Origin: Daejeonella lutea
GTDB lineage: Bacteria; Bacteroidota; Bacteroidia; Sphingobacteriales; Sphingobacteriaceae
Length of the DNA stretch: 64,000 nt
Assembly: GCF_900168015.1 (NCBI RefSeq)
Contig: NZ_FUYR01000002.1
Coordinates: 764,932-828,931 of the forward strand
Direction: 5' to 3'
The notes under the pieces are model-generated. The model was not told the origin of the DNA. It did no database searches and worked only from the letters and a program-made list of their open reading frames with translations. Both the position numbers and the translations under genes were made by a program. This document shows positions 1-64,000 of the stretch, piece after piece; positions within the stretch are counted from its first letter, which is position 1, and every line of letters starts with the position of its first letter.

Positions 1-886
1 ACAGAAAGGCGATACCGTTGCCATTACCTGTCCTGCTAAGAGCCTTCCGGTACCCATTGACGATGCGGTAAAGCTATTAGAGTCGTGGGGATTAAAGGTT
101 GTTCTCGGCGAAACCGTATACGCATCCTGGCACCAATTTGCCGGTACAGATGAACTGCGTACAGCAGATTTCCAAAAGTTCCTTGATGATGATTCCGTGA
201 AAGCAATCTTTGCCGCACGAGGCGGATACGGAACCATTCGCATTATCGATGGTATCGATTTCTCGCGATTTGAAGATAACCCGAAATGGATCATTGGGTT
301 TAGTGATATAACAATTCTTCACAGTCACATCAATGCCGTACTAAATACTCAGAGTATTCACGGACAAATGCCTTTAACTATTCCTGACGGAACAAAAGTC
401 TCCTTGGAAACTCTGCGTAAAGCCTTATTTAATGAACCCTTCGATTATTCTTATACCAGTGCTGTCGAGAATAAAAGCGGATCAGGCTCAGGGATGCTTA
501 TTGGAGGAAATCTCACTTTACTACTGATGATGTCCGGATCTGTTTCAGAACAGGATTACAAAGACAAGATTCTTTTCCTTGAAGATGTTGGAGAATATTT
601 CTATTCGATCGACAGGATGATCCTAAGCTTTAAACGAGCGGGTATTCTTGCTGAATTAAAAGGGTTAATTATCGGCGGATTTACGGATTTGAAAGACAAT
701 GACATTCCCTTCGGACATACCGCTGAAGAAATTATCGTGAGCCACGTAAAAGAATACGACTACCCGGTTTGTTTTAATTTCCCGGCCGGCCACATTGAAG
801 ATAATAGAGCATTGATATTTGGCAGGGAAGTTACTTTAACAGTTGATGGCCCCTCAGTTTCGTTAACCTATTCAAACCAACTATAA
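1..886 (+). CDS. LD-carboxypeptidase (peptidase family S66), 5' end cut by window edge
   Basis: The open frame runs from base 2 to the stop at 884-886, so 294 codons are visible. The family is about 300 residues long, so probably only a few N-terminal residues are missing. S66 enzymes cleave the L,D bond that releases the terminal D-Ala from muropeptide tetrapeptides during cell-wall recycling; MccF-type relatives cleave other amide bonds. Visible motifs are ARGGYGTIRI in the first domain, the nucleophile-elbow serine in GFSDITIL, the glutamate in LFLEDVGE and the histidine in FPAGHIEDNRAL. Together these give the Ser-Glu-His triad of the family. No signal peptide can be judged because the start lies outside the window. 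The DoxX gene follows 16 bases downstream on the same strand. An ATG at 197 lies inside the conserved domain and is not the start. Confidence 0.93.
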   Translation, partial: QKGDTVAITCPAKSLPVPIDDAVKLLESWGLKVVLGETVYASWHQFAGTDELRTADFQKFLDDDSVKAIFAARGGYGTIRIIDGIDFSRFEDNPKWIIGFSDITILHSHINAVLNTQSIHGQMPLTIPDGTKVSLETLRKALFNEPFDYSYTSAVENKSGSGSGMLIGGNLTLLLMMSGSVSEQDYKDKILFLEDVGEYFYSIDRMILSFKRAGILAELKGLIIGGFTDLKDNDIPFGHTAEEIIVSHVKEYDYPVCFNFPAGHIEDNRALIFGREVTLTVDGPSVSLTYSNQL

Positions 887-902
887 TAACAAAAAACAAT
901 TT

Positions 903-1310
903 ATGGCCTTGTTCGCATCACTCGGTAAATACAGAAATACAGGATTATTAATCGTGCGACTCGGCCTTGGAGTTATGATGATGCTGCACGGTTACCCGAA
1001 ATTTCTGGGCGGGCCCGATAACTGGGCAGCCGTCGGAGGTTCAATGAAATACCTTGGGATCACATTTGCTCCAGAGGTTTGGGGCCTGCTCGCCGCGGCA
1101 GCTGAAACATTTGGAGGATTCCTGCTTTTGATCGGTTTAGCTTTCAGGCCTGTTTGTCTGATCTTGACCTTTACAATGCTCGTTGCAGCTGTAACTCATT
1201 TGAAAACTTCATCCGACTATATGGACGCGGCTCATGCTATTGAACTAGGATTTGTATTTTTCGGCTTAGCTTTTATCGGTCCCGGCAGATATAGTGTCGA
1301 CAAGAAGTAA
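903..1310 (+). CDS. DoxX family integral membrane protein
   Basis: This is a 135-residue hydrophobic protein with about four predicted membrane segments. It has the DoxX-family pattern: an N-terminal RLGLGVMMMLHGYPKF segment (helix 1 with GxxxxxHG), then a central AAAAETFGGFLLLIGL segment. DoxX-like proteins are small quinone-associated or redox-linked membrane proteins, but a specific role cannot be assigned here. It starts 16 bases after the LD-carboxypeptidase stop and is probably co-transcribed with it. The next gene converges from the other strand 32 bases away, and no clear hairpin terminator separates them. Confidence 0.88.
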   Translation: MALFASLGKYRNTGLLIVRLGLGVMMMLHGYPKFLGGPDNWAAVGGSMKYLGITFAPEVWGLLAAAAETFGGFLLLIGLAFRPVCLILTFTMLVAAVTHLKTSSDYMDAAHAIELGFVFFGLAFIGPGRYSVDKK

Positions 1311-1342
1311 TTCGTAAATCAGCGAAGAAAACTTTGAGCAAT

Positions 1343-2365
1343 TTACTTGTTCACTGCGTTTTTAGTTACAAAATCAGGGATTCTCGACTTGGGCTCTCCG
1401 AAGTAGTGAAATTGCTCAGCCCATTCAAGACCGTACTTTTTACCAACTTCCTTGTCGGAAGGAACTGCCCTGTGATATTCGGAGTCTATGTCTAACACGA
1501 AATTTTTAACAAAGCTGGCATTTGCCGTGTCATCACTGTCGCCCAGAATTGGCAAAGACTTCCCCTGGTCGGCAAGGCTTTTCCGCAATCTTGCTCCCGC
1601 ATCTCCGCCCGGACCCTGGGTTTTTATTACCACATTGCTCTCCACCTTTTTATCGATGTACTTGCTAATATCTACAACCCGGTTAACTAACTGCGGCCCA
1701 CGAGCAAAATAATACCGTTCCTGAACAGCATGTGGTTTTACAACTTCAAAGTGCTCGGGGTAGTCGAGGCTTCCAGCCATCCAGCGCGCCGCTTCCACCG
1801 CTTTCGCCGTCACATAATGATCAGGATTTTCTTCATAATGACCCCATGGATCATAACAAATTACTGTGTCTACTTTCAGTAAACGGAAAAGAAAAATAAG
1901 CCTTCCTTTGATCTCCTGAATATTGTATTCATCCATACGATGATTGCGGTAATGCAGATCGTAAACCTTAGAAATTCCGAGAACTTTGGCGGTTGCCTCC
2001 GTATCATTTTCATTATTAAGAACACGTTCACCAAGGGTTTTACCTCTTCCGGCAACATCATCATTGGATGTCCTGATCATATAGGCGGTATAACCCTCAT
2101 CAACAAGCTTCGCTACGGTGCCGGCGGCGAATAGGGCAATATCATCGCAATGAGGCTGAATTACTGCAAGTACTTTTCCCTTGTGTGGCTGACCAGATAC
2201 TGGTCTTTCAATAACTACAGGATCATTCTCAGGGGGAAAGTGCGCTATTGGATTTTCCTTGATTCCAGTTTCAGACGCAGCAGCATCCTGCGCGATGATT
2301 GAATATGCTGCAGGTAAAACAGCACCGGCTACTATTCCCTTGCTGATGAATTTTCTTCTTTCCAT
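1343..2365 (-). CDS. PIG-L/LmbE family deacetylase, Tat-type signal
   Basis: A 340-residue zinc-dependent N-acetyl hydrolase of the LmbE/PIG-L fold. The N-terminus MERRKFISKGIVAGAVLPAA has the charged and hydrophobic pattern of a Tat or Bacteroidota substrate-type signal, so the enzyme is probably periplasmic. The metal and catalytic motif is PHCDD at residues 71-75, where the family usually has HPDDE: the histidine and both aspartates are kept, but the proline is cysteine and the glutamate is isoleucine. The third metal-ligand region is DHYVTAKAVEAA. Family members remove acetyl groups from N-acetylglucosaminyl substrates; the substrate here is unknown. It stands alone, transcribed towards the DoxX gene. 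A second, much larger PIG-L protein lies at 56-58.7 kb. Confidence 0.88.
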   Translation of the reverse strand: MERRKFISKGIVAGAVLPAAYSIIAQDAAASETGIKENPIAHFPPENDPVVIERPVSGQPHKGKVLAVIQPHCDDIALFAAGTVAKLVDEGYTAYMIRTSNDDVAGRGKTLGERVLNNENDTEATAKVLGISKVYDLHYRNHRMDEYNIQEIKGRLIFLFRLLKVDTVICYDPWGHYEENPDHYVTAKAVEAARWMAGSLDYPEHFEVVKPHAVQERYYFARGPQLVNRVVDISKYIDKKVESNVVIKTQGPGGDAGARLRKSLADQGKSLPILGDSDDTANASFVKNFVLDIDSEYHRAVPSDKEVGKKYGLEWAEQFHYFGEPKSRIPDFVTKNAVNK

Positions 2366-2502
2366 GACAGGTTAATTTGCGATGAAGCTTGCATGACCAA
2401 ATTTAATTGTTGTTTGAGCGATAAGGTCATTCATGTTTCTAACCCTAATATAATCCATTTCATTAAATAAATCGGGTACGTTACCAGTATAAGGCAATAA
2501 AA

Positions 2503-2525
2503 AAGCCTCACGATTTGTGAGGCTT
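2503..2525 (-). terminator. Rho-independent terminator after the TonB receptor gene
   Basis: A 9-bp perfect stem (AAGCCTCAC pairing with GTGAGGCTT) has a five-base loop. On the minus strand it is followed at once by a run of six T residues (plus-strand A run around 2498-2503). It begins 9 bases past the stop of the gene ending at 2534, which is the expected geometry for termination of that transcript. Confidence 0.85.
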
Positions 2526-2533
2526 ATATTTTG

Positions 2534-5449
2534 TTAAAAGTTGTTGTTATTCATTCCGGGGCCACCTCCACCTTCGCGTCGCATTCCACCGCCTTCACCC
2601 GGCCGTCTTTCTCCACCCTGTCCAGGTCCGCGGAAATCAGGCCCATTTTGCTGCTGAGGTTGTCTGCCGCTGAACTTCTGCAATCTCATGGTAAACGTCA
2701 GCATAAAATATCGCGATAAGCGGTTGCTTTGACTATCAGTAATTGTATTTCCAAGTACCTGCCTGGAAACGCTGGTGTTTTCATCCAGAAGGTCAAATGC
2801 CTGGAAGCGGAGTGTTGCGCTCTTGTCTTTCAAAAATTGTTTTTCCAGATATGTATTGATGATGAAAGGATTTACTGCAAGTGAACTGCTGTAGCCATCA
2901 TTAATAGTTTTACTCAGATCTGTCCCGAACAAGAGGGTTTTAAGGAAGTATACCCTGCTATTAAAGTTGAACGAATAGGTTGATACTTTGGTGTTGTTAT
3001 TAGTTATCGCGTCGTTCGTATTGGTGTTGAAGCTATATCTAAAACCCGGGTTGAATTCAAGATTCCTGTTCGGATTTATCTGCATGTTCAGGCCCTGTGA
3101 AAGGATCCAGTTCTTACCACGGTTTTTGATATTATCCGTAAAAGAGATGTTATTGATATAGTTCGCCGAACCATTAAATGAAAATACATATTTCTTCTCT
3201 TTAAATGGCTTTGAGTAATTGTAGAATGCATTTGCAGTGTAATAACCGTCTGTGTTCAGGTAACGGGTTTCCTGCACCAGACCAACGCCAGACACGTCCG
3301 AGCGGACGATATTCGATACGATCTTATTTTCAGTGTAATTACCTGCTATGTTGAAGAACAAAACATCGCCTGAAGCGAAGTTAAAATTGTTGTAACGGAA
3401 GTTCAGGATATGAGTGAATTCAGCATTCAGGTCCGGGTTACCATAAACCGGGAACTGCGGATTAGTAACATCTGGTATCGGCTGCAATTGTATGTAGGTA
3501 GGCTCATTTGCCCGGCCGAAGTAGTTGGCATTAATCGCCCGCGTTCTTGAAAAGTTATATGAATAACGTGCTGATGGGATAAGATTAAATCCAGTATTGC
3601 GGTACGGAGTAGTTACACCCAGCACAACCGAATTACCCTCCAGTACATTTGGCTGCGCGCTTAGACCAAATGAGTAATTGTATCGCTGTTGATTTACGCG
3701 GAAGTTGACGCCAAATCTATTAGTGCTGAATGAGTAATTATAATCATTACTCAAATTCAAATTAGGAGTTGATACACCCGATGACGTGACATCGAAAGTC
3801 TCTCTCTCATTTCTGTAATTTGTAGTGCTGTGATTATAATTGAATTCTAAACCGGAGAACTTACCCAAAGGTTCGATGTAGGACAAGTTTGCACTTACAT
3901 TCGAGCTTTTATTTTCGTCATACAGATCCTGATTACGGTACACATTCGTGTTTCCGCTTACAGCATAATTTATGTATTCGGTGAGCTGGTCGTCCTGCTG
4001 TTTTGTTTGGGAGTTATTGGCGTTAACGAATAGGGAGATATTACGCCCTCGTTTCTCGAACCGGTGATTGAGTAATAAGTTAGCTCCGAAATTAGGACTC
4101 TTGGATGCGGTGTTATAAATAGTTGTTCCGTCGGATGTCCTGGTGTTGTTGAGGGTCTGGATATAGTTCGAATTTCCAGCGTCTTCACTTTTGCTATAGC
4201 TGAATGAAGGTGAGAATTTAATGAAATTAACCGTATCGGGTTTATACTCAAGATTCCAGCTAAGCCTGTGGTTTTCATTGATCACATTCTTCGCAGATAG
4301 CTGATCCATGATAATTAAGCTCGACTGGAAGTTATTTTGCTGGAACTGATCACTTAAAACGTTGTTGTCTCTGTTTGAATAACTGTAGTTACCATATGAA
4401 CTCAGTTTGGTTCCATAATCCTTACGGTAGTTTAACCCGACAGAGCCTACAGAGGTGATCCCATCACCACCGCTAAAGCCACCGCCACCTCCCTGGAAGC
4501 CGCCACCACCGCCGCCACCACCTTGAAAACGCTGGCCACCACCGCCGCCACCGCCGACTTGCTGCACTCTGGCACCGCCTCCGCCACCGCTAAAGCCACC
4601 GCCTCCGCCACCAAAATTGAAAACATTGCTGTTCGTATTGTTCAGGTTTCCTATAAAAGAAAACTGCTCTGAATTGTTATAAGTATTGGCCGTAAGATTT
4701 GCCTGGTATCTTTCCTTGTCTCCTCCGCCCACAGTGCCACGCGCAAAATAGCCCTTATTCTTGTCAGCCCTGATTGTAAAGTTCAGGATCTTCTCCGGAT
4801 CGCCATTTCTGATACCTGTAAGGTTGGCCTGATCACCATAATCATCAATGATCTGTGCCGACTCAAGCATATCCGCCGGAAGCTGTTGCGTAGCTGTCTT
4901 AACATCCCCGCCGAAGAAATCCTTTCCATTGATCCTGACACGGGTAACCTGTTTACCTTGTGCAGATACATTACCGTCTTTATCGACCTCAACACCCGGA
5001 AGCTTCTTCAACAAATCTTCTGCGAGAGCATTCTCCCTAAGCGGATAATCAGCAGCACGATACACTACAGTATCCTCTTTGATAGTCACCCCTGGGGTAC
5101 CCGAGATGACGACTTCATTAAGCATTCTGTTTTGAGACTTTAAAACGAAGGGCTCAAGCTCGATAGGAGTGTCTCCGTCTTTATATAGAAACCTTTTATT
5201 AAGTGTTTGATATCCCAAACTGCTTATCGTAATAAGAAAGGTTGATGATTTTACTCCTTTAAGAGTGAAGGCTCCATCGATGTCAGTTCTGGTGAAAACT
5301 GTATCTGTACCAACAATGTACTTCACCGTTGCTGCTATGATACTTGTACCTGTAGAGTCTTTTACTACCCCCTTTACATCGCGGCTTGTTTGTGCAAATG
5401 CCGCATAGTTCATCAATACGATAGCTAGTAGTAGTAAAATTCTTTTCAT
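2534..5449 (-). CDS. Outer-membrane TonB-dependent receptor-like barrel with polyglycine segments
   Basis: A 971-residue protein with signal peptide MKRILLLLAIVLMNYAAFAQ. A CarboxypepD_reg beta-sandwich covers about residues 24-105, a TonB plug about 106-228 (VVISGTPGVTIKEDTVVYRA, then NALAEDLLKKLPGVEVDKDG), and a long beta-barrel the remainder (outer_membrane_beta-barrel type 3 pattern). Two low-complexity regions stand out: residues 279-330 are almost entirely glycine blocks broken by F, S, Q and R, and the last 45 residues are rich in G, P, R, Q and N. The glycine segment lies between early barrel strands, so it could form a surface loop; this is inference. It starts 29 bases after the CBM9-like gene at 5479-6255, which implies an operon. 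No SusD-type partner is present, so this is not a classical Sus pair. Substrate unknown. Confidence 0.9.
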   Translation of the reverse strand: MKRILLLLAIVLMNYAAFAQTSRDVKGVVKDSTGTSIIAATVKYIVGTDTVFTRTDIDGAFTLKGVKSSTFLITISSLGYQTLNKRFLYKDGDTPIELEPFVLKSQNRMLNEVVISGTPGVTIKEDTVVYRAADYPLRENALAEDLLKKLPGVEVDKDGNVSAQGKQVTRVRINGKDFFGGDVKTATQQLPADMLESAQIIDDYGDQANLTGIRNGDPEKILNFTIRADKNKGYFARGTVGGGDKERYQANLTANTYNNSEQFSFIGNLNNTNSNVFNFGGGGGGFSGGGGGARVQQVGGGGGGGQRFQGGGGGGGGFQGGGGGFSGGDGITSVGSVGLNYRKDYGTKLSSYGNYSYSNRDNNVLSDQFQQNNFQSSLIIMDQLSAKNVINENHRLSWNLEYKPDTVNFIKFSPSFSYSKSEDAGNSNYIQTLNNTRTSDGTTIYNTASKSPNFGANLLLNHRFEKRGRNISLFVNANNSQTKQQDDQLTEYINYAVSGNTNVYRNQDLYDENKSSNVSANLSYIEPLGKFSGLEFNYNHSTTNYRNERETFDVTSSGVSTPNLNLSNDYNYSFSTNRFGVNFRVNQQRYNYSFGLSAQPNVLEGNSVVLGVTTPYRNTGFNLIPSARYSYNFSRTRAINANYFGRANEPTYIQLQPIPDVTNPQFPVYGNPDLNAEFTHILNFRYNNFNFASGDVLFFNIAGNYTENKIVSNIVRSDVSGVGLVQETRYLNTDGYYTANAFYNYSKPFKEKKYVFSFNGSANYINNISFTDNIKNRGKNWILSQGLNMQINPNRNLEFNPGFRYSFNTNTNDAITNNNTKVSTYSFNFNSRVYFLKTLLFGTDLSKTINDGYSSSLAVNPFIINTYLEKQFLKDKSATLRFQAFDLLDENTSVSRQVLGNTITDSQSNRLSRYFMLTFTMRLQKFSGRQPQQQNGPDFRGPGQGGERRPGEGGGMRREGGGGPGMNNNNF

Positions 5450-5478
5450 TTGATCTTGTGTTACTTCGATAGTGATTG

Positions 5479-6255
5479 TTATTGTTTAGTTGCAAGCCTG
5501 CTACGGATATAAAACTCAGTGCTTGTTAAAAGTTTATTCATTGCGCTGTTGCGGGGAGGAAATTGTCCCCCGTACATCCCGCCCATTGGTTGACGCTGGG
5601 CAGTTTGTCTCTGGTTCATATTAACAGATGCCCCCTGCAGTCCATTAACCTTGATACTGTAGGTCACTTCACCCGCATTAGCCGTGCTCAGATTAAGCAA
5701 GCTTAAGGGTATAATGATCTCCTGGATAAGATTATTGTTTTTGTCAAATCCTGCAGCTGCCCGAATTCCATAGGTGTTCTGAAGTGATATACCCCCGTCG
5801 ATAATTTCTTTAAAGCCGGCAACTTTTATGTCTTTTATCCTGGAAAGGATCTGTTTTTGCATCTCTTCAACTTCAGGCTGATCCTTTGTATTGCGGCTTT
5901 TCCCAGGAGTACGGTCGAGTACAGGAAAAATAACGGTTGCCGGATCCTTCTTCTTGCCCTCAATATTTGCGGAAAAACTTATTCCTCCTGCGAGGATCTT
6001 GGTAAGATCTTGTTTGGAAGCACTCCTCAGAGCGAGATATACGTTCTTATCATCATTAGCGAGGCTGTAGTAGAGATTTGTAGCCTCGTTAAACATGGTC
6101 AGGCTGTCAGGCCAGTCACTTAAGGAACCATCAGCAACAACCACATTGTTTGCCCACCTCGTATTAATCATTTCTGCTTTTTTCTGAGAAAAAGCGCCTG
6201 ATAAATTGACTAAAACAACACCAATAATTAATACAATATTTTTTACTCTGATCAT
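5479..6255 (-). CDS. Secreted protein with CBM9/DOMON-like N-terminal domain
   Basis: A 258-residue protein with signal peptide MIRVKNIVLIIGVVLVNLSG. Residues about 35-80 contain VVADGSLSDWPDSLTMFNEA followed by LYYSLANDDKNVYLALRS. This DGxLxDWxD ... LYY..AND..nLYL pattern is typical of carbohydrate-binding-module-9-like or DOMON-like beta-sandwich domains. No catalytic motif was seen. The C-terminal part is rich in Q, G, M and R (QRQTAQRQPMGGMYGGQ), an echo of the low-complexity tail of the receptor encoded 29 bases downstream. The two genes are probably co-transcribed from the promoter candidate near 6385. The ligand is not deducible and the domain call rests on pattern recognition only. 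Confidence 0.72.
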   Translation of the reverse strand: MIRVKNIVLIIGVVLVNLSGAFSQKKAEMINTRWANNVVVADGSLSDWPDSLTMFNEATNLYYSLANDDKNVYLALRSASKQDLTKILAGGISFSANIEGKKKDPATVIFPVLDRTPGKSRNTKDQPEVEEMQKQILSRIKDIKVAGFKEIIDGGISLQNTYGIRAAAGFDKNNNLIQEIIIPLSLLNLSTANAGEVTYSIKVNGLQGASVNMNQRQTAQRQPMGGMYGGQFPPRNSAMNKLLTSTEFYIRSRLATKQ

Positions 6256-6382
6256 TTCTTAACTGTTTAGACTATTAAAATAGATAAAGGTTTAACCCAC
6301 CGCATGATGATTTCTCTCCTAATTCACATACGTGATTTAAGTCCATTCAAATCAGGAACGGTTTAAATTCTTAAAAAGCGTG

Positions 6383-6390
6383 CAAATATA
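6383..6390 (-). promoter_or_regulatory. Candidate Bacteroidota -7 promoter box
   Basis: The minus strand reads TATATTTG, a perfect match to the TAnnTTTG -7 consensus of Bacteroidota sigma factors. It lies about 128 bases upstream of the start of the gene at 5479-6255. No convincing -33 TTTG was found at the usual spacing, so this is only a candidate. Confidence 0.4.
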
Positions 6391-6454
6391 GACAAACAGT
6401 CTGACGACTTACAGGAAAAATAACACTTAGGGATAAGCTATATACTATTGATAA

Positions 6455-7708
6455 TCAGCTTTCTTCTTCCCAAAGTAAAGCCAGGTTGATAATGGTTTCA
6501 ACGGCTTTTTGCATGTCCTGAACTGACACCCATTCTTGTTTTCCGTGGAATGCATGTTCACCTGCAAAAATATTCGGGCAGGGCAGCCCCATAAAAGACA
6601 GGCGCGATCCATCTGTACCACCTCTGATACTCTGTAACTTTGCTTTTAAACCGCTTCGTTCAATTGCTTTTATACCCAGTTCAAGCAGCTTGGGATGCTG
6701 ATCAACAATCTCTTTCATGTTCCTGTACTGCTCTTCAACGATAAGCTGATAAGTTGAATTAGGATATTCTTCTAATACTTCCTGCACAATAACGTCGAGT
6801 ATACGCTCATGGCTCCGAAGTGCTACGCTGGTGAAGTCACGGATAATAAATTCTACCGTCGCCTGTTCGACCGAACCTGAAATTGACACCGGGTGGATGA
6901 AACCATCTTTATCCGCAGTGCTTTCAGGTGACAGCTTTTCTTTAGGCAGGCAGGCTACAATTTGTGAAGCTATCTTGATGGCACTTTCCATTTTACCCTT
7001 AGCGAATCCCGGATGACTGCTAACACCATTAATTATAAGCTTGATACCATCTGCAGAAAAGGTTTCATTTTCGATAGAACCAGCGGTTTCACCATCTACC
7101 GTATAAGCAAAGTCAGCGTTTAACTTTTCAAGATCTGCTTTGTCTACGCCCCGTCCAATCTCTTCATCCGGTGTAAAAAGTATCTTTATCGTACCATGTT
7201 TATATTCCGGGTGAGACATCAGGAAGTTTGCTGCATCCATTATCTCTGCCAGCCCTGCTTTGTTGTCTGCCCCTAACAAAGTAGTGCCACTAGCTGTGAT
7301 GATGTCGTTACCTATCTGATCCCTCAGGTCCGGATGATCTTTCATTCTAAGAACCTGAGTAGTATCATCCGGAAGAATAATATCCTCTCCCTGGTAATTC
7401 TTGTGTATAATTGCTTTGACATTTTCTCCACTGCAATCAGGAGAAGTATCCATATGCGAACAAAAACAAATCACAGGAACAGCCTTGGATGTGTTTGAAG
7501 GGATTGTAGCATACACATAACCGTTGGCATCATAATGGGCATCTGAAACTCCCATTTCCAGAAGTTCAGCCACAAGAAGTTCTGCCAGATCTTTCTGTTT
7601 TGCTGTCGACGGGCAAGTTGTTGACCCGGGGTCAGATTGTGTATCTATAGCAGTATATCTAATGAAGCGTTCAACTACTGTATAGCTTATATTTTCAGAG
7701 ACACTCAT
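6455..7708 (-). CDS. pepT: Peptidase T (tripeptide aminopeptidase, M20B)
   Basis: A 417-residue cytosolic dinuclear zinc exopeptidase that removes N-terminal residues from tripeptides; the length is typical of PepT. Metal-site motifs are in order: CFCSHMDTSP (His85, Asp87), LLGADNKAGLAEIM (bridging Asp), FTPDEEIGRG (catalytic Glu pair), TVDGETAGSIENETFSAD (family signature with ligand Asp) and AGEHAFHGKQEWV (terminal ligand His). RGGTDGSRLSFMGLPCPN is also diagnostic. No signal peptide. It is divergent from the gene starting at 7788, with 79 bases between the starts. It fits the peptide-scavenging theme of the window. Confidence 0.97.
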   Translation of the reverse strand: MSVSENISYTVVERFIRYTAIDTQSDPGSTTCPSTAKQKDLAELLVAELLEMGVSDAHYDANGYVYATIPSNTSKAVPVICFCSHMDTSPDCSGENVKAIIHKNYQGEDIILPDDTTQVLRMKDHPDLRDQIGNDIITASGTTLLGADNKAGLAEIMDAANFLMSHPEYKHGTIKILFTPDEEIGRGVDKADLEKLNADFAYTVDGETAGSIENETFSADGIKLIINGVSSHPGFAKGKMESAIKIASQIVACLPKEKLSPESTADKDGFIHPVSISGSVEQATVEFIIRDFTSVALRSHERILDVIVQEVLEEYPNSTYQLIVEEQYRNMKEIVDQHPKLLELGIKAIERSGLKAKLQSIRGGTDGSRLSFMGLPCPNIFAGEHAFHGKQEWVSVQDMQKAVETIINLALLWEEES

Positions 7709-7787
7709 TTTTAACTAATTTTAGATCCTGTACAAATTTAACCAATTGTATCACCGCTTCGGCAAAATCGTTATATTATTCAATCCT

Positions 7788-8132
7788 ATGAACATTGAAA
7801 CCCTGCGCGAATATTGCCTGTCAAAAAATCATGTATCAGAGTCATTCCCTTTCGGGGAGGAGACATTGGTATTTAAGGTAATGGACAAGATATTCCTGCT
7901 GGCAGGACTCGAGAATCCTGATCGTTTTAATGTTAAATGTGATCCGGAGAGAGCTGTTTCACTCAGGGAGGAGTATGAGGAGGTGCAGCCCGGCTACCAT
8001 ATGAACAAAACCCACTGGAACACGGTTTTTATGAATGGAAACTTGAGCGATTCTCAATTGAAGGAGATGATTGATCATTCGTACGATCTCATCGTGAAAA
8101 GCCTTCCGAAAAGTAAACAACAATTATTCTGA
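7788..8132 (+). CDS. MmcQ/YjbR family protein
   Basis: The ATG at 7788 gives 114 residues beginning MNIETLREYCLSKNHVSESF. An upstream TTG at 7746 would add 14 residues lacking family character and was not chosen. The YjbR fold (double-wing DNA-binding-like) is indicated by FPFGEETLVFKV, KIFLLAGL and the C-terminal block PGYHMNKTHWNTVFMNG. Family members are small soluble proteins, often annotated as DNA-binding, without a clear biochemical role. It begins a compact plus-strand cluster with only one base between it and the pterin dehydratase gene. Confidence 0.9.
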   Translation: MNIETLREYCLSKNHVSESFPFGEETLVFKVMDKIFLLAGLENPDRFNVKCDPERAVSLREEYEEVQPGYHMNKTHWNTVFMNGNLSDSQLKEMIDHSYDLIVKSLPKSKQQLF

Positions 8133-8133
8133 T

Positions 8134-8385
8134 ATGAGCTGGAAGGAAAAAATAGACTCCGAAACAAAAGCGGAAACACTAAGCAAAGACTTTAAGTTTA
8201 AAGATTTCATAGCTGCATGGGCCTTTATGAATAAAGTTGCATTACTTGCTGAGGAAATGGATCATCATCCCGATTGGAGCAATTCCTACAACAAGGTGAG
8301 CATTAGTTTAAGCACGCACAGTGCCGGGGATAAGATTACGGATAAGGATAGAAAGCTTGCAGAGCAAATTGATGCATTGACATAG
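8134..8385 (+). CDS. 4a-hydroxytetrahydrobiopterin dehydratase (pterin-4a-carbinolamine dehydratase)
   Basis: An 83-residue cytosolic enzyme that dehydrates 4a-hydroxytetrahydropterin, regenerating the cofactor of aromatic amino-acid hydroxylases. The active-site pattern is present complete: DHHP, then DWSNS, Tyr, nine residues, THSAG and a following Asp. This matches the family signature of HHP, an aromatic, His and Asp at the expected spacings. The length is slightly short but normal for bacterial PhhB-like proteins. It lies one base after the YjbR stop and 12 bases before the M14 peptidase start. No phenylalanine hydroxylase is nearby, so its partner, if any, is elsewhere. Confidence 0.95.
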   Translation: MSWKEKIDSETKAETLSKDFKFKDFIAAWAFMNKVALLAEEMDHHPDWSNSYNKVSISLSTHSAGDKITDKDRKLAEQIDALT

Positions 8386-8397
8386 CGGGAATCATTG

Positions 8398-10140
8398 ATG
8401 AAAACAGCCCTTCTGACTTCTATCTTTACCGCATCATATTTATTTTCCATGGCCCAGCTAACACCATTTGAACAGCATAAAAGCAACAATGTGACTGCTA
8501 CTTACCAGGAGGCAATTGCATTCTACCGTGAATTAGACGCTAAACATGAGCAGATGCAGCTTCTGGAGTATGGACCGACGGACATCGGTAAGAACCTGAA
8601 CCTGATCGTCCTTTCTAAAGACAAGATCTTTTCGCCTGATGATATACGGCGGGCGAACAAACGGATTCTTCTTATAAATAATGGCATTCACCCCGGCGAG
8701 CCGGAAGGGATAGATGCATCGATGATGCTGGCCCGGGACATGCTTTCAAACAATACGCTGCCAAAAGATGTGGTGATCTGTATTATCCCGGTTTATAACA
8801 TCGATGGGATGCTTAACAGAGGAACTTCCAGAGCGAATCAGCTCGGCCCGGATTCTTATGGTTTCCGCGGAAACTACCAAAATCTGGACCTGAACCGTGA
8901 CTTTATCAAAACGGATTCAAAGAATTCACGCAGCTTTCAGGAAATATTTAATATCTGGCAGCCTGAAGTATTTGTCGATAACCATACAAGCAACGGGGCT
9001 GATTACCAATATATCATGACCTTGATTCATCCCCAAAAAGATAAATTAGACCCTGTACTTTCTGAGTATGCGAGCAGGTACATGATCCCTGATCTTTATA
9101 AAGGGATGAAGGACGCCGGATTTGAGATGATTCCATACGTCAATAGCGTAGAAGAAACCCCAGATGCAGGTATAACGGGTTTTCTCGAAGTTGCGCGGTA
9201 TTCTACTGGGTACGCGGCTCTGCATAATACCATTGGATTTATGCCGGAAACGCATATGCTTAAGCCATTTGCTCAACGTGTAGCAAGTACCTATCAATTC
9301 ATGGTAAACGTTATCAAGATCGTTCAGAGGGATTCAAAGCAGATTGGAGAAAATAAAAAGATTGCCGATGATAAGGTGAAAAACCAAAAGAAGTTTAGTC
9401 TTCAATGGAGTCTGAAGCAGGATGATTTCTCGATGATCAGCTTCAAAGGCTTCGAGGCAAAATATAAAAACAGTGGTGTTAGCGGGCAGCCGAGATTGTA
9501 CTACGACCGCAATTCACCTTATCAGAAAGATATCAAGGTATGGGACAAGTACATCCCTTCAGTTACGGCCGATAAGCCTGTTGCATACATCATTCCACAG
9601 GCCTGGAGCAAAATCGCCGATCTGCTTACTCTTAACGGCGTTCAGCTGAAACGACTCAATGCTGATTCGGAGATGGAAGTTCAGTCGTATTATATCGAAG
9701 ATTATAAATCTCCTGCCAGGCCTTTTGAAGGCCACTACCTGCACACTCAGGTAAAGATTAAACCCGTACAAAATAAACTTAAATTCTACGTTGGCGATTA
9801 TGTTGTGTATGCGAATCAAAAACAGAACCGCTATATTGTTGAAACACTGGAACCGCAGGGTGCAGACTCATTCTTTGCATGGAATTTCTTTGATTCTGTC
9901 CTCGGACAGAAAGAGCATTTTTCCGCTTATGTCTTTGAAGATGATGCCGCTGAAATGCTGAGCAGTGATCCTGCTTTGAAAAGTAAGTTTGAGGCGGAAA
10001 AGACTAAAGATCCTGAATTTTCAAAGAATGCAGATGCCCAGCTAAACTGGCTTTATAAAAATTCACCTTACTACGAAAAAACATATTTAAGATACCCAGT
10101 TGGTAAATTGACCAGCGACATTAAATTAGAAGTCAGATAA
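8398..10140 (+). CDS. Secreted M14 family zinc carboxypeptidase
   Basis: A 580-residue protein starting at the ATG at 8398; the TTG just before it is less likely. Signal peptide: MKTALLTSIFTASYLFSMAQ. The M14 fold is shown by the zinc motif GIHPGEPEGID (HxxE), the arginine block LDLNRDFIK, the third zinc histidine in VDNHTSNGADYQY and the catalytic glutamate in FMPETHMLKPF. The C-terminal half, about 250 residues beyond the catalytic region, is an uncharacterised extension. It probably releases C-terminal residues from peptides in the periplasm or outside the cell. The stop codon directly abuts the ATG of the rhomboid gene. Confidence 0.93.
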   Translation: MKTALLTSIFTASYLFSMAQLTPFEQHKSNNVTATYQEAIAFYRELDAKHEQMQLLEYGPTDIGKNLNLIVLSKDKIFSPDDIRRANKRILLINNGIHPGEPEGIDASMMLARDMLSNNTLPKDVVICIIPVYNIDGMLNRGTSRANQLGPDSYGFRGNYQNLDLNRDFIKTDSKNSRSFQEIFNIWQPEVFVDNHTSNGADYQYIMTLIHPQKDKLDPVLSEYASRYMIPDLYKGMKDAGFEMIPYVNSVEETPDAGITGFLEVARYSTGYAALHNTIGFMPETHMLKPFAQRVASTYQFMVNVIKIVQRDSKQIGENKKIADDKVKNQKKFSLQWSLKQDDFSMISFKGFEAKYKNSGVSGQPRLYYDRNSPYQKDIKVWDKYIPSVTADKPVAYIIPQAWSKIADLLTLNGVQLKRLNADSEMEVQSYYIEDYKSPARPFEGHYLHTQVKIKPVQNKLKFYVGDYVVYANQKQNRYIVETLEPQGADSFFAWNFFDSVLGQKEHFSAYVFEDDAAEMLSSDPALKSKFEAEKTKDPEFSKNADAQLNWLYKNSPYYEKTYLRYPVGKLTSDIKLEVR

Positions 10141-10776
10141 ATGGAAAGCTTTATAAACGATACACCTGTTGCCACGATCATCTTCATCTTCACTATAGTT
10201 ACCAGCCTGTATGCTTTCTCAAATGCTGAGGTATACGGCAAATTTATGCTCCATCCATACAGTGTCAGCAGGGGCAGGCGCTTATATTCTCTCATCACCA
10301 GCGGACTTATTCATAAAGATTGGGGACATTTGCTGGTGAACATGCTGTCATACTACTTTTTCGCATTTACACTTGAGAAAACCTTCGTTTCACTGAGCAG
10401 CTGGGGTCATGTACAGTTCGGAGTGCTGTATATTGTGAGCATCGTTCTGAGTGATGTCACTTCCATTCTAAAACACAAAGAAGATTTCTGGTATAATAGT
10501 CTTGGAGCCTCCGGAGCGGTCTGCGCGGTGGTGTTTAGCTACATTTTATTCTACCCAATGAATAAAATGATCATCTTCCCGATACCGATCCCTATTCCCG
10601 CAGTTTTATATGGTTTCCTTTTTCTGGGCTATTGCTGGTATGCTTCTCGAAATTCCAGGGATGCTATAAACCACGACGCCCATTTTTATGGGGCGCTTAC
10701 AGGGGTTGCTTTAACAATTATCTACTATCCGGATATAGCAGGATATTTTGTTAGCCAGTTAACCGGACGCGGATAA
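10141..10776 (+). CDS. Rhomboid family intramembrane serine protease
   Basis: A 211-residue inner-membrane protease with about six membrane helices. The catalytic dyad is visible as Ser125 in the LGASGAVCAVV helix and His181 in DAHFYGALTG. The oxyanion-hole asparagine is in WGHLLVNMLS (Asn67). Rhomboids cut membrane-embedded substrates within or near the bilayer. The N-terminal helix carries few charges before RRLYSLITSGLIHKDW, which aligns with the usual GHLLxNM entry of the family. It starts immediately after the M14 stop with no spacer, implying translational coupling. It converges with the gene at 10795, 18 bases away. Confidence 0.95.
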   Translation: MESFINDTPVATIIFIFTIVTSLYAFSNAEVYGKFMLHPYSVSRGRRLYSLITSGLIHKDWGHLLVNMLSYYFFAFTLEKTFVSLSSWGHVQFGVLYIVSIVLSDVTSILKHKEDFWYNSLGASGAVCAVVFSYILFYPMNKMIIFPIPIPIPAVLYGFLFLGYCWYASRNSRDAINHDAHFYGALTGVALTIIYYPDIAGYFVSQLTGRG

Positions 10777-10794
10777 CCACTGACAGCTGGAGGC

Positions 10795-11787
10795 TTAATT
10801 TGAAGGCAATTCCACTGAGGCTGGAGCCTTCAGATTTCCTTCCTGATCAAGCAAAAAGCTAAGAGGGTTATCCGGATCTTTAATGATCTCGAAAAGGATT
10901 AATCCCCATGGCTTCCAGAAGTTCTCCAGAACCTGACCGTAGACTTTATTCTGCCACATGTCGAAAAGCGGTTTGTTGCTCATACCCCGAAGCGGCATCG
11001 GCTCGATATAAATCGTATCGGCTGTAGGCATGATGGTGTATTCAGGAAGACGATTAAAGAGGTAATTTGAATAGAAGAATTTACCACAAATTTCTTCAAA
11101 CTGAATGGGGTGAAGCGCCTTCTGGCCAATTTTTTCCAGAATCTCCTTGTGATAAAGTGCGTTCGCTCCATTATCCTGAAGACAAGCCACTATCCCGAAA
11201 TCCTTCATTCCTAAAGAGAATGTCAGGGTATTTATCTCATCACGATAATTAAACAGATCTTGTTCTGATTCAATCTTAAATACACAAATAGTCCAGGGAA
11301 GGTTCCCGTCGAATTCTACAGGTATGATCATCGACTGCAGCATGATATGCAAATTGCTGAACTTATGAATCAGCGACTGCGAAAAAACGAACTCTTCATT
11401 GTAGGCTTTCTGCTGGCGAATACCGATGCGGATCTCATTGAAGAGTATCCCATAGATCATTTTGCCGATCCATTGAAACAGCTTTGTCTGTGGAACCTCA
11501 ATAACAGCATCATAGCCTTTAAGGAATGCCGCTCTGATCTCGTCTTCAAGAGGCTCAATGCCATTCGCGTAGGTGAGATTTGAACAAGGCAGCTTCATGT
11601 CCTTGTAAGTCGACATACTTTCATCAAGAAGCTTAAAAGGCTGATCGTGCAGTTCATATTCCTGCATGAGCCATACAGGGAATACTGAAATTTCTTCTTC
11701 TGTTGAAGTTAGCTTTTCACCCGTAAGAAAACATTGCTGTTTACTAAAATTTAAGGTATCGAAAGGTTTATAAAGACTTATTGCCAT
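10795..11787 (-). CDS. Conserved hypothetical protein of 330 residues
   Basis: Not recognised. The protein is soluble-looking, with no signal peptide and no clear transmembrane segment. Near the N-terminus it has KQQCFLTGEKLTSTEEEISV, which recalls a small zinc or HNH-type Cx2 start, but no partner cysteine pair is evident, so a zinc domain is not claimed. It is rich in aromatic and acidic residues (FWKPWGLILFEIIKDPDNP near the C-terminus). It is the last gene of a possible three-gene minus-strand run with the two secreted paralogues at 11813-13234; the gap is 25 bases. It may be lineage-restricted. Function cannot be stated. Confidence 0.85.
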   Translation of the reverse strand: MAISLYKPFDTLNFSKQQCFLTGEKLTSTEEEISVFPVWLMQEYELHDQPFKLLDESMSTYKDMKLPCSNLTYANGIEPLEDEIRAAFLKGYDAVIEVPQTKLFQWIGKMIYGILFNEIRIGIRQQKAYNEEFVFSQSLIHKFSNLHIMLQSMIIPVEFDGNLPWTICVFKIESEQDLFNYRDEINTLTFSLGMKDFGIVACLQDNGANALYHKEILEKIGQKALHPIQFEEICGKFFYSNYLFNRLPEYTIMPTADTIYIEPMPLRGMSNKPLFDMWQNKVYGQVLENFWKPWGLILFEIIKDPDNPLSFLLDQEGNLKAPASVELPSN

Positions 11788-11812
11788 GGAAGCGCAAAGT
11801 TAGTAAACCCCT

Positions 11813-12502
11813 TTATTTAACCTTTGCTGTTTTGGTTTGAGTTTGGTAATATTTCTTGATTTCTTCAATAACCCTCCCCATCAGATCTTTTTTTGCCAGT
11901 AAATAAAGAAATTCATTTTCAAGAGGTTCCGGGGGACCAGAACCCGGCGGCTTAATGCGCAATCCATTTCCTATAGCTCTCAAATCGCCGCTTACAGCTG
12001 TGGTCGAATTCACATAGTTGTATTGAGAAGGAAAGACTTTTTGATAATTAAATGGAATATCCCCATCAATGGCAATAATGGTCTCAAGGTTCGCCCTGGA
12101 ATTTCGCTTGACAACTGTATTTTGGATATTCGCTGCAACATTTTGCTTTATTGGATTGTTACTTGCATCCTTTCCAATTTCGACATCAGTTGTCACTGTC
12201 CTCACAGTAGTCTTCTCATCCCGCTGGCTTAAAAAGAAATTTGAAACTTTAATGCCGATGACCGCTTCCGGTTTCTCATTCGCACTTGCTATCACAAATG
12301 AAACCTTCGGTACAGTTCGTAATTCCTCAAGAAGCTTGTTTTGAAGGAAAGATAGATTACTCACATCGCCTGAAAACTGCCCGTTTGCTTCGATATTGAT
12401 TTTAATAAGTACAGTTTTTTTCGACACATTGTTCTTTTGCACCTGTGCCTGTATGGTTGCTGAAGCAATAAGCAGAAATGCTGTTAATAGAAATTTGCCC
12501 AT
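11813..12502 (-). CDS. Secreted protein of unknown function, tandem paralogue A
   Basis: A 229-residue protein with signal peptide MGKFLLTAFLLIASATIQAQ. It aligns along its full length with the protein encoded just upstream at 12563-13234. Shared anchors are PEAVIGIKVSNFFLSQR versus PEVIIDIKVSNLKIGQR, VKRNSRANLETII versus VERNSSANFTTTL, and the C-terminal ENEFLYLLAKKDLMGRVIEE versus TEEFLLLLSKKDLTGYLAGE. The layout (short beta units, a central IKVSN strand, a charged C-terminal helix) vaguely recalls CsgG/LpoB-like periplasmic proteins, but this is speculative. No catalytic residues were identified. The pair looks like an old tandem duplication. Confidence 0.83.
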   Translation of the reverse strand: MGKFLLTAFLLIASATIQAQVQKNNVSKKTVLIKINIEANGQFSGDVSNLSFLQNKLLEELRTVPKVSFVIASANEKPEAVIGIKVSNFFLSQRDEKTTVRTVTTDVEIGKDASNNPIKQNVAANIQNTVVKRNSRANLETIIAIDGDIPFNYQKVFPSQYNYVNSTTAVSGDLRAIGNGLRIKPPGSGPPEPLENEFLYLLAKKDLMGRVIEEIKKYYQTQTKTAKVK

Positions 12503-12562
12503 ATCAAATATTAGGTCTAGAATTGATTAACTGAAGCTAGTTCCAGGTATTCAATGTAGCAA

Positions 12563-13234
12563 TTATTCTGTTCTTTTAGTTTGGCCGTTTAAACTAAAGG
12601 TTTTTCTGAGTTCTCCAGCCAGATATCCAGTTAGGTCCTTCTTGGAAAGAAGCAGTAAGAATTCTTCGGTTTTTGGTTCTGATAATTGCTTCGGTTTAAG
12701 GATCGTCGTAGAGCGGCTAATTCTATCGCCCGGAGTGGTTGCCGTCGTTTGCGAGAAACTGTATAAAGAATTAAACTCCTTTTCAGCAGGCGATGAAGTA
12801 TTTCTTGCGACCTTCAGTGTAGTCGTAAAGTTTGCGGACGAGTTTCGTTCTACTATCGTTTCCTCTCTTATTAAAACGCCCGGAAAGGAAGTCGGCCGCC
12901 CATTGGCATCGGTGCCGGTAACCCGCGAGGTAGGAACTGTTTTATTATTGGACCTCTGGATACGCTGCCCGATTTTTAAGTTTGACACTTTAATGTCGAT
13001 GATTACTTCGGGATTGCTATCGGGATCGACCAGTACAAATTCGGCATTTTGCGATTTATTCAATTCGGCGAGAATTTGACTTGTATAAACAGGAAGGTCT
13101 ATCTGACTCGCAGAGGTTTGGTCGGCAGAGATAATAATGCTGACAGGAACAGTGTTTTTGCTCTTTTTAGTCTGCTGAGCGCTTGAGAAAGACGCGAAAC
13201 ATACAAGCAGGAATAAGGTCAATAATTGTTTCAT
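12563..13234 (-). CDS. Secreted protein of unknown function, tandem paralogue B
   Basis: A 223-residue protein with signal peptide MKQLLTLFLLVCFASFSSAQ. It is the upstream member of the tandem pair with 11813-12502; the gap is 60 bases. The shared core has a VPVSIIISADQ strand, a region that pairs a predicted degradable or variable value with PEVIIDIKVSN, an NSSANFTTTLKV strand, and the C-terminal helix with SKKDLTGYLAGELRKTF. The two copies differ most in the middle and near residues 160-190 (RSTTILKPKQ here, proline-rich GSGPPEP in the other). That suggests divergence after duplication with the fold conserved. Function unknown. Long antisense open frames over it are shadows. Confidence 0.83.
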   Translation of the reverse strand: MKQLLTLFLLVCFASFSSAQQTKKSKNTVPVSIIISADQTSASQIDLPVYTSQILAELNKSQNAEFVLVDPDSNPEVIIDIKVSNLKIGQRIQRSNNKTVPTSRVTGTDANGRPTSFPGVLIREETIVERNSSANFTTTLKVARNTSSPAEKEFNSLYSFSQTTATTPGDRISRSTTILKPKQLSEPKTEEFLLLLSKKDLTGYLAGELRKTFSLNGQTKRTE

Positions 13235-13312
13235 AGGTAAGTCGGCTTAGGTTTCGATGTTATACAAGATACGAAAAAGACCAAAAGGAAATTTCCAAAT
13301 AAACACAGGGCC

Positions 13313-13759
13313 TTAATGCGGCAAACTCTCCTTAAAATACCCATACACCCAGGTTCCAGCCAGAGCACTCAAAAAAGTCATAATTACTACGGTTGCACCC
13401 GTTCCGATCTGGGCAAACAGCGGGCCCGGGCAGGCACCGGTTACGGCCCATCCAAGCCCGAATAGTAAGCCGCCATAGATTTGCCCCTTACTGAAAATTT
13501 TATCACGGAATATGATTGTTTCACCGTTCAGGGTTTTGATGTTAAACTTCTTGATCAAGAAGACAGAGATCATCCCAACTACAACTGCACTTCCTATGAT
13601 CCCGTACATGTGAAATGACTGCAGGCGGAACATTTCCTGGATACGGAACCAGCTGATAATCTCGGCTTTCACAAATACAATCCCGAATAGTATTCCGACA
13701 ATCATGAATTTAATTTTCGAGCTCCAATGAGCGGGTCCTGCTGCTACTTGCTTGCTCAT
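13313..13759 (-). CDS. YeeE/YedE-type sulfur transporter half (DUF6691-like)
   Basis: The start is the ATG at 13759, inside a longer open frame, because it overlaps the previous stop as ATGA and gives MSKQVAAGPAHWSSKIKF. It encodes 148 residues with about four membrane helices. The signature block is LGWAVTGACPGPLFAQIG, whose cysteine (in GACPGP) is a conserved thiosulfate or persulfide-channel residue of the YeeE family. With the gene at 13756-14319 it forms a split pair equivalent to one full YeeE protein. The family imports thiosulfate or moves sulfur equivalents. Immediate genetic linkage to a persulfide dioxygenase-rhodanese supports a role in sulfane-sulfur handling. Confidence 0.9.
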   Translation of the reverse strand: MSKQVAAGPAHWSSKIKFMIVGILFGIVFVKAEIISWFRIQEMFRLQSFHMYGIIGSAVVVGMISVFLIKKFNIKTLNGETIIFRDKIFSKGQIYGGLLFGLGWAVTGACPGPLFAQIGTGATVVIMTFLSALAGTWVYGYFKESLPH

Positions 13760-14319
13760 AATGATAAGATTAGCGGTAAAATAAGATTTGCCATGATAAA
13801 CCCGCCGATCATAAAACAGCAGGTTGCAACTAAAGAAGGCCATTGAAGAGTGGATAATCCCATGATCGAGTGACCGCTGGTACATCCTCCGGCATAACGG
13901 GTTCCAAATCCGATCAGGAAACCTCCTAATACAATCATAATGAACCCTTTGAGTGTAAAAAGTGAATTCCAGTTAACTACCTCAGCAGGTACTACCTTGC
14001 TGTAATTCACAATTCCGTAATCCGAGAGCTCAGTTGCCAATTTGGGATTGATAGAAACAGGGTCTGGATTGCTCAAAAAGTTAGCCGCTAAGAGTCCTCC
14101 GATAAGAATACCGAGCACAAAGAACAAATTCCAGGCTTCTTTTTTCCAGTCGTACTTGAAAAAGGAAACATTTGCAGGAAAACAGGCGGCGCATATATGG
14201 CTCAGCGAAGAACTGATGCCAAATGATTTATTTCCTAAAATGAGAAGTGCCGGGACGGTTAAACCAATCAGCGGACCCGCAATATACCAGGGCCATGGCC
14301 CATGAAGAAGTTCTGACAT
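13756..14319 (-). CDS. YeeE/YedE family sulfur transporter half
   Basis: A 187-residue inner-membrane protein with about five to six helices. Its signature is LIGFGTRYAGGCTSGHSIMG, whose cysteine lies in the conserved GGCTSGH motif of YeeE/YedE. An additional cysteine pair is in the LSHICAACFPAN segment. Together with the downstream half-transporter it forms a two-gene sulfur permease with a four-base overlap (ATGA at 13756-13759). The upstream neighbour is the CstB-like enzyme, four bases away. Expression is therefore probably coupled to sulfide or persulfide stress, as in CST-type operons; no regulator gene is adjacent. Confidence 0.93.
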   Translation of the reverse strand: MSELLHGPWPWYIAGPLIGLTVPALLILGNKSFGISSSLSHICAACFPANVSFFKYDWKKEAWNLFFVLGILIGGLLAANFLSNPDPVSINPKLATELSDYGIVNYSKVVPAEVVNWNSLFTLKGFIMIVLGGFLIGFGTRYAGGCTSGHSIMGLSTLQWPSLVATCCFMIGGFIMANLILPLILSL

Positions 14320-14323
14320 AAGA

Positions 14324-15712
14324 TTAACTTTTGATCATCGGAACAATCGGATCCGTAATGGCCGATATTCCACCTTCAATTTCGCTAAAATTTCTGTATC
14401 CGCGCGATTGAAGAATAGAGGCTGCCATCATACTCCTGTAACCGCCTGCACAATGAATATAAAAGTGTTCCTTGGGATTGATGTCTTTAATCCAGTTGTT
14501 GATATCAGCAAGCGGCTTGCTTTCCGCATTTTTAATATGCTGGGTTTCGTACTCTGCATCTTTCCTGATATCTATAATCTTTTTTGTTTTATCATAAGCT
14601 TGCGCAAATTCCTTGGCACTGATACGGTCAACCTCGTCGATTTCCTTACCAGCTTTTTTCCAGGCTTCGAACCCCCCTTTCAGATGCCCCAGTACGTTGT
14701 CGAAACCGACCCTGCTTAAACGGGTAACAGCTTCTTCTTCCATACCCTCGTCTGTAACGAGTAAGATTTCCTGTTTTACATCTGCGATGAGGGCACCAAC
14801 CCATGGAGCAAAATCTCCTTTTAAACCTATGTTTACCGACTGGGGTATAAAGCCTTTGTAGAACTCCGCATTATTTCTGGTATCCAGAATTAATGCCCCT
14901 GATTCATCAGCTGCAGCTTCAAATTCATCAGGATTAAGCGCTCTCATCCCATTATCGAGTACCTTTTCATAGCTCTCATAACCCTTTTTATTCATCGCTA
15001 CATTGGCACTGAAATACGCTGGTGCCGGAAGCAATCCTTCAGTAACTTCCTTTACAAATTCTGCTTCCGTCATATTAGCCCGCAAAGCATAGTTGAACTG
15101 TTTTTGATTGCCTATGGTAGAAACAGTTTCCTTACTCATGTTCTTGCCGCATGCGCTGCCTGCTCCGTGTGCGGGATAAACAATAACCTCATCCGGCAAG
15201 GTCATTACCTTATCCCGCAAGGAACGGTAAAGAGTGGCTGCCAGCTCTTCCTGGGTCATGTGCGCTGCTTTTTGTGCCAGGTCAGGACGCCCAACATCAC
15301 CGATAAAAAGTGTATCACCGCTGAATAAGGCGTATTCCTTTCCGCTTTCATCAATCAAAAGATAGCATGTACTTTCAAGTGTATGACCCGGGGTATGCAA
15401 GGTTCTCAACTTGATTTTGCCCACTGTGAATTCCTGACCATCCTCTGCCGAGATGAAATTAAACTCTGGCCTGGCAGTTGGCCCGTAAACTATAGGCGCC
15501 CCGGTTTTCTCACTCAGGTCGAGGTGACCAGAGACGAAATCCGCATGAAAATGGGTCTCAAAAATATATTTAAGCTTTACCGAGTCGCGATCCAGGCGGT
15601 CAAGGTAAGGCTGAACCTCTCGCAAGGGATCAATAATGGCAGCTTCGCCATCAGAAGTGATGTAGTACGCTCCTTGCGCAAGGCAACCGGTATAAATCTG
15701 CTCTATCTGCAT
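14324..15712 (-). CDS. CstB-like persulfide dioxygenase fused to two rhodanese domains
   Basis: A 462-residue cytosolic multidomain enzyme. Residues 1-240 form a metallo-beta-lactamase-fold ETHE1-type persulfide dioxygenase with THFHADFVSGH (His54, His56, Asp58, His63) and metal ligands in LHTPGHT, FSGDTLFIGDVGRPD and YPAHGAG. Residues about 260-355 form a rhodanese-homology domain with no active-site cysteine (LVTDEGMEEEA where a Cys loop is expected). Residues about 365-455 form a rhodanese with active Cys421 in YIHCAGGYRS. Active dioxygenase, pseudo-rhodanese, active rhodanese is the order known for staphylococcal CstB, which oxidises thiol persulfides to thiosulfate. It starts the operon with the two YeeE genes. 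Confidence 0.94.
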   Translation of the reverse strand: MQIEQIYTGCLAQGAYYITSDGEAAIIDPLREVQPYLDRLDRDSVKLKYIFETHFHADFVSGHLDLSEKTGAPIVYGPTARPEFNFISAEDGQEFTVGKIKLRTLHTPGHTLESTCYLLIDESGKEYALFSGDTLFIGDVGRPDLAQKAAHMTQEELAATLYRSLRDKVMTLPDEVIVYPAHGAGSACGKNMSKETVSTIGNQKQFNYALRANMTEAEFVKEVTEGLLPAPAYFSANVAMNKKGYESYEKVLDNGMRALNPDEFEAAADESGALILDTRNNAEFYKGFIPQSVNIGLKGDFAPWVGALIADVKQEILLVTDEGMEEEAVTRLSRVGFDNVLGHLKGGFEAWKKAGKEIDEVDRISAKEFAQAYDKTKKIIDIRKDAEYETQHIKNAESKPLADINNWIKDINPKEHFYIHCAGGYRSMMAASILQSRGYRNFSEIEGGISAITDPIVPMIKS

Positions 15713-15777
15713 TTAACACAAATTAATATGCAAAGTTGAGAATAATTGTCCGGCTAAAATTCCTTTAATTGTAAAGT

Positions 15778-16533
15778 TTAAAAGCTCAGGTTGGTAGACA
15801 GGATAATGCCACTGTTATGCTGAAAGACATTCCGCCCAGTAACCTCCCTGCCTAATTGCGCAATCTGGCTCAGATAACCCCCTTCAATTCTAACCTTGGG
15901 CGAAAAACGGTAGCCAAGTAAAATCCCAAGTCGGTTCTGATCGAAAACATTCTCATTTACATTCTTGCCGAAACCAATAAATACCTCGTCATAAATTGCT
16001 GCGTAGGGAGTTTTATCTGTAATCTCACGACCCTTTAAAGGTATTTGAGCACGATACATGTATCGGAATCTGTTTGTGTATACATATTCATCTTCCTTTT
16101 CAAGTGAAGCGTCACTGTAGCGCCCCACCCAGCGCTGTTCAAGCATAAAACGGTGATTACTTTCAACGATTCCGAACTTATTGTTTAGGCCAATCATCTC
16201 GTAAGCACGGTGCTCGGTAAATTGCTTTCCCAGGTTGTTCAGTGGAATATCGCCGTAATTATACGACTCGGCGAGGGCATAACCCGCTCTTACATTTACC
16301 CCCGGAAAAACAAGTCGGTTTACTGCAAGCTTGAATACATTTTGCTGCGGATCTGAGATGATGTTGGTACGACGCCATTGAAACTCACCTGCCAGACTCC
16401 ATTTATCATCCAGTTTAAGCCCGGCATTCAGGGCGTACCAGCCGATGCTGTTTTTGTCTTTAATACGGGTGTTCTGTGCAAAAGCTGTAATGGATGCTAA
16501 AGTAAAGAGAAATAAGGCAAGTAGTTTTTTCAT
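15778..16533 (-). CDS. DUF2490 outer-membrane beta-barrel protein
   Basis: A 251-residue secreted protein with signal peptide MKKLLALFLFTLASITAFAQ. The body alternates aromatic and polar residues in short amphipathic strands (WSLAGEFQWRRTN, HRFMLEQRWVGRY, FRYMYRAQIPL) and ends in FSF-like hydrophobic residues, as expected of a small barrel. The DUF2490 pattern includes EHRAYEMIGL and RLGILLGYRFSPKVRIEGGY. The function of the family is not known. It stands 65 bases upstream of the end of the CstB-like gene region and is transcribed the same way. A 19-base palindrome lies about 20 bases upstream of its start. Confidence 0.87.
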   Translation of the reverse strand: MKKLLALFLFTLASITAFAQNTRIKDKNSIGWYALNAGLKLDDKWSLAGEFQWRRTNIISDPQQNVFKLAVNRLVFPGVNVRAGYALAESYNYGDIPLNNLGKQFTEHRAYEMIGLNNKFGIVESNHRFMLEQRWVGRYSDASLEKEDEYVYTNRFRYMYRAQIPLKGREITDKTPYAAIYDEVFIGFGKNVNENVFDQNRLGILLGYRFSPKVRIEGGYLSQIAQLGREVTGRNVFQHNSGIILSTNLSF

Positions 16534-16552
16534 GCGGAAGCTGATGTTAAGC

Positions 16553-16571
16553 TAACATTAACTTAATGTTA
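16553..16571. promoter_or_regulatory. 19-base palindrome upstream of the DUF2490 gene
   Basis: TAACATTAA, a central C, then TTAATGTTA: two perfect 9-bp half-sites. It sits 20-38 bases upstream of the ATG at 16533, where a repressor or activator site could lie. Extra partial copies of GTTAA flank it. This is a possible operator; no cognate regulator is known. Confidence 0.35.
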
Positions 16572-16614
16572 ACAAGGCCCGCAAGTTAAGCGAATCTGGG
16601 AAATTATGCAATGG

Positions 16615-16693
16615 GGAGCGAGAACCGAGCAGCGACCTTTGGATTTCCGTGCTAGTTTTTCATGTCTCGACGCTCGATTCTCGTTTCTCGACG
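16615..16693. repeat. Heptanucleotide hairpin element A
   Basis: The right arm at 16665-16692 is four tandem heptads (TCTCGAC, GCTCGAT, TCTCGTT, TCTCGAC). The left arm at 16617-16637 is the imperfect reverse complement, about 15 of 20 positions when aligned by eye. The element fills the gap between the nitrilase-type gene and the DUF2490 gene. It is one of five such elements in the window. Confidence 0.6.
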
Positions 16694-16700
16694 GGCATTC

Positions 16701-17651
16701 TCATTTCCCCGCCAGCCATACCACATTCAACTCCGACTCATGATCCTGACCTAAAATGCCCCCATACAAATCCGGCCGCCTTGCTTTCCGGTATCTGTGG
16801 CCTCCGGCCTGGGTTAGTTTTTCCGGACTTATCGTCGCCGTCACTATCGAATCATCAAAGCTTCTGCATTCTGCTAATATATCCCCGAAAGGATCGAGTA
16901 TCATCGAACATCCGTTTTTGAGCTGATCGTCGTCCATGCCTATTGGATTCGAAAAAACCGCAAATATAGCATTGTCGTAAGCTCTGGATGGAAGCCATTT
17001 CATTAGCCAATCGCGGCCTTTCATGCCATCGAACTCCAGGCGTAATGATGTAGGATCATTTTCCCGGTTATACCATAGTTCTGGATCGACAAAACCTGCA
17101 CCGGGCCGTGTGGAAGGTGTACACATAGTTACATGCGGCATGAAAATAATATCAGCCCCAAGCAAGACTGTCGCCCTTACATTTTCAATGATATTATTGT
17201 CGTAGCAGATCAGAATGCCGCATTTCCAGCCGTGAATTTCAAAAACAGTGTAAGCATTTCCCGGATTCAGATGAGGATTGATGAACGGGTGGAGTTTTCT
17301 GTGTTTGGCAATCAGACCTGTTTTATCAACACATAGGTAAGCCTTATATAAACTATCGTCTTTTTCTTTTTCAAACAGTCCGGCGAGAATAGTGATGTTA
17401 TGTTTTGCTGCAATTTCCTGGAGCCTGATGATGCTGGGCCCTTCCGGGATGATCTCTGCAAGATCGAGCATTTGTTCTTTGTTGAGATGACGTGCGAAAG
17501 TATACCCGGTGATTGAACATTCATGAAAGGCCACAACCTGGGCTCCTTCATCTGCAGCCTTTTTGGCAAGTGTGTCTATAACAGAAAGATTATAGTCTTT
17601 GTCACCATTCCTGTTCTCGAACTGGGCGGTAGATATTTTGATTTTCTGCAT
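16701..17651 (-). CDS. Carbon-nitrogen hydrolase (nitrilase superfamily amidohydrolase)
   Basis: The start is the ATG at 17651 (MQKIKISTAQFENR), giving 316 residues; an extension to 17732 has no family character. The catalytic triad is visible as Glu44 in AFHECSITGY, Lys119 in HRKLHPF and Cys149 in GILICYDNN. The protein is cytosolic and would hydrolyse a non-peptide C-N bond (amide, nitrile or carbamoyl). The long insertion after the nucleophile (TMCTPSTRPGAGFVDPELWY) may define the substrate pocket, but the substrate cannot be named. It is transcribed alone, divergent from the dipeptide epimerase gene at 17846. Confidence 0.92.
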   Translation of the reverse strand: MQKIKISTAQFENRNGDKDYNLSVIDTLAKKAADEGAQVVAFHECSITGYTFARHLNKEQMLDLAEIIPEGPSIIRLQEIAAKHNITILAGLFEKEKDDSLYKAYLCVDKTGLIAKHRKLHPFINPHLNPGNAYTVFEIHGWKCGILICYDNNIIENVRATVLLGADIIFMPHVTMCTPSTRPGAGFVDPELWYNRENDPTSLRLEFDGMKGRDWLMKWLPSRAYDNAIFAVFSNPIGMDDDQLKNGCSMILDPFGDILAECRSFDDSIVTATISPEKLTQAGGHRYRKARRPDLYGGILGQDHESELNVVWLAGK

Positions 17652-17845
17652 GTAGTTTCGATAATTATGACTGAGGTTCGGTAATCCTGCTATTAAGCAC
17701 AGCCGAAACAAAAATAACACAGAAGAACGCAAAAATGAACAGGGATTGACGTTTTCTTGAGGAAGTATTTTAAAAAGGAAGCCTGAAATTTATTCGTATT
17801 GAAGATAATAAATTTTGTTATTTCGTACCATTAATCCCAGCCATT

Positions 17846-18859
17846 ATGAAGATCAGCTATAAGCCATTCGAACTTACCCTGAAACACCCTTTTACCATCG
17901 CAAAGTTCTCGCGTACATCAACGCCGATCATGCTAATGGAGATAAGCCATGAAGGCTTTACAGGATTTGGAGAAGCCTCTATGGTTCCCTACATGGGTGA
18001 GAACATGGAAACAGCTAATGCCTTCATGTCAAAAGTTGATTTATCGTGGCTAAAGCCTCCATTTAACTTTGATGAGGTGGTTGCTTACCTGGATAATATT
18101 GCACCCGGAAATCCCAATATAAAAGCGGCAATTGATATTGCTTTGCATGACCTGAAAGGTAAGATCGAGAACACCCCTTGTTATAAATTCTTTGGTACCG
18201 ACCCTTCTAAAATGCCTGAGACTTCTTACACGCTGGGAATCGATACGCCTGAAGTGCTGATCCAAAAGATCAAAGAAGGTGAACACTGCCACATTATTAA
18301 GGTTAAGCTTGGCCGCGATAATGATAAAGAGCTGATCAACACGATTCGTTCGGCTACTGATAAACCTCTTTTTGTGGATGCCAATCAGGGCTGGGCGGAT
18401 AAGCACCATGGGCTCGAAATGGTTAACTGGCTGCATGAGCAGGGAGTTGTATTAATTGAGCAGCCTATGGCCAAGGATGATCCTGATTCAAATGCCTGGA
18501 TCACCGAAAGAAGTCCGATTGCTATTGTAGGAGATGAGTCTGTGCAGCGCTTCGCCGATGTTGAAAAGGCGAAAGGAGTTTACCATGCGATTAATGTAAA
18601 GCTCATGAAAAGCGGGGGTATGTATGAGGGCCATCGGATGATCATGAAAGCTAAGGAGCTTGGCATGAAAGTGATGATTGGTTGTATGAGTGAAACCAGC
18701 TGTGCGACGCTGGCTGCTGCGGCCCTTGCTCCCCTGTGCGACTGGTCAGACCTTGACGGACCCTTCCTTACTAACAACAATCCGTATAAAGATCCGGAAT
18801 TCAAAAATGGTAAGTGGGTATTGAATGATGACCCGGGATTAGGTATTCGATTAAGGTAA
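17846..18859 (+). CDS. Dipeptide epimerase (enolase superfamily, L-Ala-D/L-Glu epimerase type)
   Basis: A 337-residue cytosolic enzyme of the mandelate racemase/muconate-lactonising subgroup. Catalytic lysines: Lys152 and Lys154 in the IKVKLGRD motif, and Lys252 in NVKLMKSGG. Magnesium ligands: Asp178 (VDANQGW), Glu205 (LIEQPM) and Asp230 with Glu231 (VGDESVQ). SETSCATLAA near residue 287 is typical of dipeptide epimerases. They invert the alpha-carbon of the second residue in dipeptides such as L-Ala-D-Glu during murein-peptide recycling; the exact dipeptide is not deducible. It is divergent from the nitrilase-type gene. Given the LD-carboxypeptidase at the window start, muropeptide use is plausible but not shown by linkage. 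Confidence 0.93.
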   Translation: MKISYKPFELTLKHPFTIAKFSRTSTPIMLMEISHEGFTGFGEASMVPYMGENMETANAFMSKVDLSWLKPPFNFDEVVAYLDNIAPGNPNIKAAIDIALHDLKGKIENTPCYKFFGTDPSKMPETSYTLGIDTPEVLIQKIKEGEHCHIIKVKLGRDNDKELINTIRSATDKPLFVDANQGWADKHHGLEMVNWLHEQGVVLIEQPMAKDDPDSNAWITERSPIAIVGDESVQRFADVEKAKGVYHAINVKLMKSGGMYEGHRMIMKAKELGMKVMIGCMSETSCATLAAAALAPLCDWSDLDGPFLTNNNPYKDPEFKNGKWVLNDDPGLGIRLR

Positions 18860-18882
18860 GTTCAGACCGACAGATTCCCAGT

Positions 18883-19071
18883 CTATTTCTTCCTCGTCAT
18901 TTCCCTCACGGTTTTTGCCAGCCTGATCTTGAGATAGATCAGCATGGCAAATGGCGGAGCTGCCGCAATTGCATATAAATAAAAACCATTCTTGATTGAC
19001 CAGAAAATGCAGAGGAAAAGCACGAAAAGGGCAATGTTCAGGAAAATATTAAATAGGATCTTTTTGAACAT
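18883..19071 (-). CDS. Small membrane protein, 62 residues (DUF6358-like)
   Basis: A 62-residue protein with two hydrophobic stretches (ALFVLFLCIFW and AIAAAPPFAMLIYL) and a basic C-terminus ending TVREMTRKK. I recall this shape from a Sphingobacteriaceae-specific small membrane family, but the assignment is uncertain. The start is the ATG at 19071, three bases after the rhodanese stop at 19075, so the two genes probably share a transcript. Function unknown; it could be a membrane partner of the rhodanese, which is inference. Confidence 0.75.
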   Translation of the reverse strand: MFKKILFNIFLNIALFVLFLCIFWSIKNGFYLYAIAAAPPFAMLIYLKIRLAKTVREMTRKK

Positions 19072-19074
19072 GGT

Positions 19075-19389
19075 TTAGTATACCTGCATGTCCGGATCGT
19101 ATTCTGCTGCCCAGGCTAAAATTCCACCTTTAAGGTTGTACAAGTTGGTATATCCCAGTTGCTCAAGCTGCATTACTGCGGCTGCGCTTCGTGCTCCACT
19201 GCGGCACTGCATAATTACGGGTTTGTCCTTGCTAACTTTAGAAGCTTCAACTACTAAGCCGGCCAGCGGGATATTTTCTCCGTCTATATTAGACATTTCA
19301 TATTCAAATGGCTCGCGAACATCAATAAGCTGGAAGTCTTCCTGATGATCGATTTTATGCTTTAATTCCTGTACTGTAACTTCTTTCAT
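19075..19389 (-). CDS. Single-domain rhodanese-like sulfurtransferase
   Basis: A 104-residue cytosolic protein forming one rhodanese domain, with the active cysteine in VIMQCRSGARSAAAVM and the conserved LIDVREPFEYEMSNI substrate-binding loop. Family members transfer sulfane sulfur to cyanide, thioredoxin or other thiols. It is separate from the CstB-like operon about 3.4 kb away but belongs to the same chemistry. It precedes the 62-residue membrane gene by three bases. A strong plus-strand promoter candidate lies at 19469-19497. Confidence 0.94.
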   Translation of the reverse strand: MKEVTVQELKHKIDHQEDFQLIDVREPFEYEMSNIDGENIPLAGLVVEASKVSKDKPVIMQCRSGARSAAAVMQLEQLGYTNLYNLKGGILAWAAEYDPDMQVY

Positions 19390-19468
19390 TTCCTTATAAT
19401 TTATTTTCGGTGATAATGAACCTGCAGGGCTTCTTTGAGCTTATTTACTGTTTTTTATTTCGACAAGC

Positions 19469-19497
19469 TTGTACAGATTTAATCTCTGGTATATTTG
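19469..19497 (+). promoter_or_regulatory. Bacteroidota-type promoter for the DUF4407 gene
   Basis: TTG at 19469-19471 and a perfect TATATTTG (TAnnTTTG) at 19490-19497 are separated by 18 bases, near the 19 expected. A transcript from here would have a leader of about 120 bases before the ATG at 19626. The matching -33 and -7 boxes make this one of the best promoter calls in the window. Confidence 0.6.
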
Positions 19498-19625
19498 TAT
19501 CACAAAGATATACATTTCCGCAATAATTAGTAAACTAAAGGCTTCACGGGGTGTTGCATTAAATAAAATGACACCGGTGTAACATGTTGATAAACCGGGC
19601 GTTTAATTAAATATTTCAATTTATA

Positions 19626-20744
19626 ATGAAGAAAGTCACCGATTTTTTCTGGTTCTGTTCCGGGGCGCATATTGACACCCTGAAAAGGTATCCAACTGAG
19701 CATAATAAGTATGTTGGTATCGGTGCGACCATTTTCTTTACTGCCCTCTTTGCCTCGCTGTCGGGTGGCTATGCGATGTACTTCGTATTCGCAGGTAACC
19801 CTCTTGCGGTGATATTTGCTATCCTCTTTGGACTGATATGGGGATTAGCGATTTTCAATATGGACCGTTATATCGTTGCCAGTATAAGCAAGAGCGGGAC
19901 CACAAATCAGCAAGTACTTCAGGCAACGCCTCGGATATTGCTTGCCATCATGATCGGAATTGTAATATCCAGACCATTGGAGCTAAAAATCTTCGATAAA
20001 GAGATTAGAGAGAAGCTGAAAACGAGCTATTTGAACGGGCAGCGTTCTAAGATTGACACCCTGAACAAGACTTTTGCCAACAAATACGTAACCGAGATCA
20101 ATAAGACTGCGGAGCTTAAAGCGGAAAAAGACTCGCTTGAAAAGGATATTAACCGATCCCGCTACATCCTGAACCAGGAGGTTTTTGGAGATAAGACTAA
20201 TCAAACGTCGGGTATTACAGGTTATGGCACCTACGCCAAGCAAAAGGAATCGCTTGTGGTGCAGAAAGAGCAAAGGCTTGAAACGCTCAGGAAAGAACTG
20301 GCCGGAATGGATGCTTTCTTTGCCCGGCGTAAGGATTTGGACGGCTTGTCCGATCAGAGAATGTTTAGCGGCAAGCAGCTGGACAGCCTGGCAAATGTTG
20401 CTGGCTTTGCTGACAGGAACTGGGCACTCGGGCAACTAAGCTTTAAAGAGGATGGAACCCGGGATATGGATAATTATCTTGCGATTTCCTTTATAGGCTT
20501 TTTGTTCATACTCTTTGAGTGTCTGCCGGTATTTGTGAAGTTGATGAGCAACAAGGGCCCGTATGATATTGCGCTTCAAAATGTAGATGAAACGTATATC
20601 TATAAATCAGATAAGACAAAAGACCAGGATATTGCTGTGACGGATGGGGTTCACGATACCCGCGTTACTACTGAGATCGATAAACAGAAGCAAATCGTAA
20701 CCCGAAGCTCAATAAGGGAACTCGAGCGGCATGACTGGGACTAG
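19626..20744 (+). CDS. DUF4407 membrane protein
   Basis: A 372-residue protein beginning MKKVTDFFWFCSGAHIDTLK. Two or three N-terminal membrane helices (about residues 28-60 and 62-80) are followed by IFNMDRYIVASIS, a diagnostic DUF4407 block. A charged coiled-coil-like region follows (about residues 145-255, many E, K, R and L), then another helix near residue 290. The fold looks like a membrane-anchored periplasmic or cytosolic coiled-coil protein. The family function is unknown. The C-terminal tail is soluble and charged. It is monocistronic, transcribed from the promoter near 19497. Confidence 0.88.
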   Translation: MKKVTDFFWFCSGAHIDTLKRYPTEHNKYVGIGATIFFTALFASLSGGYAMYFVFAGNPLAVIFAILFGLIWGLAIFNMDRYIVASISKSGTTNQQVLQATPRILLAIMIGIVISRPLELKIFDKEIREKLKTSYLNGQRSKIDTLNKTFANKYVTEINKTAELKAEKDSLEKDINRSRYILNQEVFGDKTNQTSGITGYGTYAKQKESLVVQKEQRLETLRKELAGMDAFFARRKDLDGLSDQRMFSGKQLDSLANVAGFADRNWALGQLSFKEDGTRDMDNYLAISFIGFLFILFECLPVFVKLMSNKGPYDIALQNVDETYIYKSDKTKDQDIAVTDGVHDTRVTTEIDKQKQIVTRSSIRELERHDWD

Positions 20745-20786
20745 CACTAGAGAACCAATAATCAGCGTATTTATAGATGAATAAGA

Positions 20787-20815
20787 TTTGCTAATTCTCG
20801 CATACACTAAATTCG
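20787..20815 (+). promoter_or_regulatory. Candidate Bacteroidota promoter for the M61-M28 operon
   Basis: TTTG at 20787-20790, a 17-base spacer and TAAATTCG at 20808-20815, one mismatch from TAnnTTTG. It would place the transcript start about 20 bases upstream of the ATG at 20843. The spacer is slightly short of the usual 19. Confidence 0.45.
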
Positions 20816-20842
20816 TATCTTCCACCCACCAATTAATCATCA

Positions 20843-22666
20843 ATGAAGCGTTTTCTACTCCTGGTATCCTGCACTATTGCAGCTCTGACAGTTTCTGCCC
20901 AAAACATTCTTAACTATACCATCTCTTTTCCAAATACGGTTCATCATGAAGCGGAAGTTACTATAGAGGTTCCAAATGTGCCCGCCGGTCCACTGACTTT
21001 CAGAATGAGCCGTTCTTCACCTGGCAGATATGCGACACATGAATTCGGGAAGAATGTTTATGGCGTTAAGGCTTCCGACAGTAAAGGCAGTCTCACGGTT
21101 ATACAAACTGCAGGTGATGTTTATCAAGTGGATAAACACAATGGAACTGTTAAGATCACTTATACAATTTATGGAAATCATGTAGACGGAACCTATCTTG
21201 GGATCGACGAAACACATGCGCATATGAACATGCCCGCAACATTTATGTGGTTTCCCGCAATGACAGAGAGGGCGATGAACATCACTTTTAATGATCTCGA
21301 AAAGTATAACTGGAAGGTTGCTACCCAGTTGAAACCAACTGGAACAAAGAACACCTTTACTGCCCCTAACCTGCAATACTTTATGGATAGCCCAACGGAA
21401 TTATCCGATTTTAAACTGGCAATTTGGAAGGATGTAAATCCTGGCAATAAGACTCAAACTGTTCGATTAAGCTCTCATGGTACTGCAGACGATCAGGCTG
21501 TGATTGATAATTATGGGAAAATGGTAGCTAAAGTGGTGGCAGAGCAAAAGGCTGTATTTGGAGAACTACCACAATTCGACAATGGTGAATATACTTTCCT
21601 TCAGGATGTAAATCCGGATAATAATGGCGACGGTATGGAGCATCGTAACTCTACGGTTATAACCAGCAGTGGTGTTAAGATTGCGGGAAATGAGGAATCT
21701 ATGCTTAGCACATTCTCTCATGAATTCTTTCACGCCTGGAATGTTGAACGCATCAGACCAAAGACGTTGGAGCCTTTTGATTTCTCTCACGCCAACATGA
21801 GCAATGAGCTCTGGTTTGCAGAAGGATTTACTCAATATTACGGTAACCTGATCTTAAAGCGCGCGGGTTTCAGAACAGATGAGCAATACAACGGGATTTT
21901 ATCAGGAATAATTAACGGAGTTTTAAATGCACCGGGCCCGAAAAGCTTCCCGGCCACTCAAATGAGCAGGCATGCAGTTTTCGTTGACGCAGGTGTTTCC
22001 GTTGATCAGAGCAATTATGCAAATATGTTTACGTCCTATTATACCTATGGTGCTTTTGTTGCACTGGGTTTGGATCTCCGCCTCCGTTCTGATTTCAATC
22101 TGACTCTTGATGATTATATGCAGGCCGTATGGAAGAAGCATGGTAAAACTGAAGTTCCTTATACGGTTCCCGATCTTCAGAATGTTTTAGCGCTCCTGAC
22201 AAGCGATAGCTTTGCTCAGGATTTCTTTAAACGATACATCGAAGGCGTCGAGAAGAATGACTACGCGAAGCTTTTAGCTCAAGCGGGATTAGAATTACGG
22301 AAAGCGTCACCTGGTAAAGCCACTATGGGTCCGTTGCGGCTTACGCTGATCTCATACACGGGAAAAAACCGCGTTGCAAATGCCACGCTAAAAGGTTCTG
22401 CATTATACGAAGCCGGAATAGACATCGGTGATTATATCCTTAAAATAGGAGAAACAAGCTTGACAGGTGCTGTCAACATTGATCAGATCACTTCACAATA
22501 TAAGCCTGGTCAGAGTGTACCTGTAACTTATGAACATAAGGGTGCGGTAAAGACCTCGACATTAACATTCCAGGAAGACAGCAGCCTAACGGTTGTTAAG
22601 GCGGAAAATCCGACACCACAGCAGACGCAATTCAGAAACAACTGGTTATCATCAAAACTAAAATAA
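20843..22666 (+). CDS. Secreted M61 family metallopeptidase with C-terminal PDZ domain
   Basis: A 607-residue protein with a signal peptide ending near VSAQ. An N-terminal beta-domain (residues about 20-190) precedes the zinc site: SHEFFHAWNVERIRPKTLEP gives HExxH (His293, Glu294, His297), and NELWFAEGFTQYYGN supplies the third-ligand glutamate. The C-terminal region about 500-590 (MGPLRLTLIS, then YEAGIDIGDYILKIGETSLT) is a PDZ domain. M61 enzymes are glycyl aminopeptidases that prefer N-terminal Gly or Ala. The stop overlaps the next start by one base (TAATG), coupling it to the M28 peptidase. Confidence 0.93.
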   Translation: MKRFLLLVSCTIAALTVSAQNILNYTISFPNTVHHEAEVTIEVPNVPAGPLTFRMSRSSPGRYATHEFGKNVYGVKASDSKGSLTVIQTAGDVYQVDKHNGTVKITYTIYGNHVDGTYLGIDETHAHMNMPATFMWFPAMTERAMNITFNDLEKYNWKVATQLKPTGTKNTFTAPNLQYFMDSPTELSDFKLAIWKDVNPGNKTQTVRLSSHGTADDQAVIDNYGKMVAKVVAEQKAVFGELPQFDNGEYTFLQDVNPDNNGDGMEHRNSTVITSSGVKIAGNEESMLSTFSHEFFHAWNVERIRPKTLEPFDFSHANMSNELWFAEGFTQYYGNLILKRAGFRTDEQYNGILSGIINGVLNAPGPKSFPATQMSRHAVFVDAGVSVDQSNYANMFTSYYTYGAFVALGLDLRLRSDFNLTLDDYMQAVWKKHGKTEVPYTVPDLQNVLALLTSDSFAQDFFKRYIEGVEKNDYAKLLAQAGLELRKASPGKATMGPLRLTLISYTGKNRVANATLKGSALYEAGIDIGDYILKIGETSLTGAVNIDQITSQYKPGQSVPVTYEHKGAVKTSTLTFQEDSSLTVVKAENPTPQQTQFRNNWLSSKLK

Positions 22667-23973
22667 TGAAGATCAATAAAATTCACGCAGGCCTCGCCGG
22701 TATTCTACTATGTGCTTCGTGCGCAGTTCAAAAGTCTGAACCTACTGTTCAGCAGGACGAAATAACACGGATCATTAACACCCTCGCATCAGATGACATG
22801 CAGGGGCGTGGTACATTTACACCCGGTATCGATAAGGCGGCAAGTTTCATAGAGGCTGAGTTTAAGAAGATTGGGTTGCAGCCATTGGCGGGTGAAAACG
22901 ATTTCAGACAGGAGTTTACCGTAACGCGGATATCGCCCGCTTTGGTGAGCGTTACTGTTGATGGTAAAAGCATCGAAGCCGCTAATATTATCACAATGTC
23001 TGAAAAAGCATTGCTTGAAATGAGTAATACCTCGGGAGCAGGTGTCGTCAAGATTGCTGCCGGTGACCAGTTTGCTCAAAAGTATACGGCTGCATTAAGT
23101 GGAAAGACACCGACACTTGTACTAGTAGATCAATCGCACTCAGCGATATTCAAACGCGTGCAGGCTCGGGCAGTCCGGGGCCGCATTGTTGAGAAAATGG
23201 GAGACAGCGGAGGCACCGTTTTCGTTCTTGGAACTACGGAAGCAGGGACATTTAATGTTAAAGCTAACAGCAAAGTGGAAAGCCTTTCTCTATTCAATGT
23301 TGCCGGAATGATACCTGGTAAATCAAAGGAAAAGGAGCTGGTTCTTTTCTCTGCGCATTACGATCATCTGGGTACGGTCGCCAGTGTCGAAGGCGATTCT
23401 ATTGCTAATGGTGCTGATGATGACGCGTCGGGCACTACTGCTGTTATATCACTCGCAAAGTATTACAAGCAGTTGAAAAATAATGAACGCACACTAATCT
23501 TTGTTGCATTTACCGCGGAAGAAATAGGTGGTTTTGGAGCACGTCATTTCTCTTCGAAGCTTAATCCGGATGATGTAGTAGCTATGTTTAACATTGAGAT
23601 GATCGGTAAGGAGTCGAAATTCGGTAAGAATGCGGCATTTATTACCGGATACGAACGCTCTGACTTTGGTGAGATACTACAAAAGAATCTTGCTGGCACC
23701 GACTTTAAATTCCATCCGGACCCATATCCTACCCAGAACCTTTTTTATAGAAGCGACAACGCCACCCTGGCGGCTCTGGGAGTTCCGGCTCATACCATCT
23801 CAACGGATCAGATTGATTCAGATAAATTCTATCATACGGTAAACGATGAGGTGGAAACTCTTGATTCGGCTAATATATGGGCGACCATCAAAGCAATAGC
23901 TCTGAGTGCGAGGAGCATTGTTGCGGGGACAGATACACCAAAACGGATTCCAAAGCTTGAGGCAAGACAATAA
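22666..23973 (+). CDS. M28 family metallopeptidase lipoprotein
   Basis: A 435-residue protein with a lipobox-like leader (ILLCASCAVQKSEP), so probably a lipoprotein. Zinc ligands are visible as FSAHYDHLG (His), GADDDASGTTAV (Asp), FTAEEIGGFGARHF (Glu pair), NIEMIGK (Asp/Glu position) and PAHTISTDQID (His). A protease-associated-like region lies between residues about 95 and 215. M28 peptidases are aminopeptidases or carboxypeptidases acting on short peptides. With the M61 gene it forms an operon of two envelope peptidases. The stop is only three bases from the convergent GNAT gene. Confidence 0.94.
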   Translation: MKINKIHAGLAGILLCASCAVQKSEPTVQQDEITRIINTLASDDMQGRGTFTPGIDKAASFIEAEFKKIGLQPLAGENDFRQEFTVTRISPALVSVTVDGKSIEAANIITMSEKALLEMSNTSGAGVVKIAAGDQFAQKYTAALSGKTPTLVLVDQSHSAIFKRVQARAVRGRIVEKMGDSGGTVFVLGTTEAGTFNVKANSKVESLSLFNVAGMIPGKSKEKELVLFSAHYDHLGTVASVEGDSIANGADDDASGTTAVISLAKYYKQLKNNERTLIFVAFTAEEIGGFGARHFSSKLNPDDVVAMFNIEMIGKESKFGKNAAFITGYERSDFGEILQKNLAGTDFKFHPDPYPTQNLFYRSDNATLAALGVPAHTISTDQIDSDKFYHTVNDEVETLDSANIWATIKAIALSARSIVAGTDTPKRIPKLEARQ

Positions 23974-23976
23974 GAA

Positions 23977-24462
23977 TTAGGAAAGTTTTTTCCGCATCAC
24001 ATAATCATTCAGAACAAACTGGTGGTATGGGATGTCTACAGTTTCAGCTATCTCGAAGCCCATTTTCTCGTAGAAACCCAGGGCAGGGTTGGCCCGGTTA
24101 ACGTTAAGCTCAACCTGCGGTATGCTTAACTCGCGGGCTATGCTAGTGAGATATTCTATAAGATTTTTTCCTGTTCCTTTCCCCTGCTCTGACGGGAGGA
24201 CATAGATCTTATGGATCTTGAGCACCGCCTCATTTTCTTTCGAATAACCGGCAAAAGCTACATTATGATTTTCTCTTTTTACCAGGATGAATTTCATTCC
24301 GCTCTGGATCTGTTGCAGAAGTGCATCTTCAGAATACATATTCTTAAGCATGAAACTGATCTGTTCGTCGGATAGGATGGGACGGTACGTCGGCCACCAG
24401 ATCTTTTCAGCGAGTTCATGAATTACCGGGATGTCATCCGCAGTCGCATTTACTATTTCCAT
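23977..24462 (-). CDS. GNAT family N-acetyltransferase
   Basis: A 161-residue cytosolic acetyltransferase. The acetyl-CoA pyrophosphate-binding loop is PSEQGKGTGKNLIEYL (Q/RxxGxG/A pattern), followed by IPQVELNVNRANPALGFYEK, which includes the typical NxxAxxFYxxxGF segment. The acceptor is unknown. It overlaps the stop of the TPK-like gene by one base (TGATG), so it is the last gene of the thiamin-locus transcript or is coupled to that gene. Nothing in the sequence links it to thiamin chemistry. Confidence 0.94.
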   Translation of the reverse strand: MEIVNATADDIPVIHELAEKIWWPTYRPILSDEQISFMLKNMYSEDALLQQIQSGMKFILVKRENHNVAFAGYSKENEAVLKIHKIYVLPSEQGKGTGKNLIEYLTSIARELSIPQVELNVNRANPALGFYEKMGFEIAETVDIPYHQFVLNDYVMRKKLS

Positions 24463-25028
24463 CAGATTTTTTCTGAAATGAATATAAATGGCTGGTCGAA
24501 CGTAAATGAATAGAAACCGTCCTTTTCGGTTTCCATGAAGTGCTCGTCTTTTGATACCAGACCGCTCGTACTTAAATTATGTATTTCATGTAGTAATTGC
24601 ACACTTTCACCAGCCGGTTGCCATTTACTGAAACCCGAGCGGACGGGAAAGATCTTTTGGTCGGCTATGAAGACCACTATGTCGATATCATCGACAAAAA
24701 GTGCGTAGTCTTTAAGCATAAACTCTGTGGTGATAATATTGACAGCCGGATATCCTTCACCAACCAGGAATTTCAGACAGTCCTCCAATGGATCCTTATC
24801 TGTTAGAATTATACGGGTGTTTTCCTGGGCTAGAAAATCTGGATTCTTCGTTAGCACGCCGTCTACCTTTAAAGCGAGTGAATCGGCCAACTCATAGATA
24901 TCCTCATGGACAATAACCGTTGGGCTCCATTCCAAAATCTGTCCCAGGTTCTCACTATCAAAGCCATCGAGGCTCATTATTAACAACGCTGGCTCTTGCT
25001 TTTCGCGGATGATGTGGTGTGAAGACAT
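24462..25028 (-). CDS. Degenerate thiamin pyrophosphokinase-like protein
   Basis: A 188-residue soluble protein. Segments match a thiamin-pyrophosphokinase (TPK) layout: a PALLIMS start strand, a central IIVHEDIYELADSLALKVDG region where TPK has the substrate-binding DGAAN...GIKPD, a RIILTDKDPLEDCLKFLVG segment resembling the D.D.TDLEKAL helix, and YPAVNIITTEF like the next strand. The catalytic GDFDS loop expected after KVD is instead VLTKNPD, and the second half shows no GGR-DH motif. If the homology is right, the kinase is inactive or does something else. The call is inference from architecture; other explanations are open. It is the third gene after the thiamin receptor. Confidence 0.45.
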   Translation of the reverse strand: MSSHHIIREKQEPALLIMSLDGFDSENLGQILEWSPTVIVHEDIYELADSLALKVDGVLTKNPDFLAQENTRIILTDKDPLEDCLKFLVGEGYPAVNIITTEFMLKDYALFVDDIDIVVFIADQKIFPVRSGFSKWQPAGESVQLLHEIHNLSTSGLVSKDEHFMETEKDGFYSFTFDQPFIFISEKI

Positions 25029-25050
25029 AAGACAAACTTAGGGATATTGG

Positions 25051-25143
25051 AATAAAGAACAATGAGCAAAGAACAAAGATTATGCCCGGCTCAGCTTCAG
25101 TTGGGCAGATGTCCTTAGTCTTTGTTCTTTGATCCTTGCTCAC
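25051..25143. repeat. Heptanucleotide hairpin element B
   Basis: The left arm (about 25051-25083) reads as heptads of the AAGAACA type (AAGAACA, ATGAGCA, AAGAACA, AAGATTA). The right arm (about 25113-25143) is their imperfect reverse complement in the same register. A GCCC...GGGC pair lies between the arms. A further pair of heptads (AAGACA type) overlaps the start codon of the TPK-like gene. The element separates thiE from that gene. Confidence 0.6.
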
Positions 25144-25149
25144 AATCTC

Positions 25150-25785
25150 TCAATGTGTCTTTCTATAAAATTCCTTTAATGCCTGCCCGGGATCTTCGGC
25201 GTGATTCACAGCCGCAGAAACAGCGATGCCGTATATGCCTGTTGAAAGCAATGAATCTACGTCACCGATATTCACACCGCCAACCGCCAGAACCGGAATG
25301 TCAAGGGAATTTTTTTGCATATTTTCTGCGATATGAGTATAGCCTGCCACACCTAAGTGGGGGTAATCATTGGGCTTTGTTGCGGTGTGGCTGAATGGTC
25401 CGCATCCAATGTAATCCACGACTCCGGAATGCGCTATTCGCTGTATATCTTCGATTGAATTTGCTGATGCGCCAAGCGTTTTTTCGTCGCTAATAATGTT
25501 GCGTATAGCAATAAAATCAGCTTCCATATTTTCAAGATGAACACCCTGCGCATCAACTTTATCAAGGAGATGATAGTGGTTGGTCAGAATGAGAGTCGCT
25601 CCCCAGTCGTCGCAGATTGAAGCAATTTGATGAAGTTCCTTTATTAGACCTTCGTCATCCTTGCTAAAACAACGGTATTGGATCCAGTTGGCACCCGCTT
25701 TACATGCTATTTCCGTTTGTTCAATATGGCTTCTTGATGGGAGGTCATGGGTGAGGTAATGTAGCTTTGAGATGTATTTTTTCAT
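25150..25785 (-). CDS. thiE: Thiamine phosphate synthase (ThiE-like)
   Basis: A 211-residue TIM-barrel enzyme of the ThiE/TenI group, which joins the pyrimidine (HMP-PP) and thiazole phosphates to form thiamin phosphate. Conserved blocks are the GANWIQYRCF strand (ThiE usually QLRxK; here an F replaces the lysine position), LILTNHYHLLDKVDAQGVHL, LGASANSIEDI, VDYIGCGPFSHTATKPND (phosphate-binding loop with TKP) and IPVLAVGGVNIGDVDSLL. The pyrimidine-side residues diverge from classical ThiE (NHYHL rather than NDxxDLA), so a TenI-like role is possible. It follows the receptor gene by 186 bases containing a palindromic repeat. Confidence 0.75.
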   Translation of the reverse strand: MKKYISKLHYLTHDLPSRSHIEQTEIACKAGANWIQYRCFSKDDEGLIKELHQIASICDDWGATLILTNHYHLLDKVDAQGVHLENMEADFIAIRNIISDEKTLGASANSIEDIQRIAHSGVVDYIGCGPFSHTATKPNDYPHLGVAGYTHIAENMQKNSLDIPVLAVGGVNIGDVDSLLSTGIYGIAVSAAVNHAEDPGQALKEFYRKTH

Positions 25786-25800
25786 AATCTAATCTTATTA

Positions 25801-25939
25801 TGGAAGTCCCCACTTTCGTGGGTATAACAGCATTGTTTTAGCTCCAGGGGTTTGAGATTTGCGGCTTTTGAGCCGCAAATCTCAAACCCCAAGTTTCTCG
25901 AAGCAGCCTGTCATTCCCGTGAAAGCGGGAACCTACTTC
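25801..25939. repeat. Nested palindromic (REPIN-like) element with perfect 20-bp inner stem
   Basis: The inner inverted repeat is perfect over 20 bp (25847-25866 with 25871-25890) with a 4-base loop. It is flanked by two short palindromes in inverted orientation: about 25807-25829 (core CCCACTTTCGTGGG) and about 25911-25935 (core CCCGTGAAAGCGGG). The two outer palindromes are imperfect reverse complements of each other. The whole is a doubly nested structure between the thiamin receptor and thiE, with no open frame. Neither orientation has a T-run after the stem, so it is not a normal terminator. Confidence 0.7.
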
Positions 25940-25971
25940 ATTTGCCAATTATTTCCAACGGCTGGTTTTAG

Positions 25972-28338
25972 TTAAAACTTCAAACTCAATGAAAGTAAGA
26001 AATTACCCGGTGCCTGCGTAAAATAATAGTTCTCTGTTGTGAATGCACCGCCATATAGATAGCTAAAGGTATAGCCATTCGACTCGTACTTCTCAGAAAG
26101 TACATTGTTTACAAGCAAAGTTAAGCCGATGGTTTTCAAGCCTCTGAACGATGTATTGTATGACAGCCTAAGATCATTCACGAAGAATGCGTCTAACTTC
26201 CTGGCAGAGTTTGATGTATTATCAAGATATTGGTCGCTTACATACTTACTCAACAAAGCAAGCTCGGTGCGCTTGAAAGGACGAAAGCTTAACTCACTTG
26301 AACCGATGAATTGCGGAGAGAACGCCAGATCGACATCGTTGTAATTATTAACGATTTGTCCTCCGTTATCATAATCATCTACAAATTCAGTGAAGTTTTT
26401 AATTTTATTATCACTTAATGATGCGGTGAGTCCCCATGCAAGGCTCCGGCTTAACTGCAGCCGGCTATCAAGCTCAATACCGATGCGGTAACTATCCTTA
26501 ACATTCTGCCGGATATACTCACCCACATCATTGATCTTTCCAGTGAGTACTAACTGATTGTTGTACATCATCGCGTAAGCATTCAGCCCGCCTGCAAATG
26601 TACCTTTACGAACCCTATAGCCAGTTTCAATATCCAATAAGTTCTCAGAGAATGGCCGCGAAGCAGGAGTGGAATTTACATAGTCATCACGGTTTGGTTC
26701 TTTGTTAGCTATTGCCAGGGACGCATAAACATTGCTGGAGGTGTTGAGCTGGTAAGTCAGGCCAATTTTAGGATTGAAAAAGTCAAGCTGGTCATTCTGA
26801 GCCAGTGTATTTCTATTCTTATCAGTGCCCGAGATCTTATAATTAATTGACCGGTACTGAAGATCGGCATACAGGTTCAGGTCGCCAATACTATAATCTG
26901 CCTTTAAATAGGTGTTGAAATCCTTCTTCAATCCGTTTCCCTGGTAATAACGCTGAAGATTAAGGTTGACCGGAACAAATTGGCCCCGGATTACCTCACC
27001 GAAATGGTCGCCATCATATTCGTTATATGCACCACCAAAGGTGAGGTTAACAGCAGATGCAGGAACGTAATTTAATGAATAAGTGAAACCATAAAAATCA
27101 TTATCCAGCCACCGCCGCCTGATAAGATCGCTTTCAGAAATGGTAGTTCCGCCGACGGTGTATGGAGCGACGCCATAGTTAGCCAGGTCCTGATCTTCTT
27201 TAAACTCCTCATAATAGCCTTTGCCGCGGGTGTAATGCAATGCTGCATTTGCTGAGAATGAAGGCGAAATTGTTTTGGAATACAGTAGCTGGTAATGATT
27301 CTGGACGTAATTATCCGTTTGATCATCGTAGCTAAAACTGTTGAATGTGCGGTTGGTATTAAGCAGATTTTCCGGTACCCCATTCCAGGCCTGATAAGTC
27401 TTTTCAGAACCAGAAAATACATTTGCACGGAGCAGGCTGCTTTTGCCATAATAGGCGCCGCTTAGGAAATATGATTTTAGGTCAGACGAGCCACGGTCAA
27501 TGTATCCGTCAGACTTGATCCTCGACAAGCGACCGTCAAAGCTTAATTTATTGTTTATAAGACCGGTCCCAACGTTGACGGTATTCTTCAAAGTTTGATA
27601 CGACCCAAATGTGTTATTCAATTCTGCATAAGCAGAATCGCGGCGTGTGGTTGTTTGGATATTCAGGCTGCCGCCAAAGGCTCCGGCACCATTGGTAGAG
27701 GTACCAACTCCGCGCTGGATTTGAATATTATCAACTGAAGATGCGAAATCGGGCATATTCACCCAAAAAGAGCCCTGGCTTTCAGAGTCGTTATAGGGGA
27801 TTCCATTCACCGTGACATTTACCCGAGTGGGGTCGCTTCCGCGGATGCGAATGCCAGTGTAACCAATCCCGTTTCCGGCATCGGAGCTTACAACCACTGA
27901 AGGCGTCTGATTTAACAGAAAAGGAAGATCCTGGCCAAGGTTATTTTTCTCCAGTTCTTCTTTGCTTACATTTCGGTAAGTGGTGCCAGAGTTTTCGGTT
28001 GCCCGGGTGGATCGGACCAATACTTCGTCGGCGAGCATGCTATTCGGACTCAGCTCGACATTTAGCGTGATATTGGCGTTTAGGTTGATATTCTGGACTT
28101 TGGTTTCGTAACCAAGGAAACTAATCCGGATGACGTATTTACCTTCTTTGAGATTTTTTAAAGTATAGCTTCCTGTTTGGTCGGACTGAGTTGACATATA
28201 CGAGTTCTCAACGTAGATGCCTGCCCTGGCTAATGCGGTTCCAGTTTGTTTGTCCGTAATTTTTCCGGTAATAGAAAATTGTGCTGAAGCCATGAACGGC
28301 ATCAGGATCGCCGCAGCGATAAATAAGAATTTTTTCAA
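25972..28338 (-). CDS. TonB-dependent outer-membrane receptor, predicted thiamin transporter
   Basis: A 788-residue receptor with signal peptide ending near FMASAQ. A CarboxypepD_reg domain (about 21-105) is followed by a plug (ADEVLVRSTRATENSGTTYR..., GTGGSLNIQTT, IRGSDPTRVNVTVNGIPYND) and a beta-barrel ending in a terminal aromatic residue (LSLSLKF). A TPP riboswitch lies 67 bases upstream on the same strand, which strongly implies that the cargo is thiamin or a precursor; in Bacteroidota this family position (Omr1) is known for thiamin uptake. The gene is followed by a thiE-like and a TPK-like gene. No pnuT-type inner-membrane permease is seen next to it, unlike in many Bacteroidota. Confidence 0.92.
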   Translation of the reverse strand: MKKFLFIAAAILMPFMASAQFSITGKITDKQTGTALARAGIYVENSYMSTQSDQTGSYTLKNLKEGKYVIRISFLGYETKVQNINLNANITLNVELSPNSMLADEVLVRSTRATENSGTTYRNVSKEELEKNNLGQDLPFLLNQTPSVVVSSDAGNGIGYTGIRIRGSDPTRVNVTVNGIPYNDSESQGSFWVNMPDFASSVDNIQIQRGVGTSTNGAGAFGGSLNIQTTTRRDSAYAELNNTFGSYQTLKNTVNVGTGLINNKLSFDGRLSRIKSDGYIDRGSSDLKSYFLSGAYYGKSSLLRANVFSGSEKTYQAWNGVPENLLNTNRTFNSFSYDDQTDNYVQNHYQLLYSKTISPSFSANAALHYTRGKGYYEEFKEDQDLANYGVAPYTVGGTTISESDLIRRRWLDNDFYGFTYSLNYVPASAVNLTFGGAYNEYDGDHFGEVIRGQFVPVNLNLQRYYQGNGLKKDFNTYLKADYSIGDLNLYADLQYRSINYKISGTDKNRNTLAQNDQLDFFNPKIGLTYQLNTSSNVYASLAIANKEPNRDDYVNSTPASRPFSENLLDIETGYRVRKGTFAGGLNAYAMMYNNQLVLTGKINDVGEYIRQNVKDSYRIGIELDSRLQLSRSLAWGLTASLSDNKIKNFTEFVDDYDNGGQIVNNYNDVDLAFSPQFIGSSELSFRPFKRTELALLSKYVSDQYLDNTSNSARKLDAFFVNDLRLSYNTSFRGLKTIGLTLLVNNVLSEKYESNGYTFSYLYGGAFTTENYYFTQAPGNFLLSLSLKF

Positions 28339-28399
28339 AATGTATAAATAAAACTAGTTAAACATCCTGCATAGTGGGGTTCTATACAGTTCCTTAACA

Positions 28400-28575
28400 T
28401 TACCTCCCTCCGCCGGCATTATCCGGATCAGGTGCTTCTTAAGTTGACAGTTGACAGTGGACAGTTGACAGTTCGCGCTAAACTCTCAACTCTCAACTCT
28501 CAATTCTCCACTCTTGAATGGGTTTAATCTCAGCCTGTTTTTGTGTTTGATTTCGCAAACAAGGCACCCCTTATT
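28400..28575 (-). promoter_or_regulatory. TPP riboswitch (THI element) with large insertion
   Basis: On the minus strand the 5' part reads GGGGTGCC (28570-28563), CTGAGA (28533-28528) and ACCC (28523-28520). The 3' part reads CACCTGATCCGGATAATGCC from 28434, followed by the GGCGGAGGGA end near 28405. These match the thi-box consensus; the usual CTGG/CCAG stem is here CCGG/CCGG, a compensated change. Between ACCC and CACCTGATC there are about 85 bases instead of about six. The insert is made of heptanucleotide repeats (element C). The riboswitch controls the thiamin receptor gene. Confidence 0.93.
28443..28515. repeat. Heptanucleotide hairpin element C (inside the TPP riboswitch)
   Basis: The plus strand has four GTTGACA-type heptads (28443-28473), then a GCGC spacer, then five CAACTCT-type heptads (28481-28515). 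The arms are complementary except for one G/G mismatch per heptad, so they can fold as a long imperfect hairpin with a periodic 7-base register. Confidence 0.75.
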
Positions 28576-28625
28576 GATGACGCAAATGTAGGAATAATTA
28601 TTACCTTGGATTAAAGAAGTTCGAC

Positions 28626-28937
28626 ATGACAATTAAAAATGCACTTCAGTTTCGCCAGGATTTAGTTCTGCCGGCAACTATGGCGATCTCCCTGAGCCTG
28701 TTAGGCTTTTATATTGATGAGGGTAAATACAACTTTGATGGAATATCCCGACCGGATAATTTGCTATTCCTGAGTGTTTATGTGACCATATACTTTGGAT
28801 TCCAGTACTTAGTTAAGCTAGCTCTTGAACAATTTTTAGGCACTGGAAAATCTCAAAGATTAATTGCTGGTGCACTTGCCGCTTTAAGTTTGCCCCTCGC
28901 TATCGGATTATTTTTATGGATTGTAATGACCCCATAA
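28626..28937 (+). CDS. Small integral membrane protein, unknown function
   Basis: A 103-residue protein with three hydrophobic segments (about 17-30, 47-66 and 82-101). It starts MTIKNALQFRQDLVLPATMA and ends with IGLFLWIVMTP. No domain was recognised. It is divergent from the thiamin riboswitch region and 104 bases upstream of aspS. Whether it has its own promoter is unclear. Confidence 0.75.
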   Translation: MTIKNALQFRQDLVLPATMAISLSLLGFYIDEGKYNFDGISRPDNLLFLSVYVTIYFGFQYLVKLALEQFLGTGKSQRLIAGALAALSLPLAIGLFLWIVMTP

Positions 28938-28990
28938 TACTGCCTTAATCCCCTGACTTCTAACTGAACCCTGCATAAAAATGCAATTTA

Positions 28991-29024
28991 TTGCACCCCA
29001 AGTTTTTCAAAAAACGTACTTTTG
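28991..29024 (+). promoter_or_regulatory. Candidate promoter for aspS
   Basis: TACTTTTG at 29017-29024 is a perfect TAnnTTTG -7 box, 17 bases upstream of the chosen ATG. A TTG at 28991-28993 could serve as the -33 element with a long 23-base spacer. A start at 28991 for aspS would put the gene over its own promoter, which supports the ATG at 29042. Confidence 0.5.
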
Positions 29025-29041
29025 GCACTTTAACGAATTTT

Positions 29042-30787
29042 ATGCTCAGAACACATACTTGCGGAGAACTAACCATCAACGATTTAAATAAAGAAGTTAC
29101 GCTTACCGGCTGGGTGCAGAAATCCCGGGATCTCGGGGGAATGACCTTTGTTGATATGCGTGATCGGTACGGTATAACGCAGTTAACGTTTAATTCTGAT
29201 GATAATGCAGAGCTGCGAGCACAGGCAAGGGATCTGGGACGCGAATTTGTAATAAAAGTCACCGGTAAAGTTATCGAGCGCTCCAATAAAAATCTTAAAA
29301 TGCCAACCGGTGAGGTTGAGATTAAGGTATCAACAATGGAGCTTTTGAATAGTGCTAAGCTGCCTCCGTTCCTAATTGAGGATGAAACGGATGGTGGCGA
29401 AGACCTGAGAGCCAAATACAGATATCTTGATCTCCGTCGTAATCCAGTTAGAAATAATCTGGTATTGAGACATAAAATGGCTCAAGAAGTCAGAAAATAT
29501 CTTGACGGGCTCGACTTTATTGAGGTTGAGACGCCAGTTCTTATTAAATCTACACCTGAAGGAGCACGTGATTTTGTGGTCCCAAGCCGGATGAATCCAG
29601 GTGAGTTTTACGCTCTGCCGCAGTCTCCTCAAACTTTTAAGCAGCTTTTGATGGTATCTGGTTTTGACCGTTATTTCCAGATCGTTAAGTGTTTCAGGGA
29701 TGAAGATTTGCGTGCCGACCGTCAGCCGGAATTCACCCAAATTGATTGCGAAATGGCCTTCATTGAACAGGAAGATATTCTGAATGTATTTGAAGGGCTG
29801 ATCCGCACATTATTTAAGAACGTTAAGGATGTTGATCTGATTGACGTTCCGCGCATGCAGTATTCGGATGCAATGCGGCTTTACGGATCTGACAAACCAG
29901 ATACACGGTTTGAAATGCAATTTGTTGAGCTTAACGACATCGTTAAAGGGAAAGATTTCCCAGTGTTCGACAATGCAGAATTGGTCATTGGGATTAATGC
30001 TAAGAACTGCGCAGAATACACAAGAAAGCAGCTGGATGAACTTACGGACTTTATCAAACGTCCTCAAATTGGTGCTACCGGATTAATTTACCTCCGCCAC
30101 AATAGTGACGGAAGCCTGAAATCTTCTGTTGATAAGTTCTACAACGAAGGTGAGCTTAACAAATGGTCGCAGATGTTTGATTCGAAGCCTGGCGATCTTA
30201 TGCTCATCATGGCTGGCGTGAAAGATAAAGTTCGCAAGCAATTGAGCGAGCTGCGCCTGGAAATGGGTAACCGTTTAGGCCTGAGAGATAAAAATGTGTT
30301 CGCGCCCCTTTGGGTCCTTGATTTCCCTCTTTTAGAATGGGATGAAGACACTCAGCGTTACCACGCAATGCACCATCCATTTACTTCGCCGAAACCTGAA
30401 GATATAGCCATGCTTGACACCAATCCTGGAGAGGTCAGGGCTAACGCATATGACATGGTCATCAATGGTACTGAAATTGGCGGAGGTTCAATCCGGATCC
30501 ATGACCGTGCACTTCAATCTTTGATGTTTAAGCACCTTGGTTTTAGCGTGGACGAAGCCCAGAAACAATTTGGATTTCTTCTGGATGCTTTCGAATATGG
30601 CGCCCCTCCGCATGGTGGTATTGCTTTTGGTTTCGATCGTCTCGTTTCCATTTTCGCCGGATTGGATTCCATTCGCGATGTTATAGCTTTCCCTAAAAAT
30701 AATTCGGGCCGTGATGTGATGATCGATTCACCTTCGACAATTGCAGAGGAGCAGTTGAAAGAATTGAAGATTAGCACGACAGTCTAG
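29042..30787 (+). CDS. aspS: Aspartate--tRNA ligase
   Basis: A 581-residue class II aminoacyl-tRNA synthetase. The start is the ATG at 29042 ([16 protein letters not shown]); an upstream TTG frame would add residues lacking the OB-fold start. The OB-fold covers about residues 1-105, class II motif 2 is represented by [20 protein letters not shown], the bacterial GAD insertion follows, and motif 3 is [12 protein letters not shown], with GAPPHGGIA just before. The tail [16 protein letters not shown] is typical of bacterial AspRS. Length and motifs are complete. Confidence 0.97.
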
Positions 30788-30788
30788 A

Positions 30789-30907
30789 GAATCAAGTTTC
30801 AAGTATCAAGTATCAAGATTTCCACAAGGCGCATCGTAGATTTAGAGAGGGCGTCAATGAATAAGTGGGAATCGATCTTGATTCCTGATACTTGGCTCCT
30901 GATACTA
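30789..30907. repeat. Heptanucleotide hairpin element D
   Basis: The left arm (30789-30820) has four heptads of the TATCAAG type. The right arm (30874-30907) has the imperfect reverse complement (CTTGATT, CCTGATA, CTTGGCT, CCTGATA). It lies between aspS and the glycosylasparaginase gene. It shares the 16-base string ATTCCTGATACTTGGC (30881-30896) with element E (33794-33809). Confidence 0.75.
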
Positions 30908-30925
30908 TTTTCCTAACTTTAAATC

Positions 30926-31948
30926 ATGGTAGATCGTCGTAAATTTCTCAAGGCAAGTTCCCTTGCTGGCGCTTCAATGCTGGCAGGCAATTCTTTTGCC
31001 GGAACTCCTAATTCCCCTTTTAAGGCAGTCCTGGATAATCCCATCGTAATCTCAACCTGGGATTTTGGTGTTGCAGCAAATGCAGCTGCTTGGGATGTGC
31101 TTAAAAATAACGGGCGAGCGCTCGACGCTGTTGAGAAGGGGGTTCACGTGCCTGAGGCAGACCTGAATAATCAAAGCGTTGGGAAGGGTGGTTTCCCTGA
31201 CCGGGATGGCAAAGTCACCCTTGACGCCTGTATAATGGATGAATTTGGGAATTGTGGCAGCGTAGCTGCTTTGGAGAACATCGTCCATCCAATATCTGTA
31301 GCGCGTTTGGTTATGGAAAAAACTCCGCATGTGATGCTCGTGGGTGAAGGAGCTTTGAAATTTGCCCGGCAACAGGGCTTTAAGGAAGAGAATCTCCTAA
31401 CGCCTAAGTCTGAAAAGGCATGGAAGGAGTGGCTTAAGAAGTCAGAATATAAGCCAGAGATTAATGTAGAGAATAAATCATTTCGTCCCGACAAGCTGCC
31501 GGGCAATAAGTTCAACCATGACACTATTGGTATGCTTGCGATAGACGCGAAAGGAAACCTTTCCGGCGCCTGCACAACCAGCGGAATGGCTTTCAAAATG
31601 AGTGGGCGTGTAGGCGATTCACCGATTATTGGTGCGGGACTATATGTTGATAACGAGATCGGTGGAGCGACATCAACCGGAGTTGGCGAAGAAGTGATCA
31701 GGAATGTAGGAAGTTTCCTGGTCGTGGAGCTTATGCGTCAGGGTTATTCACCTGAGGACGCTTGCAAAGAAGCGGTGATGCGCATCATCAAAAAGAAGCC
31801 GGAAATCGCAAAGGAGATTCAGGTGGGATTTTTGGCGATCAACAAACAAGGAAAATACGGCGCTTATGCCATTCAGAAAGGCTTTAGTTTTGCTGTCTGC
31901 GATAAAAAAGACCAATCTTTATTGATTAAAGGAAAGAGTTATTACTGA
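30926..31948 (+). CDS. Glycosylasparaginase (N4-(beta-N-acetylglucosaminyl)-L-asparaginase)
   Basis: A 340-residue N-terminal nucleophile hydrolase. The leader MVDRRKFLKASSLAGASMLA looks like a Tat-type signal, so it is exported. The autocatalytic cleavage and nucleophile site is NHDTIGMLAID, with Thr200 as nucleophile; GRVGDSPIIGAGLYVDNEIG and SGMAFKMSGRVG follow in the beta-chain as in the family. It would cut the GlcNAc-Asn linkage of glycoprotein fragments, fitting scavenging of glycopeptides. Its stop overlaps the start of cutC by one base (TGATG), which suggests an operon. Confidence 0.95.
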   Translation: MVDRRKFLKASSLAGASMLAGNSFAGTPNSPFKAVLDNPIVISTWDFGVAANAAAWDVLKNNGRALDAVEKGVHVPEADLNNQSVGKGGFPDRDGKVTLDACIMDEFGNCGSVAALENIVHPISVARLVMEKTPHVMLVGEGALKFARQQGFKEENLLTPKSEKAWKEWLKKSEYKPEINVENKSFRPDKLPGNKFNHDTIGMLAIDAKGNLSGACTTSGMAFKMSGRVGDSPIIGAGLYVDNEIGGATSTGVGEEVIRNVGSFLVVELMRQGYSPEDACKEAVMRIIKKKPEIAKEIQVGFLAINKQGKYGAYAIQKGFSFAVCDKKDQSLLIKGKSYY

Positions 31949-32682
31949 TGAAATACACGCTGGAGATCTGTGCAGGTTCTCTTTTATCGGCATTGAATGC
32001 CCAACAGGGAGGTGCTGATCGCGTAGAGCTTTGTGATAATTTATATGAAGGCGGAACTACGCCATCATACGGTATGATCAAAACCTGTATCTCACTGCTC
32101 GACATTCCATTTTTTCCAATCATCCGGCCGCGGGGTGGGGATTTCGTGTATTCTGATGCTGAATTTGACGTGATGAAGGAAGATATTCTAACTTGCTCAT
32201 TACTTGGATGTGAAGGAGTGGTATTTGGTATCCTTCGTCAGGATGGGACTATAGATAGTGAGCGATGTGCCGAACTTGCAGCAATTTCGGGATCAATGCA
32301 GTTGACTTTTCATAGGGCATTTGATCGCTGCATTGATCGGGAAAACGGACTGGAGTCCATTATTGATATGGGCTTCCATCGGGTTCTCACGTCAGGCGGA
32401 GCGGATCAGGCCGAAGGAGCTATCCCAGAATTAGGGCGTCTGGTAAAACAAGCAGGGAGCAGAATCAGTATAATGCCGGGTTCAGGAATAACCCATCACA
32501 ATTTGCTGACGATGGCAGACATGACGGGTGCTTTTGAATTCCATAGTACGGCAAAGAAAAAAATTGATCTGGAAAATAAAACTCCACCGAAAAACCTTGA
32601 TACACAATATCCTTATGAAACAGATGTTTCAATAGTAGCTAAAATGCGTGCAATCCTCGACGCAGCTGATCCACTGAGATGA
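31948..32682 (+). CDS. cutC: CutC family protein (copper homeostasis annotation)
   Basis: A 244-residue TIM-barrel protein beginning MKYTLEICAGSLLSALNAQQ, with GADRVELCDNLYEGGTTPSYG, MTFHRAFDR-like LTFHRAFDRCIDRENGLE, and LTSGGADQAEGAIPELGRLV in order. The last two are diagnostic for CutC. The family is annotated as copper homeostasis, but this role is not well supported and the enzymatic activity is unclear. Coupled to the glycosylasparaginase by a one-base overlap, it may have a sugar-related role in this context, which is inference. Confidence 0.93.
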   Translation: MKYTLEICAGSLLSALNAQQGGADRVELCDNLYEGGTTPSYGMIKTCISLLDIPFFPIIRPRGGDFVYSDAEFDVMKEDILTCSLLGCEGVVFGILRQDGTIDSERCAELAAISGSMQLTFHRAFDRCIDRENGLESIIDMGFHRVLTSGGADQAEGAIPELGRLVKQAGSRISIMPGSGITHHNLLTMADMTGAFEFHSTAKKKIDLENKTPPKNLDTQYPYETDVSIVAKMRAILDAADPLR

Positions 32683-32737
32683 AGATCAAACCTACCCACA
32701 TCAGCACAATTACCTAGCTATTTATATCTTAGCGGTG

Positions 32738-33700
32738 ATGAACCGCATAGACCGCATCTCCGCCATTCTTATCCATCTGCAATCACGGAAGGTTGTAAAA
32801 GCGCAAGACATCGCAGATAGATTTGAAATTAGCTTGCGAACTGTTTACAGGGATATACGAACCCTTGAACAAGCGGGCATTCCTTTGATCGGAGAAGCTG
32901 GAATGGGTTATTCCTTAGTTGATGGCTATCGCCTTCCACCCGTCATGTTTAGTCCGGAGGAGGCCCTTGCCTTTCTAACTGCGGAGAAACTTGTCGCCCA
33001 ATTGACCGACGGCCCCAACGCGGTAAATTACAGTTCCGCAATGTATAAGATTAAAGCGGTACTAGATGAAGATAAGAGGGAACTACTGCAGAATATTGGC
33101 GATCACATTGAGGTGTTCAGGCGTCCTGGTGAAGCTGGAATTCAGCCAGATCTCAATCTGATGCAACCCGTGTTGAAGAGCATTGATCAAAGAAAGGTGT
33201 TGCAGATAAAATACCATGCGCGATATAATCAACAAAAAACACAGCGTTTTGTAGAACCTTTGGGCGTATTTTATTCCGAAAATAGCTGGCATCTCATTGC
33301 ATTTTGCCGGATGAGAAACGATTACCGCGACTTTAGATTCGACCGCATATATTCAATGGAGCTGACTCAAATCGATTTCTCTAAAGAGCATCAGACTTTG
33401 AAAGAATATCTGGCGCGGTATGATGTCGAAAGCCCGGAAAATCAAAGCCTGCCTCTCGTTATCATAAGGGTAAATAAAGATAAGGCCTACTGGCTTGAAA
33501 ATCAGAAATATCATCAGGGTTTTATATCTGAAACAGACGAAAACGATGGGATAGCGATGAGTTTCTTATGCTCATCACTGCATGGATTCGCCCGATGGTT
33601 TATGATGTTCGGCGATCATGCGGAGGTCATACAGCCGGAGGCATTAAAAGACGAAGTACGTAAGTTGATAAAGGTGGTTTCGGAAAGGATGGAGAAATAA
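32738..33700 (+). CDS. YafY-type WYL domain transcriptional regulator
   Basis: A 320-residue regulator. The ATG at 32738 was taken; a GTG three bases upstream is equally possible. A DeoR-type winged helix-turn-helix (residues about 5-65, VKAQDIADRFEISLRTVYRD) is followed by a WYL-family sensory domain (about 140-310, PLGVFYSENSWHLIAFCRM, then FRFDRIYSMEL). Such proteins bind nucleotides or other ligands and repress DNA-damage or phage-defence genes in some bacteria. It is monocistronic here, and no defence gene is adjacent. Its targets are unknown. Confidence 0.93.
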   Translation: MNRIDRISAILIHLQSRKVVKAQDIADRFEISLRTVYRDIRTLEQAGIPLIGEAGMGYSLVDGYRLPPVMFSPEEALAFLTAEKLVAQLTDGPNAVNYSSAMYKIKAVLDEDKRELLQNIGDHIEVFRRPGEAGIQPDLNLMQPVLKSIDQRKVLQIKYHARYNQQKTQRFVEPLGVFYSENSWHLIAFCRMRNDYRDFRFDRIYSMELTQIDFSKEHQTLKEYLARYDVESPENQSLPLVIIRVNKDKAYWLENQKYHQGFISETDENDGIAMSFLCSSLHGFARWFMMFGDHAEVIQPEALKDEVRKLIKVVSERMEK

Positions 33701-33809
33701 TCAGGAACTAAGAAGGCAGAAACAAAACTTCGACAAAGCGATTGATACTTTAATCCAAAATGAGATTGTGAGTTGAGAGGTCTACCTATCCTAATTCCTG
33801 ATACTTGGC
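33700..33809. repeat. Heptanucleotide hairpin element E (weak)
   Basis: The right part at 33790-33809 contains the 16-base string ATTCCTGATACTTGGC shared with element D. The left part near 33700-33720 (TCAGGAACTAAG...) is only loosely complementary. A TGAGTTGAGAG stretch between the arms resembles the heptads of element C. It lies in the convergent gap between the WYL regulator and the LEA lipoprotein. Confidence 0.5.
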
Positions 33810-33810
33810 G

Positions 33811-34413
33811 TTAAAAAAGTATTTTACTGCTAACTTCTTTATCGATAGTTATATACCCAGGGTATCTTACCAGTTTGCCCCCAACATCAATGGTTGGTTT
33901 TATCTTAATGGTAACCACGCCTTTTCGTTCAGCGGCACCACTTTCTCCACCTCTTACAAAATCCAGGATTTCTTCCATAGTTTTTCCGTTTGAAAGAAAA
34001 GAATAGATATTTGAATTTACACGTACAGGAACTGTTGTTGTGCCCCCCGGCTGAATACTTACTTTTTGATTAACAAAACCATTGGCGATTTCCTGATTTT
34101 TAATGAGCACAATATACTCGAACTGGTTTATTGCAGCTTCGGTAGAGGTTGGATTAGTAATTGCCAGATTGACCCGAGCTTTCAAGGGTATGTTTTTGCG
34201 GAATAGGGCGAGAGCCAGTTCCGGCACATTTCGTAGTTCCAGAGTTTTATTTTTTACCAGGCGACTGATATCCCTGCCCGCAAGGTAAATGCTGTCAGCT
34301 GAACTGATCTCATAAGTACATTTTTCCAGAGCCTCTATTTGCCTTGCTTGTTTATTTAATCCGCAGCCTGCTGCTAAAACTGCAAGCAGGATAACGATTG
34401 ATAATCTTTTCAT
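33811..34413 (-). CDS. LEA type 2 family lipoprotein
   Basis: A 200-residue lipoprotein with leader MKRLSIVILLAVLAAGCGLN (lipobox LAAGC). The middle (LKARVNLAITNPTSTEAAIN, then EYIVLIKNQEIANG and PGGTTTVPVRVNSNIYSF) fits the WHy/LEA14-like beta-sandwich, usually about 100 residues. These domains appear in desiccation- or stress-related proteins, but here a mere structural lipoprotein role is as likely. It is convergent with the WYL regulator and divergent from GDPD. Confidence 0.75.
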   Translation of the reverse strand: MKRLSIVILLAVLAAGCGLNKQARQIEALEKCTYEISSADSIYLAGRDISRLVKNKTLELRNVPELALALFRKNIPLKARVNLAITNPTSTEAAINQFEYIVLIKNQEIANGFVNQKVSIQPGGTTTVPVRVNSNIYSFLSNGKTMEEILDFVRGGESGAAERKGVVTIKIKPTIDVGGKLVRYPGYITIDKEVSSKILF

Positions 34414-34438
34414 GGTTTATATATTGCTGAATTCGTGC

Positions 34439-34446
34439 CAAACTTA
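34439..34446 (-). promoter_or_regulatory. Candidate -7 promoter box
   Basis: The minus strand reads TAAGTTTG, a perfect TAnnTTTG, 26 bases upstream of the ATG at 34413. No matching -33 TTTG was found. Confidence 0.4.
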
Positions 34447-34531
34447 TTCATTTGCCTGATTGTTCATAGTAATTTGTTCTTGGACATTAGCTAAATTGCT
34501 TTCCTAAATCAAGAATCAAAAAAAGCTTCCA

Positions 34532-35563
34532 ATGAAATCCTTAAACGTCATTCTTATATTAATTAGTCTTTCAGTTCTATCGGTCCCATCGTTCAGTCAG
34601 CATAAAATGTCCATCTTTTTAAGTAACCATACTTTTTCGCCGGGCAAGACTGAGATTGGTGATGTTCACATCAACTCAGGGGAGAATGCTGTATTTAGGC
34701 TTAAAGGAAAGAATGCAAAAAGGTTCATGATACGTGATAACAGATTGTCGATCGTAGAAAAACATATTAATCAAGAAGTTAAATGGTACGACCTAACAAT
34801 TCAGGCGAAAACACCGTCGTCAAAAGTAACTGAAACATTTAGAGTTGTTCAGGATCAGTTTAACAGAAATAAGGTAATTGCTCACCGGGGGGCATTTAAA
34901 AACACTGGTGCTGCTGAAAACTCAATTGCTTCCCTCCAGCATGCCATCAGGCTTGGCACGCAGGGATCTGAATTCGATGTTCATATGTCGGTCGATTCGG
35001 TTCTGGTAATAAATCACGATCCGACGATACAGGGCCTTACTATTGCAAATACCACGGCTGCCCAGCTGGGAAACTTGAAATTATCAAGTGGAGAAAACAT
35101 GCCCACACTTGAAGCCTTTCTTAAAGCGGGACTTAATCAGAATACAACTAAGCTGGTCCTTGAAATCAAACCAACTACAAACAAAACCAGGGCTTTACAG
35201 CTGGCTCAAAAAGTAGTTGCCATGGTCAAAGAGCTAAAAGCTCAGGCATGGATCGATTACATCAGCTTTGATTATAACATCTGTCTTGAAGTACAGCGCC
35301 AGGACCCTTATGCGAGGGTTGCTTATCTGAATGGGGATAAAGCGCCGGCGGTATTAGCTTCAGATAAGCTTTGGGGTTTTGATTACCATTTTAGTGTATT
35401 TCAAAAGAATGAAAACTGGATTGAGGAGGCCAAACAAAAAGGCCTTACCATAAACGCCTGGACCGTGAACGACGAAGGCATGATGAAGTGGTTTCTCGAC
35501 AAAAAAATAGACTTTATAACCACAAATGAACCTGAGTTGTTGCTTAAGCTGGTTGCCAGGTAG
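34532..35563 (+). CDS. Secreted glycerophosphodiester phosphodiesterase family protein
   Basis: A 343-residue protein with an N-terminal signal (LILISLSVLSVPSFSQ). Residues about 25-110 form a beta-rich cadherin-like or Ig-like N-terminal domain (GENAVFRLKG, then DLTIQAKTPSSKVTET). The GDPD domain starts at KVIAHRGAFKNTGAAENS; the catalytic HRG, the EFDVHMSVDSVLVINHDPT metal-binding block and the ending INAWTVNDEGMMKW are typical. It would hydrolyse deacylated phospholipid diesters to glycerol phosphate and alcohols in the periplasm. Confidence 0.92.
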   Translation: MKSLNVILILISLSVLSVPSFSQHKMSIFLSNHTFSPGKTEIGDVHINSGENAVFRLKGKNAKRFMIRDNRLSIVEKHINQEVKWYDLTIQAKTPSSKVTETFRVVQDQFNRNKVIAHRGAFKNTGAAENSIASLQHAIRLGTQGSEFDVHMSVDSVLVINHDPTIQGLTIANTTAAQLGNLKLSSGENMPTLEAFLKAGLNQNTTKLVLEIKPTTNKTRALQLAQKVVAMVKELKAQAWIDYISFDYNICLEVQRQDPYARVAYLNGDKAPAVLASDKLWGFDYHFSVFQKNENWIEEAKQKGLTINAWTVNDEGMMKWFLDKKIDFITTNEPELLLKLVAR

Positions 35564-35639
35564 TTTGAATCTGGATCATACACTTACCATAATGGCGTCA
35601 TCGATATGATGCTCCCCCAAGAATTCGTACCTTTGAAGC

Positions 35640-36572
35640 TTGAAAAAAAGGTCAAAAAAAGAGCACAACCTATTCCAGCAACTTCGGGTATTCGCTTCGC
35701 TTATGCGACGCTCTTTGAGCATTTTAAAGGCGAATGACCCTTTGCGCATGGCTGCCGCTACAGCTTTTTTCACGACTTTCGCACTTCCTCCAATACTTAT
35801 AATTTTTACCCAGTTCTTTCGGATTTTTGTCGACCCTAATGAGCTTAGCTCCGAACTTATTGAGCGTCTCGCGCATATTTTGGGAACTAAAAGCGCGCAG
35901 CAGGTTGAAGTCACACTCGATGCAGTAAGTGGCTTGAGCCATGCATGGTATGTAACGGTTCTTGGATTTATTTTTTTGATGTTTGTAGCCACCACGCTGT
36001 TTGATGTTATAAAGAATTCATTGGGACAGATTTGGGATATTCGCATTAGGCCGCATTCAGGGTTTATATTTCGTTTAAAATACCGTCTCAGGTCTTTAAT
36101 TATCATTTTTCTCGCTGGCATTCTCTTTTTTGCTGGGTTATTCCTGGAAGGTTGGCAGGCTGTTCTTGGCAATTATATTGATGAACTTTGGGGCACCGGA
36201 GGATTATTTTTAAACAGAGTTCTTAATGAACTGGTGTTTGTAATTTTTGTAAGCATCTGGTTTGCCTGCCTTTTCCGTTTTCTTACCGTTGGACGTCCAA
36301 AATGGAAAATTGCGCTTGTTAGTGGATTTTTCACGGCAATATTATTTACAATTGGTAAATGGATCCTGGGGTTTTTATTAATAAACAGCAATATCAGCAT
36401 GTTGTACGGTGCTTCAGGCTCGATGGTACTGATCATGTTATTTGTCTTTTATTCCGCGCTCATATTTTATTACGGCGGGTGTTTCGTGAGGGTTTTGAGT
36501 GAAGTGTATGATAGGCCGATCCGGCCAGTTAAGCAAGCATTTAAGGTGGAAACGCTCGAGATAAAACTTTAG
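35640..36572 (+). CDS. YihY/BrkB family membrane protein
   Basis: A 310-residue inner-membrane protein with about six helices. The start is uncertain: the track frame opens at a TTG at 35640 after an in-frame stop at 35607, and the first in-frame ATG is at 35703. The TTG is kept because a basic leader precedes the first helix block MAAATAFFTTFALPPILIIF. FALPPI and LLINSNISMLYGASGSMVLIML are the family hallmarks. YihY proteins (formerly BrkB or RNase BN) have no proven activity. It follows GDPD by 76 bases on the same strand. Confidence 0.9.
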   Translation: MKKRSKKEHNLFQQLRVFASLMRRSLSILKANDPLRMAAATAFFTTFALPPILIIFTQFFRIFVDPNELSSELIERLAHILGTKSAQQVEVTLDAVSGLSHAWYVTVLGFIFLMFVATTLFDVIKNSLGQIWDIRIRPHSGFIFRLKYRLRSLIIIFLAGILFFAGLFLEGWQAVLGNYIDELWGTGGLFLNRVLNELVFVIFVSIWFACLFRFLTVGRPKWKIALVSGFFTAILFTIGKWILGFLLINSNISMLYGASGSMVLIMLFVFYSALIFYYGGCFVRVLSEVYDRPIRPVKQAFKVETLEIKL

Positions 36573-36899
36573 CACCAACTCACTCCCTAGTTTCGCCTTC
36601 AGGCACGACCTTCCTTTAAGCTGGGTCGATCACTAACGATTGAAAATAATTCTGAAAATTCATTTTTCCTTCATGTTTGCACTCGACCTTTATATCATAA
36701 TCTCGTATATATAATTAATCGAGATCAGTTATTTGGCTTTTTGAGATAGGAAATCCAGCGTTAGAAGGTTAATGTTCGCGATAAGAACCGGTTCCGTGGA
36801 ACTTAATATTCTAAATGCTTCTATCATATATAATAATCTGAAATACCATAATGATTGTTTGCCTCATTTTGAGGCAAACTTTCTTTATTTTTGTAAGGG
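36573..36899. other. 327-base intergenic region
   Basis: This gap, after the brkB stop, contains no credible open frame. It holds an ATCTCG...CGAGAT inverted repeat (36700-36705 with 36720-36725) around an AT-rich core, and the strong inverted repeat plus -7 box at 36857-36893 just before the next gene. Nothing else was recognised. Confidence 0.7.
36857..36893 (+). promoter_or_regulatory. Inverted repeat overlapping a TAnnTTTG promoter box
   Basis: A 10-bp perfect stem (GTTTGCCTCA with TGAGGCAAAC, 3-base loop) at 36857-36879 is followed by TATTTTTG at 36886-36893, a perfect -7 match, and the ATG at 36900. The stem could be an operator over the -33 region, or with its T-rich tail a terminator for the upstream brkB transcript. 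If the -7 box is used, the mRNA would be nearly leaderless. Confidence 0.5.
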
Positions 36900-37262
36900 A
36901 TGAGTCGTTTAAATTTTTGTCATATCGCTTTCGTTGCTCTTTTTGCTGCGATAATGCCGTTAACGTTAACGGCAGCAAATGGTGATATGGATAAACCGTT
37001 AAGACGTGAGTTGGCCGAAGTGATATTGCCGATGTTCCAGGATTCCACTGCAAGAAAAAGACCCGAAGGAAAGCGGCAGGAGCAGCCCGAAAAACCGCCT
37101 CAGGATGTGCAGGACGAAAGGCTGAAAGAGGCTCAAAGGCGTTCTATAAAGCAAGTACCGAGATCCATTCCTAAGTTAAAACCACAACCAGTTCCTGATC
37201 GTGGGATCAGAAGACCGCCGATGAAAGCACCTAAAAAAGGGTACGGGGGTCATCGTTTTTAG
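36900..37262 (+). CDS. Small secreted proline- and arginine-rich protein
   Basis: A 120-residue protein with a hydrophobic leader (ALFAAIMPLTLTAAN). The mature part is rich in K, R, P, E and Q and has no recognisable domain (KPQPVPDRGIRRPPMKAP near the end). It is likely disordered. It is the first gene of a compact cluster with an outer-membrane barrel, a response regulator and a histidine kinase, spacing 20 bases. It could be a ligand, a periplasmic buffer or an accessory of the two-component system; this is unproven. Confidence 0.72.
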   Translation: MSRLNFCHIAFVALFAAIMPLTLTAANGDMDKPLRRELAEVILPMFQDSTARKRPEGKRQEQPEKPPQDVQDERLKEAQRRSIKQVPRSIPKLKPQPVPDRGIRRPPMKAPKKGYGGHRF

Positions 37263-37282
37263 CATTCTCATTTGAGCCTTCC

Positions 37283-38134
37283 ATGAAAGTGAAACTTACT
37301 TTTCTATCACTTTTTGCGTTATTTATTGGCACGTCTCTCTTTGCACAGGATACAACTTTGCGGAGTACTACTTCCGCAGTGAGAAGCCCATCATTGACTG
37401 TTGCCGCCATTTATGGGAATAACGCTAATTATTACGGACAAACCGCCGAAGAAAGACTTCCTTACTTACTCACCAACGGTTCATACAGGCTTGCAAATGG
37501 AATTTACTTTTCTGCCAGCGGGTATCGTCTCTTAACTTATGGTCAGCCTATGCTTGCAGAAGTTGACTTATCGGCTGGCTATGAGGCAGAACTTGCAAAG
37601 AGCTTAACTGGTTCCTTTGGTTACACCAGATCTTTCTTTGCAAAAAACTCACCCTTATTGCAGGCCACAAACGAAAATACTTTGAGTGCGTCTGTGATTT
37701 ACGACTGGAACTTTTTAAAATCTGCTTTGAGTACCTATTATGCGTTTGGGACTTCGAACGATGTTTTTTTAACCTTGAACAACTCTAAATCGTTTAATCT
37801 TGGCAGTATTTTAAGTGATAAAGATTATATTTCGTTTGAGCCAGGTTTTGAAATCGCGAGTGGTACTGTTCAGTACCTGGAAGAGTACATCGTCAGGCGA
37901 GATAACCAGGGACCAATGCAAGGTGGTCCAAGATTTCCTGAATATACTACCCTGACACGTTCTGCAAGTACTTTTGATATGCTTTCTTATAGCGGTACTC
38001 TCCTTTTAGGATATAACCGAAGTCACTATTTAATGGAAGCAGGATATCAGCTTTCGTTCCTGGGAAGAAATATTTCCGCAACCAACAGAAAGCCGCGCTC
38101 ATTTTTTAATTTGAGTTTATATTATCAATTCTGA
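37283..38134 (+). CDS. Outer-membrane beta-barrel protein, unknown function
   Basis: A 283-residue secreted protein with signal MKVKLTFLSLFALFIGTSLF and alternating strands (SYRLANGIYFSASGYRLLTY, then TLLLGYNRSHYLMEAGYQLS). It ends in LSLYYQF, a terminal-aromatic pattern typical of barrels. No family was recognised. Its stop is two bases from the response-regulator start, so it probably belongs to the same transcript and could be a target or sensor partner of the kinase. Confidence 0.8.
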   Translation: MKVKLTFLSLFALFIGTSLFAQDTTLRSTTSAVRSPSLTVAAIYGNNANYYGQTAEERLPYLLTNGSYRLANGIYFSASGYRLLTYGQPMLAEVDLSAGYEAELAKSLTGSFGYTRSFFAKNSPLLQATNENTLSASVIYDWNFLKSALSTYYAFGTSNDVFLTLNNSKSFNLGSILSDKDYISFEPGFEIASGTVQYLEEYIVRRDNQGPMQGGPRFPEYTTLTRSASTFDMLSYSGTLLLGYNRSHYLMEAGYQLSFLGRNISATNRKPRSFFNLSLYYQF

Positions 38135-38136
38135 TT

Positions 38137-38814
38137 GTGAAAGTACTGCTGATAGAAGACGAAAAAACCCTCGCATATGAGATCGAGGCATTCCTAAAGA
38201 AAGCTTTTTATATCTGTGATCTGGCACATAATGCCCGTAAAGGCCTAGAAATGCTTGGAATGAATCCTTATGATTTCATTCTTCTGGATCTGGGATTACC
38301 TGATCTGGATGGTTTGAAAGTCCTGCAGGAAGCAAAGAAACTTAATCCCGATGCGGCCTATATTATTCTTACAGCCAGGGGAAACATCGAGGATCGTATT
38401 ATTGGCCTTGACCTGGGTGCTGATGACTATCTGCCGAAGCCGTTCTCTCTATTAGAACTTCAATCCAGAATGCAAGCCATCTCCAGGAGAAAATTTAATC
38501 TTAATACCCAGGAAATCACCTTAGGAGAGTTTGCCATTGATCTTCAAAAGAGAATTGTTAGCCATTCCCAGCGCGAAGTGGAACTTACCAGAAAAGAATT
38601 TGACCTTCTTAGCTACCTTCTCCTTCACAAAAATCGGGTCTTAACTCGCATGCAATTGAGCGAACATATTTGGGGATCTTTTGCAGATGATGATTACGAT
38701 TCTAACTATATTGATGTTCATATAAAAAACATCCGTAAAAAGCTTAGCGCTTATGGCCCGGTCGAATGGCTGGAGACCGTTAGGGGTGTGGGTTATAAAA
38801 TAAGAAAGCATTAG
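38137..38814 (+). CDS. OmpR/PhoB-family response regulator
   Basis: A 225-residue regulator, starting at GTG 38137. The receiver domain (1-120) has DE at residues 8-9, phospho-acceptor Asp51 (FILLDLGLPD) and the LPKPF lysine. The C-terminal winged helix (about 128-223) contains VELTRKEFDLLSYLL, SEHIWG and the recognition segment DSNYIDVHIKNIRKKL ending in ETVRGVGYKI. It overlaps the kinase start by one base (the A of a TAGTG-type junction). Its site may be the TCTTAA direct repeats at 40163-40235. Confidence 0.96.
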   Translation: MKVLLIEDEKTLAYEIEAFLKKAFYICDLAHNARKGLEMLGMNPYDFILLDLGLPDLDGLKVLQEAKKLNPDAAYIILTARGNIEDRIIGLDLGADDYLPKPFSLLELQSRMQAISRRKFNLNTQEITLGEFAIDLQKRIVSHSQREVELTRKEFDLLSYLLLHKNRVLTRMQLSEHIWGSFADDDYDSNYIDVHIKNIRKKLSAYGPVEWLETVRGVGYKIRKH

Positions 38815-40142
38815 TGAAACTTATAAGCAAGCTAACTTTATTCGTTACACTATCGAAGCTTGCTGTCGTATTGCTTTTTGTATTTACTCTGCCGTACCTC
38901 ATAGGTGGAATAGCCCGTGACTACACTGATTCATATCTTCTCCAGCAAAAGCAAAAGGTACTGGAGGTTGTTACTAAAAATGGTGTCAATACTTATTTAC
39001 AAGGCAAAGAGAGTTATGGTAGCTATACCATGCTTGCAGAAGAATATATTTCATTGGAACCGACTGAAATGGTTGATGAGTCTGATACTATTTTCACGGC
39101 TGAACGGATCATAGAAAGCGATACCTTAAATTATCGCGTTCTAACCCATGCTTTTCTTGCAGGTGAAAAAAAGTATTTAATGGAAGTAGGCAAAACGATT
39201 GCGACTATTGATCAGTATAACCGGCCCTTGCAAAAGATTGCAACCTACGTTCTTCTTGGACTAATTCTTTTCACCCTTATCATCGACCTTTTCTATACTC
39301 GTTTTCTCCTGCGCCCATTAGGTAAAATCATCCGCACAAAGATCAGTAATCGGAAATTTCCTTTCAATGAAAACTCCGTCCCGATAAGAACGACAACAAC
39401 CGATTTTAGTTATCTCGACACTTCACTCATTAACCTGATGCAACAGATTCACGAAGCTTTTGAAAAAGAGCGTGAGTTTACCGCAAACGCGTCACATGAG
39501 CTTATGACGCCTATCGGAATTCTTCAGAATAAGATCGAGAATCTGATGGGCGAGCCTGAGGTAGGCGAAATGGTTCAGGAACGTCTGATAGGAATGCAGA
39601 GAACCTTGAACCGCCTTAAGCGTATTGTCCATTCGCTCTTGCTTATTTCGAGGATTGAGAACGACCAGTTTAGCAAAAACGAATCTATCTCCATGTATGA
39701 GCTCTTTGACGATATTCAGGAGGAGATTAGTCACCGGCTTAACGATAAAGAAATAACAATGGAAGTTGATATCTCAAAGAACATTGTTCTAAAAGCCATA
39801 AACCGGGATCTTATATTTCAGTTGATGTACAATCTTATTAATAACGCTATCCGCTATAACAAGCAAAATGGTACTATCCGCATTTCGGACAAGATGATGG
39901 CCGATGGTGGGTGTGCCATAACGATCAGTGACACGGGTATCGGGATTCCTGACGAGGATATAGGCACGATTTTCAATCGATTCAAAAAAGCTAACAAATC
40001 TGAGGAAGCTGGTGGCTACGGCCTCGGCCTTTCAATAGTTAAAAGCATTGCCGATTATCACGCAATAACTATCAGCCTTAGCTCCGAGGTGAATAATGGG
40101 ACTGAGTTTGTTATCAACTTCCCATGTGAACTCGTCCAATAG
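38814..40142 (+). CDS. Sensor histidine kinase
   Basis: A 442-residue membrane kinase starting at GTG 38814. Two membrane helices (about 8-30 and 141-162) frame a small periplasmic sensor region (about 31-140) with no known fold. The DHp histidine is His228 in NASHELMTPIGILQNKIENL, and the HATPase has N- (LMYNLINNAIRYN), G1- (DTGIGIPDEDIGTIF) and G2-box (GYGLGLSIVK) motifs. It is a canonical partner of the OmpR-type regulator just upstream and probably senses an envelope signal linked to the barrel and proline-rich proteins. Confidence 0.95.
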   Translation: MKLISKLTLFVTLSKLAVVLLFVFTLPYLIGGIARDYTDSYLLQQKQKVLEVVTKNGVNTYLQGKESYGSYTMLAEEYISLEPTEMVDESDTIFTAERIIESDTLNYRVLTHAFLAGEKKYLMEVGKTIATIDQYNRPLQKIATYVLLGLILFTLIIDLFYTRFLLRPLGKIIRTKISNRKFPFNENSVPIRTTTTDFSYLDTSLINLMQQIHEAFEKEREFTANASHELMTPIGILQNKIENLMGEPEVGEMVQERLIGMQRTLNRLKRIVHSLLLISRIENDQFSKNESISMYELFDDIQEEISHRLNDKEITMEVDISKNIVLKAINRDLIFQLMYNLINNAIRYNKQNGTIRISDKMMADGGCAITISDTGIGIPDEDIGTIFNRFKKANKSEEAGGYGLGLSIVKSIADYHAITISLSSEVNNGTEFVINFPCELVQ

Positions 40143-40162
40143 GTCTGGGAACTCCACTTGTT

Positions 40163-40235
40163 CGTCGTCTTAAATGCGGCGTTGGTCTTAAATTCCTCAC
40201 CTTACTGTAACCAATTTATTTTGCTGTCGTCTTAA
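40163..40235 (+). promoter_or_regulatory. TCTTAA direct repeats upstream of the TonB receptor
   Basis: Three TCTTAA copies lie at 40168, 40186 and 40230. The first two share TCTTAAAT and are 18 bases apart; the first and third share GTCGTCTTAA. They lie between the two-component genes and the receptor at 40321 and may be response-regulator sites. Confidence is low without binding data. Confidence 0.3.
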
Positions 40236-40320
40236 CAATAGATCGAAAAAGGGAATTCCTTCGGAGTTTGCTTTTAAAAACGAGCTAAATGCTCATCGAG
40301 TTTATTTTTAAGATGTCATT

Positions 40321-42768
40321 ATGAAACACAAGTACTTTACGATAACATTCATTTTTCTAACCATTTTCTCTGTTCTGACAGTTAGTGCACAGACCCGAAT
40401 AAGCGCAGCAAAAATAAAAGGCAGGGTTCTGGATGAAACAAAAAAGCCTCTCGATTTCGCCACAATCAGCCTGCTAAACGCATCGGATTCGGCGCTCGTT
40501 AGAACTGCCGTTAGCGGCCTTGACGGAAGCTTCTTGTTTGAAAATCTTTCTGCGGGAAATTATAATGTTAGCGTCAGCATGGTGGGATACCGAAAGCTAA
40601 AAACCAAGGACTTTACAATAACTGAAGCAAGTCCTGCCAAAGATCTGGGTGAAATTTCCGTTATGCGGGATAATAAAATGCTGGGAGAGGTAACTGTCCG
40701 AGCTGTTAAGCCATTTATTGAACGAAAAATTGACCGTCTTGTAGTGAATGTCGAAAGCAGCAGTGTTGCAACGGGCTCGACCGCCCTCGAAGTATTACAA
40801 AGAGCTCCTGGCGTTACTCTGGATCAAAATGACAATATAGCCATGCAGGGTAAACAAGGCGTTTTGGTTATGCTTGACGGTAAGCAGACTTACATGAGCA
40901 GCGCGGATGTGGCAAATATGCTTCGCAATATGCCGAGCTCGCAGATCGAAACTATTGAATTAATAACTAACCCATCGGCTAAATACGACGCGGCAGGTAA
41001 TTCAGGTATAATTAACATCAAAACCAAAAAGAGCAATACCGTGGGGACTAATGGTACCTTAACTGCGGGAGCAGGAATGGGTGACAATTATCGTGGAAAT
41101 GGGGGCTTATCGCTAAACCATCGCAATAAGAATATAAATTTGTTCGGAAACTATAACTACTCAACCCGCGAGCAGGGTCAGAATATGATCATCGACCGGA
41201 TTGTGTCGGGTTCAAATGTGACAACATACTTTGGTCAGACCGGTAGTTTCATCCGAGATAATGACAACAACAACTTCAAAGCAGGACTTGACATTTTCAT
41301 CGATAAAAAGAATACCCTTGGTTTCCTTGTTAATGGCTATTTAAATTCCGGATCGGAACTGTATAATAACACCACGCTGATAGGGCGTTCATTTACTCAA
41401 ACGGATTCCTCGGTTATCGCTATAAATGATGCAAGCAGCAGGTATAGAAGCATGGCTTATAACGCCAATTACAAAACAATCCTTGATACCGCTGGAAAAG
41501 AGTTGTCTATTGACCTCGATTATTCAAGATATAAAGGCAATGAAAATACTCTGTACGACAATCATTTTTACAATGCCAACGGGTCGGTAACAGCACCTTC
41601 TTTTATACAGAATAATACCCCTTCGATCATTAACATCAAGGCAGTAAAACTGGATTATTCAATGCCATTCAGTAAAACTATGAAGATGGAAGCGGGTTTG
41701 AAAAGCAGCTGGGTGAAAACGGACAATGATTTCCAATTCGAAAGGCTTCTTAATAATACCTGGCAAAATGATCCGGGAAGAAGCAACCAGTTTATTTATG
41801 ATGAAAACGTTAATGCAGGGTATCTAAACCTTAACAAACAATATAAATCTACAAGTGTCCAGTTAGGTTTGAGAGCTGAACAAACGAACTCTAATGGTAA
41901 TTCCATCACCACGGCAAAAGAGGTAAAGCGTAGTTACATAGATATTTTTCCCAGCGTTTTCATAAATCAAACGCTTTCAAAAAATCACGATTTAGGAGTT
42001 TCCTATAGCCGGAGAATCGACCGCCCTAGTTACGATGCTCTTAATCCGTTTATGTTCTTCCTTGATCAGTATACTTATAATCAAGGTAACCCCTTCCTAA
42101 ATCCTCAGTACACGAACAATTTCGAATTAAGTTACAACTACAAGAAAACATACAGCCTTACATTTAATTACAGCCTGACCAGAGACGTTATAACTCAGGT
42201 TTTGCTTCCTGATACGGCTAAGAAGGCTTTGTTCCAAACTAATGAGAATCTGGACAAGCAGATCAATTACAGCATGAACTTAAATGCGCCGATATCGCTT
42301 AGTAAATGGTGGAGCACGAGTAATAACACCTCGGTATTCTATATGGGTTTCCGCTCACCAAATCTTAGAGGACAGGAGCTCAATTCCGGAAGGGTTGTTC
42401 TGCAGTTAAATTCACAACATAAATTCATAATCAGTCCATCCATAACGGGAGAACTTAACGGTGATTATACTTCGCCGCTGGAATACGGTACTTTGAAAAT
42501 CAGTTCTCAATACGGATTGGATCTGGGACTAAGTAAGTCTTTTATGAAGAAAAAGGCTAATATCAAGCTGGCGCTGAGTGATATATTCGATACTAGAGAG
42601 CAAAAGATCTCAAGTGCTTACGAGGGCCTCAATTACAACCTGGTACAGAAGAATGAAACCCGTATAGGGAGGGTAACTTTTACTTACCGATTCGGTAAAA
42701 GTGAAATAAAACCTGAACGCCGGCGCTCGACAGGCCTGGAAGCAGAACAGAGCCGTATTAAAAATTAA
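40321..42768 (+). CDS. Outer-membrane TonB-dependent receptor-like beta-barrel
   Basis: An 815-residue protein, signal ending near VLTVSAQ. CarboxypepD_reg (about 33-115: IKGRVLDETKKPLDFATISL), then a plug (about 117-235: RMLGEVTVRAVKP-like segment, LEVLQRAPGVTLDQ, MLDGKQTYMSSADV, MPSSQIETIELITNPSAKYD), then a barrel of the OMP_b-brl_3 type. No SusD neighbour. It follows the two-component operon after 178 bases with candidate operator repeats, and ends before a terminator. It could be the target of that regulator; the substrate is unknown. Confidence 0.92.
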   Translation: MKHKYFTITFIFLTIFSVLTVSAQTRISAAKIKGRVLDETKKPLDFATISLLNASDSALVRTAVSGLDGSFLFENLSAGNYNVSVSMVGYRKLKTKDFTITEASPAKDLGEISVMRDNKMLGEVTVRAVKPFIERKIDRLVVNVESSSVATGSTALEVLQRAPGVTLDQNDNIAMQGKQGVLVMLDGKQTYMSSADVANMLRNMPSSQIETIELITNPSAKYDAAGNSGIINIKTKKSNTVGTNGTLTAGAGMGDNYRGNGGLSLNHRNKNINLFGNYNYSTREQGQNMIIDRIVSGSNVTTYFGQTGSFIRDNDNNNFKAGLDIFIDKKNTLGFLVNGYLNSGSELYNNTTLIGRSFTQTDSSVIAINDASSRYRSMAYNANYKTILDTAGKELSIDLDYSRYKGNENTLYDNHFYNANGSVTAPSFIQNNTPSIINIKAVKLDYSMPFSKTMKMEAGLKSSWVKTDNDFQFERLLNNTWQNDPGRSNQFIYDENVNAGYLNLNKQYKSTSVQLGLRAEQTNSNGNSITTAKEVKRSYIDIFPSVFINQTLSKNHDLGVSYSRRIDRPSYDALNPFMFFLDQYTYNQGNPFLNPQYTNNFELSYNYKKTYSLTFNYSLTRDVITQVLLPDTAKKALFQTNENLDKQINYSMNLNAPISLSKWWSTSNNTSVFYMGFRSPNLRGQELNSGRVVLQLNSQHKFIISPSITGELNGDYTSPLEYGTLKISSQYGLDLGLSKSFMKKKANIKLALSDIFDTREQKISSAYEGLNYNLVQKNETRIGRVTFTYRFGKSEIKPERRRSTGLEAEQSRIKN

Positions 42769-42792
42769 ATTTTAGTTTAGTTGATTGGTTGG

Positions 42793-42826
42793 AAGGTCCC
42801 GGGGTTAGAACGGGGCCTTTCTTTTT
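42793..42826 (+). terminator. Rho-independent terminator after the TonB receptor gene
   Basis: A stem of 9 bp (AAGGTCCCG at 42793-42801 with CGGGGCCTT at 42811-42819, one G-U pair) has a nine-base loop and is followed by TCTTTTT. It lies about 25 bases past the receptor stop at 42768. Confidence 0.85.
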
Positions 42827-42886
42827 GTATCGTCTTTAATGATTTCATAGATATATAGGATTATCATGCGTACCGAGAGGCGATAA

Positions 42887-43558
42887 TTAAAGTACATCTT
42901 TTAGAACGGCCCAAACATTCTCAGCTAAAATCTTGTGCCCCTCAGGTGTGGGATGTATACCGTCACCCTGATTCAGTTTAGACACACCACCCACATTTTC
43001 CAACAGAAAGGGCACCAGGGCCATATTGTTTTTATCAGCAATCTTTTTGAAGATGATACTGAAATCCGTCGCATACTTCGAGCCCATATTTGGTGGAACC
43101 TGCATGCCAGTCATGACTAGTTTTGCATCCGGATATTTAATTTTTACCTGGTCGACAATAGCCTGGAGGTTTTTTTCCGTTTCGGAAACAGGGATACCTC
43201 GGAGCCCATCATTCGCACCAAGTTCCAGGACAAAAACATCAACTTTTTGTTTAAGGATCCAGTTAATTCGCGCCTTTCCAGCAGCGGTAGTTTCACCACT
43301 TAAACCAGCATTGGTAACTTTATAGGGGAGGTTTAAAGAATCAATTTTATCACCAATAAGGGCGGGAAATGCTTCCTCAGGCTCTACACCAAGACCCGCG
43401 GTCAGAGAGTTTCCAAAAAAAAGGATGTTCTTCGTTTGAGCATTGTGTGATGTGCTCTGACTATCGTTCTTGATAGTTTCAGTTTTATCGTTCGAATTCC
43501 CACCACAAGAAGTTAAAATAAATAGTGAGATTGCCAGGCAGAAGATGTTTTTGTGCAT
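42887..43558 (-). CDS. TesA-like arylesterase / SGNH-hydrolase lipoprotein
   Basis: The ATG at 43558 gives 223 residues with a lipoprotein leader (LFILTSCGGN; lipid Cys18). SGNH blocks: block I FFGNSLTAGLG (Ser51; N replaces D of GDSL), AGLSGETTAAG (block II), LELGANDGLRG (block III) and DGIHPTPEGHK (block V, Asp and His). Such enzymes hydrolyse thioesters or short-chain lipids. It is divergent from an ABC system equivalent to E. coli YbbA/YbbP, which flanks tesA there too; the conserved pairing supports the identity. Confidence 0.93.
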   Translation of the reverse strand: MHKNIFCLAISLFILTSCGGNSNDKTETIKNDSQSTSHNAQTKNILFFGNSLTAGLGVEPEEAFPALIGDKIDSLNLPYKVTNAGLSGETTAAGKARINWILKQKVDVFVLELGANDGLRGIPVSETEKNLQAIVDQVKIKYPDAKLVMTGMQVPPNMGSKYATDFSIIFKKIADKNNMALVPFLLENVGGVSKLNQGDGIHPTPEGHKILAENVWAVLKDVL

Positions 43559-43576
43559 AATTATTTTTATAGAACG

Positions 43577-43584
43577 CAAAATTA
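43577..43584 (-). promoter_or_regulatory. Candidate -7 promoter box for the esterase
   Basis: The minus strand reads TAATTTTG, a perfect TAnnTTTG, 19 bases upstream of the ATG at 43558. No -33 TTTG at proper spacing was seen. Confidence 0.4.
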
Positions 43585-43754
43585 CAATTTATGCTTTATA
43601 GATTATGCTTATTCCCGAACAGTCCCTGCGTGTAACATCTTCCGGAAAATATGATCAAACATGGGCAGTATTTTTACAATACGCACACTCTCACTACTTT
43701 CAAATTCTTTATTTTGCAAAGGCACTCAAATAAAATAACATTAGGCAATTACGC

Positions 43755-44474
43755 GTGGATATTATCTTAAACATTCAAAATCTCACAAAAACATATCAAA
43801 GTGGCGGCAATACACTTACCGTCCTAAATGATATAAGCTTCGAACTCGAATCGGGTTCCACGATGTCAATTGTAGGCCCATCAGGAAGCGGAAAGACTAC
43901 ACTGCTTGGCCTTTGTGCTGGTCTGGACCGATCAAGTTCAGGTATGGTAGAACTTAATCATATAAAGCTTAATAATTTAAGTGAGGATCAGCGTGCGCAG
44001 GTGAGAAATCAGCATGTGGGTTTCATATTTCAGAATTTCCAATTGCTCCCAACCTTGACTGCTATTGAAAACGTAATGGTTCCTTTGGAGCTGAGGGGAG
44101 AAAAGAATATCCGTTCGCGTGCGGCGGACCTCCTAGACAAGGTGGGTCTGGCCGACAGGGGCCATCATTATCCCAGCCAGCTTTCAGGAGGGGAACAACA
44201 GCGTGTATCGCTTGCGAGGGCTTTTTCAAACTCCCCGAAAATACTTTTTGCTGACGAACCTACCGGCAATCTTGATGCGGAGACAAGCGAAAAAGTGGTA
44301 AAGCTGATCTTCGACCTGAACAAGGAAGCTGGTACCACCCTGGTTTTAGTAACGCATGACCTCGAGCTAGCAGCTAAAACTCAGCGAATATTACGGGTTA
44401 AGGGAGGATCACTAATTTCCGACGAACTAACTACCACCGAAACACCTGATAAAATCAATTATGCCGGTAGATAA
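43755..44474 (+). CDS. ABC transporter ATP-binding protein (YbbA/LolD type)
   Basis: A 239-residue ATPase starting at GTG 43755. Walker A GPSGSGKTT (residues 41-49), Q-loop FIFQNFQLLPTL, signature LSGGEQQRVSLARA, Walker B ILFADEPTGNLD and the H-loop VTHDLELA are all intact. It belongs to the LolD/MacB/YbbA group that drives FtsX-type permeases. It overlaps the permease by 14 bases and is divergent from the TesA-like lipoprotein, as in the tesA-ybbA-ybbP arrangement of E. coli. Confidence 0.95.
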   Translation: MDIILNIQNLTKTYQSGGNTLTVLNDISFELESGSTMSIVGPSGSGKTTLLGLCAGLDRSSSGMVELNHIKLNNLSEDQRAQVRNQHVGFIFQNFQLLPTLTAIENVMVPLELRGEKNIRSRAADLLDKVGLADRGHHYPSQLSGGEQQRVSLARAFSNSPKILFADEPTGNLDAETSEKVVKLIFDLNKEAGTTLVLVTHDLELAAKTQRILRVKGGSLISDELTTTETPDKINYAGR

Positions 44475-47031
44475 AAATGCACAATCCGGTATATCCAGGT
44501 CGCCGTTGAATTTTAGTTGGTTGGTATTAATGGCTTGGAGAGACAGCAGGAGAAGTCGTTCCCGCCTTTTTCTTTTTATATCATCAATAATTCTTGGCAT
44601 TGCTGCGCTTGTGGCAATTTATTCATTCGAATATAACCTCCGTCAGGATATTGACACTCAGGCCAAGGGCTTACTTGGAGCAGATATGGTCATCGAGACC
44701 AACAAGCCAGTTAAGAAGGACATTCTTCCGGTGCTTATGACGTTGGGTACAGAGCGTTCCGAAGAAAGAACATTTGCATCCATGGTATTTTTCCCAAAAA
44801 ATCAGGGAACAAGGTTAGTAAACGTGCGGGCTTTAAAAGGGGGATATCCGTATTATGGTAGTATCGAAACAACCCCATCCAGTGCGGGTCGATCTTTCCG
44901 CGATGCGAAGGAGGCCCTTGTAGATAAGACACTGATGCTGCAATTTGATTCAAATGTAGGCGACTCTGTCAAGGTTGGGGAACTCACGTTCAAAATAGCC
45001 GGGATACTGAACAAAGCGCCTGGTCAAACTGGTTTTTCGGCGTCAGTGGCCCCGGTAGTTTACATCCCTTTGCGATACCTGGAACAAACTGGTTTGTCTC
45101 AAAAAGGCAGTAGGATCAACTACAACTTCTATTATAGATTTGATGATAATGTAAATGTTGATGTTTTAGCTGATAAGCTGGAACCCCGGCTTGAAAAAGC
45201 TGAAATGGATGCGGAGACGGTAGAATCCCGGAAAGAAGATACGGGGCGCTCCTTCGAAGACATGACGGAATTTCTTGCACTTGTCGGTTTTGTTGCTCTA
45301 TTGTTAGGATGTATAGGGGTTGCCAGCGCGATTCATATATACATTAAAGAAAAGATAAATACCATCGCGGTTTTGCGCTGTTTGGGGGCTAGTTCAAAAC
45401 AAGCATTCATTATATATCTCATACAAATCGTTGGCATTGGGATGGTTGGTTCTTTGATAGGTGCAGTTTTGGGAACCCTGATTCAGCAATTCTTGCCACT
45501 GGTTCTTAAGGACTTCCTGCCAGTGGAAATTACTGTGGCAATTTCATGGGCAGCCATAGCTCAAGGTTTACTGCTTGGTTTAGTCATCTCTGTTTTGTTT
45601 GCGTTGCTGCCGTTAGTTTCGGTAAGAAATATATCACCTCTCAACACCCTCCGCCTTTCTTTTCAGGAAACTTCCTTATTTAAGGATCCCGTGAAATGGC
45701 TTGTGTATGCAATAATTGTCCTGTTCGTGTTTGCTTTCACTTATTTGCAAATGGGCTCGATCAGAAAGACCATTTATTTTACCGGGGGCGTGTTGTTTGC
45801 TTTTATTGTACTTTCTGCTTTGGCTTACGCCATGATGTGGCTGGCCAGGAAATTCTTTCCGTCCTCCTGGAGTTATCTTTGGCGCCAGGGATTCGCTAAT
45901 TTATTCCGTCCTAATAATCAGACTCTAATTCTTGTGGTTTCAATAGGTCTTGGAACAGCGTTTATATGCACCTTATTCTTTGTCCAGGATATCCTGATCA
46001 ATCGTGTGACCATGTCGTCAAGTAAGAATCAACCTAATATGGTTTTATTCGACATTCAGAGTGAACAAAGACAAGCTGTTTCCGATCTTACCAAAAGGAT
46101 GAATCTGCCAATTATCCAGGAAGTGCCAATTGTGAACATGAGGATGACGGCGATAAAAGGACGGGATGCCTCCAGCTTCAAAAAAGACACTACTGCATGG
46201 AGTGCACAAAGAGCTCTTGAACGTGAGTATAGAGTGACCTACCGCGATAGCCTTAGTGATTCTGAAAAAATAATAGATGGGAAATGGTCAGGTAATTATT
46301 CGGGATCAAATGCCGTATCTGTTTCACTGGAAGAGGGTTTCGCCAAACGTATTGATGTTAAAATCGGTGACAAGTTAACATTCAACGTTCAGGGTGCACC
46401 ACTTGAGACGGTTGTCGGGAGCATTCGTAAAGTGGACTGGAATCGTATTCAAACCAATTTCTTATTGATATTTCCTAAGGGGGTATTAGAAGAAGCACCC
46501 CAATTTCATGTATTACTGACACGTGTTCCTTCAAACGAGATATCAGCGAATTTTCAGCGTGTAGTAGTAAAAAATTACCCAAATATTTCCATGATAGACC
46601 TTGGCCTTGTGCTCAGTGTGCTTGATGAGATCCTCACCAAAATGGGCTTTGTTATTCGCTTTATGGCAGCATTCAGTATAATTACGGGATTAATAGTCTT
46701 GATTGCTTCTGTATTGATAAGCAAATACCAGCGCATCCGTGAAAGCGTGCTTTTAAGAACTCTGGGGGCCAGCCGCAGACAGATTCTTGTGATAACGGCT
46801 TTGGAATATTTCTTCCTAGGTGCTCTGGCAGCGGGTGCAGGAATTATTTTATCACTGCTCGCGAGTTGGGGACTTGCTAAATTTAGCTTTGAAACGAACT
46901 TCTCACCAGAAATTCTGCCAGTTCTGGTATTGTTTACTATAATCTCTGGTTTAACAGTTCTGATTGGATTGTTTAATAGTCGGGGTATATTAAATAAGCC
47001 ACCACTGGAAGTTCTGAGGAGTGAGGTCTAA
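44461..47031 (+). CDS. ABC transporter permease, FtsX family (YbbP-like)
   Basis: An 856-residue inner-membrane protein with a helix near residue 35, a periplasmic region (about 60-260), three helices (about 275-390), further helices in the middle, a second periplasmic part, and three C-terminal helices (about 720-850). Two FtsX domains are recognisable by the IAVLRCLGASSKQAF and LLRTLGASRRQILVIT segments. The length and double FtsX layout match YbbP. The partner ATPase overlaps its start by 14 bases. The system probably moves lipid- or envelope-related substrates together with TesA; substrate unproven. Confidence 0.94.
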   Translation: MPVDKNAQSGISRSPLNFSWLVLMAWRDSRRSRSRLFLFISSIILGIAALVAIYSFEYNLRQDIDTQAKGLLGADMVIETNKPVKKDILPVLMTLGTERSEERTFASMVFFPKNQGTRLVNVRALKGGYPYYGSIETTPSSAGRSFRDAKEALVDKTLMLQFDSNVGDSVKVGELTFKIAGILNKAPGQTGFSASVAPVVYIPLRYLEQTGLSQKGSRINYNFYYRFDDNVNVDVLADKLEPRLEKAEMDAETVESRKEDTGRSFEDMTEFLALVGFVALLLGCIGVASAIHIYIKEKINTIAVLRCLGASSKQAFIIYLIQIVGIGMVGSLIGAVLGTLIQQFLPLVLKDFLPVEITVAISWAAIAQGLLLGLVISVLFALLPLVSVRNISPLNTLRLSFQETSLFKDPVKWLVYAIIVLFVFAFTYLQMGSIRKTIYFTGGVLFAFIVLSALAYAMMWLARKFFPSSWSYLWRQGFANLFRPNNQTLILVVSIGLGTAFICTLFFVQDILINRVTMSSSKNQPNMVLFDIQSEQRQAVSDLTKRMNLPIIQEVPIVNMRMTAIKGRDASSFKKDTTAWSAQRALEREYRVTYRDSLSDSEKIIDGKWSGNYSGSNAVSVSLEEGFAKRIDVKIGDKLTFNVQGAPLETVVGSIRKVDWNRIQTNFLLIFPKGVLEEAPQFHVLLTRVPSNEISANFQRVVVKNYPNISMIDLGLVLSVLDEILTKMGFVIRFMAAFSIITGLIVLIASVLISKYQRIRESVLLRTLGASRRQILVITALEYFFLGALAAGAGIILSLLASWGLAKFSFETNFSPEILPVLVLFTIISGLTVLIGLFNSRGILNKPPLEVLRSEV

Positions 47032-47042
47032 TACATGGTGAT

Positions 47043-47417
47043 ATGCGGGTAATAATATTCATTGGTATTGGAAGCTTTATTGGAGGTGTTGCTCGGTACC
47101 TCCTTTCACAGCTAATTCAACCCAAAGCATTTCCCAACTTTCCTTATGGAACACTAGCTGTGAATATTATTGGCTGTTTCCTGATTGGGATTGTTTACGG
47201 TTTAGCACAACGGTCAGGGATTTCGAATGAATGGAGATTATTCCTTATGACCGGGATACTAGGTGGTTTTACTACATTTTCTGCATTCTCGCTGGAAACT
47301 ATCACGCTGATGAGGAGTGGCCACACACATGAAGCGTTCCTCTATGTAGCCGTCAGTATCATAATAGGCCTGTTGGCAACGTGGTCAGGTATGTTAGCCG
47401 GAGGAATTACACGCTAA
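47043..47417 (+). CDS. crcB: Fluoride channel CrcB (Fluc)
   Basis: A 124-residue membrane protein with four helices. Diagnostic motifs are GSFIGGVARYLLS at the start, LAVNIIGCFLIGIVYG and GGFTTFSAFSLET, containing the phenylalanines and Thr-Ser of the Fluc pore. It exports fluoride as a dual-topology dimer. It follows the YbbP-like gene by 11 bases and so may be co-transcribed with it. No fluoride riboswitch was recognised upstream. Confidence 0.97.
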   Translation: MRVIIFIGIGSFIGGVARYLLSQLIQPKAFPNFPYGTLAVNIIGCFLIGIVYGLAQRSGISNEWRLFLMTGILGGFTTFSAFSLETITLMRSGHTHEAFLYVAVSIIIGLLATWSGMLAGGITR

Positions 47418-47485
47418 ACAATGATGTAGTGTTTGGCAAAAAATAATGTTGTTAAAGTCGAATCCAGCCCATGGATCCATCAATT

Positions 47486-48337
47486 TTAGAGATCACTACT
47501 TGAGAAAGTATCACCCTGACTTACATCACCTGTTTCATATCCTTTTTTGAACCATTTCATTCGCTGCGCCGATGTGCCATGTGTAAATGAATCAGGCACA
47601 ACATGACCCTGAGATTGTTTCTGAAGCCTGTCATCACCAATAGCGCTTGCTGCAGTTAATGCTTCTTCAATATCTCCATCTTCCAAAACACTTTGGCCGT
47701 CCTGCTGCAGGTTTTTTATATAGTTGGCATAGATTCCGGCATAAAAATCTGCCTGTAGTTCCAGTTTAACCGACAGGCGGTTATATTCCGCTTGGCTGAC
47801 CTGACCACGCATGCTTTGCACCTTATCTGATGTTCCCAGTAAGTTTTGAACATGATGACCGACCTCATGTGCTATAACATAGGCCATTGGGAAATCACCG
47901 CCTGCTCCGAAACGGTTTTTAAGTTCTTCCTGAAAGGTTAGATCGATATACACTTTCCGATCTGTGGGGCAGTAGAAAGGACCTGTAGCAGAACTTGCTG
48001 ATCCACAGGCTGACGAAACAGAATTATCAAAAAGCACGATAGTTGGTTCTTCATAATTACTTCCTCTTTCTTTGAAAATTCCCGACCAAAGCTCGTCCGT
48101 ATCGGCTAATACCACGTCTGCAAACTTACCCGCGTCATCGCTGGGCGAGCCAACTTTACCTTCCTGTTGTGTCGCCTCGCCTATCGGAAGCTGACTTAAG
48201 AGCTGTGTCGCTTCAGGGCCAAAAAGCAAACCTAATATCACTACCAGAATTCCGCCGCCACCCAGGGCTAAACCTCCGCCACCCATGCCGCGGCGATCGT
48301 CAATGTTTCCGCTTCCGCGTCTGCCTAACCATCTCAT
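47486..48337 (-). CDS. Neutral zinc metallopeptidase (YpfJ/KPN_02809 family)
   Basis: A 283-residue protein with a basic RRGSGNIDDRRG head, a glycine-rich stretch and one membrane helix (about 26-42), then the zinc motif AHEVGHHVQN (HExxH: His157, Glu158, His161) within MAYVIAHEVGHH. YFCPTDRKVY-like FYCPTDRKVYIDLTF precedes it. The ending (SFTHGTSAQRMKWFKKGYET) is diagnostic for the family, whose members are inner-membrane zinc proteases of unknown substrate. It is transcribed in the same direction as the amidohydrolase 76 bases upstream. Confidence 0.93.
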   Translation of the reverse strand: MRWLGRRGSGNIDDRRGMGGGGLALGGGGILVVILGLLFGPEATQLLSQLPIGEATQQEGKVGSPSDDAGKFADVVLADTDELWSGIFKERGSNYEEPTIVLFDNSVSSACGSASSATGPFYCPTDRKVYIDLTFQEELKNRFGAGGDFPMAYVIAHEVGHHVQNLLGTSDKVQSMRGQVSQAEYNRLSVKLELQADFYAGIYANYIKNLQQDGQSVLEDGDIEEALTAASAIGDDRLQKQSQGHVVPDSFTHGTSAQRMKWFKKGYETGDVSQGDTFSSSDL

Positions 48338-48413
48338 AAGAATATATTTAGTTTTGGTTTAACACAGAGCAGCAACCATTGTTTTAACCCTGAAAATAAA
48401 CTTGCGTTTATCC

Positions 48414-50108
48414 TTAATTTCCGGCTCTTTGATAAGTGATTTTACCACCTACTACAGTGGTAATAACTTTTACATCGCGGATCTTTTCAGGAGAAATTTT
48501 AGTAATATCATCATCCAGAATTACAAAATCAGCCAGTTTACCTTTCTTTAAAGTGCCCTTTTTATCTTCGTCAAAAGAAGCATAGGCAGCGCCGGACGTG
48601 TAAGCTTTCAATGCCTGTTCAACTGTTATCTTTTGCTCAGGCACCCATCCCTCAGGAGTTTTATCGTCAATAGTTCTCCTTGTTACGGCTGCGTAAATTC
48701 CTTCCAAGGGTGCCGGCGGAGCCACGAACCAGTCGCTTCCGAATGCTAGTACTGCTTTGTTATCTAACAGACTTTTAAATGCATAGGTTGTCTTAATCCG
48801 CTCAGGTCCGATATAGTTCTCTGCCCAGCGCCCATCATCGATTGCGTGGTAAGGTTGTACGCTAGCCACTAAATTTAATTTTGCAATTCGGGGGAAATCT
48901 ACCGGAGCAATATGCTGGAAGTGTTCAATGCGAAATCGACGATCCTTTTTTCCGTTTTCTTTTTCAACGCGCTCAAAAATATCCAATAGTTCACGGATGG
49001 CTTTATCGCCAATAGAATGAATCAAAAGCTGTAAACCTGCTTTATCTGCAGATGATATTGAGCTATAGAGCTTTTCAGTGGTCGTCACCATGAAGCCGCT
49101 ATCCGCCGGGGTATCTGAGAAAGCTTTTTGAAAGGCTGCGGTATGCGACCCGAGGGAACCATCAACAAAACCCTTCAAACCCCCGATTTTCAGGTAATTA
49201 TCCCCGCGTCCATTTTTATCAACCTCCTCAGCTAGCTGCTTCCACGTTGAAAGAGGTACTGCCGCATATACGCGGGTTTTAAGGGTTTTATTTTGATGTG
49301 CACGTTTGAAAACCTCCAGATCGCCCCAGGTTCCCATATTCTGAATGGAAGTTACCCCCTTTTCTGCAACATAATCCATCGCCGCGTTGAGAGCCCGATC
49401 TTTAAGATCGTCTGAGGGCTCCGTGATATTTTTGTATATAAGCGCCATCGCATTATCTTTAAAGATTCCTGCAGGCATTCCATTTGGTTCGCGAGTTATT
49501 GTCCCCCCATCGACGTCTTTGGTGGACGCACTAATATTCGAGATTTTCATTGCTGCGGTATTTGCCAGACCCATATGTCCGTCAAGCCGCTGAACAAACA
49601 CCGGATGATTCAGTGTTGCGGAATCAATCCAGGATGCTTTCGGAAGTTCCCCAACCCAAAGTGTATGATCCCAATCGCCTGCTATGATCCAGTTCCCTGC
49701 CGGTATGGTTTTAGCAAAATTGGAAATCCTTCGGATGAATTCATCTTTGGTTGTGGCATCACGAAGTTGAACCGACGAAAGACCAAAGCCACCATCAATA
49801 AAGTGAATATGTGCATCGTTGAATCCAGGGGTGATCATCTTTCCACCTGCATCAATAACTTTGGTACTGTCGCCAAATAATTTCTTTATTTCCGCTGTTG
49901 TTCCGACTTGAAGTATTTCTTCGCCCTGAACTGCCATGGCCTCTGCCCAGGGCTGATCCGGGTCGCCTGTCCAGATGTGTGCGTTAATAACTCCCATGGT
50001 CACAACCGACTGACCAGGACTTTTGCAACCCGTTGAGGAAAAAAATACGAAAATAGAAAGGACCAGATAATAAAAACCGGCTTTTTGTAATTGGCTAAGT
50101 GCTCCCAT
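48414..50108 (-). CDS. YtcJ-like amidohydrolase lipoprotein
   Basis: A 564-residue amidohydrolase. The leader (LSIFVFFSSTGCKSPGQ) contains a lipobox-like STGC, so it is probably membrane-anchored. Metal-site motifs: NDAHIHFIDGG (HxH), RIEHFQHI (His), FGSDWFVAP (Asp) and the C-terminal GKLADFVILDDD. Such enzymes hydrolyse amide bonds of unusual substrates, exact one unknown. It stands between the zinc protease gene and gltX. Confidence 0.92.
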   Translation of the reverse strand: MGALSQLQKAGFYYLVLSIFVFFSSTGCKSPGQSVVTMGVINAHIWTGDPDQPWAEAMAVQGEEILQVGTTAEIKKLFGDSTKVIDAGGKMITPGFNDAHIHFIDGGFGLSSVQLRDATTKDEFIRRISNFAKTIPAGNWIIAGDWDHTLWVGELPKASWIDSATLNHPVFVQRLDGHMGLANTAAMKISNISASTKDVDGGTITREPNGMPAGIFKDNAMALIYKNITEPSDDLKDRALNAAMDYVAEKGVTSIQNMGTWGDLEVFKRAHQNKTLKTRVYAAVPLSTWKQLAEEVDKNGRGDNYLKIGGLKGFVDGSLGSHTAAFQKAFSDTPADSGFMVTTTEKLYSSISSADKAGLQLLIHSIGDKAIRELLDIFERVEKENGKKDRRFRIEHFQHIAPVDFPRIAKLNLVASVQPYHAIDDGRWAENYIGPERIKTTYAFKSLLDNKAVLAFGSDWFVAPPAPLEGIYAAVTRRTIDDKTPEGWVPEQKITVEQALKAYTSGAAYASFDEDKKGTLKKGKLADFVILDDDITKISPEKIRDVKVITTVVGGKITYQRAGN

Positions 50109-50213
50109 TTAATGCTTATTTCAAATAAATATAAGCAGAAGCACTAAGAAACAAAATACCGAAAAGGGGACTATATTTTTATCGTTTTATTCTTGATTTC
50201 CTGTTAAACAATT

Positions 50214-51746
50214 TTAGCTACCAAAAGCAATCAAGGCATTTTTGATTCGCCTGGTGGTTTCGACTTTGCCAAGAGAAGATGCAATGTCGAATACTGCCGG
50301 TCCAAATTTGCCGCCCACGAGCATGATCCGGAATGGAAGCATTACATCGCCAATTTTTAATCCACTTTGTTCAGCTAAGGCTTTGAATGAAACTTCAAGC
50401 TCCGCAGGGTTCCACTGGTCATCACTGAATGCAGAATAGTTTTCTATGAGTTTATTGAAATAATCTGTTTTTACCTCTGTCCATTTGGGTTTTACCGCAT
50501 CGAGATCATAATGCCCCGGTACCTCGAAGAAAAACGATGCCTGCTCCCAGAAATCCTGCAGATATGTCATTCGATCCTTAACTAAACCGATCACCTGATC
50601 TAGATATGCTTCACTCTTTACGACTACCCCACGATTTTCCAGATCGTCCTGTATGTGATACCGAATAGCTGATACCTCCGCATTCTTAATATATTCATGA
50701 CTGAACCATTTGGCTTTTTCTATATCAAACTTTGCACCCGACTTGCTTACCCTTTCAATGCTGAACTTCTCAACAAGCTCGTCAAGGTTGAAGATCTCCT
50801 GCTCAGTACCATCATTCCAGCCGAGTAAGGCAAGCATGTTTACAAAAGCTTGCGGTAGAAATCCCATTTCTCGAAATCCCTTAGTGATTTCGCCCGTTTT
50901 GGGGTCAGTCCAATTCATTGCGTATACCGGGAAACCCAGCCTGTCTCCATCCCGTTTACTCAATTTTCCATTGCCATCCGGCTTAAGGATAAGGGGAAGA
51001 TGCACCCATTCAGGCATATCTTTCTTCCACCCGAGATATTCCCACAAAAGGATGTGAACTGGTGCCGAAGGCAGCCACTCTTCCCCACGGAATGCGTGGC
51101 TGATTTGCATAAGATAATCATCTACAACGACTGCCAGATGATAGGTTGGCATCCCATCTGCCTTGAGCAAAACTTTGTCATCAACCAGATCGGTTTCGAA
51201 GCTTACATGGCCGCGGATCATGTCATGGAAGTGAACGGTCTCGCCAGGTAACACTTTGATGCGAACTACATGGGGAACTCCCTGGCTGATCAGATCCGCT
51301 GTTTCAGCTTCTGAAAGGCTAAGTGAATTCCGCAGCTGACTCCTGTTCTCGTGCCCATATCGGAAGTTTGGAAATTTCTGTCTTTGTTCCTCCAGTTCTG
51401 CTGTGCTGTCAAAAGCATAATAGGCATAACCATCTTTTACTAACTGCTCTGCATATTTCCTGTAATTGTCTTTACGTTCACTCTGCCTGTAGGGAGCAAA
51501 AGGTCCGCCATTAACCGGACCTTCGTCAGGACTTAAGCCGCACCAGTTCAGGCAATCAATAATATATTGTTCTGCACCTTCTACGTAGCGATTCTGATCA
51601 GTATCTTCAATTCTGAGAACAAAATCTCCATTATGTTGTCGGGCAAATAAATAGTTAAACAAAACAGTTCTCACACCCCCAAGATGCAATCCACCTGTAG
51701 GACTTGGAGCAAATCGTACTCTTACTTTTTTGGTATTCTCAGACAT
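50214..51746 (-). CDS. gltX: Glutamate--tRNA ligase
   Basis: A 510-residue class I synthetase starting at the ATG at 51746 (MSENTKKVRVRFAPSPTG); an extension to 51782 adds an unlikely leader. The HIGH-type signature is APSPTGGLHLGG, the KMSKS equivalent is GKLSKRDGD near residue 254, and the Glu-binding block GEEWLPSAPVHILLW is present. It charges tRNA-Glu. It is divergent from the orphan kinase at 51815. Confidence 0.97.
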   Translation of the reverse strand: MSENTKKVRVRFAPSPTGGLHLGGVRTVLFNYLFARQHNGDFVLRIEDTDQNRYVEGAEQYIIDCLNWCGLSPDEGPVNGGPFAPYRQSERKDNYRKYAEQLVKDGYAYYAFDSTAELEEQRQKFPNFRYGHENRSQLRNSLSLSEAETADLISQGVPHVVRIKVLPGETVHFHDMIRGHVSFETDLVDDKVLLKADGMPTYHLAVVVDDYLMQISHAFRGEEWLPSAPVHILLWEYLGWKKDMPEWVHLPLILKPDGNGKLSKRDGDRLGFPVYAMNWTDPKTGEITKGFREMGFLPQAFVNMLALLGWNDGTEQEIFNLDELVEKFSIERVSKSGAKFDIEKAKWFSHEYIKNAEVSAIRYHIQDDLENRGVVVKSEAYLDQVIGLVKDRMTYLQDFWEQASFFFEVPGHYDLDAVKPKWTEVKTDYFNKLIENYSAFSDDQWNPAELEVSFKALAEQSGLKIGDVMLPFRIMLVGGKFGPAVFDIASSLGKVETTRRIKNALIAFGS

Positions 51747-51814
51747 GCGGTAAAGATAGGGATTACCAAAATATCCTATCACACTTTCCGTTTCCTTTTG
51801 TAATTTGCTTCCCT

Positions 51815-53026
51815 ATGAATCCTTACGAACGTAAACGGCGGTGGAAATTTATATTACTCGCTTTTGCAGTGGTGATTGCAGGATCCTCGCTCTGGTATAC
51901 CGACTATCTCGTGAGAAAAATTTCTGATGCTGAACGGACCAGAGCGCAACTTTGGGCTTTAAGTACAAGAAATATTATTGCAATGCCCGATGTAAATGAT
52001 GAATACATCACATTTATATATAGCATGCGCGATAGTTTGACTGTACCGGCTATCGTTGCAGACTCAGCGGATAACATCATTACCTGGCGAGGCTTGGATA
52101 GTACCAAAACAGATTTGAAGGAGGATGCTCAAAGGAAATACGATCCAAAATATTTCGATTCGGAGCTCAAAAAGATGAAATATCAGCATCCGCAGCCGAT
52201 AATCTTAGAGTTGGACTCTCGGAAGTGGTATGTATGGTATAAGGATTCAGTCTTGCTTACCCAATTAAAGGCCTTTCCTTATATACAATTATCAGTTATT
52301 GCGATATTTCTTCTTGTTGCATATGGAGTCTTCAGTTCGTCCAGAAAGTCCGAGCAGGACCAGGTTTGGGTGGGGCTGGCAAAAGAAACCGCTCACCAGC
52401 TTGGAACTCCAATATCATCTTTAATGGCCTGGGTTGAATTGCTTCGAACACGAGTGAATTCCGAAGACGACCCACTGATAATGGAAATGGAAAATGACGT
52501 GAAACGTTTGGAAACCGTTGCAGACCGTTTTTCAAAAATTGGCTCGAAGCCGATATTACACAACCACGTTGTTTATGACGTTGTGGAAGAATTTATAAAC
52601 TATTACCGCGTGAGAGTAACTGATAAGATCGAATTCGTCCTTGCCGGCGACAATCAGGTTGAGGCATTGATTAATGTACCCTTGTTCGACTGGGTAATCG
52701 AGAATATTCTTAAGAACGCTGTTAACGCAATTGAGGGTCCTGGAATGATAAAAGTAGACATTCGGGAGAACCTTGTTAAAGAACAGGTATTTATCGATAT
52801 ATGTGATACTGGCTCGGGAATCCCAAGGTTGAAATTTGACACAATTTTTCAGCCGGGGTATACCACCCGCAAGCGCGGCTGGGGGCTTGGTTTGTCGTTA
52901 ACCAAGAGAATAGTTGAAAACTATCATAAAGGACACATTTTTGTTAAGGATTCAGAAATTGGAAAAGGAACCACATTTCGCATTGTTTTAAAAAGTAATA
53001 TGACCTATGAAGCGACCGAGAGCTGA
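51815..53026 (+). CDS. Membrane histidine kinase without adjacent regulator
   Basis: The ATG at 51815 gives 403 residues; the frame open from 51704 overlaps gltX and lacks a signal. Two helices (about 11-29 and 156-175) flank a periplasmic domain of about 125 residues. The DHp is unusual: His194 lies in LAKETAHQLGTPISSLMAWV (HQLGTP rather than HELRTP). The HATPase has ILKNAVNAI, DTGSGIPRLKFDTIFQPG and RGWGLGLSLTKRI. The DinB gene overlaps its end by 20 bases, so the kinase is in an operon without a response regulator. Confidence 0.92.
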   Translation: MNPYERKRRWKFILLAFAVVIAGSSLWYTDYLVRKISDAERTRAQLWALSTRNIIAMPDVNDEYITFIYSMRDSLTVPAIVADSADNIITWRGLDSTKTDLKEDAQRKYDPKYFDSELKKMKYQHPQPIILELDSRKWYVWYKDSVLLTQLKAFPYIQLSVIAIFLLVAYGVFSSSRKSEQDQVWVGLAKETAHQLGTPISSLMAWVELLRTRVNSEDDPLIMEMENDVKRLETVADRFSKIGSKPILHNHVVYDVVEEFINYYRVRVTDKIEFVLAGDNQVEALINVPLFDWVIENILKNAVNAIEGPGMIKVDIRENLVKEQVFIDICDTGSGIPRLKFDTIFQPGYTTRKRGWGLGLSLTKRIVENYHKGHIFVKDSEIGKGTTFRIVLKSNMTYEATES

Positions 53027-53513
53027 CGAATATGCAGCATTTTATGGAAAATACATCGATACCGTTAGCGACAACGTAATTGCTGAGCTTGAACACCAGG
53101 CCAACTCTTTTACAACGTTTTTAAAAGGTCTTACCCAAGACAAAGCTTCATATGCATATGCTGAGGGGAAATGGACTATTAAAGAACTTGTAGGGCATAT
53201 TATCGATACGGAACGTATTATGGCTTATCGGCTGTTAACGATTGCGAGAAATGATCAAACTCCGTTACCGGGTTTTGAAGAAGATGACTATGTATTGAAC
53301 GCTCGTTTTGCCGATCGAACATTAGATAGTCTTGCTGATGAATTTGCAATTGTTAGGAAGGCTAATATGTATTTGGTTAAATCGTTAAACGAAGATGAGA
53401 TTGGCCGAGTAAGCAGTGCAAATGGATCGCCGATAAGTGTGCTTGCTTTGATCTACATTTTGGCGGGTCATTTGAATCACCACAGAAATATTATTGAAGA
53501 ACGATACTTATGA
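53007..53513 (+). CDS. DinB family protein
   Basis: A 168-residue four-helix-bundle protein. Metal-ligand histidines are in LVGHIIDTER and in the C-terminal LAGHLNHHRNIIEERYL, the latter with the HxxxH pattern typical of DinB/YfiT. Members include thiol S-transferases dependent on bacillithiol or related thiols, and damage-inducible proteins. It overlaps the kinase (20 bases) and the thioesterase (four bases, ATGA). Confidence 0.93.
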   Translation: MKRPRADEYAAFYGKYIDTVSDNVIAELEHQANSFTTFLKGLTQDKASYAYAEGKWTIKELVGHIIDTERIMAYRLLTIARNDQTPLPGFEEDDYVLNARFADRTLDSLADEFAIVRKANMYLVKSLNEDEIGRVSSANGSPISVLALIYILAGHLNHHRNIIEERYL

Positions 53514-53932
53514 TCTGGTTCAGGGAGTATGATGTAGCGGAAATAAATGGCAGGCCTACAAATCATATTGGCGCCCTACTGGGAATTGAGTTTATGGAAA
53601 TCGGTGAAGATTTCGTGACGGCTAGAATGCCAGTTAATGAACGCACACATCAGCCGTATGGGATACTGCATGGGGGTGCTTCTGTTGTGCTAGCTGAAAC
53701 TCTTGGCAGTGTCGCTTCCAGTATGGTTATTGATTGGGAAAAATATATTGGAGTCGGACTTGAAGTGAATGCCAATCATCTTCGCCCTGTAAAATCGGGA
53801 TATGTCACAGGAGTATGTAAATCAATTCATATTGGAGGTAAGACCCATGTGTGGGATATTAAAATTTACAACGATAAGGGAAAGATGAATTGTATAAGCA
53901 GGCTGACCGTAGCAATTGTGCCCAGACCTTGA
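53510..53932 (+). CDS. PaaI/MenI-type hotdog thioesterase
   Basis: A 140-residue hotdog-fold protein. The active-site region is GILHGGASVVLAETLGSVAS, with the catalytic Glu in the helix, as in PaaI, YbdB and MenI. LEVNANHLRPVKSGYVTGVC is the conserved return strand. It would hydrolyse acyl- or aryl-CoA thioesters (for example DHNA-CoA in menaquinone synthesis); the exact acyl group is not deducible. It ends the kinase-DinB-thioesterase operon. The downstream gap holds two hairpins. Confidence 0.94.
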   Translation: MIWFREYDVAEINGRPTNHIGALLGIEFMEIGEDFVTARMPVNERTHQPYGILHGGASVVLAETLGSVASSMVIDWEKYIGVGLEVNANHLRPVKSGYVTGVCKSIHIGGKTHVWDIKIYNDKGKMNCISRLTVAIVPRP

Positions 53933-54157
53933 TAAATGAATATAGCCCGGACACGACCTGCGGGTCACAAGTAGCAAAAGTGTACTAACCAAACTTAATT
54001 TATCCGGAATTGACAGATAAAACCCTTATGAGAGCTTTCTTATTGGAGATGTTTTGCTCGGGTTGTTACTTTTGGATGGATATTATTGGAAAACTATGAA
54101 TTCCAAAAAGTTAAAAAATATTTAGAACTTTTTTTATCTCTGTTGGTTTATTAATTA

Positions 54158-54174
54158 GAACCCCACAGGGGTTC
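54158..54174. repeat. Short inverted repeat after the thioesterase gene
   Basis: GAACCCC (54158-54164), ACA loop, GGGGTTC (54168-54174). No T-run follows, so it is not by itself a terminator. The 295-base gap 53933-54227 otherwise holds only the terminator at 54197-54226. Confidence 0.5.
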
Positions 54175-54196
54175 GTTGTGATAAGGTTTAGGTTGG

Positions 54197-54226
54197 AGCC
54201 CCCGCATAAAAGCGGGGGTTTCTTAT
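54197..54226 (+). terminator. Rho-independent terminator between convergent genes
   Basis: The stem AGCCCCCGC at 54197-54205 pairs with GCGGGGGTT at 54212-54220 (one G-U pair), followed on the plus strand by TCTTATTTT. It could also serve the minus-strand symporter gene, which ends at 54228, because an A-rich stretch precedes it; a bidirectional role is likely. Confidence 0.75.
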
Positions 54227-54227
54227 T

Positions 54228-55931
54228 TTAAGTGCTCAGCACTTTAGGACGATTACCATTGACCAATTGAATGATCTGGGCAATGATCATAACCAAAAGG
54301 CATCCAACTACATTTAACCATAAGAACGCCATTATATTAGCTTTCCAACAGGCAAAAACGATCACTTCGGTAATGATGGCTGCCCAAAATGTTGCGGAAC
54401 CTCCAATCTTCTTGAGATAAAATGCCACAACGAATATGCCGAGGATCGTACCATAGAAAAGGGAACCGAGGATATTCACCGCTTCGATTAGGTTTCCCAT
54501 TTTACTTGCATATAGCGCCATCAAGAGACAAAATATTCCCCAAATAATAGTTGACCATCGGGAAACTGACAGGTATTGCTCATCGCTGTCCCCGGTATTA
54601 ATTAGTCGTTTATAAATATCAATTACAGTGGTTGAAGCGAGTGAGTTTAATGCTCCGGCAGTTGAGCCCATAGATGCCAGGAAAACAATTGCTATCAGCA
54701 AACCAATCAAACCTTGCGGAAGATATTTGGTTACGAAACTTAAAAAAACATAATTGTTGTCGTTCGTATCGGCATTTGGATCGTTTTTAATCATTAAGTC
54801 CATAGCCTCCTTGCGAATGGCTTTGGTTCTTTCGTCTGCGGCCTGCAGTAGTACCCTTTGTGAATTTATTGCTTTTTCATCATTAGCGTCAAGTGCCGCT
54901 TCAAGTCGGTCAACTTCGATCTGCTTATTTTTGAATGCTTCAGTGTAATCAGATTTTATTCGGGTGAGCTCGGGGGCATACTGACTTTTCTCCAGCTTGC
55001 TCAACTCGTATCTGTTAAAGAAAATTGGAGGCTGATGGTATTGGTAAAAAGCGAATACCAGTACTCCTATAAGCAGGATAAGAAATTGCATTGGAATTTT
55101 AACAAGTCCATTCATCAGAAGCCCAAGCCTGCTTTGACCAATTGATGACCCTGTCAAATACCGGCCAACTTGGCTTTGGTCAGTTCCGAAGTACGACAAC
55201 TGAAGAAAAAATCCTCCGATTAAGCCGCTCCAAACAGTGTATTGGTTGTTCCAGTCAAAGGTAAAATCTATAGCGTTTGTGCGGCCCATTTTTCCGGCAA
55301 TTTGCAGGGCTTTTCCAAATCCAACTGTTTCGGGGAGAAGTTTTACGACAACAACTCCAGCGATAAATAATCCAGAGAAGATAACACTCATCTGTAATAG
55401 CTGCGTGTAGGATACAGCCTTAGTACCTCCGTAAACCGTATAAAGGATCACAACACTTCCAATGAAAATGGTGGTGAATGTAGTATTAATATTAAGTACA
55501 GTAGATAGGATGATAGATGCTGCATAAATTGAAATACCCGTGGACAAACCTCTCTGTATCAGAAATAGAAATGCCGTTAAAGCTCTCGTTTTCAAATCGA
55601 AGCGAGATTCTAAAAACTCGTAGGCTGTGTAGATATTTAGCCGGTGAAAAATCGGAACAAATGTAATACACAGCACGATCATGGCAAGCGGCAAGCCGAA
55701 ATAGAACTGGACAAAAGCCATCCCTGACGAGAAAGCTAGCCCCGGAGCAGATAGAAAAGTGATGGCACTAGCCTGGGTAGCCATTACCGATAAAGTGACG
55801 TAATACCATGGAAAAGATTTATTTCCAAGTAAAAAGCCGTCCATATTGTCGGTGCCCCTGCTCTTATAAACGCCGTAAATGACAATTATAAGGAGGGTTG
55901 TGAAGAGGACTACCCAATCAAGCCCACTCAT
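54228..55931 (-). CDS. Sodium:solute symporter (SSS family) with charged insertion
   Basis: A 567-residue inner-membrane transporter of the LeuT-fold SSS family. Early helices contain GNKSFPWYYVTLSVMATQAS and LSAPGLAFSSGMAFVQFYFG; the Na-binding region near residues 420-430 is LASMGSTAGALNSLA. Unlike the family norm, residues about 308-392 form an E/K/R/A-rich, probably helical insertion between two membrane helices. The start ATG overlaps the stop of the 41-residue protein (ATGA at 55928-55931). The substrate is unknown; linkage to the PIG-L deacetylase suggests a sugar-related solute. Confidence 0.93.
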   Translation of the reverse strand: MSGLDWVVLFTTLLIIVIYGVYKSRGTDNMDGFLLGNKSFPWYYVTLSVMATQASAITFLSAPGLAFSSGMAFVQFYFGLPLAMIVLCITFVPIFHRLNIYTAYEFLESRFDLKTRALTAFLFLIQRGLSTGISIYAASIILSTVLNINTTFTTIFIGSVVILYTVYGGTKAVSYTQLLQMSVIFSGLFIAGVVVVKLLPETVGFGKALQIAGKMGRTNAIDFTFDWNNQYTVWSGLIGGFFLQLSYFGTDQSQVGRYLTGSSIGQSRLGLLMNGLVKIPMQFLILLIGVLVFAFYQYHQPPIFFNRYELSKLEKSQYAPELTRIKSDYTEAFKNKQIEVDRLEAALDANDEKAINSQRVLLQAADERTKAIRKEAMDLMIKNDPNADTNDNNYVFLSFVTKYLPQGLIGLLIAIVFLASMGSTAGALNSLASTTVIDIYKRLINTGDSDEQYLSVSRWSTIIWGIFCLLMALYASKMGNLIEAVNILGSLFYGTILGIFVVAFYLKKIGGSATFWAAIITEVIVFACWKANIMAFLWLNVVGCLLVMIIAQIIQLVNGNRPKVLST

Positions 55932-56053
55932 TCAAAAATTTTCGTAAAGAAGTAAAAAAAAGAAATAAGAAGAACCAGCCAAACTACCAGCAGATAGTAG
56001 AACTGGTTCCAGGTTTTAGCAAAGGGAGGAAGTTCCTGATCAGGCTTCTTCAC
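55928..56053 (-). CDS. 41-residue micro-membrane protein, likely symporter partner
   Basis: Not in the standard open-frame list. It starts at GTG 56053 and encodes MKKPDQELPPFAKTWNQFYY, then a single helix rich in L, V, W, I and F (about residues 19-36), and ends TKIFE before TGA. It overlaps the 61-residue gene at its start (14 bases) and the symporter start at its stop (ATGA). SSS transporters are often encoded with such small membrane proteins (DUF485, DUF997 and DUF4212 types are known elsewhere), so an accessory-subunit role is likely. No homology was recognised. Confidence 0.75.
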   Translation of the reverse strand: MKKPDQELPPFAKTWNQFYYLLVVWLVLLISFFYFFTKIFE

Positions 56054-56225
56054 CTCTATTTACAACTACATTCATCCAGAAACCTGCTGTAAGAAGCCCC
56101 AGAATAGCCCCAAGAATCGTGTAGCCAACAGAACCGGTAACTAGCCATCCCGTTAAAACACCGCAGATCACAGCTGGGATAAGATAATATGAACTGTAAC
56201 TTTTTTCAGCTTTATGATTTTCCAT
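56040..56225 (-). CDS. 61-residue small membrane protein
   Basis: Two hydrophobic helices (about 15-27 and 31-51: IPAVICGVLTGWLV and YTILGAILGLLTAGFWMNVV) follow a charged MENHKAEKSYSS head. It starts three bases after the PIG-L stop and overlaps the 41-residue gene by 14 bases, so PIG-L, this gene, the micro-gene and the symporter form one tight operon. Function unknown; a partner or assembly factor of the symporter is plausible. Confidence 0.8.
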   Translation of the reverse strand: MENHKAEKSYSSYYLIPAVICGVLTGWLVTGSVGYTILGAILGLLTAGFWMNVVVNRGEEA

Positions 56226-56228
56226 AAT

Positions 56229-58679
56229 TTACTTCGTCTTGTTTTTTGTGATCAAATTTACAAATAATCTATATGCACCGGGTATTCCGGCAGGTAATTC
56301 CCTGAAAAATGCAAGAGATGTATAGACAAATCTCCCCTTTCCGTAATCCGCTACGATCAGTGCGCCATCATTAGGTTTCTCCCCTGGATCATTCGTCGAT
56401 AAAATTCGGCTATATTTTGGGTCAGCGTCCGATGTAAAATAAAGCCCCCTTTCCTGAATCCAGCCTTCGAAATCTTTTTCGGTGATTCTGTTTGGATAAT
56501 TCAATACATCGTGCTCTTTATCAAGCAATGTAATTTGAGCATTTTCATCAGTCACCCGATCCCGCGAAAGTCGGAAAGGGTATGGGCCGATATTTTGGAT
56601 TTTTAAGGGGTTGTTAACGTTATATTGTACGACAAACGTTCCGCCATTATCAACATATTCCATCAGCTTAGGCTGGATGATATTTAAATGGTCGTTGATA
56701 TTATATAGCCGTACACCAGCAATTATTGCGTCATACTCGGACAATTTGCTGGTCAGAATCTGGTTTTCAGAAAGTATTGTCACCTGATAACCGATTTGTT
56801 CAAGGGCTTCAGGGATAAGGTCTCCTGCTCCGGCAATATATCCTATCCGTTTACCCCCTGTAATGAGATCTATTCGTTCAACACGTGCCTCCGCTAGAGG
56901 GAAGATGGTTTGGAGTGGGATATGGTCATAAGAAATAACCTTATACCCTCTGTTAAAAATTTGTGTTCCAATATTTACACTTAGGCTAAGTGTACCACTT
57001 TCGATCCGCCCTAATGGGGTAATTGTAAATTGAATTGTTTTTTCTTCGGCACTGGAAATGAAGTCGAAGTTTATTTGTGCGGGTTTTACATCCCAACCTG
57101 GAGGGACTTTTGGAACGACTGTACCTCTTGTAGGGCTTGTGTTGAACGCCTTTAACTGCACCTGAATTGTTTTTGAAGCATTGCCGGTAAACACGAATGC
57201 CTTTTCCGTAATTGTTGCAGTAACAGGCGGAGCAATTACCAAAGGCTGATATATTTCCCCTCTTACCTGATCAGTATATTTGTAGACAACTGGCCTGGTA
57301 TAGGTGATGTCTTTGCCATTAATATTAAAGGTAAAAGTAGTTTGCAATAATGGCGGATTCTCAGGATATCCGATTAGCGCTTCGTCGGGGATAGTATACA
57401 TCCCGAGAGGATGTTCTTCTGCTAACCAGTAGGGGTTGGTTGTGCCTTCCTTACCCGACCCACTCTTGATGTTTTTAATTATGCCCTTTTTAAGAAGCGT
57501 ATAAGAGTCTCCAGGATTTCCAGATTTAAGTTGGATAGGGGTGTCTGTCTGAACCAGGATTTGAGATGTAATGTTAACAATGGAATTTTGCGACTGGATT
57601 GGTTGCGATGAGCAGCTCTCAAACCATAACCCCGCTGCAGATGCGATCAATTCCTTCACATCCTGAACTTTTTGAGTTCTCCAGTGAGTATCTTTTAGTT
57701 TCTCCAGCGCCGTTAGAATACTTACAAGATTAGGCACTGATGCGGCCGGATTATCGATATTAAAATCGTGTTCAGCCATGTTAATCAGTTCTCCTATTCT
57801 TTCCCCACCCTCTACCCGTTTCCAATCTGAGATTATATCCTCGAAAAGGTCGATTCTTGCAGGTTGGCCAGCTACGGGAGCAAAATATTCGATTCCTTCA
57901 CCGCGCTGCCGTGCACTCCCAAACCCCTGGCTTTTATGATTTGTTCTGCTTTCGGCTGCGATTTCGCCGTAGTCTTTCCCTAAAAGAGGATTAAATATCC
58001 CAATATCTAGTTTCAGTTGATCCTCGGAAGTGGTATTGTTACCCCCAAAGTTAGCTGTGTTCCATACAATACGTTTCGCCTGCCAAACCTCTACTTGTTT
58101 AAGCTGTTCGGGGAATCGTTTCGGATCCGCAGCAGCTGAAAATGCTTCCCTGGCAATAATCGCAGATGCGGAGTGCTGGCCATGCCCGGCCCTGGCATCC
58201 TCAGGAAATCGAGTAATGATTATGTCGGGGCGAAATTTGCGGATTACCCACACTGCGTCCTTAAGAATTAATTCTTTATCCCAGATTTTGAATGTTTCCT
58301 GGGGGTTTTTGGAGAAACCAAAATCAATTGCCCGGGTGAAAAACTGTTCGGCGCCATCGGTTCGCCGTGCAGCCAATAGCTCTTGTGTACGAATCAGGCC
58401 AAGTAATTCTGATTGTTCATTCCCTATGAGGTTTTGACCACCATCTCCACGTGTGAGAGACAGATATCCGGTTCTGAACTTTTTTTCTTTGGCCAGGTAT
58501 GATAGCAACCTTGTATTTTCATCATCTGGGTGTGCAGCCAGGTAAAGTGCCGAACCAACAGTGTTCAACTTCTTAATGCCAAGTTTTATTTCAGCAGAAT
58601 TTTGCTGAAGTGAAGTTTGAGCTGAAGTGAGAAGTGGAATTAATAGGAAGCAATAAAGTGTTGTCTGACGAAAGTTCAT
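56229..58679 (-). CDS. Large secreted PIG-L/LmbE deacetylase with C-terminal extension
   Basis: An 816-residue exported protein (signal ending near LTSAQ). The PIG-L domain (about 40-280) has LYLAAHPDDENTRLLSYLAK with HPDDE at 50-54, FPEDARAGHGQHSASA (metal His) and intact catalytic Asp. The middle (about 330-570) is beta-rich, and the last 230 residues contain a GATase/ThuA-like fold hint (YDAIIAGVRLYN, then MEYVDNGGTFVVQYNVNNP). It would deacetylate an N-acetylated sugar or glycan outside the cytoplasm. It is the first gene of the operon with two tiny membrane proteins and the symporter. Confidence 0.9.
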   Translation of the reverse strand: MNFRQTTLYCFLLIPLLTSAQTSLQQNSAEIKLGIKKLNTVGSALYLAAHPDDENTRLLSYLAKEKKFRTGYLSLTRGDGGQNLIGNEQSELLGLIRTQELLAARRTDGAEQFFTRAIDFGFSKNPQETFKIWDKELILKDAVWVIRKFRPDIIITRFPEDARAGHGQHSASAIIAREAFSAAADPKRFPEQLKQVEVWQAKRIVWNTANFGGNNTTSEDQLKLDIGIFNPLLGKDYGEIAAESRTNHKSQGFGSARQRGEGIEYFAPVAGQPARIDLFEDIISDWKRVEGGERIGELINMAEHDFNIDNPAASVPNLVSILTALEKLKDTHWRTQKVQDVKELIASAAGLWFESCSSQPIQSQNSIVNITSQILVQTDTPIQLKSGNPGDSYTLLKKGIIKNIKSGSGKEGTTNPYWLAEEHPLGMYTIPDEALIGYPENPPLLQTTFTFNINGKDITYTRPVVYKYTDQVRGEIYQPLVIAPPVTATITEKAFVFTGNASKTIQVQLKAFNTSPTRGTVVPKVPPGWDVKPAQINFDFISSAEEKTIQFTITPLGRIESGTLSLSVNIGTQIFNRGYKVISYDHIPLQTIFPLAEARVERIDLITGGKRIGYIAGAGDLIPEALEQIGYQVTILSENQILTSKLSEYDAIIAGVRLYNINDHLNIIQPKLMEYVDNGGTFVVQYNVNNPLKIQNIGPYPFRLSRDRVTDENAQITLLDKEHDVLNYPNRITEKDFEGWIQERGLYFTSDADPKYSRILSTNDPGEKPNDGALIVADYGKGRFVYTSLAFFRELPAGIPGAYRLFVNLITKNKTK

Positions 58680-59026
58680 AATTGCTCAGGATAACAATCG
58701 AATGTACTTAAAAAACAATTCCAATATCAGATGACACAAAAAATTTACCTGTATAAAAGTCAAATAAAAAACGGTCAGATATTTGGTATCTGACCGTTTC
58801 CCCAAAAATTACAATTAAAAACTTGTAAATCCTTAAAGCTTTTATCCGCCAGTCAGAGTACAATCACTGCATGTCTGAAATGCGTTATACGATGAGTAAA
58901 ATAAATTAGCTTCAAGGCTGATTAACCTTTATGTTATAAAAATACAAAATTTCATTATTTATCTCAAATAAGTTTTCCACATTTTTTTTCGGTGGAACCC
59001 ACCTACTTTCTCCTCAAAAACTAACG
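58680..59026. other. 347-base intergenic region with terminator
   Basis: The gap between PIG-L (start at 58679) and the S9 gene (end at 59027) contains the terminator at 58763-58799 and no confident gene. On the minus strand, a 28-codon frame without a start ends in TCSDCTLTGG (58917-58845), preceded in frame by MKFCIFIT and a stop. I do not call it a gene. Confidence 0.6.
58763..58799 (-). terminator. Rho-independent terminator for the M14-S9 operon
   Basis: The 13-bp perfect stem AAACGGTCAGATA (58769-58781) pairs with TATCTGACCGTTT (58787-58799), with a 5-base loop. Read on the minus strand it is followed by a run of T residues. It lies about 228 bases past the S9 stop at 59027, so the transcript would have a long 3' tail. 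Confidence 0.8.
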
Positions 59027-61393
59027 TTATTTAGTCTTTAAAGTGGTTTCAAACAGTTTTAATATACGTTTGTATTCGTCGGTCCAGCTTGACGGTTCGG
59101 TGAACGCATGATCTTCAACTGGATAAACCGCGAGTTCCCAATTGTCTTTTTTTAGCTCAATGAGTCTTTGCGATAATCTGACAATGTCCTGAAAATTTAC
59201 ATTTACATCAACCATTCCATGTGCCATAAGAAGATTCCCTTTTAAGCCTTCGGCGAAATAAATCGGGGAACTTTTTTTGTAGGATTTTTCATCAGTGTAC
59301 GGTTCATTTAATATATTGGATGTATAACCATGGTTATAATGTGCCCAGTCTGTGACAGATCTTAGGCCTGCGCCGGACTTAAATACCTCGGGTTCGGTAA
59401 ATAAACCCATCAAGGTTATAAATCCTCCATAAGATCCGCCATATAATCCAACATTTGCAGGATTTACCCCGTACTTTTCAACCAATAGCTTAACAGCATC
59501 GACATGATCACTCAGATCTTTGCCACCCATATGACGATAAATCCCAGTTCGGTGGTCCCTACCATAGCCGGAACTGCCGGTATAATCAACATCAATAACT
59601 GTGTAGCCCATATCCGACAGTAAATTATTGAACATATATTCCCGGAAATACTGGCTCCACCAATAGTGAACATTTTGAAGATATCCTGCTCCATGTACAA
59701 ACAGAACTGCTGGCTTGGATGGATCAGCTTTCTGCGGCTTATAAATTCTGGCATATACATCAGAACCGAAACGGTTTTTGAACGATACCAATTCAGGATC
59801 TTTCCACGGATAAGATTTAAATTCCTCGCTTAAGGAGTTTGTAATCTGTTCAGCCTTTGCGCCGGGCTTATTTTCCTGGAGGAATAGTTCCCAGGGTTTA
59901 TTCGCATAAGAGTAGCGGATTGCCAGCCACTTCTCGTCAGGAGAGATGGAGACTTCATTTCCCCCTCTCATAGAAGTTATTTTAACCGGTTCACCACCAG
60001 CTACGGGTATTCGATAAAGATGCGTGATACCCGGATGTTCTATATTACCTGTAAAATAAAAACTTTTCTTATCATTCGATAGTCGTAGAGTTTGGACTTC
60101 AAATTTACCTGCAGTTAATTGCTTTTTTAGATTTGTGTTAACATTGACAGTGTATAGGTGAGAATAGCCACTTGCTTCGCTCTGAAAATAGAAGGTATTA
60201 TTGTCGATCCAGCCGAGGCTACCACCATTAAACGAATTGATGCCCGGGCCGCCAATCCAAGCTTCATCGCGCTGACGGTCTAATAGAGACAACCTACCAC
60301 TACCAGGATCAAGTTTCATGATCCATCGATCTTTGTTATCCAAGGAAGTAACCGTTACTACCGCGTTTGATCCGTCCGAATTCCAGAATGGGCCTGATAT
60401 AGACACTTTCCTGTCTTCATTTTTTTTGGTGCGCTCTGCAAGCTGCTCAGGATAATCTTTTACATAATCAGGCAGATCTTTGATGCCGGGTATCTCTTTT
60501 GTGGAGATCAGGTAAATGGAATCCCTTGTAATATCATAAACATAGCTCTCAAAAGTTGGAAGCGTATTTCCCACTTTTGTTCTTCCATTGATATCCTCGG
60601 TGTAGCCGGAGGCCGTAACATAGTTTGGAACGATAATATTTTTGTTCCCCTCCGGATTTTTAGAAACTCTGAAGACGATATACCTTTCATCAGGACTTAT
60701 TCTAATCGAATTGACTGTACTGCGTTCATCCAGATAAAATTCTTTCGGGCGTTTCACGGCGTCCTCTTTACTTTTTTTCTCGGCATTGTTCCGATCAGCA
60801 TCTTTTTTCTTAATTATATCAAACTCGTTAAGCTGATCTTTTCTAAGCCACTCGTCCTGTTTAGTCACTGGCGCTGCTGGTCGGCTTCTGGTCCGGGTGA
60901 AGTTGCTTAACTGTATGAAGTTGCCCTTGTCAATCCCTACGCTATAGAGGTTATCTCCGCGCTGGAAAATTACTTTGCTTTCGTCTTTACTGAAGGCTGC
61001 ATTAGCTTCACGTTCAACTGTTGTAACTAGTGCGGTTTCTAGTCCATTTAGGATGTTTTTTACAACAATGTCTCCGTTTCGTTCGAACAGGATTTTCGAA
61101 CGGTCGCGTGAGTACGTAAGAGTACCCCGCTCCAGGTTTCTGCGAATGTCGTCTCCAACTTTCTCGGGATTTTTTTTCAGTGTAGATATCTGGAAAAGAC
61201 CATCATTCTCCATCTTTTGGGGATTCCAATTGAAGTAAATGGTCTTGCTGTTTTCATCCCATTGGATGTTAGTAGGTGCAACACCCATCCATTTAGGGTC
61301 ACGCATGATTTTGTCCACTGTTAACGGTCCCAATTGCTGAGCGAAAACAGCAGCACTACTTAACAGGAAAAAAACAACTAAGAGTCTTTTCAT
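59027..61393 (-). CDS. Secreted S9 family (DPP IV-like) prolyl oligopeptidase
   Basis: A 788-residue exported protein (signal MKRLLVVFFLLSSAAVFAQ). The N-terminal DPP IV-type beta-propeller (about 40-500) precedes an alpha/beta-hydrolase domain. The catalytic triad is Ser654 (GLYGGSYGGF), Asp729 (MVDVNVNF) and His762 (EDHAF). YSHLYTV and WEAxY-type propeller repeats are present. It cleaves dipeptides or post-proline bonds from peptides. It is 14 bases after the 61408 gene and ends an operon with the M14 peptidase. Confidence 0.95.
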   Translation of the reverse strand: MKRLLVVFFLLSSAAVFAQQLGPLTVDKIMRDPKWMGVAPTNIQWDENSKTIYFNWNPQKMENDGLFQISTLKKNPEKVGDDIRRNLERGTLTYSRDRSKILFERNGDIVVKNILNGLETALVTTVEREANAAFSKDESKVIFQRGDNLYSVGIDKGNFIQLSNFTRTRSRPAAPVTKQDEWLRKDQLNEFDIIKKKDADRNNAEKKSKEDAVKRPKEFYLDERSTVNSIRISPDERYIVFRVSKNPEGNKNIIVPNYVTASGYTEDINGRTKVGNTLPTFESYVYDITRDSIYLISTKEIPGIKDLPDYVKDYPEQLAERTKKNEDRKVSISGPFWNSDGSNAVVTVTSLDNKDRWIMKLDPGSGRLSLLDRQRDEAWIGGPGINSFNGGSLGWIDNNTFYFQSEASGYSHLYTVNVNTNLKKQLTAGKFEVQTLRLSNDKKSFYFTGNIEHPGITHLYRIPVAGGEPVKITSMRGGNEVSISPDEKWLAIRYSYANKPWELFLQENKPGAKAEQITNSLSEEFKSYPWKDPELVSFKNRFGSDVYARIYKPQKADPSKPAVLFVHGAGYLQNVHYWWSQYFREYMFNNLLSDMGYTVIDVDYTGSSGYGRDHRTGIYRHMGGKDLSDHVDAVKLLVEKYGVNPANVGLYGGSYGGFITLMGLFTEPEVFKSGAGLRSVTDWAHYNHGYTSNILNEPYTDEKSYKKSSPIYFAEGLKGNLLMAHGMVDVNVNFQDIVRLSQRLIELKKDNWELAVYPVEDHAFTEPSSWTDEYKRILKLFETTLKTK

Positions 61394-61407
61394 AATCTTA
61401 TTTATGG

Positions 61408-61932
61408 TTATAAACTAAATTCTGCTTTGAAACGAAGGATATTATCTCTTTCGAGGATATAAAAAAATTTTTTCTTGTCGGCACTAAATTGAAGGGTCCA
61501 ACGATTGCCAGCAGCGGCCGGGATAAGCGCCGCAGTAAATTTATCAGCCGGAAAGTACTGGGTTAGGTCACTGCTCAGGATTTTGTCGGCCGTCCCTCCA
61601 TAATTAGTTATAGTATCTGGCTTCCCATCTTCATGTCGGTGATCGTGTTTTAATTCCAGTCCGTCAGGCGTCTTGCGTAAGACCCACGTGCGCGATCTGT
61701 TTTCGCCGACTATAAATGGCATTCTTATCTCGTTGTTTACTTTAGATACTGTAAACTGTAGGTTTTTGCCCCAGAAATCGTTTTTTGTGACAGTATCGGG
61801 CATGTAAATAACCCTGCCATGAAACGTTTTTCCTTTCCTGGATTTAAGTTCATTGAAAAACGTTTTATTTGCCTGAGCCAGGCTATTCGTGCCTAGAAGC
61901 AGCAAAATAATTGTTAAATATTTAATTGCCAT
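61408..61932 (-). CDS. Secreted protein of unknown function
   Basis: The ATG at 61932 gives 174 residues starting MAIKYLTIILLLLGTNSLAQ (signal); upstream extension lies inside the M14 gene. The mature part (KTFHGRVIYMPDTVTKNDFW, then RTWVLRKTPDGLELKHDHRHEDG) is a beta-rich fold with many charged residues and a His-rich HDHRHEDG stretch that could bind metal. No family was recognised. It overlaps the M14 stop by 11 bases and precedes S9 by 14 bases, so it is an operon member. Confidence 0.82.
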   Translation of the reverse strand: MAIKYLTIILLLLGTNSLAQANKTFFNELKSRKGKTFHGRVIYMPDTVTKNDFWGKNLQFTVSKVNNEIRMPFIVGENRSRTWVLRKTPDGLELKHDHRHEDGKPDTITNYGGTADKILSSDLTQYFPADKFTAALIPAAAGNRWTLQFSADKKKFFYILERDNILRFKAEFSL

Positions 61933-64000
61933 AAAGCTGGTTAAAAAGCAATTTAAAAGTTCCATGAGTTTGAGCCCTGAAAGTAATTTCCGGACCAAAG
62001 GCATACAACTTGCCTCTGCCGATAGGTGCTTCGAAGGCGGTCACGCCATCCTGTAAATATTCTTGTCCCCATGCCCAACCGCTGCGTAGCGATTTAGCTT
62101 CAGAAAACCACATAAGAGGTTTGATCGTGCCTTTCGTTATTGCGTCAGTTTGGACGCGGAAAACCGGGCTGTTATCAAAATAAACATCAGCCTGTTCAGG
62201 CATACCCCAGGCTGCTGGCTGAGAATTATCAACTTTGACTTTTAATACGCTGCCAGGCACATAATACTTTTCAGGAGCCAATCTTATATCCTTACCGTTC
62301 GTGCCAATTTCAACCAAATGATTCTTAACCGGCAAGCCAAGGTGGTAGGCAATGTTAGTGCTGCTACCAATGGTGACGATTTTACCGCCATTCTCCATGA
62401 ATTTCTTAATTTGTGGTATGGATTTGTCGGCAGTTATACGACCAGTTTGCTTTTTATATTCTTCAGGAATATTCTCCAAATTTGGCACAGACCCAGCCGT
62501 ACTAACAAGCTGGGGGTTATAAGCCGGAATTGCTCCAGTGACGAAAATTATTACATCATATTTAGAATTTAGATCACCGGCGTCGATCTCCTGAGGATAT
62601 AAGATCGAAGCTTTGAAATTATATTGCTCCATCAGAAATCTTACCCATCCGGCCGACATAGAGCCACCGTACGTATCCCATAATGCAATACGAAGGCCTG
62701 AAATCTTTGTCGTATTTCGGGGTGTTGCTGAAGCACTTCTTACTTCCAGACCCGGACTCGCAATTTGACTTTTAAGGATAACTTTGCTCTTTTCAGTGGA
62801 TGGTATGTAGAAATCGCCCGCTTCTGATCCGCTGTTAATTCGTGAAACAATCTGTCCTGCATTCAGCAGCTCGTTCACAGCTTTGAAAGCATTATTAGAC
62901 TGGCCATTTATAAAATATCCATTGGCAGCGGCCAGGAGCTTTATTTCAAGCTTTTGTAGTTCGCCATAAGGTAAACGCTGGAACGGGCCCTGAAAATCAT
63001 CCAGGATGCGATCAAATCTAACATTCATTAAATAAGCGAGTGTCCAGCCTGCAGCATCATATGGGGCTACAGGCGGACCGCCTTCGTATTTAAAATCGTT
63101 AGGGTGATCCTGCGGTTCAAACATATCAATAACATGAGGCCTGAATGCCTGGGCAGTTTTAATCACATATGAACCTTTAGGATAATTCTTGCCTGCAACC
63201 GTAAAATTATCAGTCGCTCTGTGAACAAGCACACCTGTCCTTATCAAAGCATTCACAAACTTAATGGCTGTTGGAAAATCATCTTGATTTGCAGAGATTA
63301 TATATCCCCGGGGGTCACGGTTTTTTTTATCAAGCATGACGCTGTCGTAATATCTGGTTGGCAACTGCGTTGGGGTACGTGCCATTTTGGATTCTTTCTG
63401 GTACGCAAGATTAATCGCATCGATTTTACTTGGAGACAGAGCCCAATAATCCTTGCTGCCACGATCTATGGAATTTTTTCCCATACGATAGATATTGAAC
63501 AGCAGTTCATCCCGATATCGTTGTGCATAGTTTAATACGGCATAATTCATGGACACGGAATAATCAATTGACTGTCGGAAATGCCATTTTTGAGGCGTTA
63601 CTGGGAAAGTTGTTCCTCCGTTTGGTATCAGACGGTAGGGGACTAATGGAATTTCCGAGGGAGTTGGGCCGCCAACAGTTTCCGTGAGAAGTCCGATAAT
63701 ATTATGGAAATATGTAGTTGTCCGTAATCCGCCATTATACCAAGTTGAATAAACAGAACCATATTTTTGCGTGTAACCGGGTTTGTTTTCAGCATTGAGT
63801 CTGTTGTTCATAGCTGCACCCAGCGCATCAATGCTTGTCATGATAATAGGATCGAAAACATAGTTAAACGGATCGCGGTACGGCGCCCCAGCCACTATTG
63901 ATCCGGGAGGGCCAGCCTGATGGTGGTTGTACATGATCTGTGGCAACCATTCAATAAATAATTGATTCGCGATATTCTGGCTTTCTTTGAGGTTAAGCAT
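61922..64000 (-). CDS. M14 family zinc carboxypeptidase, N-terminus cut by window edge
   Basis: 692 residues are visible and the frame continues to the right edge; the terminal Met may be internal. The M14 zinc His is seen in IMYNHHQAGPPGS and the catalytic Glu in GLLTETVGGPTPSE. The HxxE zinc motif and Arg block must lie in the missing N-terminal part. The C-terminal 250 residues have a glutamine-amidotransferase-like hint (KKFMENGGKIVTIGSSTNIA). It is co-transcribed with the 174-residue protein and the S9 peptidase, forming an extracellular peptide-degradation unit. Confidence 0.9.
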   Translation of the reverse strand: MLNLKESQNIANQLFIEWLPQIMYNHHQAGPPGSIVAGAPYRDPFNYVFDPIIMTSIDALGAAMNNRLNAENKPGYTQKYGSVYSTWYNGGLRTTTYFHNIIGLLTETVGGPTPSEIPLVPYRLIPNGGTTFPVTPQKWHFRQSIDYSVSMNYAVLNYAQRYRDELLFNIYRMGKNSIDRGSKDYWALSPSKIDAINLAYQKESKMARTPTQLPTRYYDSVMLDKKNRDPRGYIISANQDDFPTAIKFVNALIRTGVLVHRATDNFTVAGKNYPKGSYVIKTAQAFRPHVIDMFEPQDHPNDFKYEGGPPVAPYDAAGWTLAYLMNVRFDRILDDFQGPFQRLPYGELQKLEIKLLAAANGYFINGQSNNAFKAVNELLNAGQIVSRINSGSEAGDFYIPSTEKSKVILKSQIASPGLEVRSASATPRNTTKISGLRIALWDTYGGSMSAGWVRFLMEQYNFKASILYPQEIDAGDLNSKYDVIIFVTGAIPAYNPQLVSTAGSVPNLENIPEEYKKQTGRITADKSIPQIKKFMENGGKIVTIGSSTNIAYHLGLPVKNHLVEIGTNGKDIRLAPEKYYVPGSVLKVKVDNSQPAAWGMPEQADVYFDNSPVFRVQTDAITKGTIKPLMWFSEAKSLRSGWAWGQEYLQDGVTAFEAPIGRGKLYAFGPEITFRAQTHGTFKLLFNQLYGN

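Follow-up and report, generated by a model that had tools for sequence, protein, structure and literature searches.

Do the hairpins that lie between genes in this stretch of Daejeonella lutea DNA form one repeat family with a step of seven bases, and what process generates them? An earlier note on the window (the whole 64,000-nucleotide stretch that was analysed) had described five such hairpins, each with two arms of tandem heptads, listed here as elements A to E (Table 1). We scored the best period-7 segment of each element (out of 21) and compared it with 500 dinucleotide shuffles of the same element. Elements B (score 16 in each arm), C (20) and D (18, with the right arm detectable at period 14 only) are the strong heptad elements, none of their shuffles being as good. 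Element A is marginal as a heptad array (score 15, 1/500 shuffles as good), its right arm being clear and its left arm scoring 13. Heptads cannot be demonstrated in E because its score of 11 was reached by 101/500 shuffles, and its periodicity is non-significant. Tandem Repeats Finder gave period-7 rows for A, B, C and D and none for E. The exact 16-mer ATTCCTGATACTTGGC that D and E had been said to share can be read in both. By eye, the heptad class of B is found at the same site in L021, L024, L026, L028, L029 and L037, is absent from L022 and L023, and is ambiguous in L025. The D site, also by eye, carries AGAATCA heptads in L021, a terminator-like hairpin in L023 and different sequence in L024, L026 and L037.

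Table 1. Coordinates of the five elements and of the putative riboswitch in the window, with RNA fold z-scores.
Feature	Position	Strand	Arms and composition	Flanks	Fold z
Element A	16608..16696		right arm 16656-16696 (reverse-complement heptads, CGAGAAN type); left arm 16608-16637, weak	adjoins stop codon of carbon-nitrogen hydrolase ORF (16701-17732, minus)	-1.06
Element B	25042..25146		arms 25042-25085 and 25104-25146; heptads AGAACAA/AGGATCA	ORF 24462-25028; thiE-like ORF (25150-25785, minus)	-2.50
Element C	28436..28519	minus	AGTTGAG/AGTTGAC heptad arms; predicted P3 extension of TPP riboswitch		-4.18
Putative TPP riboswitch aptamer (RF00059)	28388..28530	minus		upstream of TonB-dependent receptor ORF 25972-28338	
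Element D	30784..30917		AGTATCA heptads in left arm (30784-30823); period 14 in right arm (30872-30917)	start coincides with aspS stop codon (30787); asparaginase gene on the other side	-2.42
Element E	33700..33809		imperfect inverted repeat occupying whole convergent gap	WYL ORF (end 33700); ORF 33811-34413 (minus)	-1.37

Tandem 7-base units are over-represented in intergenic DNA of the window's own genome (G000, Daejeonella-like), of which we sampled 863 kb, about a fifth of the genome length, with our own simple ORF calls. This sample contains 102 period-7 arrays, as compared to 0-8 at each other period that is not a multiple of 7; the enrichment covers period 7 plus its multiples. The intergenic arrays number 87, as compared to 0.1 in shuffled intergenic DNA, so that random frequency does not explain them. 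Among periods 2-24, arrays scoring at least 16 in the window occur at period 7 (n = 5), 3 (n = 2), 12 (n = 1), 14 (n = 3), 21 (n = 2) and 24 (n = 2) and at no other.

Two detectable arms are not obligatory for an element. The two-arm architecture that had been taken as common to all holds for the 30 of 74 element-bearing gaps with exactly one left and one right arm, but 33 of the 74 contain a single array. The shared register of the arms stands on average: the heptad similarity of the two arms is 4.87/7 (n = 31 arm pairs), as compared to 4.12 for swapped partners (sd 0.19, maximum 4.74 of 500). Some elements nevertheless have unlike heptads in their arms, such as the one at L010 1583-1786 (left arm AGTTGAC, right arm AGAACCA).

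An unsupervised heptad profile of 76 arrays is A-G-T-like, with a log-likelihood of 189 as compared to 120-134 in 10 column-permuted controls, which ran fewer restarts (15) than the real profile (60). The AG-anchored strand runs inward from each of both flanking genes. The ratio of inward to outward neighbouring arrays is 27:1 in the own genome, with 17 same-direction, and 10:2 in the sister species G003, with 3 same-direction and 7 with a tie; it is 3:0 in loci L022-L047, 6:0 in Bacteroidales loci (1 same-direction) and 2:0 in G300 (1 tie). The AG-anchored strand also reads away from the nearer gene (own genome p = 3.6e-11, G003 p = 7.6e-6). For gaps with a single array this polarity gives p = 0.013 in the own genome and p = 0.0026 in G003 (0.085 and 0.013 by purine content), and it is non-significant in Bacteroidales (p = 0.89) and in other Sphingobacteriaceae loci (p = 0.16).

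Arrays are rarest per divergent gap and commonest beside stop codons. In the own genome, elements are present in 0.32 of convergent, 0.20 of tandem and 0.085 of divergent gaps of at least 60 bp. The fraction of arrays within 16 nt of a stop codon is 0.62, as compared to 0.41 under uniform placement (maximum 0.60 in 2000 trials), and in G003 it is 0.60 as compared to 0.45, inside the range of trials. In the orthologous set divergent gaps are avoided less strongly, both species carrying arrays in 5/30 of them.

Conservation of the copies, proposed earlier as a comparison of strains, was assessed in the sister species, and the sites are kept. Among 181 orthologous gaps of at least 60 bp, 32 have arrays in both species, 20 in G003 only, 13 in the own genome only and 116 in neither (odds ratio 14, p = 4e-12). 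Between conserved flanks the heptad is often swapped, commonly in both arms. Between these relatives a site tends to persist, whereas its repeated word is frequently replaced. A dispersed repeat family of fixed period 7 and fast-changing sequence is well backed by the period enrichment, the shuffles, the site conservation and the heptad swaps; the heptad-hairpin observation was largely right and lies far beyond chance. In the 17 gaps that have both arms in both species, arm similarity within an element is 0.507, as compared to 0.471 and 0.472 for the same arm across species and 0.428 for other loci. This is modest support for coupling of the arms (within-element versus cross-species, Wilcoxon p = 0.035, n = 17; 5/17 opposite).

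For these direct observations (period 7, polarity, placement, kept positions with swapped heptads, and arms more alike than expected) we propose, with a probability of about 45%, that the intergenic heptad-array hairpins originate and turn over at the DNA level. Replication slippage would lengthen and shorten the arms in 7-base steps. Template switching, which according to PMC8794818 creates and repairs hairpin stems, may partly homogenise the two inverted arms. Ectopic copying would swap heptad types between arrays at different loci, perhaps aided by the common AG-anchored form. Arrays would be tolerated where they do little harm, chiefly downstream of stop codons and at a distance from divergent promoters, with the result that the position would be inherited and the word replaced; most copies probably lack a selected function. 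Shared non-periodic words of 18-20 bases gave no direct sign of ectopic exchange in G000 and G003 gaps, their density in element gaps being about as elsewhere in G000 and somewhat higher in G003. At 16 bases such words are more frequent in element gaps, G000 having 57 of them in 33/77 element gaps and 83 in 36/324 others, many of those in element gaps being array words.

Slippage alone fails to account for the AG anchor, the polarity, the oriented inner boxes and a 28-base core found at several loci. The boxes CGTACC, TGGGCG and ACGCTG, the best of many 6-mers, occur 14, 12 and 10 times in 187 arrays, as compared to 1.1, 0.7 and 1.2 expected, and are common to arrays with different heptads. 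Only about half of the intergenic box copies have a detected array within 80 nt: 7/16 in G000 and 5/9 in G003 for CGTACCT, 6/12 and 4/8 for TGGGCGG, and 6/9 and 2/4 for AAACGCTG. The core CTAAACGCTGNGTTATCCGNCCAGACGT is present in 10 places at up to 5 mismatches, 4 in sampled stretches and 6 in four loci fetched by the core search, with heptad-like sequence beside it by eye; at 9 mismatches the shuffled control is uninformative (mean 41, observed 38). Of 61 family genomes only G000 itself has the core, G003 lying outside that draw, and the reversed pattern matched none.

These shared boxes and the core could instead point to a family of non-autonomous mobile elements, similar to MITEs or REPINs. 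Their ends would be inward tandem 7-base binding sites for an enzyme supplied in trans, and a swap would be a fresh insertion that displaces an older one at a preferred site. Several swaps fit this, their interior changing while the flanks remain, and the inward tandem units resemble those of multi-site transposon ends. Against it, no core is common to most copies, the 28-base core being limited to one subfamily; pair 13 has, by eye, an unchanged interior between two outer arms that are both different; and visual inspection of the first 16 discordant pairs, few of which have clean junctions, showed no evident target-site duplication. REP/REPIN elements, which come with a RAYT transposase, are dispersed intergenic hairpins like the arrays here. 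The suggested link to a RAYT-like transposase is unsupported, however: the Y1_Tnp/RAYT model, the only transposase type searched, has no match in G000 although it has matches in 5/14 control genomes, and the arms here are tandem heptads that vary from copy to copy. We consider mobility unlikely. A link to reverse transcriptase was also discarded; G000 has a single RVT_1 match, which belongs to the UG39 defence type, and nothing observed ties it to the arrays.

Element C sits inside a putative TPP riboswitch leader rather than in plain spacer. The RF00059 model matches there end to end at 31.9 bits, as compared to a gathering score of 54.3; relatives score 38.8 (L022) and 34.6 (L024) bits, and six loci of relatives all stay below the gathering score. 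The aptamer sequence around C is conserved, by eye. Judged from sequence, C is a predicted P3 extension of the riboswitch, occupying the same part of the aptamer as known P3 extensions and here made of heptad arrays. For such P3 inserts the sense strand folds better in 11/12, with a tie in 1, while the heptad word of the extension differs between some species. The RNA pairing of this hairpin looks selected, and C would be an example of a riboswitch stem made from seven-base repeats.

Could the other arrays act in RNA, at 3' ends, as terminators or as hairpins that stabilise mRNA, with selection on pairing rather than on sequence? Their placement after stop codons, the hairpin resembling a terminator that L023 has at the D site and the greater structure of element gaps would fit (mean z -2.4, n = 93, versus -1.6 in the first 150 in order of element-free non-divergent gaps). 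However, the strand comparison that gave 11/12 in the riboswitch gave 31:30 for sense versus antisense in 61 tandem gaps (p = 0.70; mean difference +1.5 kcal/mol, in the wrong direction), and single arrays in tandem gaps are AG-sense in 11 and antisense in 11. Replacement of terminators by arrays is not supported either: canonical terminators (GC stem plus T tract), called by a scanner that fires in ~10% of shuffled gaps, are not significantly depleted in the own genome (20/67 element gaps, 89/217 others, p = 0.11) or in G003 (16/46 and 70/171, p = 0.50). We regard a 3'-end role as improbable; intergenic hairpins of this type are not necessarily terminators. Rho loading, an idea that rests on 7-base spacing and a pyrimidine strand, is unsupported because single tandem-gap arrays are equal on both strands. 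The lack of an RNA-strand preference outside the riboswitch favours the DNA-level origin.

The closest known system is the heptameric GGGAATC / GGGGA(C/T)T intergenic repeats of Xanthomonas and Nostoc (PMC4692102). These resemble the arrays here in period, intergenic location near the upstream gene and scarcity in divergent gaps. Their G-rich strand is the coding strand just past stops and the non-coding strand just ahead of starts, matching the polarity here. In two Xanthomonas they lie mostly between the same genes with varying length and sequence, and mobile elements are generally absent beside them, both of which we count as likenesses. The same text describes one G-rich, quadruplex-capable word per lineage, whereas the arrays here use many different AG-anchored words, often arranged as inverted pairs, which are swapped between species. 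The main words (AGTTGAC, AGTATCA, CGTTATA and others) read without GGG, but a few arrays are G-rich (G003, pairs 9 and 30). TAACTGA direct repeats, mostly intergenic heptamers, are described in PMC4679880 for Beggiatoaceae, cyanobacteria and five Bacteroidetes; rotated on the opposite strand, TAACTGA becomes AGTTATC, which fits AGWNNNN. For some gaps of Gramella forsetii, A. sublithincola and Elizabethkingia that paper mentions further heptamers as well. Unlike the arrays here, the Maribeggiatoa repeats usually form direct sets immediately ahead of start codons, with 1 inverted repeat in 170 sets, and related heptamers are rare as repeats (PMC4679880).

A literature search that reached few subscription papers and preprints did not turn up any account of a Bacteroidota family of inverted heptad arrays. 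New here are the inward AG polarity, the placement, the conserved sites with swapped heptads, element C as a probable riboswitch P3, and the inner boxes and subfamily core. Seven is reported to be the preferred size of the unit in longer bacterial repeats, and the sole explanation cited in PMC4679880 and PMC4692102 is a conjecture on the polymerase footprint; fixed sites with swapped words make the origin of such repeats testable. A fifth of this genome contains 102 arrays built from many words; their orientation obeys a rule, and the sister species has other words at matching places. Comparison of strains could thus tell slippage, template switching, ectopic copying and mobility apart.

The AG anchor and polarity are common to several Bacteroidota samples, and the word AGTTGAC recurs in 16/296 Bacteroidota genomes, including G000, as compared to 0/296 for one control word, whose reversed form matched one genome. 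AGTTGAC read backward matches as often as the word itself because it is a rotation of it. Both features would suit cooperative arrays bound by a nucleoid or replication protein that reads AGWNNNN every 7 bp. This is improbable, as 4/7 heptad positions vary widely and, at a score cut-off of 17, the 100 kb scanned of G016, from the same genus, has 1 array and the 200 kb scanned of G102 has none. Broader still, and in our view unlikely, the arrays might belong to a DNA class widespread in Bacteroidota. Its grammar (7-base step, AG anchor, inward polarity, inner boxes) would be fixed and inherited at constant intergenic positions, and the word would be rewritten, often in both arms together, by a copying process that is dedicated to the task or at least specific; the Xanthomonas, Nostoc and Beggiatoa heptamers would be other dialects of that process. 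Separately, (AGTTGAC)3 is present in 11 stretches from 10 viral contigs.

The abundance of heptad arrays in Daejeonella lutea far exceeds chance. We detected 58 period-7 arrays in 463 kb of the genome, 56 of them non-coding; setting aside multiples of 7, no other period between 2 and 30 yielded more than two, and three Markov shuffles yielded no period-7 array. Over 863 kb the counts are 102 for period 7 and 0–8 for other periods that are not multiples of 7. Shuffled intergenic sequence, proposed in the earlier note as a refuting comparison, gave a mean of 0.10 period-7 arrays in 20 shuffles at a strict cut-off, against 87 in the real sequence (470 regions, 86 kb). The same note claimed heptad arms for all five elements of the window. 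When self-similarity was scored against shuffles, this held strongly for B, C and D and marginally for A, which is mostly one-armed, but failed for E, an inverted repeat in which 7-base units are not demonstrable. A stop codon adjoins four of the five.

Elements of the window and other located features (L numbers, sampled stretches)
Feature	Position	Strand	Observation
Element A	window 16608-16696		adjoins stop of carbon-nitrogen hydrolase ORF
Element B	window 25042-25146		adjoins stop of thiE-like ORF
Element C	window 28436-28519	-	within TPP aptamer
TPP aptamer	window 28388-28530	-	TonB receptor ORF downstream
Element D	window 30784-30917		adjoins aspS stop
Element E	window 33700-33809		adjoins stops of both convergent neighbours
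Complex locus	L006 9477-10224		several heptad-array copies linked by CTAGACGCTGCAAGAAAGG-like sequence
GGCGYAGCCACTG-like boxes	L010 14796 region		between AGTAATC-type heptads
Reverse transcriptase, UG39 defence type	L211 904-2673 (contig C10)	-	sole RVT_1 match in the D. lutea genome

When phase and strand were fitted to 76 arrays without supervision, the resulting heptad profile was A-G-T followed by four looser positions, with a log-likelihood of 189 versus 120–134 in ten column-permuted controls run with fewer restarts. AG[A/T] occurs on one strand in 59 of the 76 consensus heptads, on neither in 17 and on both in none, and the words are many (AGTTGAC, AGTATCA/AGAATCA, AGAACAA, CGTTATA, AGTAATC, AGTGGAA, AGAAGCG and others). 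Neighbouring AG-anchored strands point inward rather than outward by 27:1 in D. lutea, where 17 further pairs share a direction, and by 10:2 in the sister species G003; three additional sets give 3:0, 6:0 and 2:0. Lone arrays tend to obey this polarity, AG-strand arrays lying closer to the left gene and complementary ones closer to the right (p = 0.013 in D. lutea and 0.0026 in G003 for single-array gaps; by purine content, p = 0.085 and 0.013); in Bacteroidales loci and other Sphingobacteriaceae loci the tendency was not significant.

Among D. lutea gaps of at least 60 bp, elements occupy 19 convergent (0.32 per gap), 46 tandem (0.20) and 9 divergent (0.085) gaps, 10 of 84 elements having no assigned gap. 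In 48 tandem gaps, 62% of element starts lie at most 16 nt from the upstream stop codon and 25% of element ends at most 16 nt from the following start codon; if placement were uniform, 41% would lie this near the stop, with a maximum of 60% in 2000 trials. The corresponding values in 30 tandem gaps of G003 are 60% and 40%, the former within the range of trials of uniform placement (45%). Because elements fill their gap, part of the stop adjacency is simply explained.

G003 is the closest relative sampled (median protein identity 86%, reciprocal best hits). We compared 306 orthologous gaps, and of the 181 that are at least 60 bp long 32 carry arrays in both species, 20 in G003 only, 13 in D. 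lutea only and 116 in neither (Fisher odds ratio 14, p = 3.8e-12); control periods of 5, 6 and 8–13 share at most one gap each. Divergent gaps are less avoided in this set, with arrays in both species in 5 of 30. The word often differs although the flanks align: in pairs 3 and 4 both arms have AGAACAA-type words in G003 but AGAATCA- or AGTATCA-type words in D. lutea, and the contrast is AACTGAA versus AGTGGAC types in pair 27 and GGAAATG-like versus AGTAATC in pair 30. Elsewhere the word is kept (e.g. pairs 12, 15, 23, 26 and 29), one arm has changed (pair 24), or both outer arms differ between the species around an inner sequence that is kept (pair 13). For the 17 pairs in which each species shows both arms, inspection by eye puts the number that differ on both arms at about ten, on a single arm at three and on neither at four. 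Arm similarity within an element (0.507) exceeds that to the counterpart arm of the other species (0.471 and 0.472; p = 0.035, n = 17, with 5 of the 17 pairs in the opposite direction) and that to arms of other loci (0.428; 0/2000 permutations), a modest sign that the two arms are coupled.

A process acting on DNA fits the strand symmetry, the filling of gaps, the coupling of the arms and the inheritance of sites: arrays would change by slippage in 7-base steps, template switching might repair one arm from its partner, and words may be copied between loci. PMC8794818 describes template switching as a process that makes and mends stems. Such a process does not of itself account for the unit length of seven, the AG anchor or the boxes inside the arms. 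Three oriented boxes, the best picks among many 6-mers, recur just inside the arms beside different heptads in both species: CGTACC (14 observed, 1.1 expected), TGGGCG (12, 0.7) and ACGCTG (10, 1.2) in 187 arrays, with a detected array near about half of their intergenic occurrences. The main rival is a non-autonomous mobile family. We found no core that most copies share; the strongest evidence of a mobile component is one subfamily with a 28-base core, CTAAACGCTGNGTTATCCGNCCAGACGT, which occurs with up to 5 mismatches at 10 sites, 6 of them in loci fetched by searching for that core, with heptad-like sequence alongside as judged by eye. Boxes resembling GGCGYAGCCACTG, which lie between AGTAATC-type heptads also in orthologous pair 21 and discordant pair 7, are possibly another core subfamily.

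The heptameric repeats of Xanthomonas and Nostoc, as described in PMC4692102, resemble the D. lutea arrays in placement, strand polarity and scarcity between divergent genes, and those of Xanthomonas also in conserved sites with changing sequence. We therefore class the Daejeonella arrays as a variant of these repeats, set apart by their inverted arms, by the many words in use and by the replacement of one word with another. Taken with the present data, that text suggests that polarity is one rule across three phyla.

The TPP aptamer around element C matches over its full length at 31.9 bits, short of the Rfam gathering score, apparently owing to an enlarged P3. Two orthologous aptamers that were scored match likewise, others were recognised by eye, and the gathering score also misses the aptamer in six relatives' loci. 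Period-7 arrays were detected in 8 of 11 relatives' P3 inserts, where the words are AGTTGA-type as in the window with different last bases (L024, L025, L029 and L037), CGTTGTA with AGCTATC (L021), AGTTATA-type (L023 and L026) or an A+T-rich array (L041); L045 is heptad-like by eye only, and L022 and L030 carry non-heptad hairpins. Of 12 inserts including that of the window, 11 fold better as the sense than as the antisense strand and one ties, these being from related species and not independent trials; for the 61 tandem gaps that bear elements in both species the split is 31 to 30. Pairing in RNA thus seems to be under selection in the riboswitch but not in elements generally. At site B, where the thiE-like gene is followed by the next ORF, the heptad element of L024, L026 and L029 encloses about 200 bases of similar sequence that are absent from the window.

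Three units of AGTTGAC with at most 2 mismatches occur in 16 of 296 Bacteroidota genomes, D. lutea included, and in 9 of 139 genera, with 116 matches in D. lutea and none in the same-genus G013; one control word occurs in 0 of the 296. A genome of another family (G300) has 8 arrays in 200 kb, and 4 of its 5 tandem elements begin within 6 nt of a stop; at the same cut-off G102 has none in 200 kb. Loci L021–L120 (1.42 Mb, some overlapping) hold 44 period-7 arrays versus 21 at periods 5, 6 and 8–11, and the dominance of period 7 is weaker in Bacteroidales loci. Exact (AGTTGAC)3 arrays also occur in eleven stretches from ten viral contigs (L212–L222).
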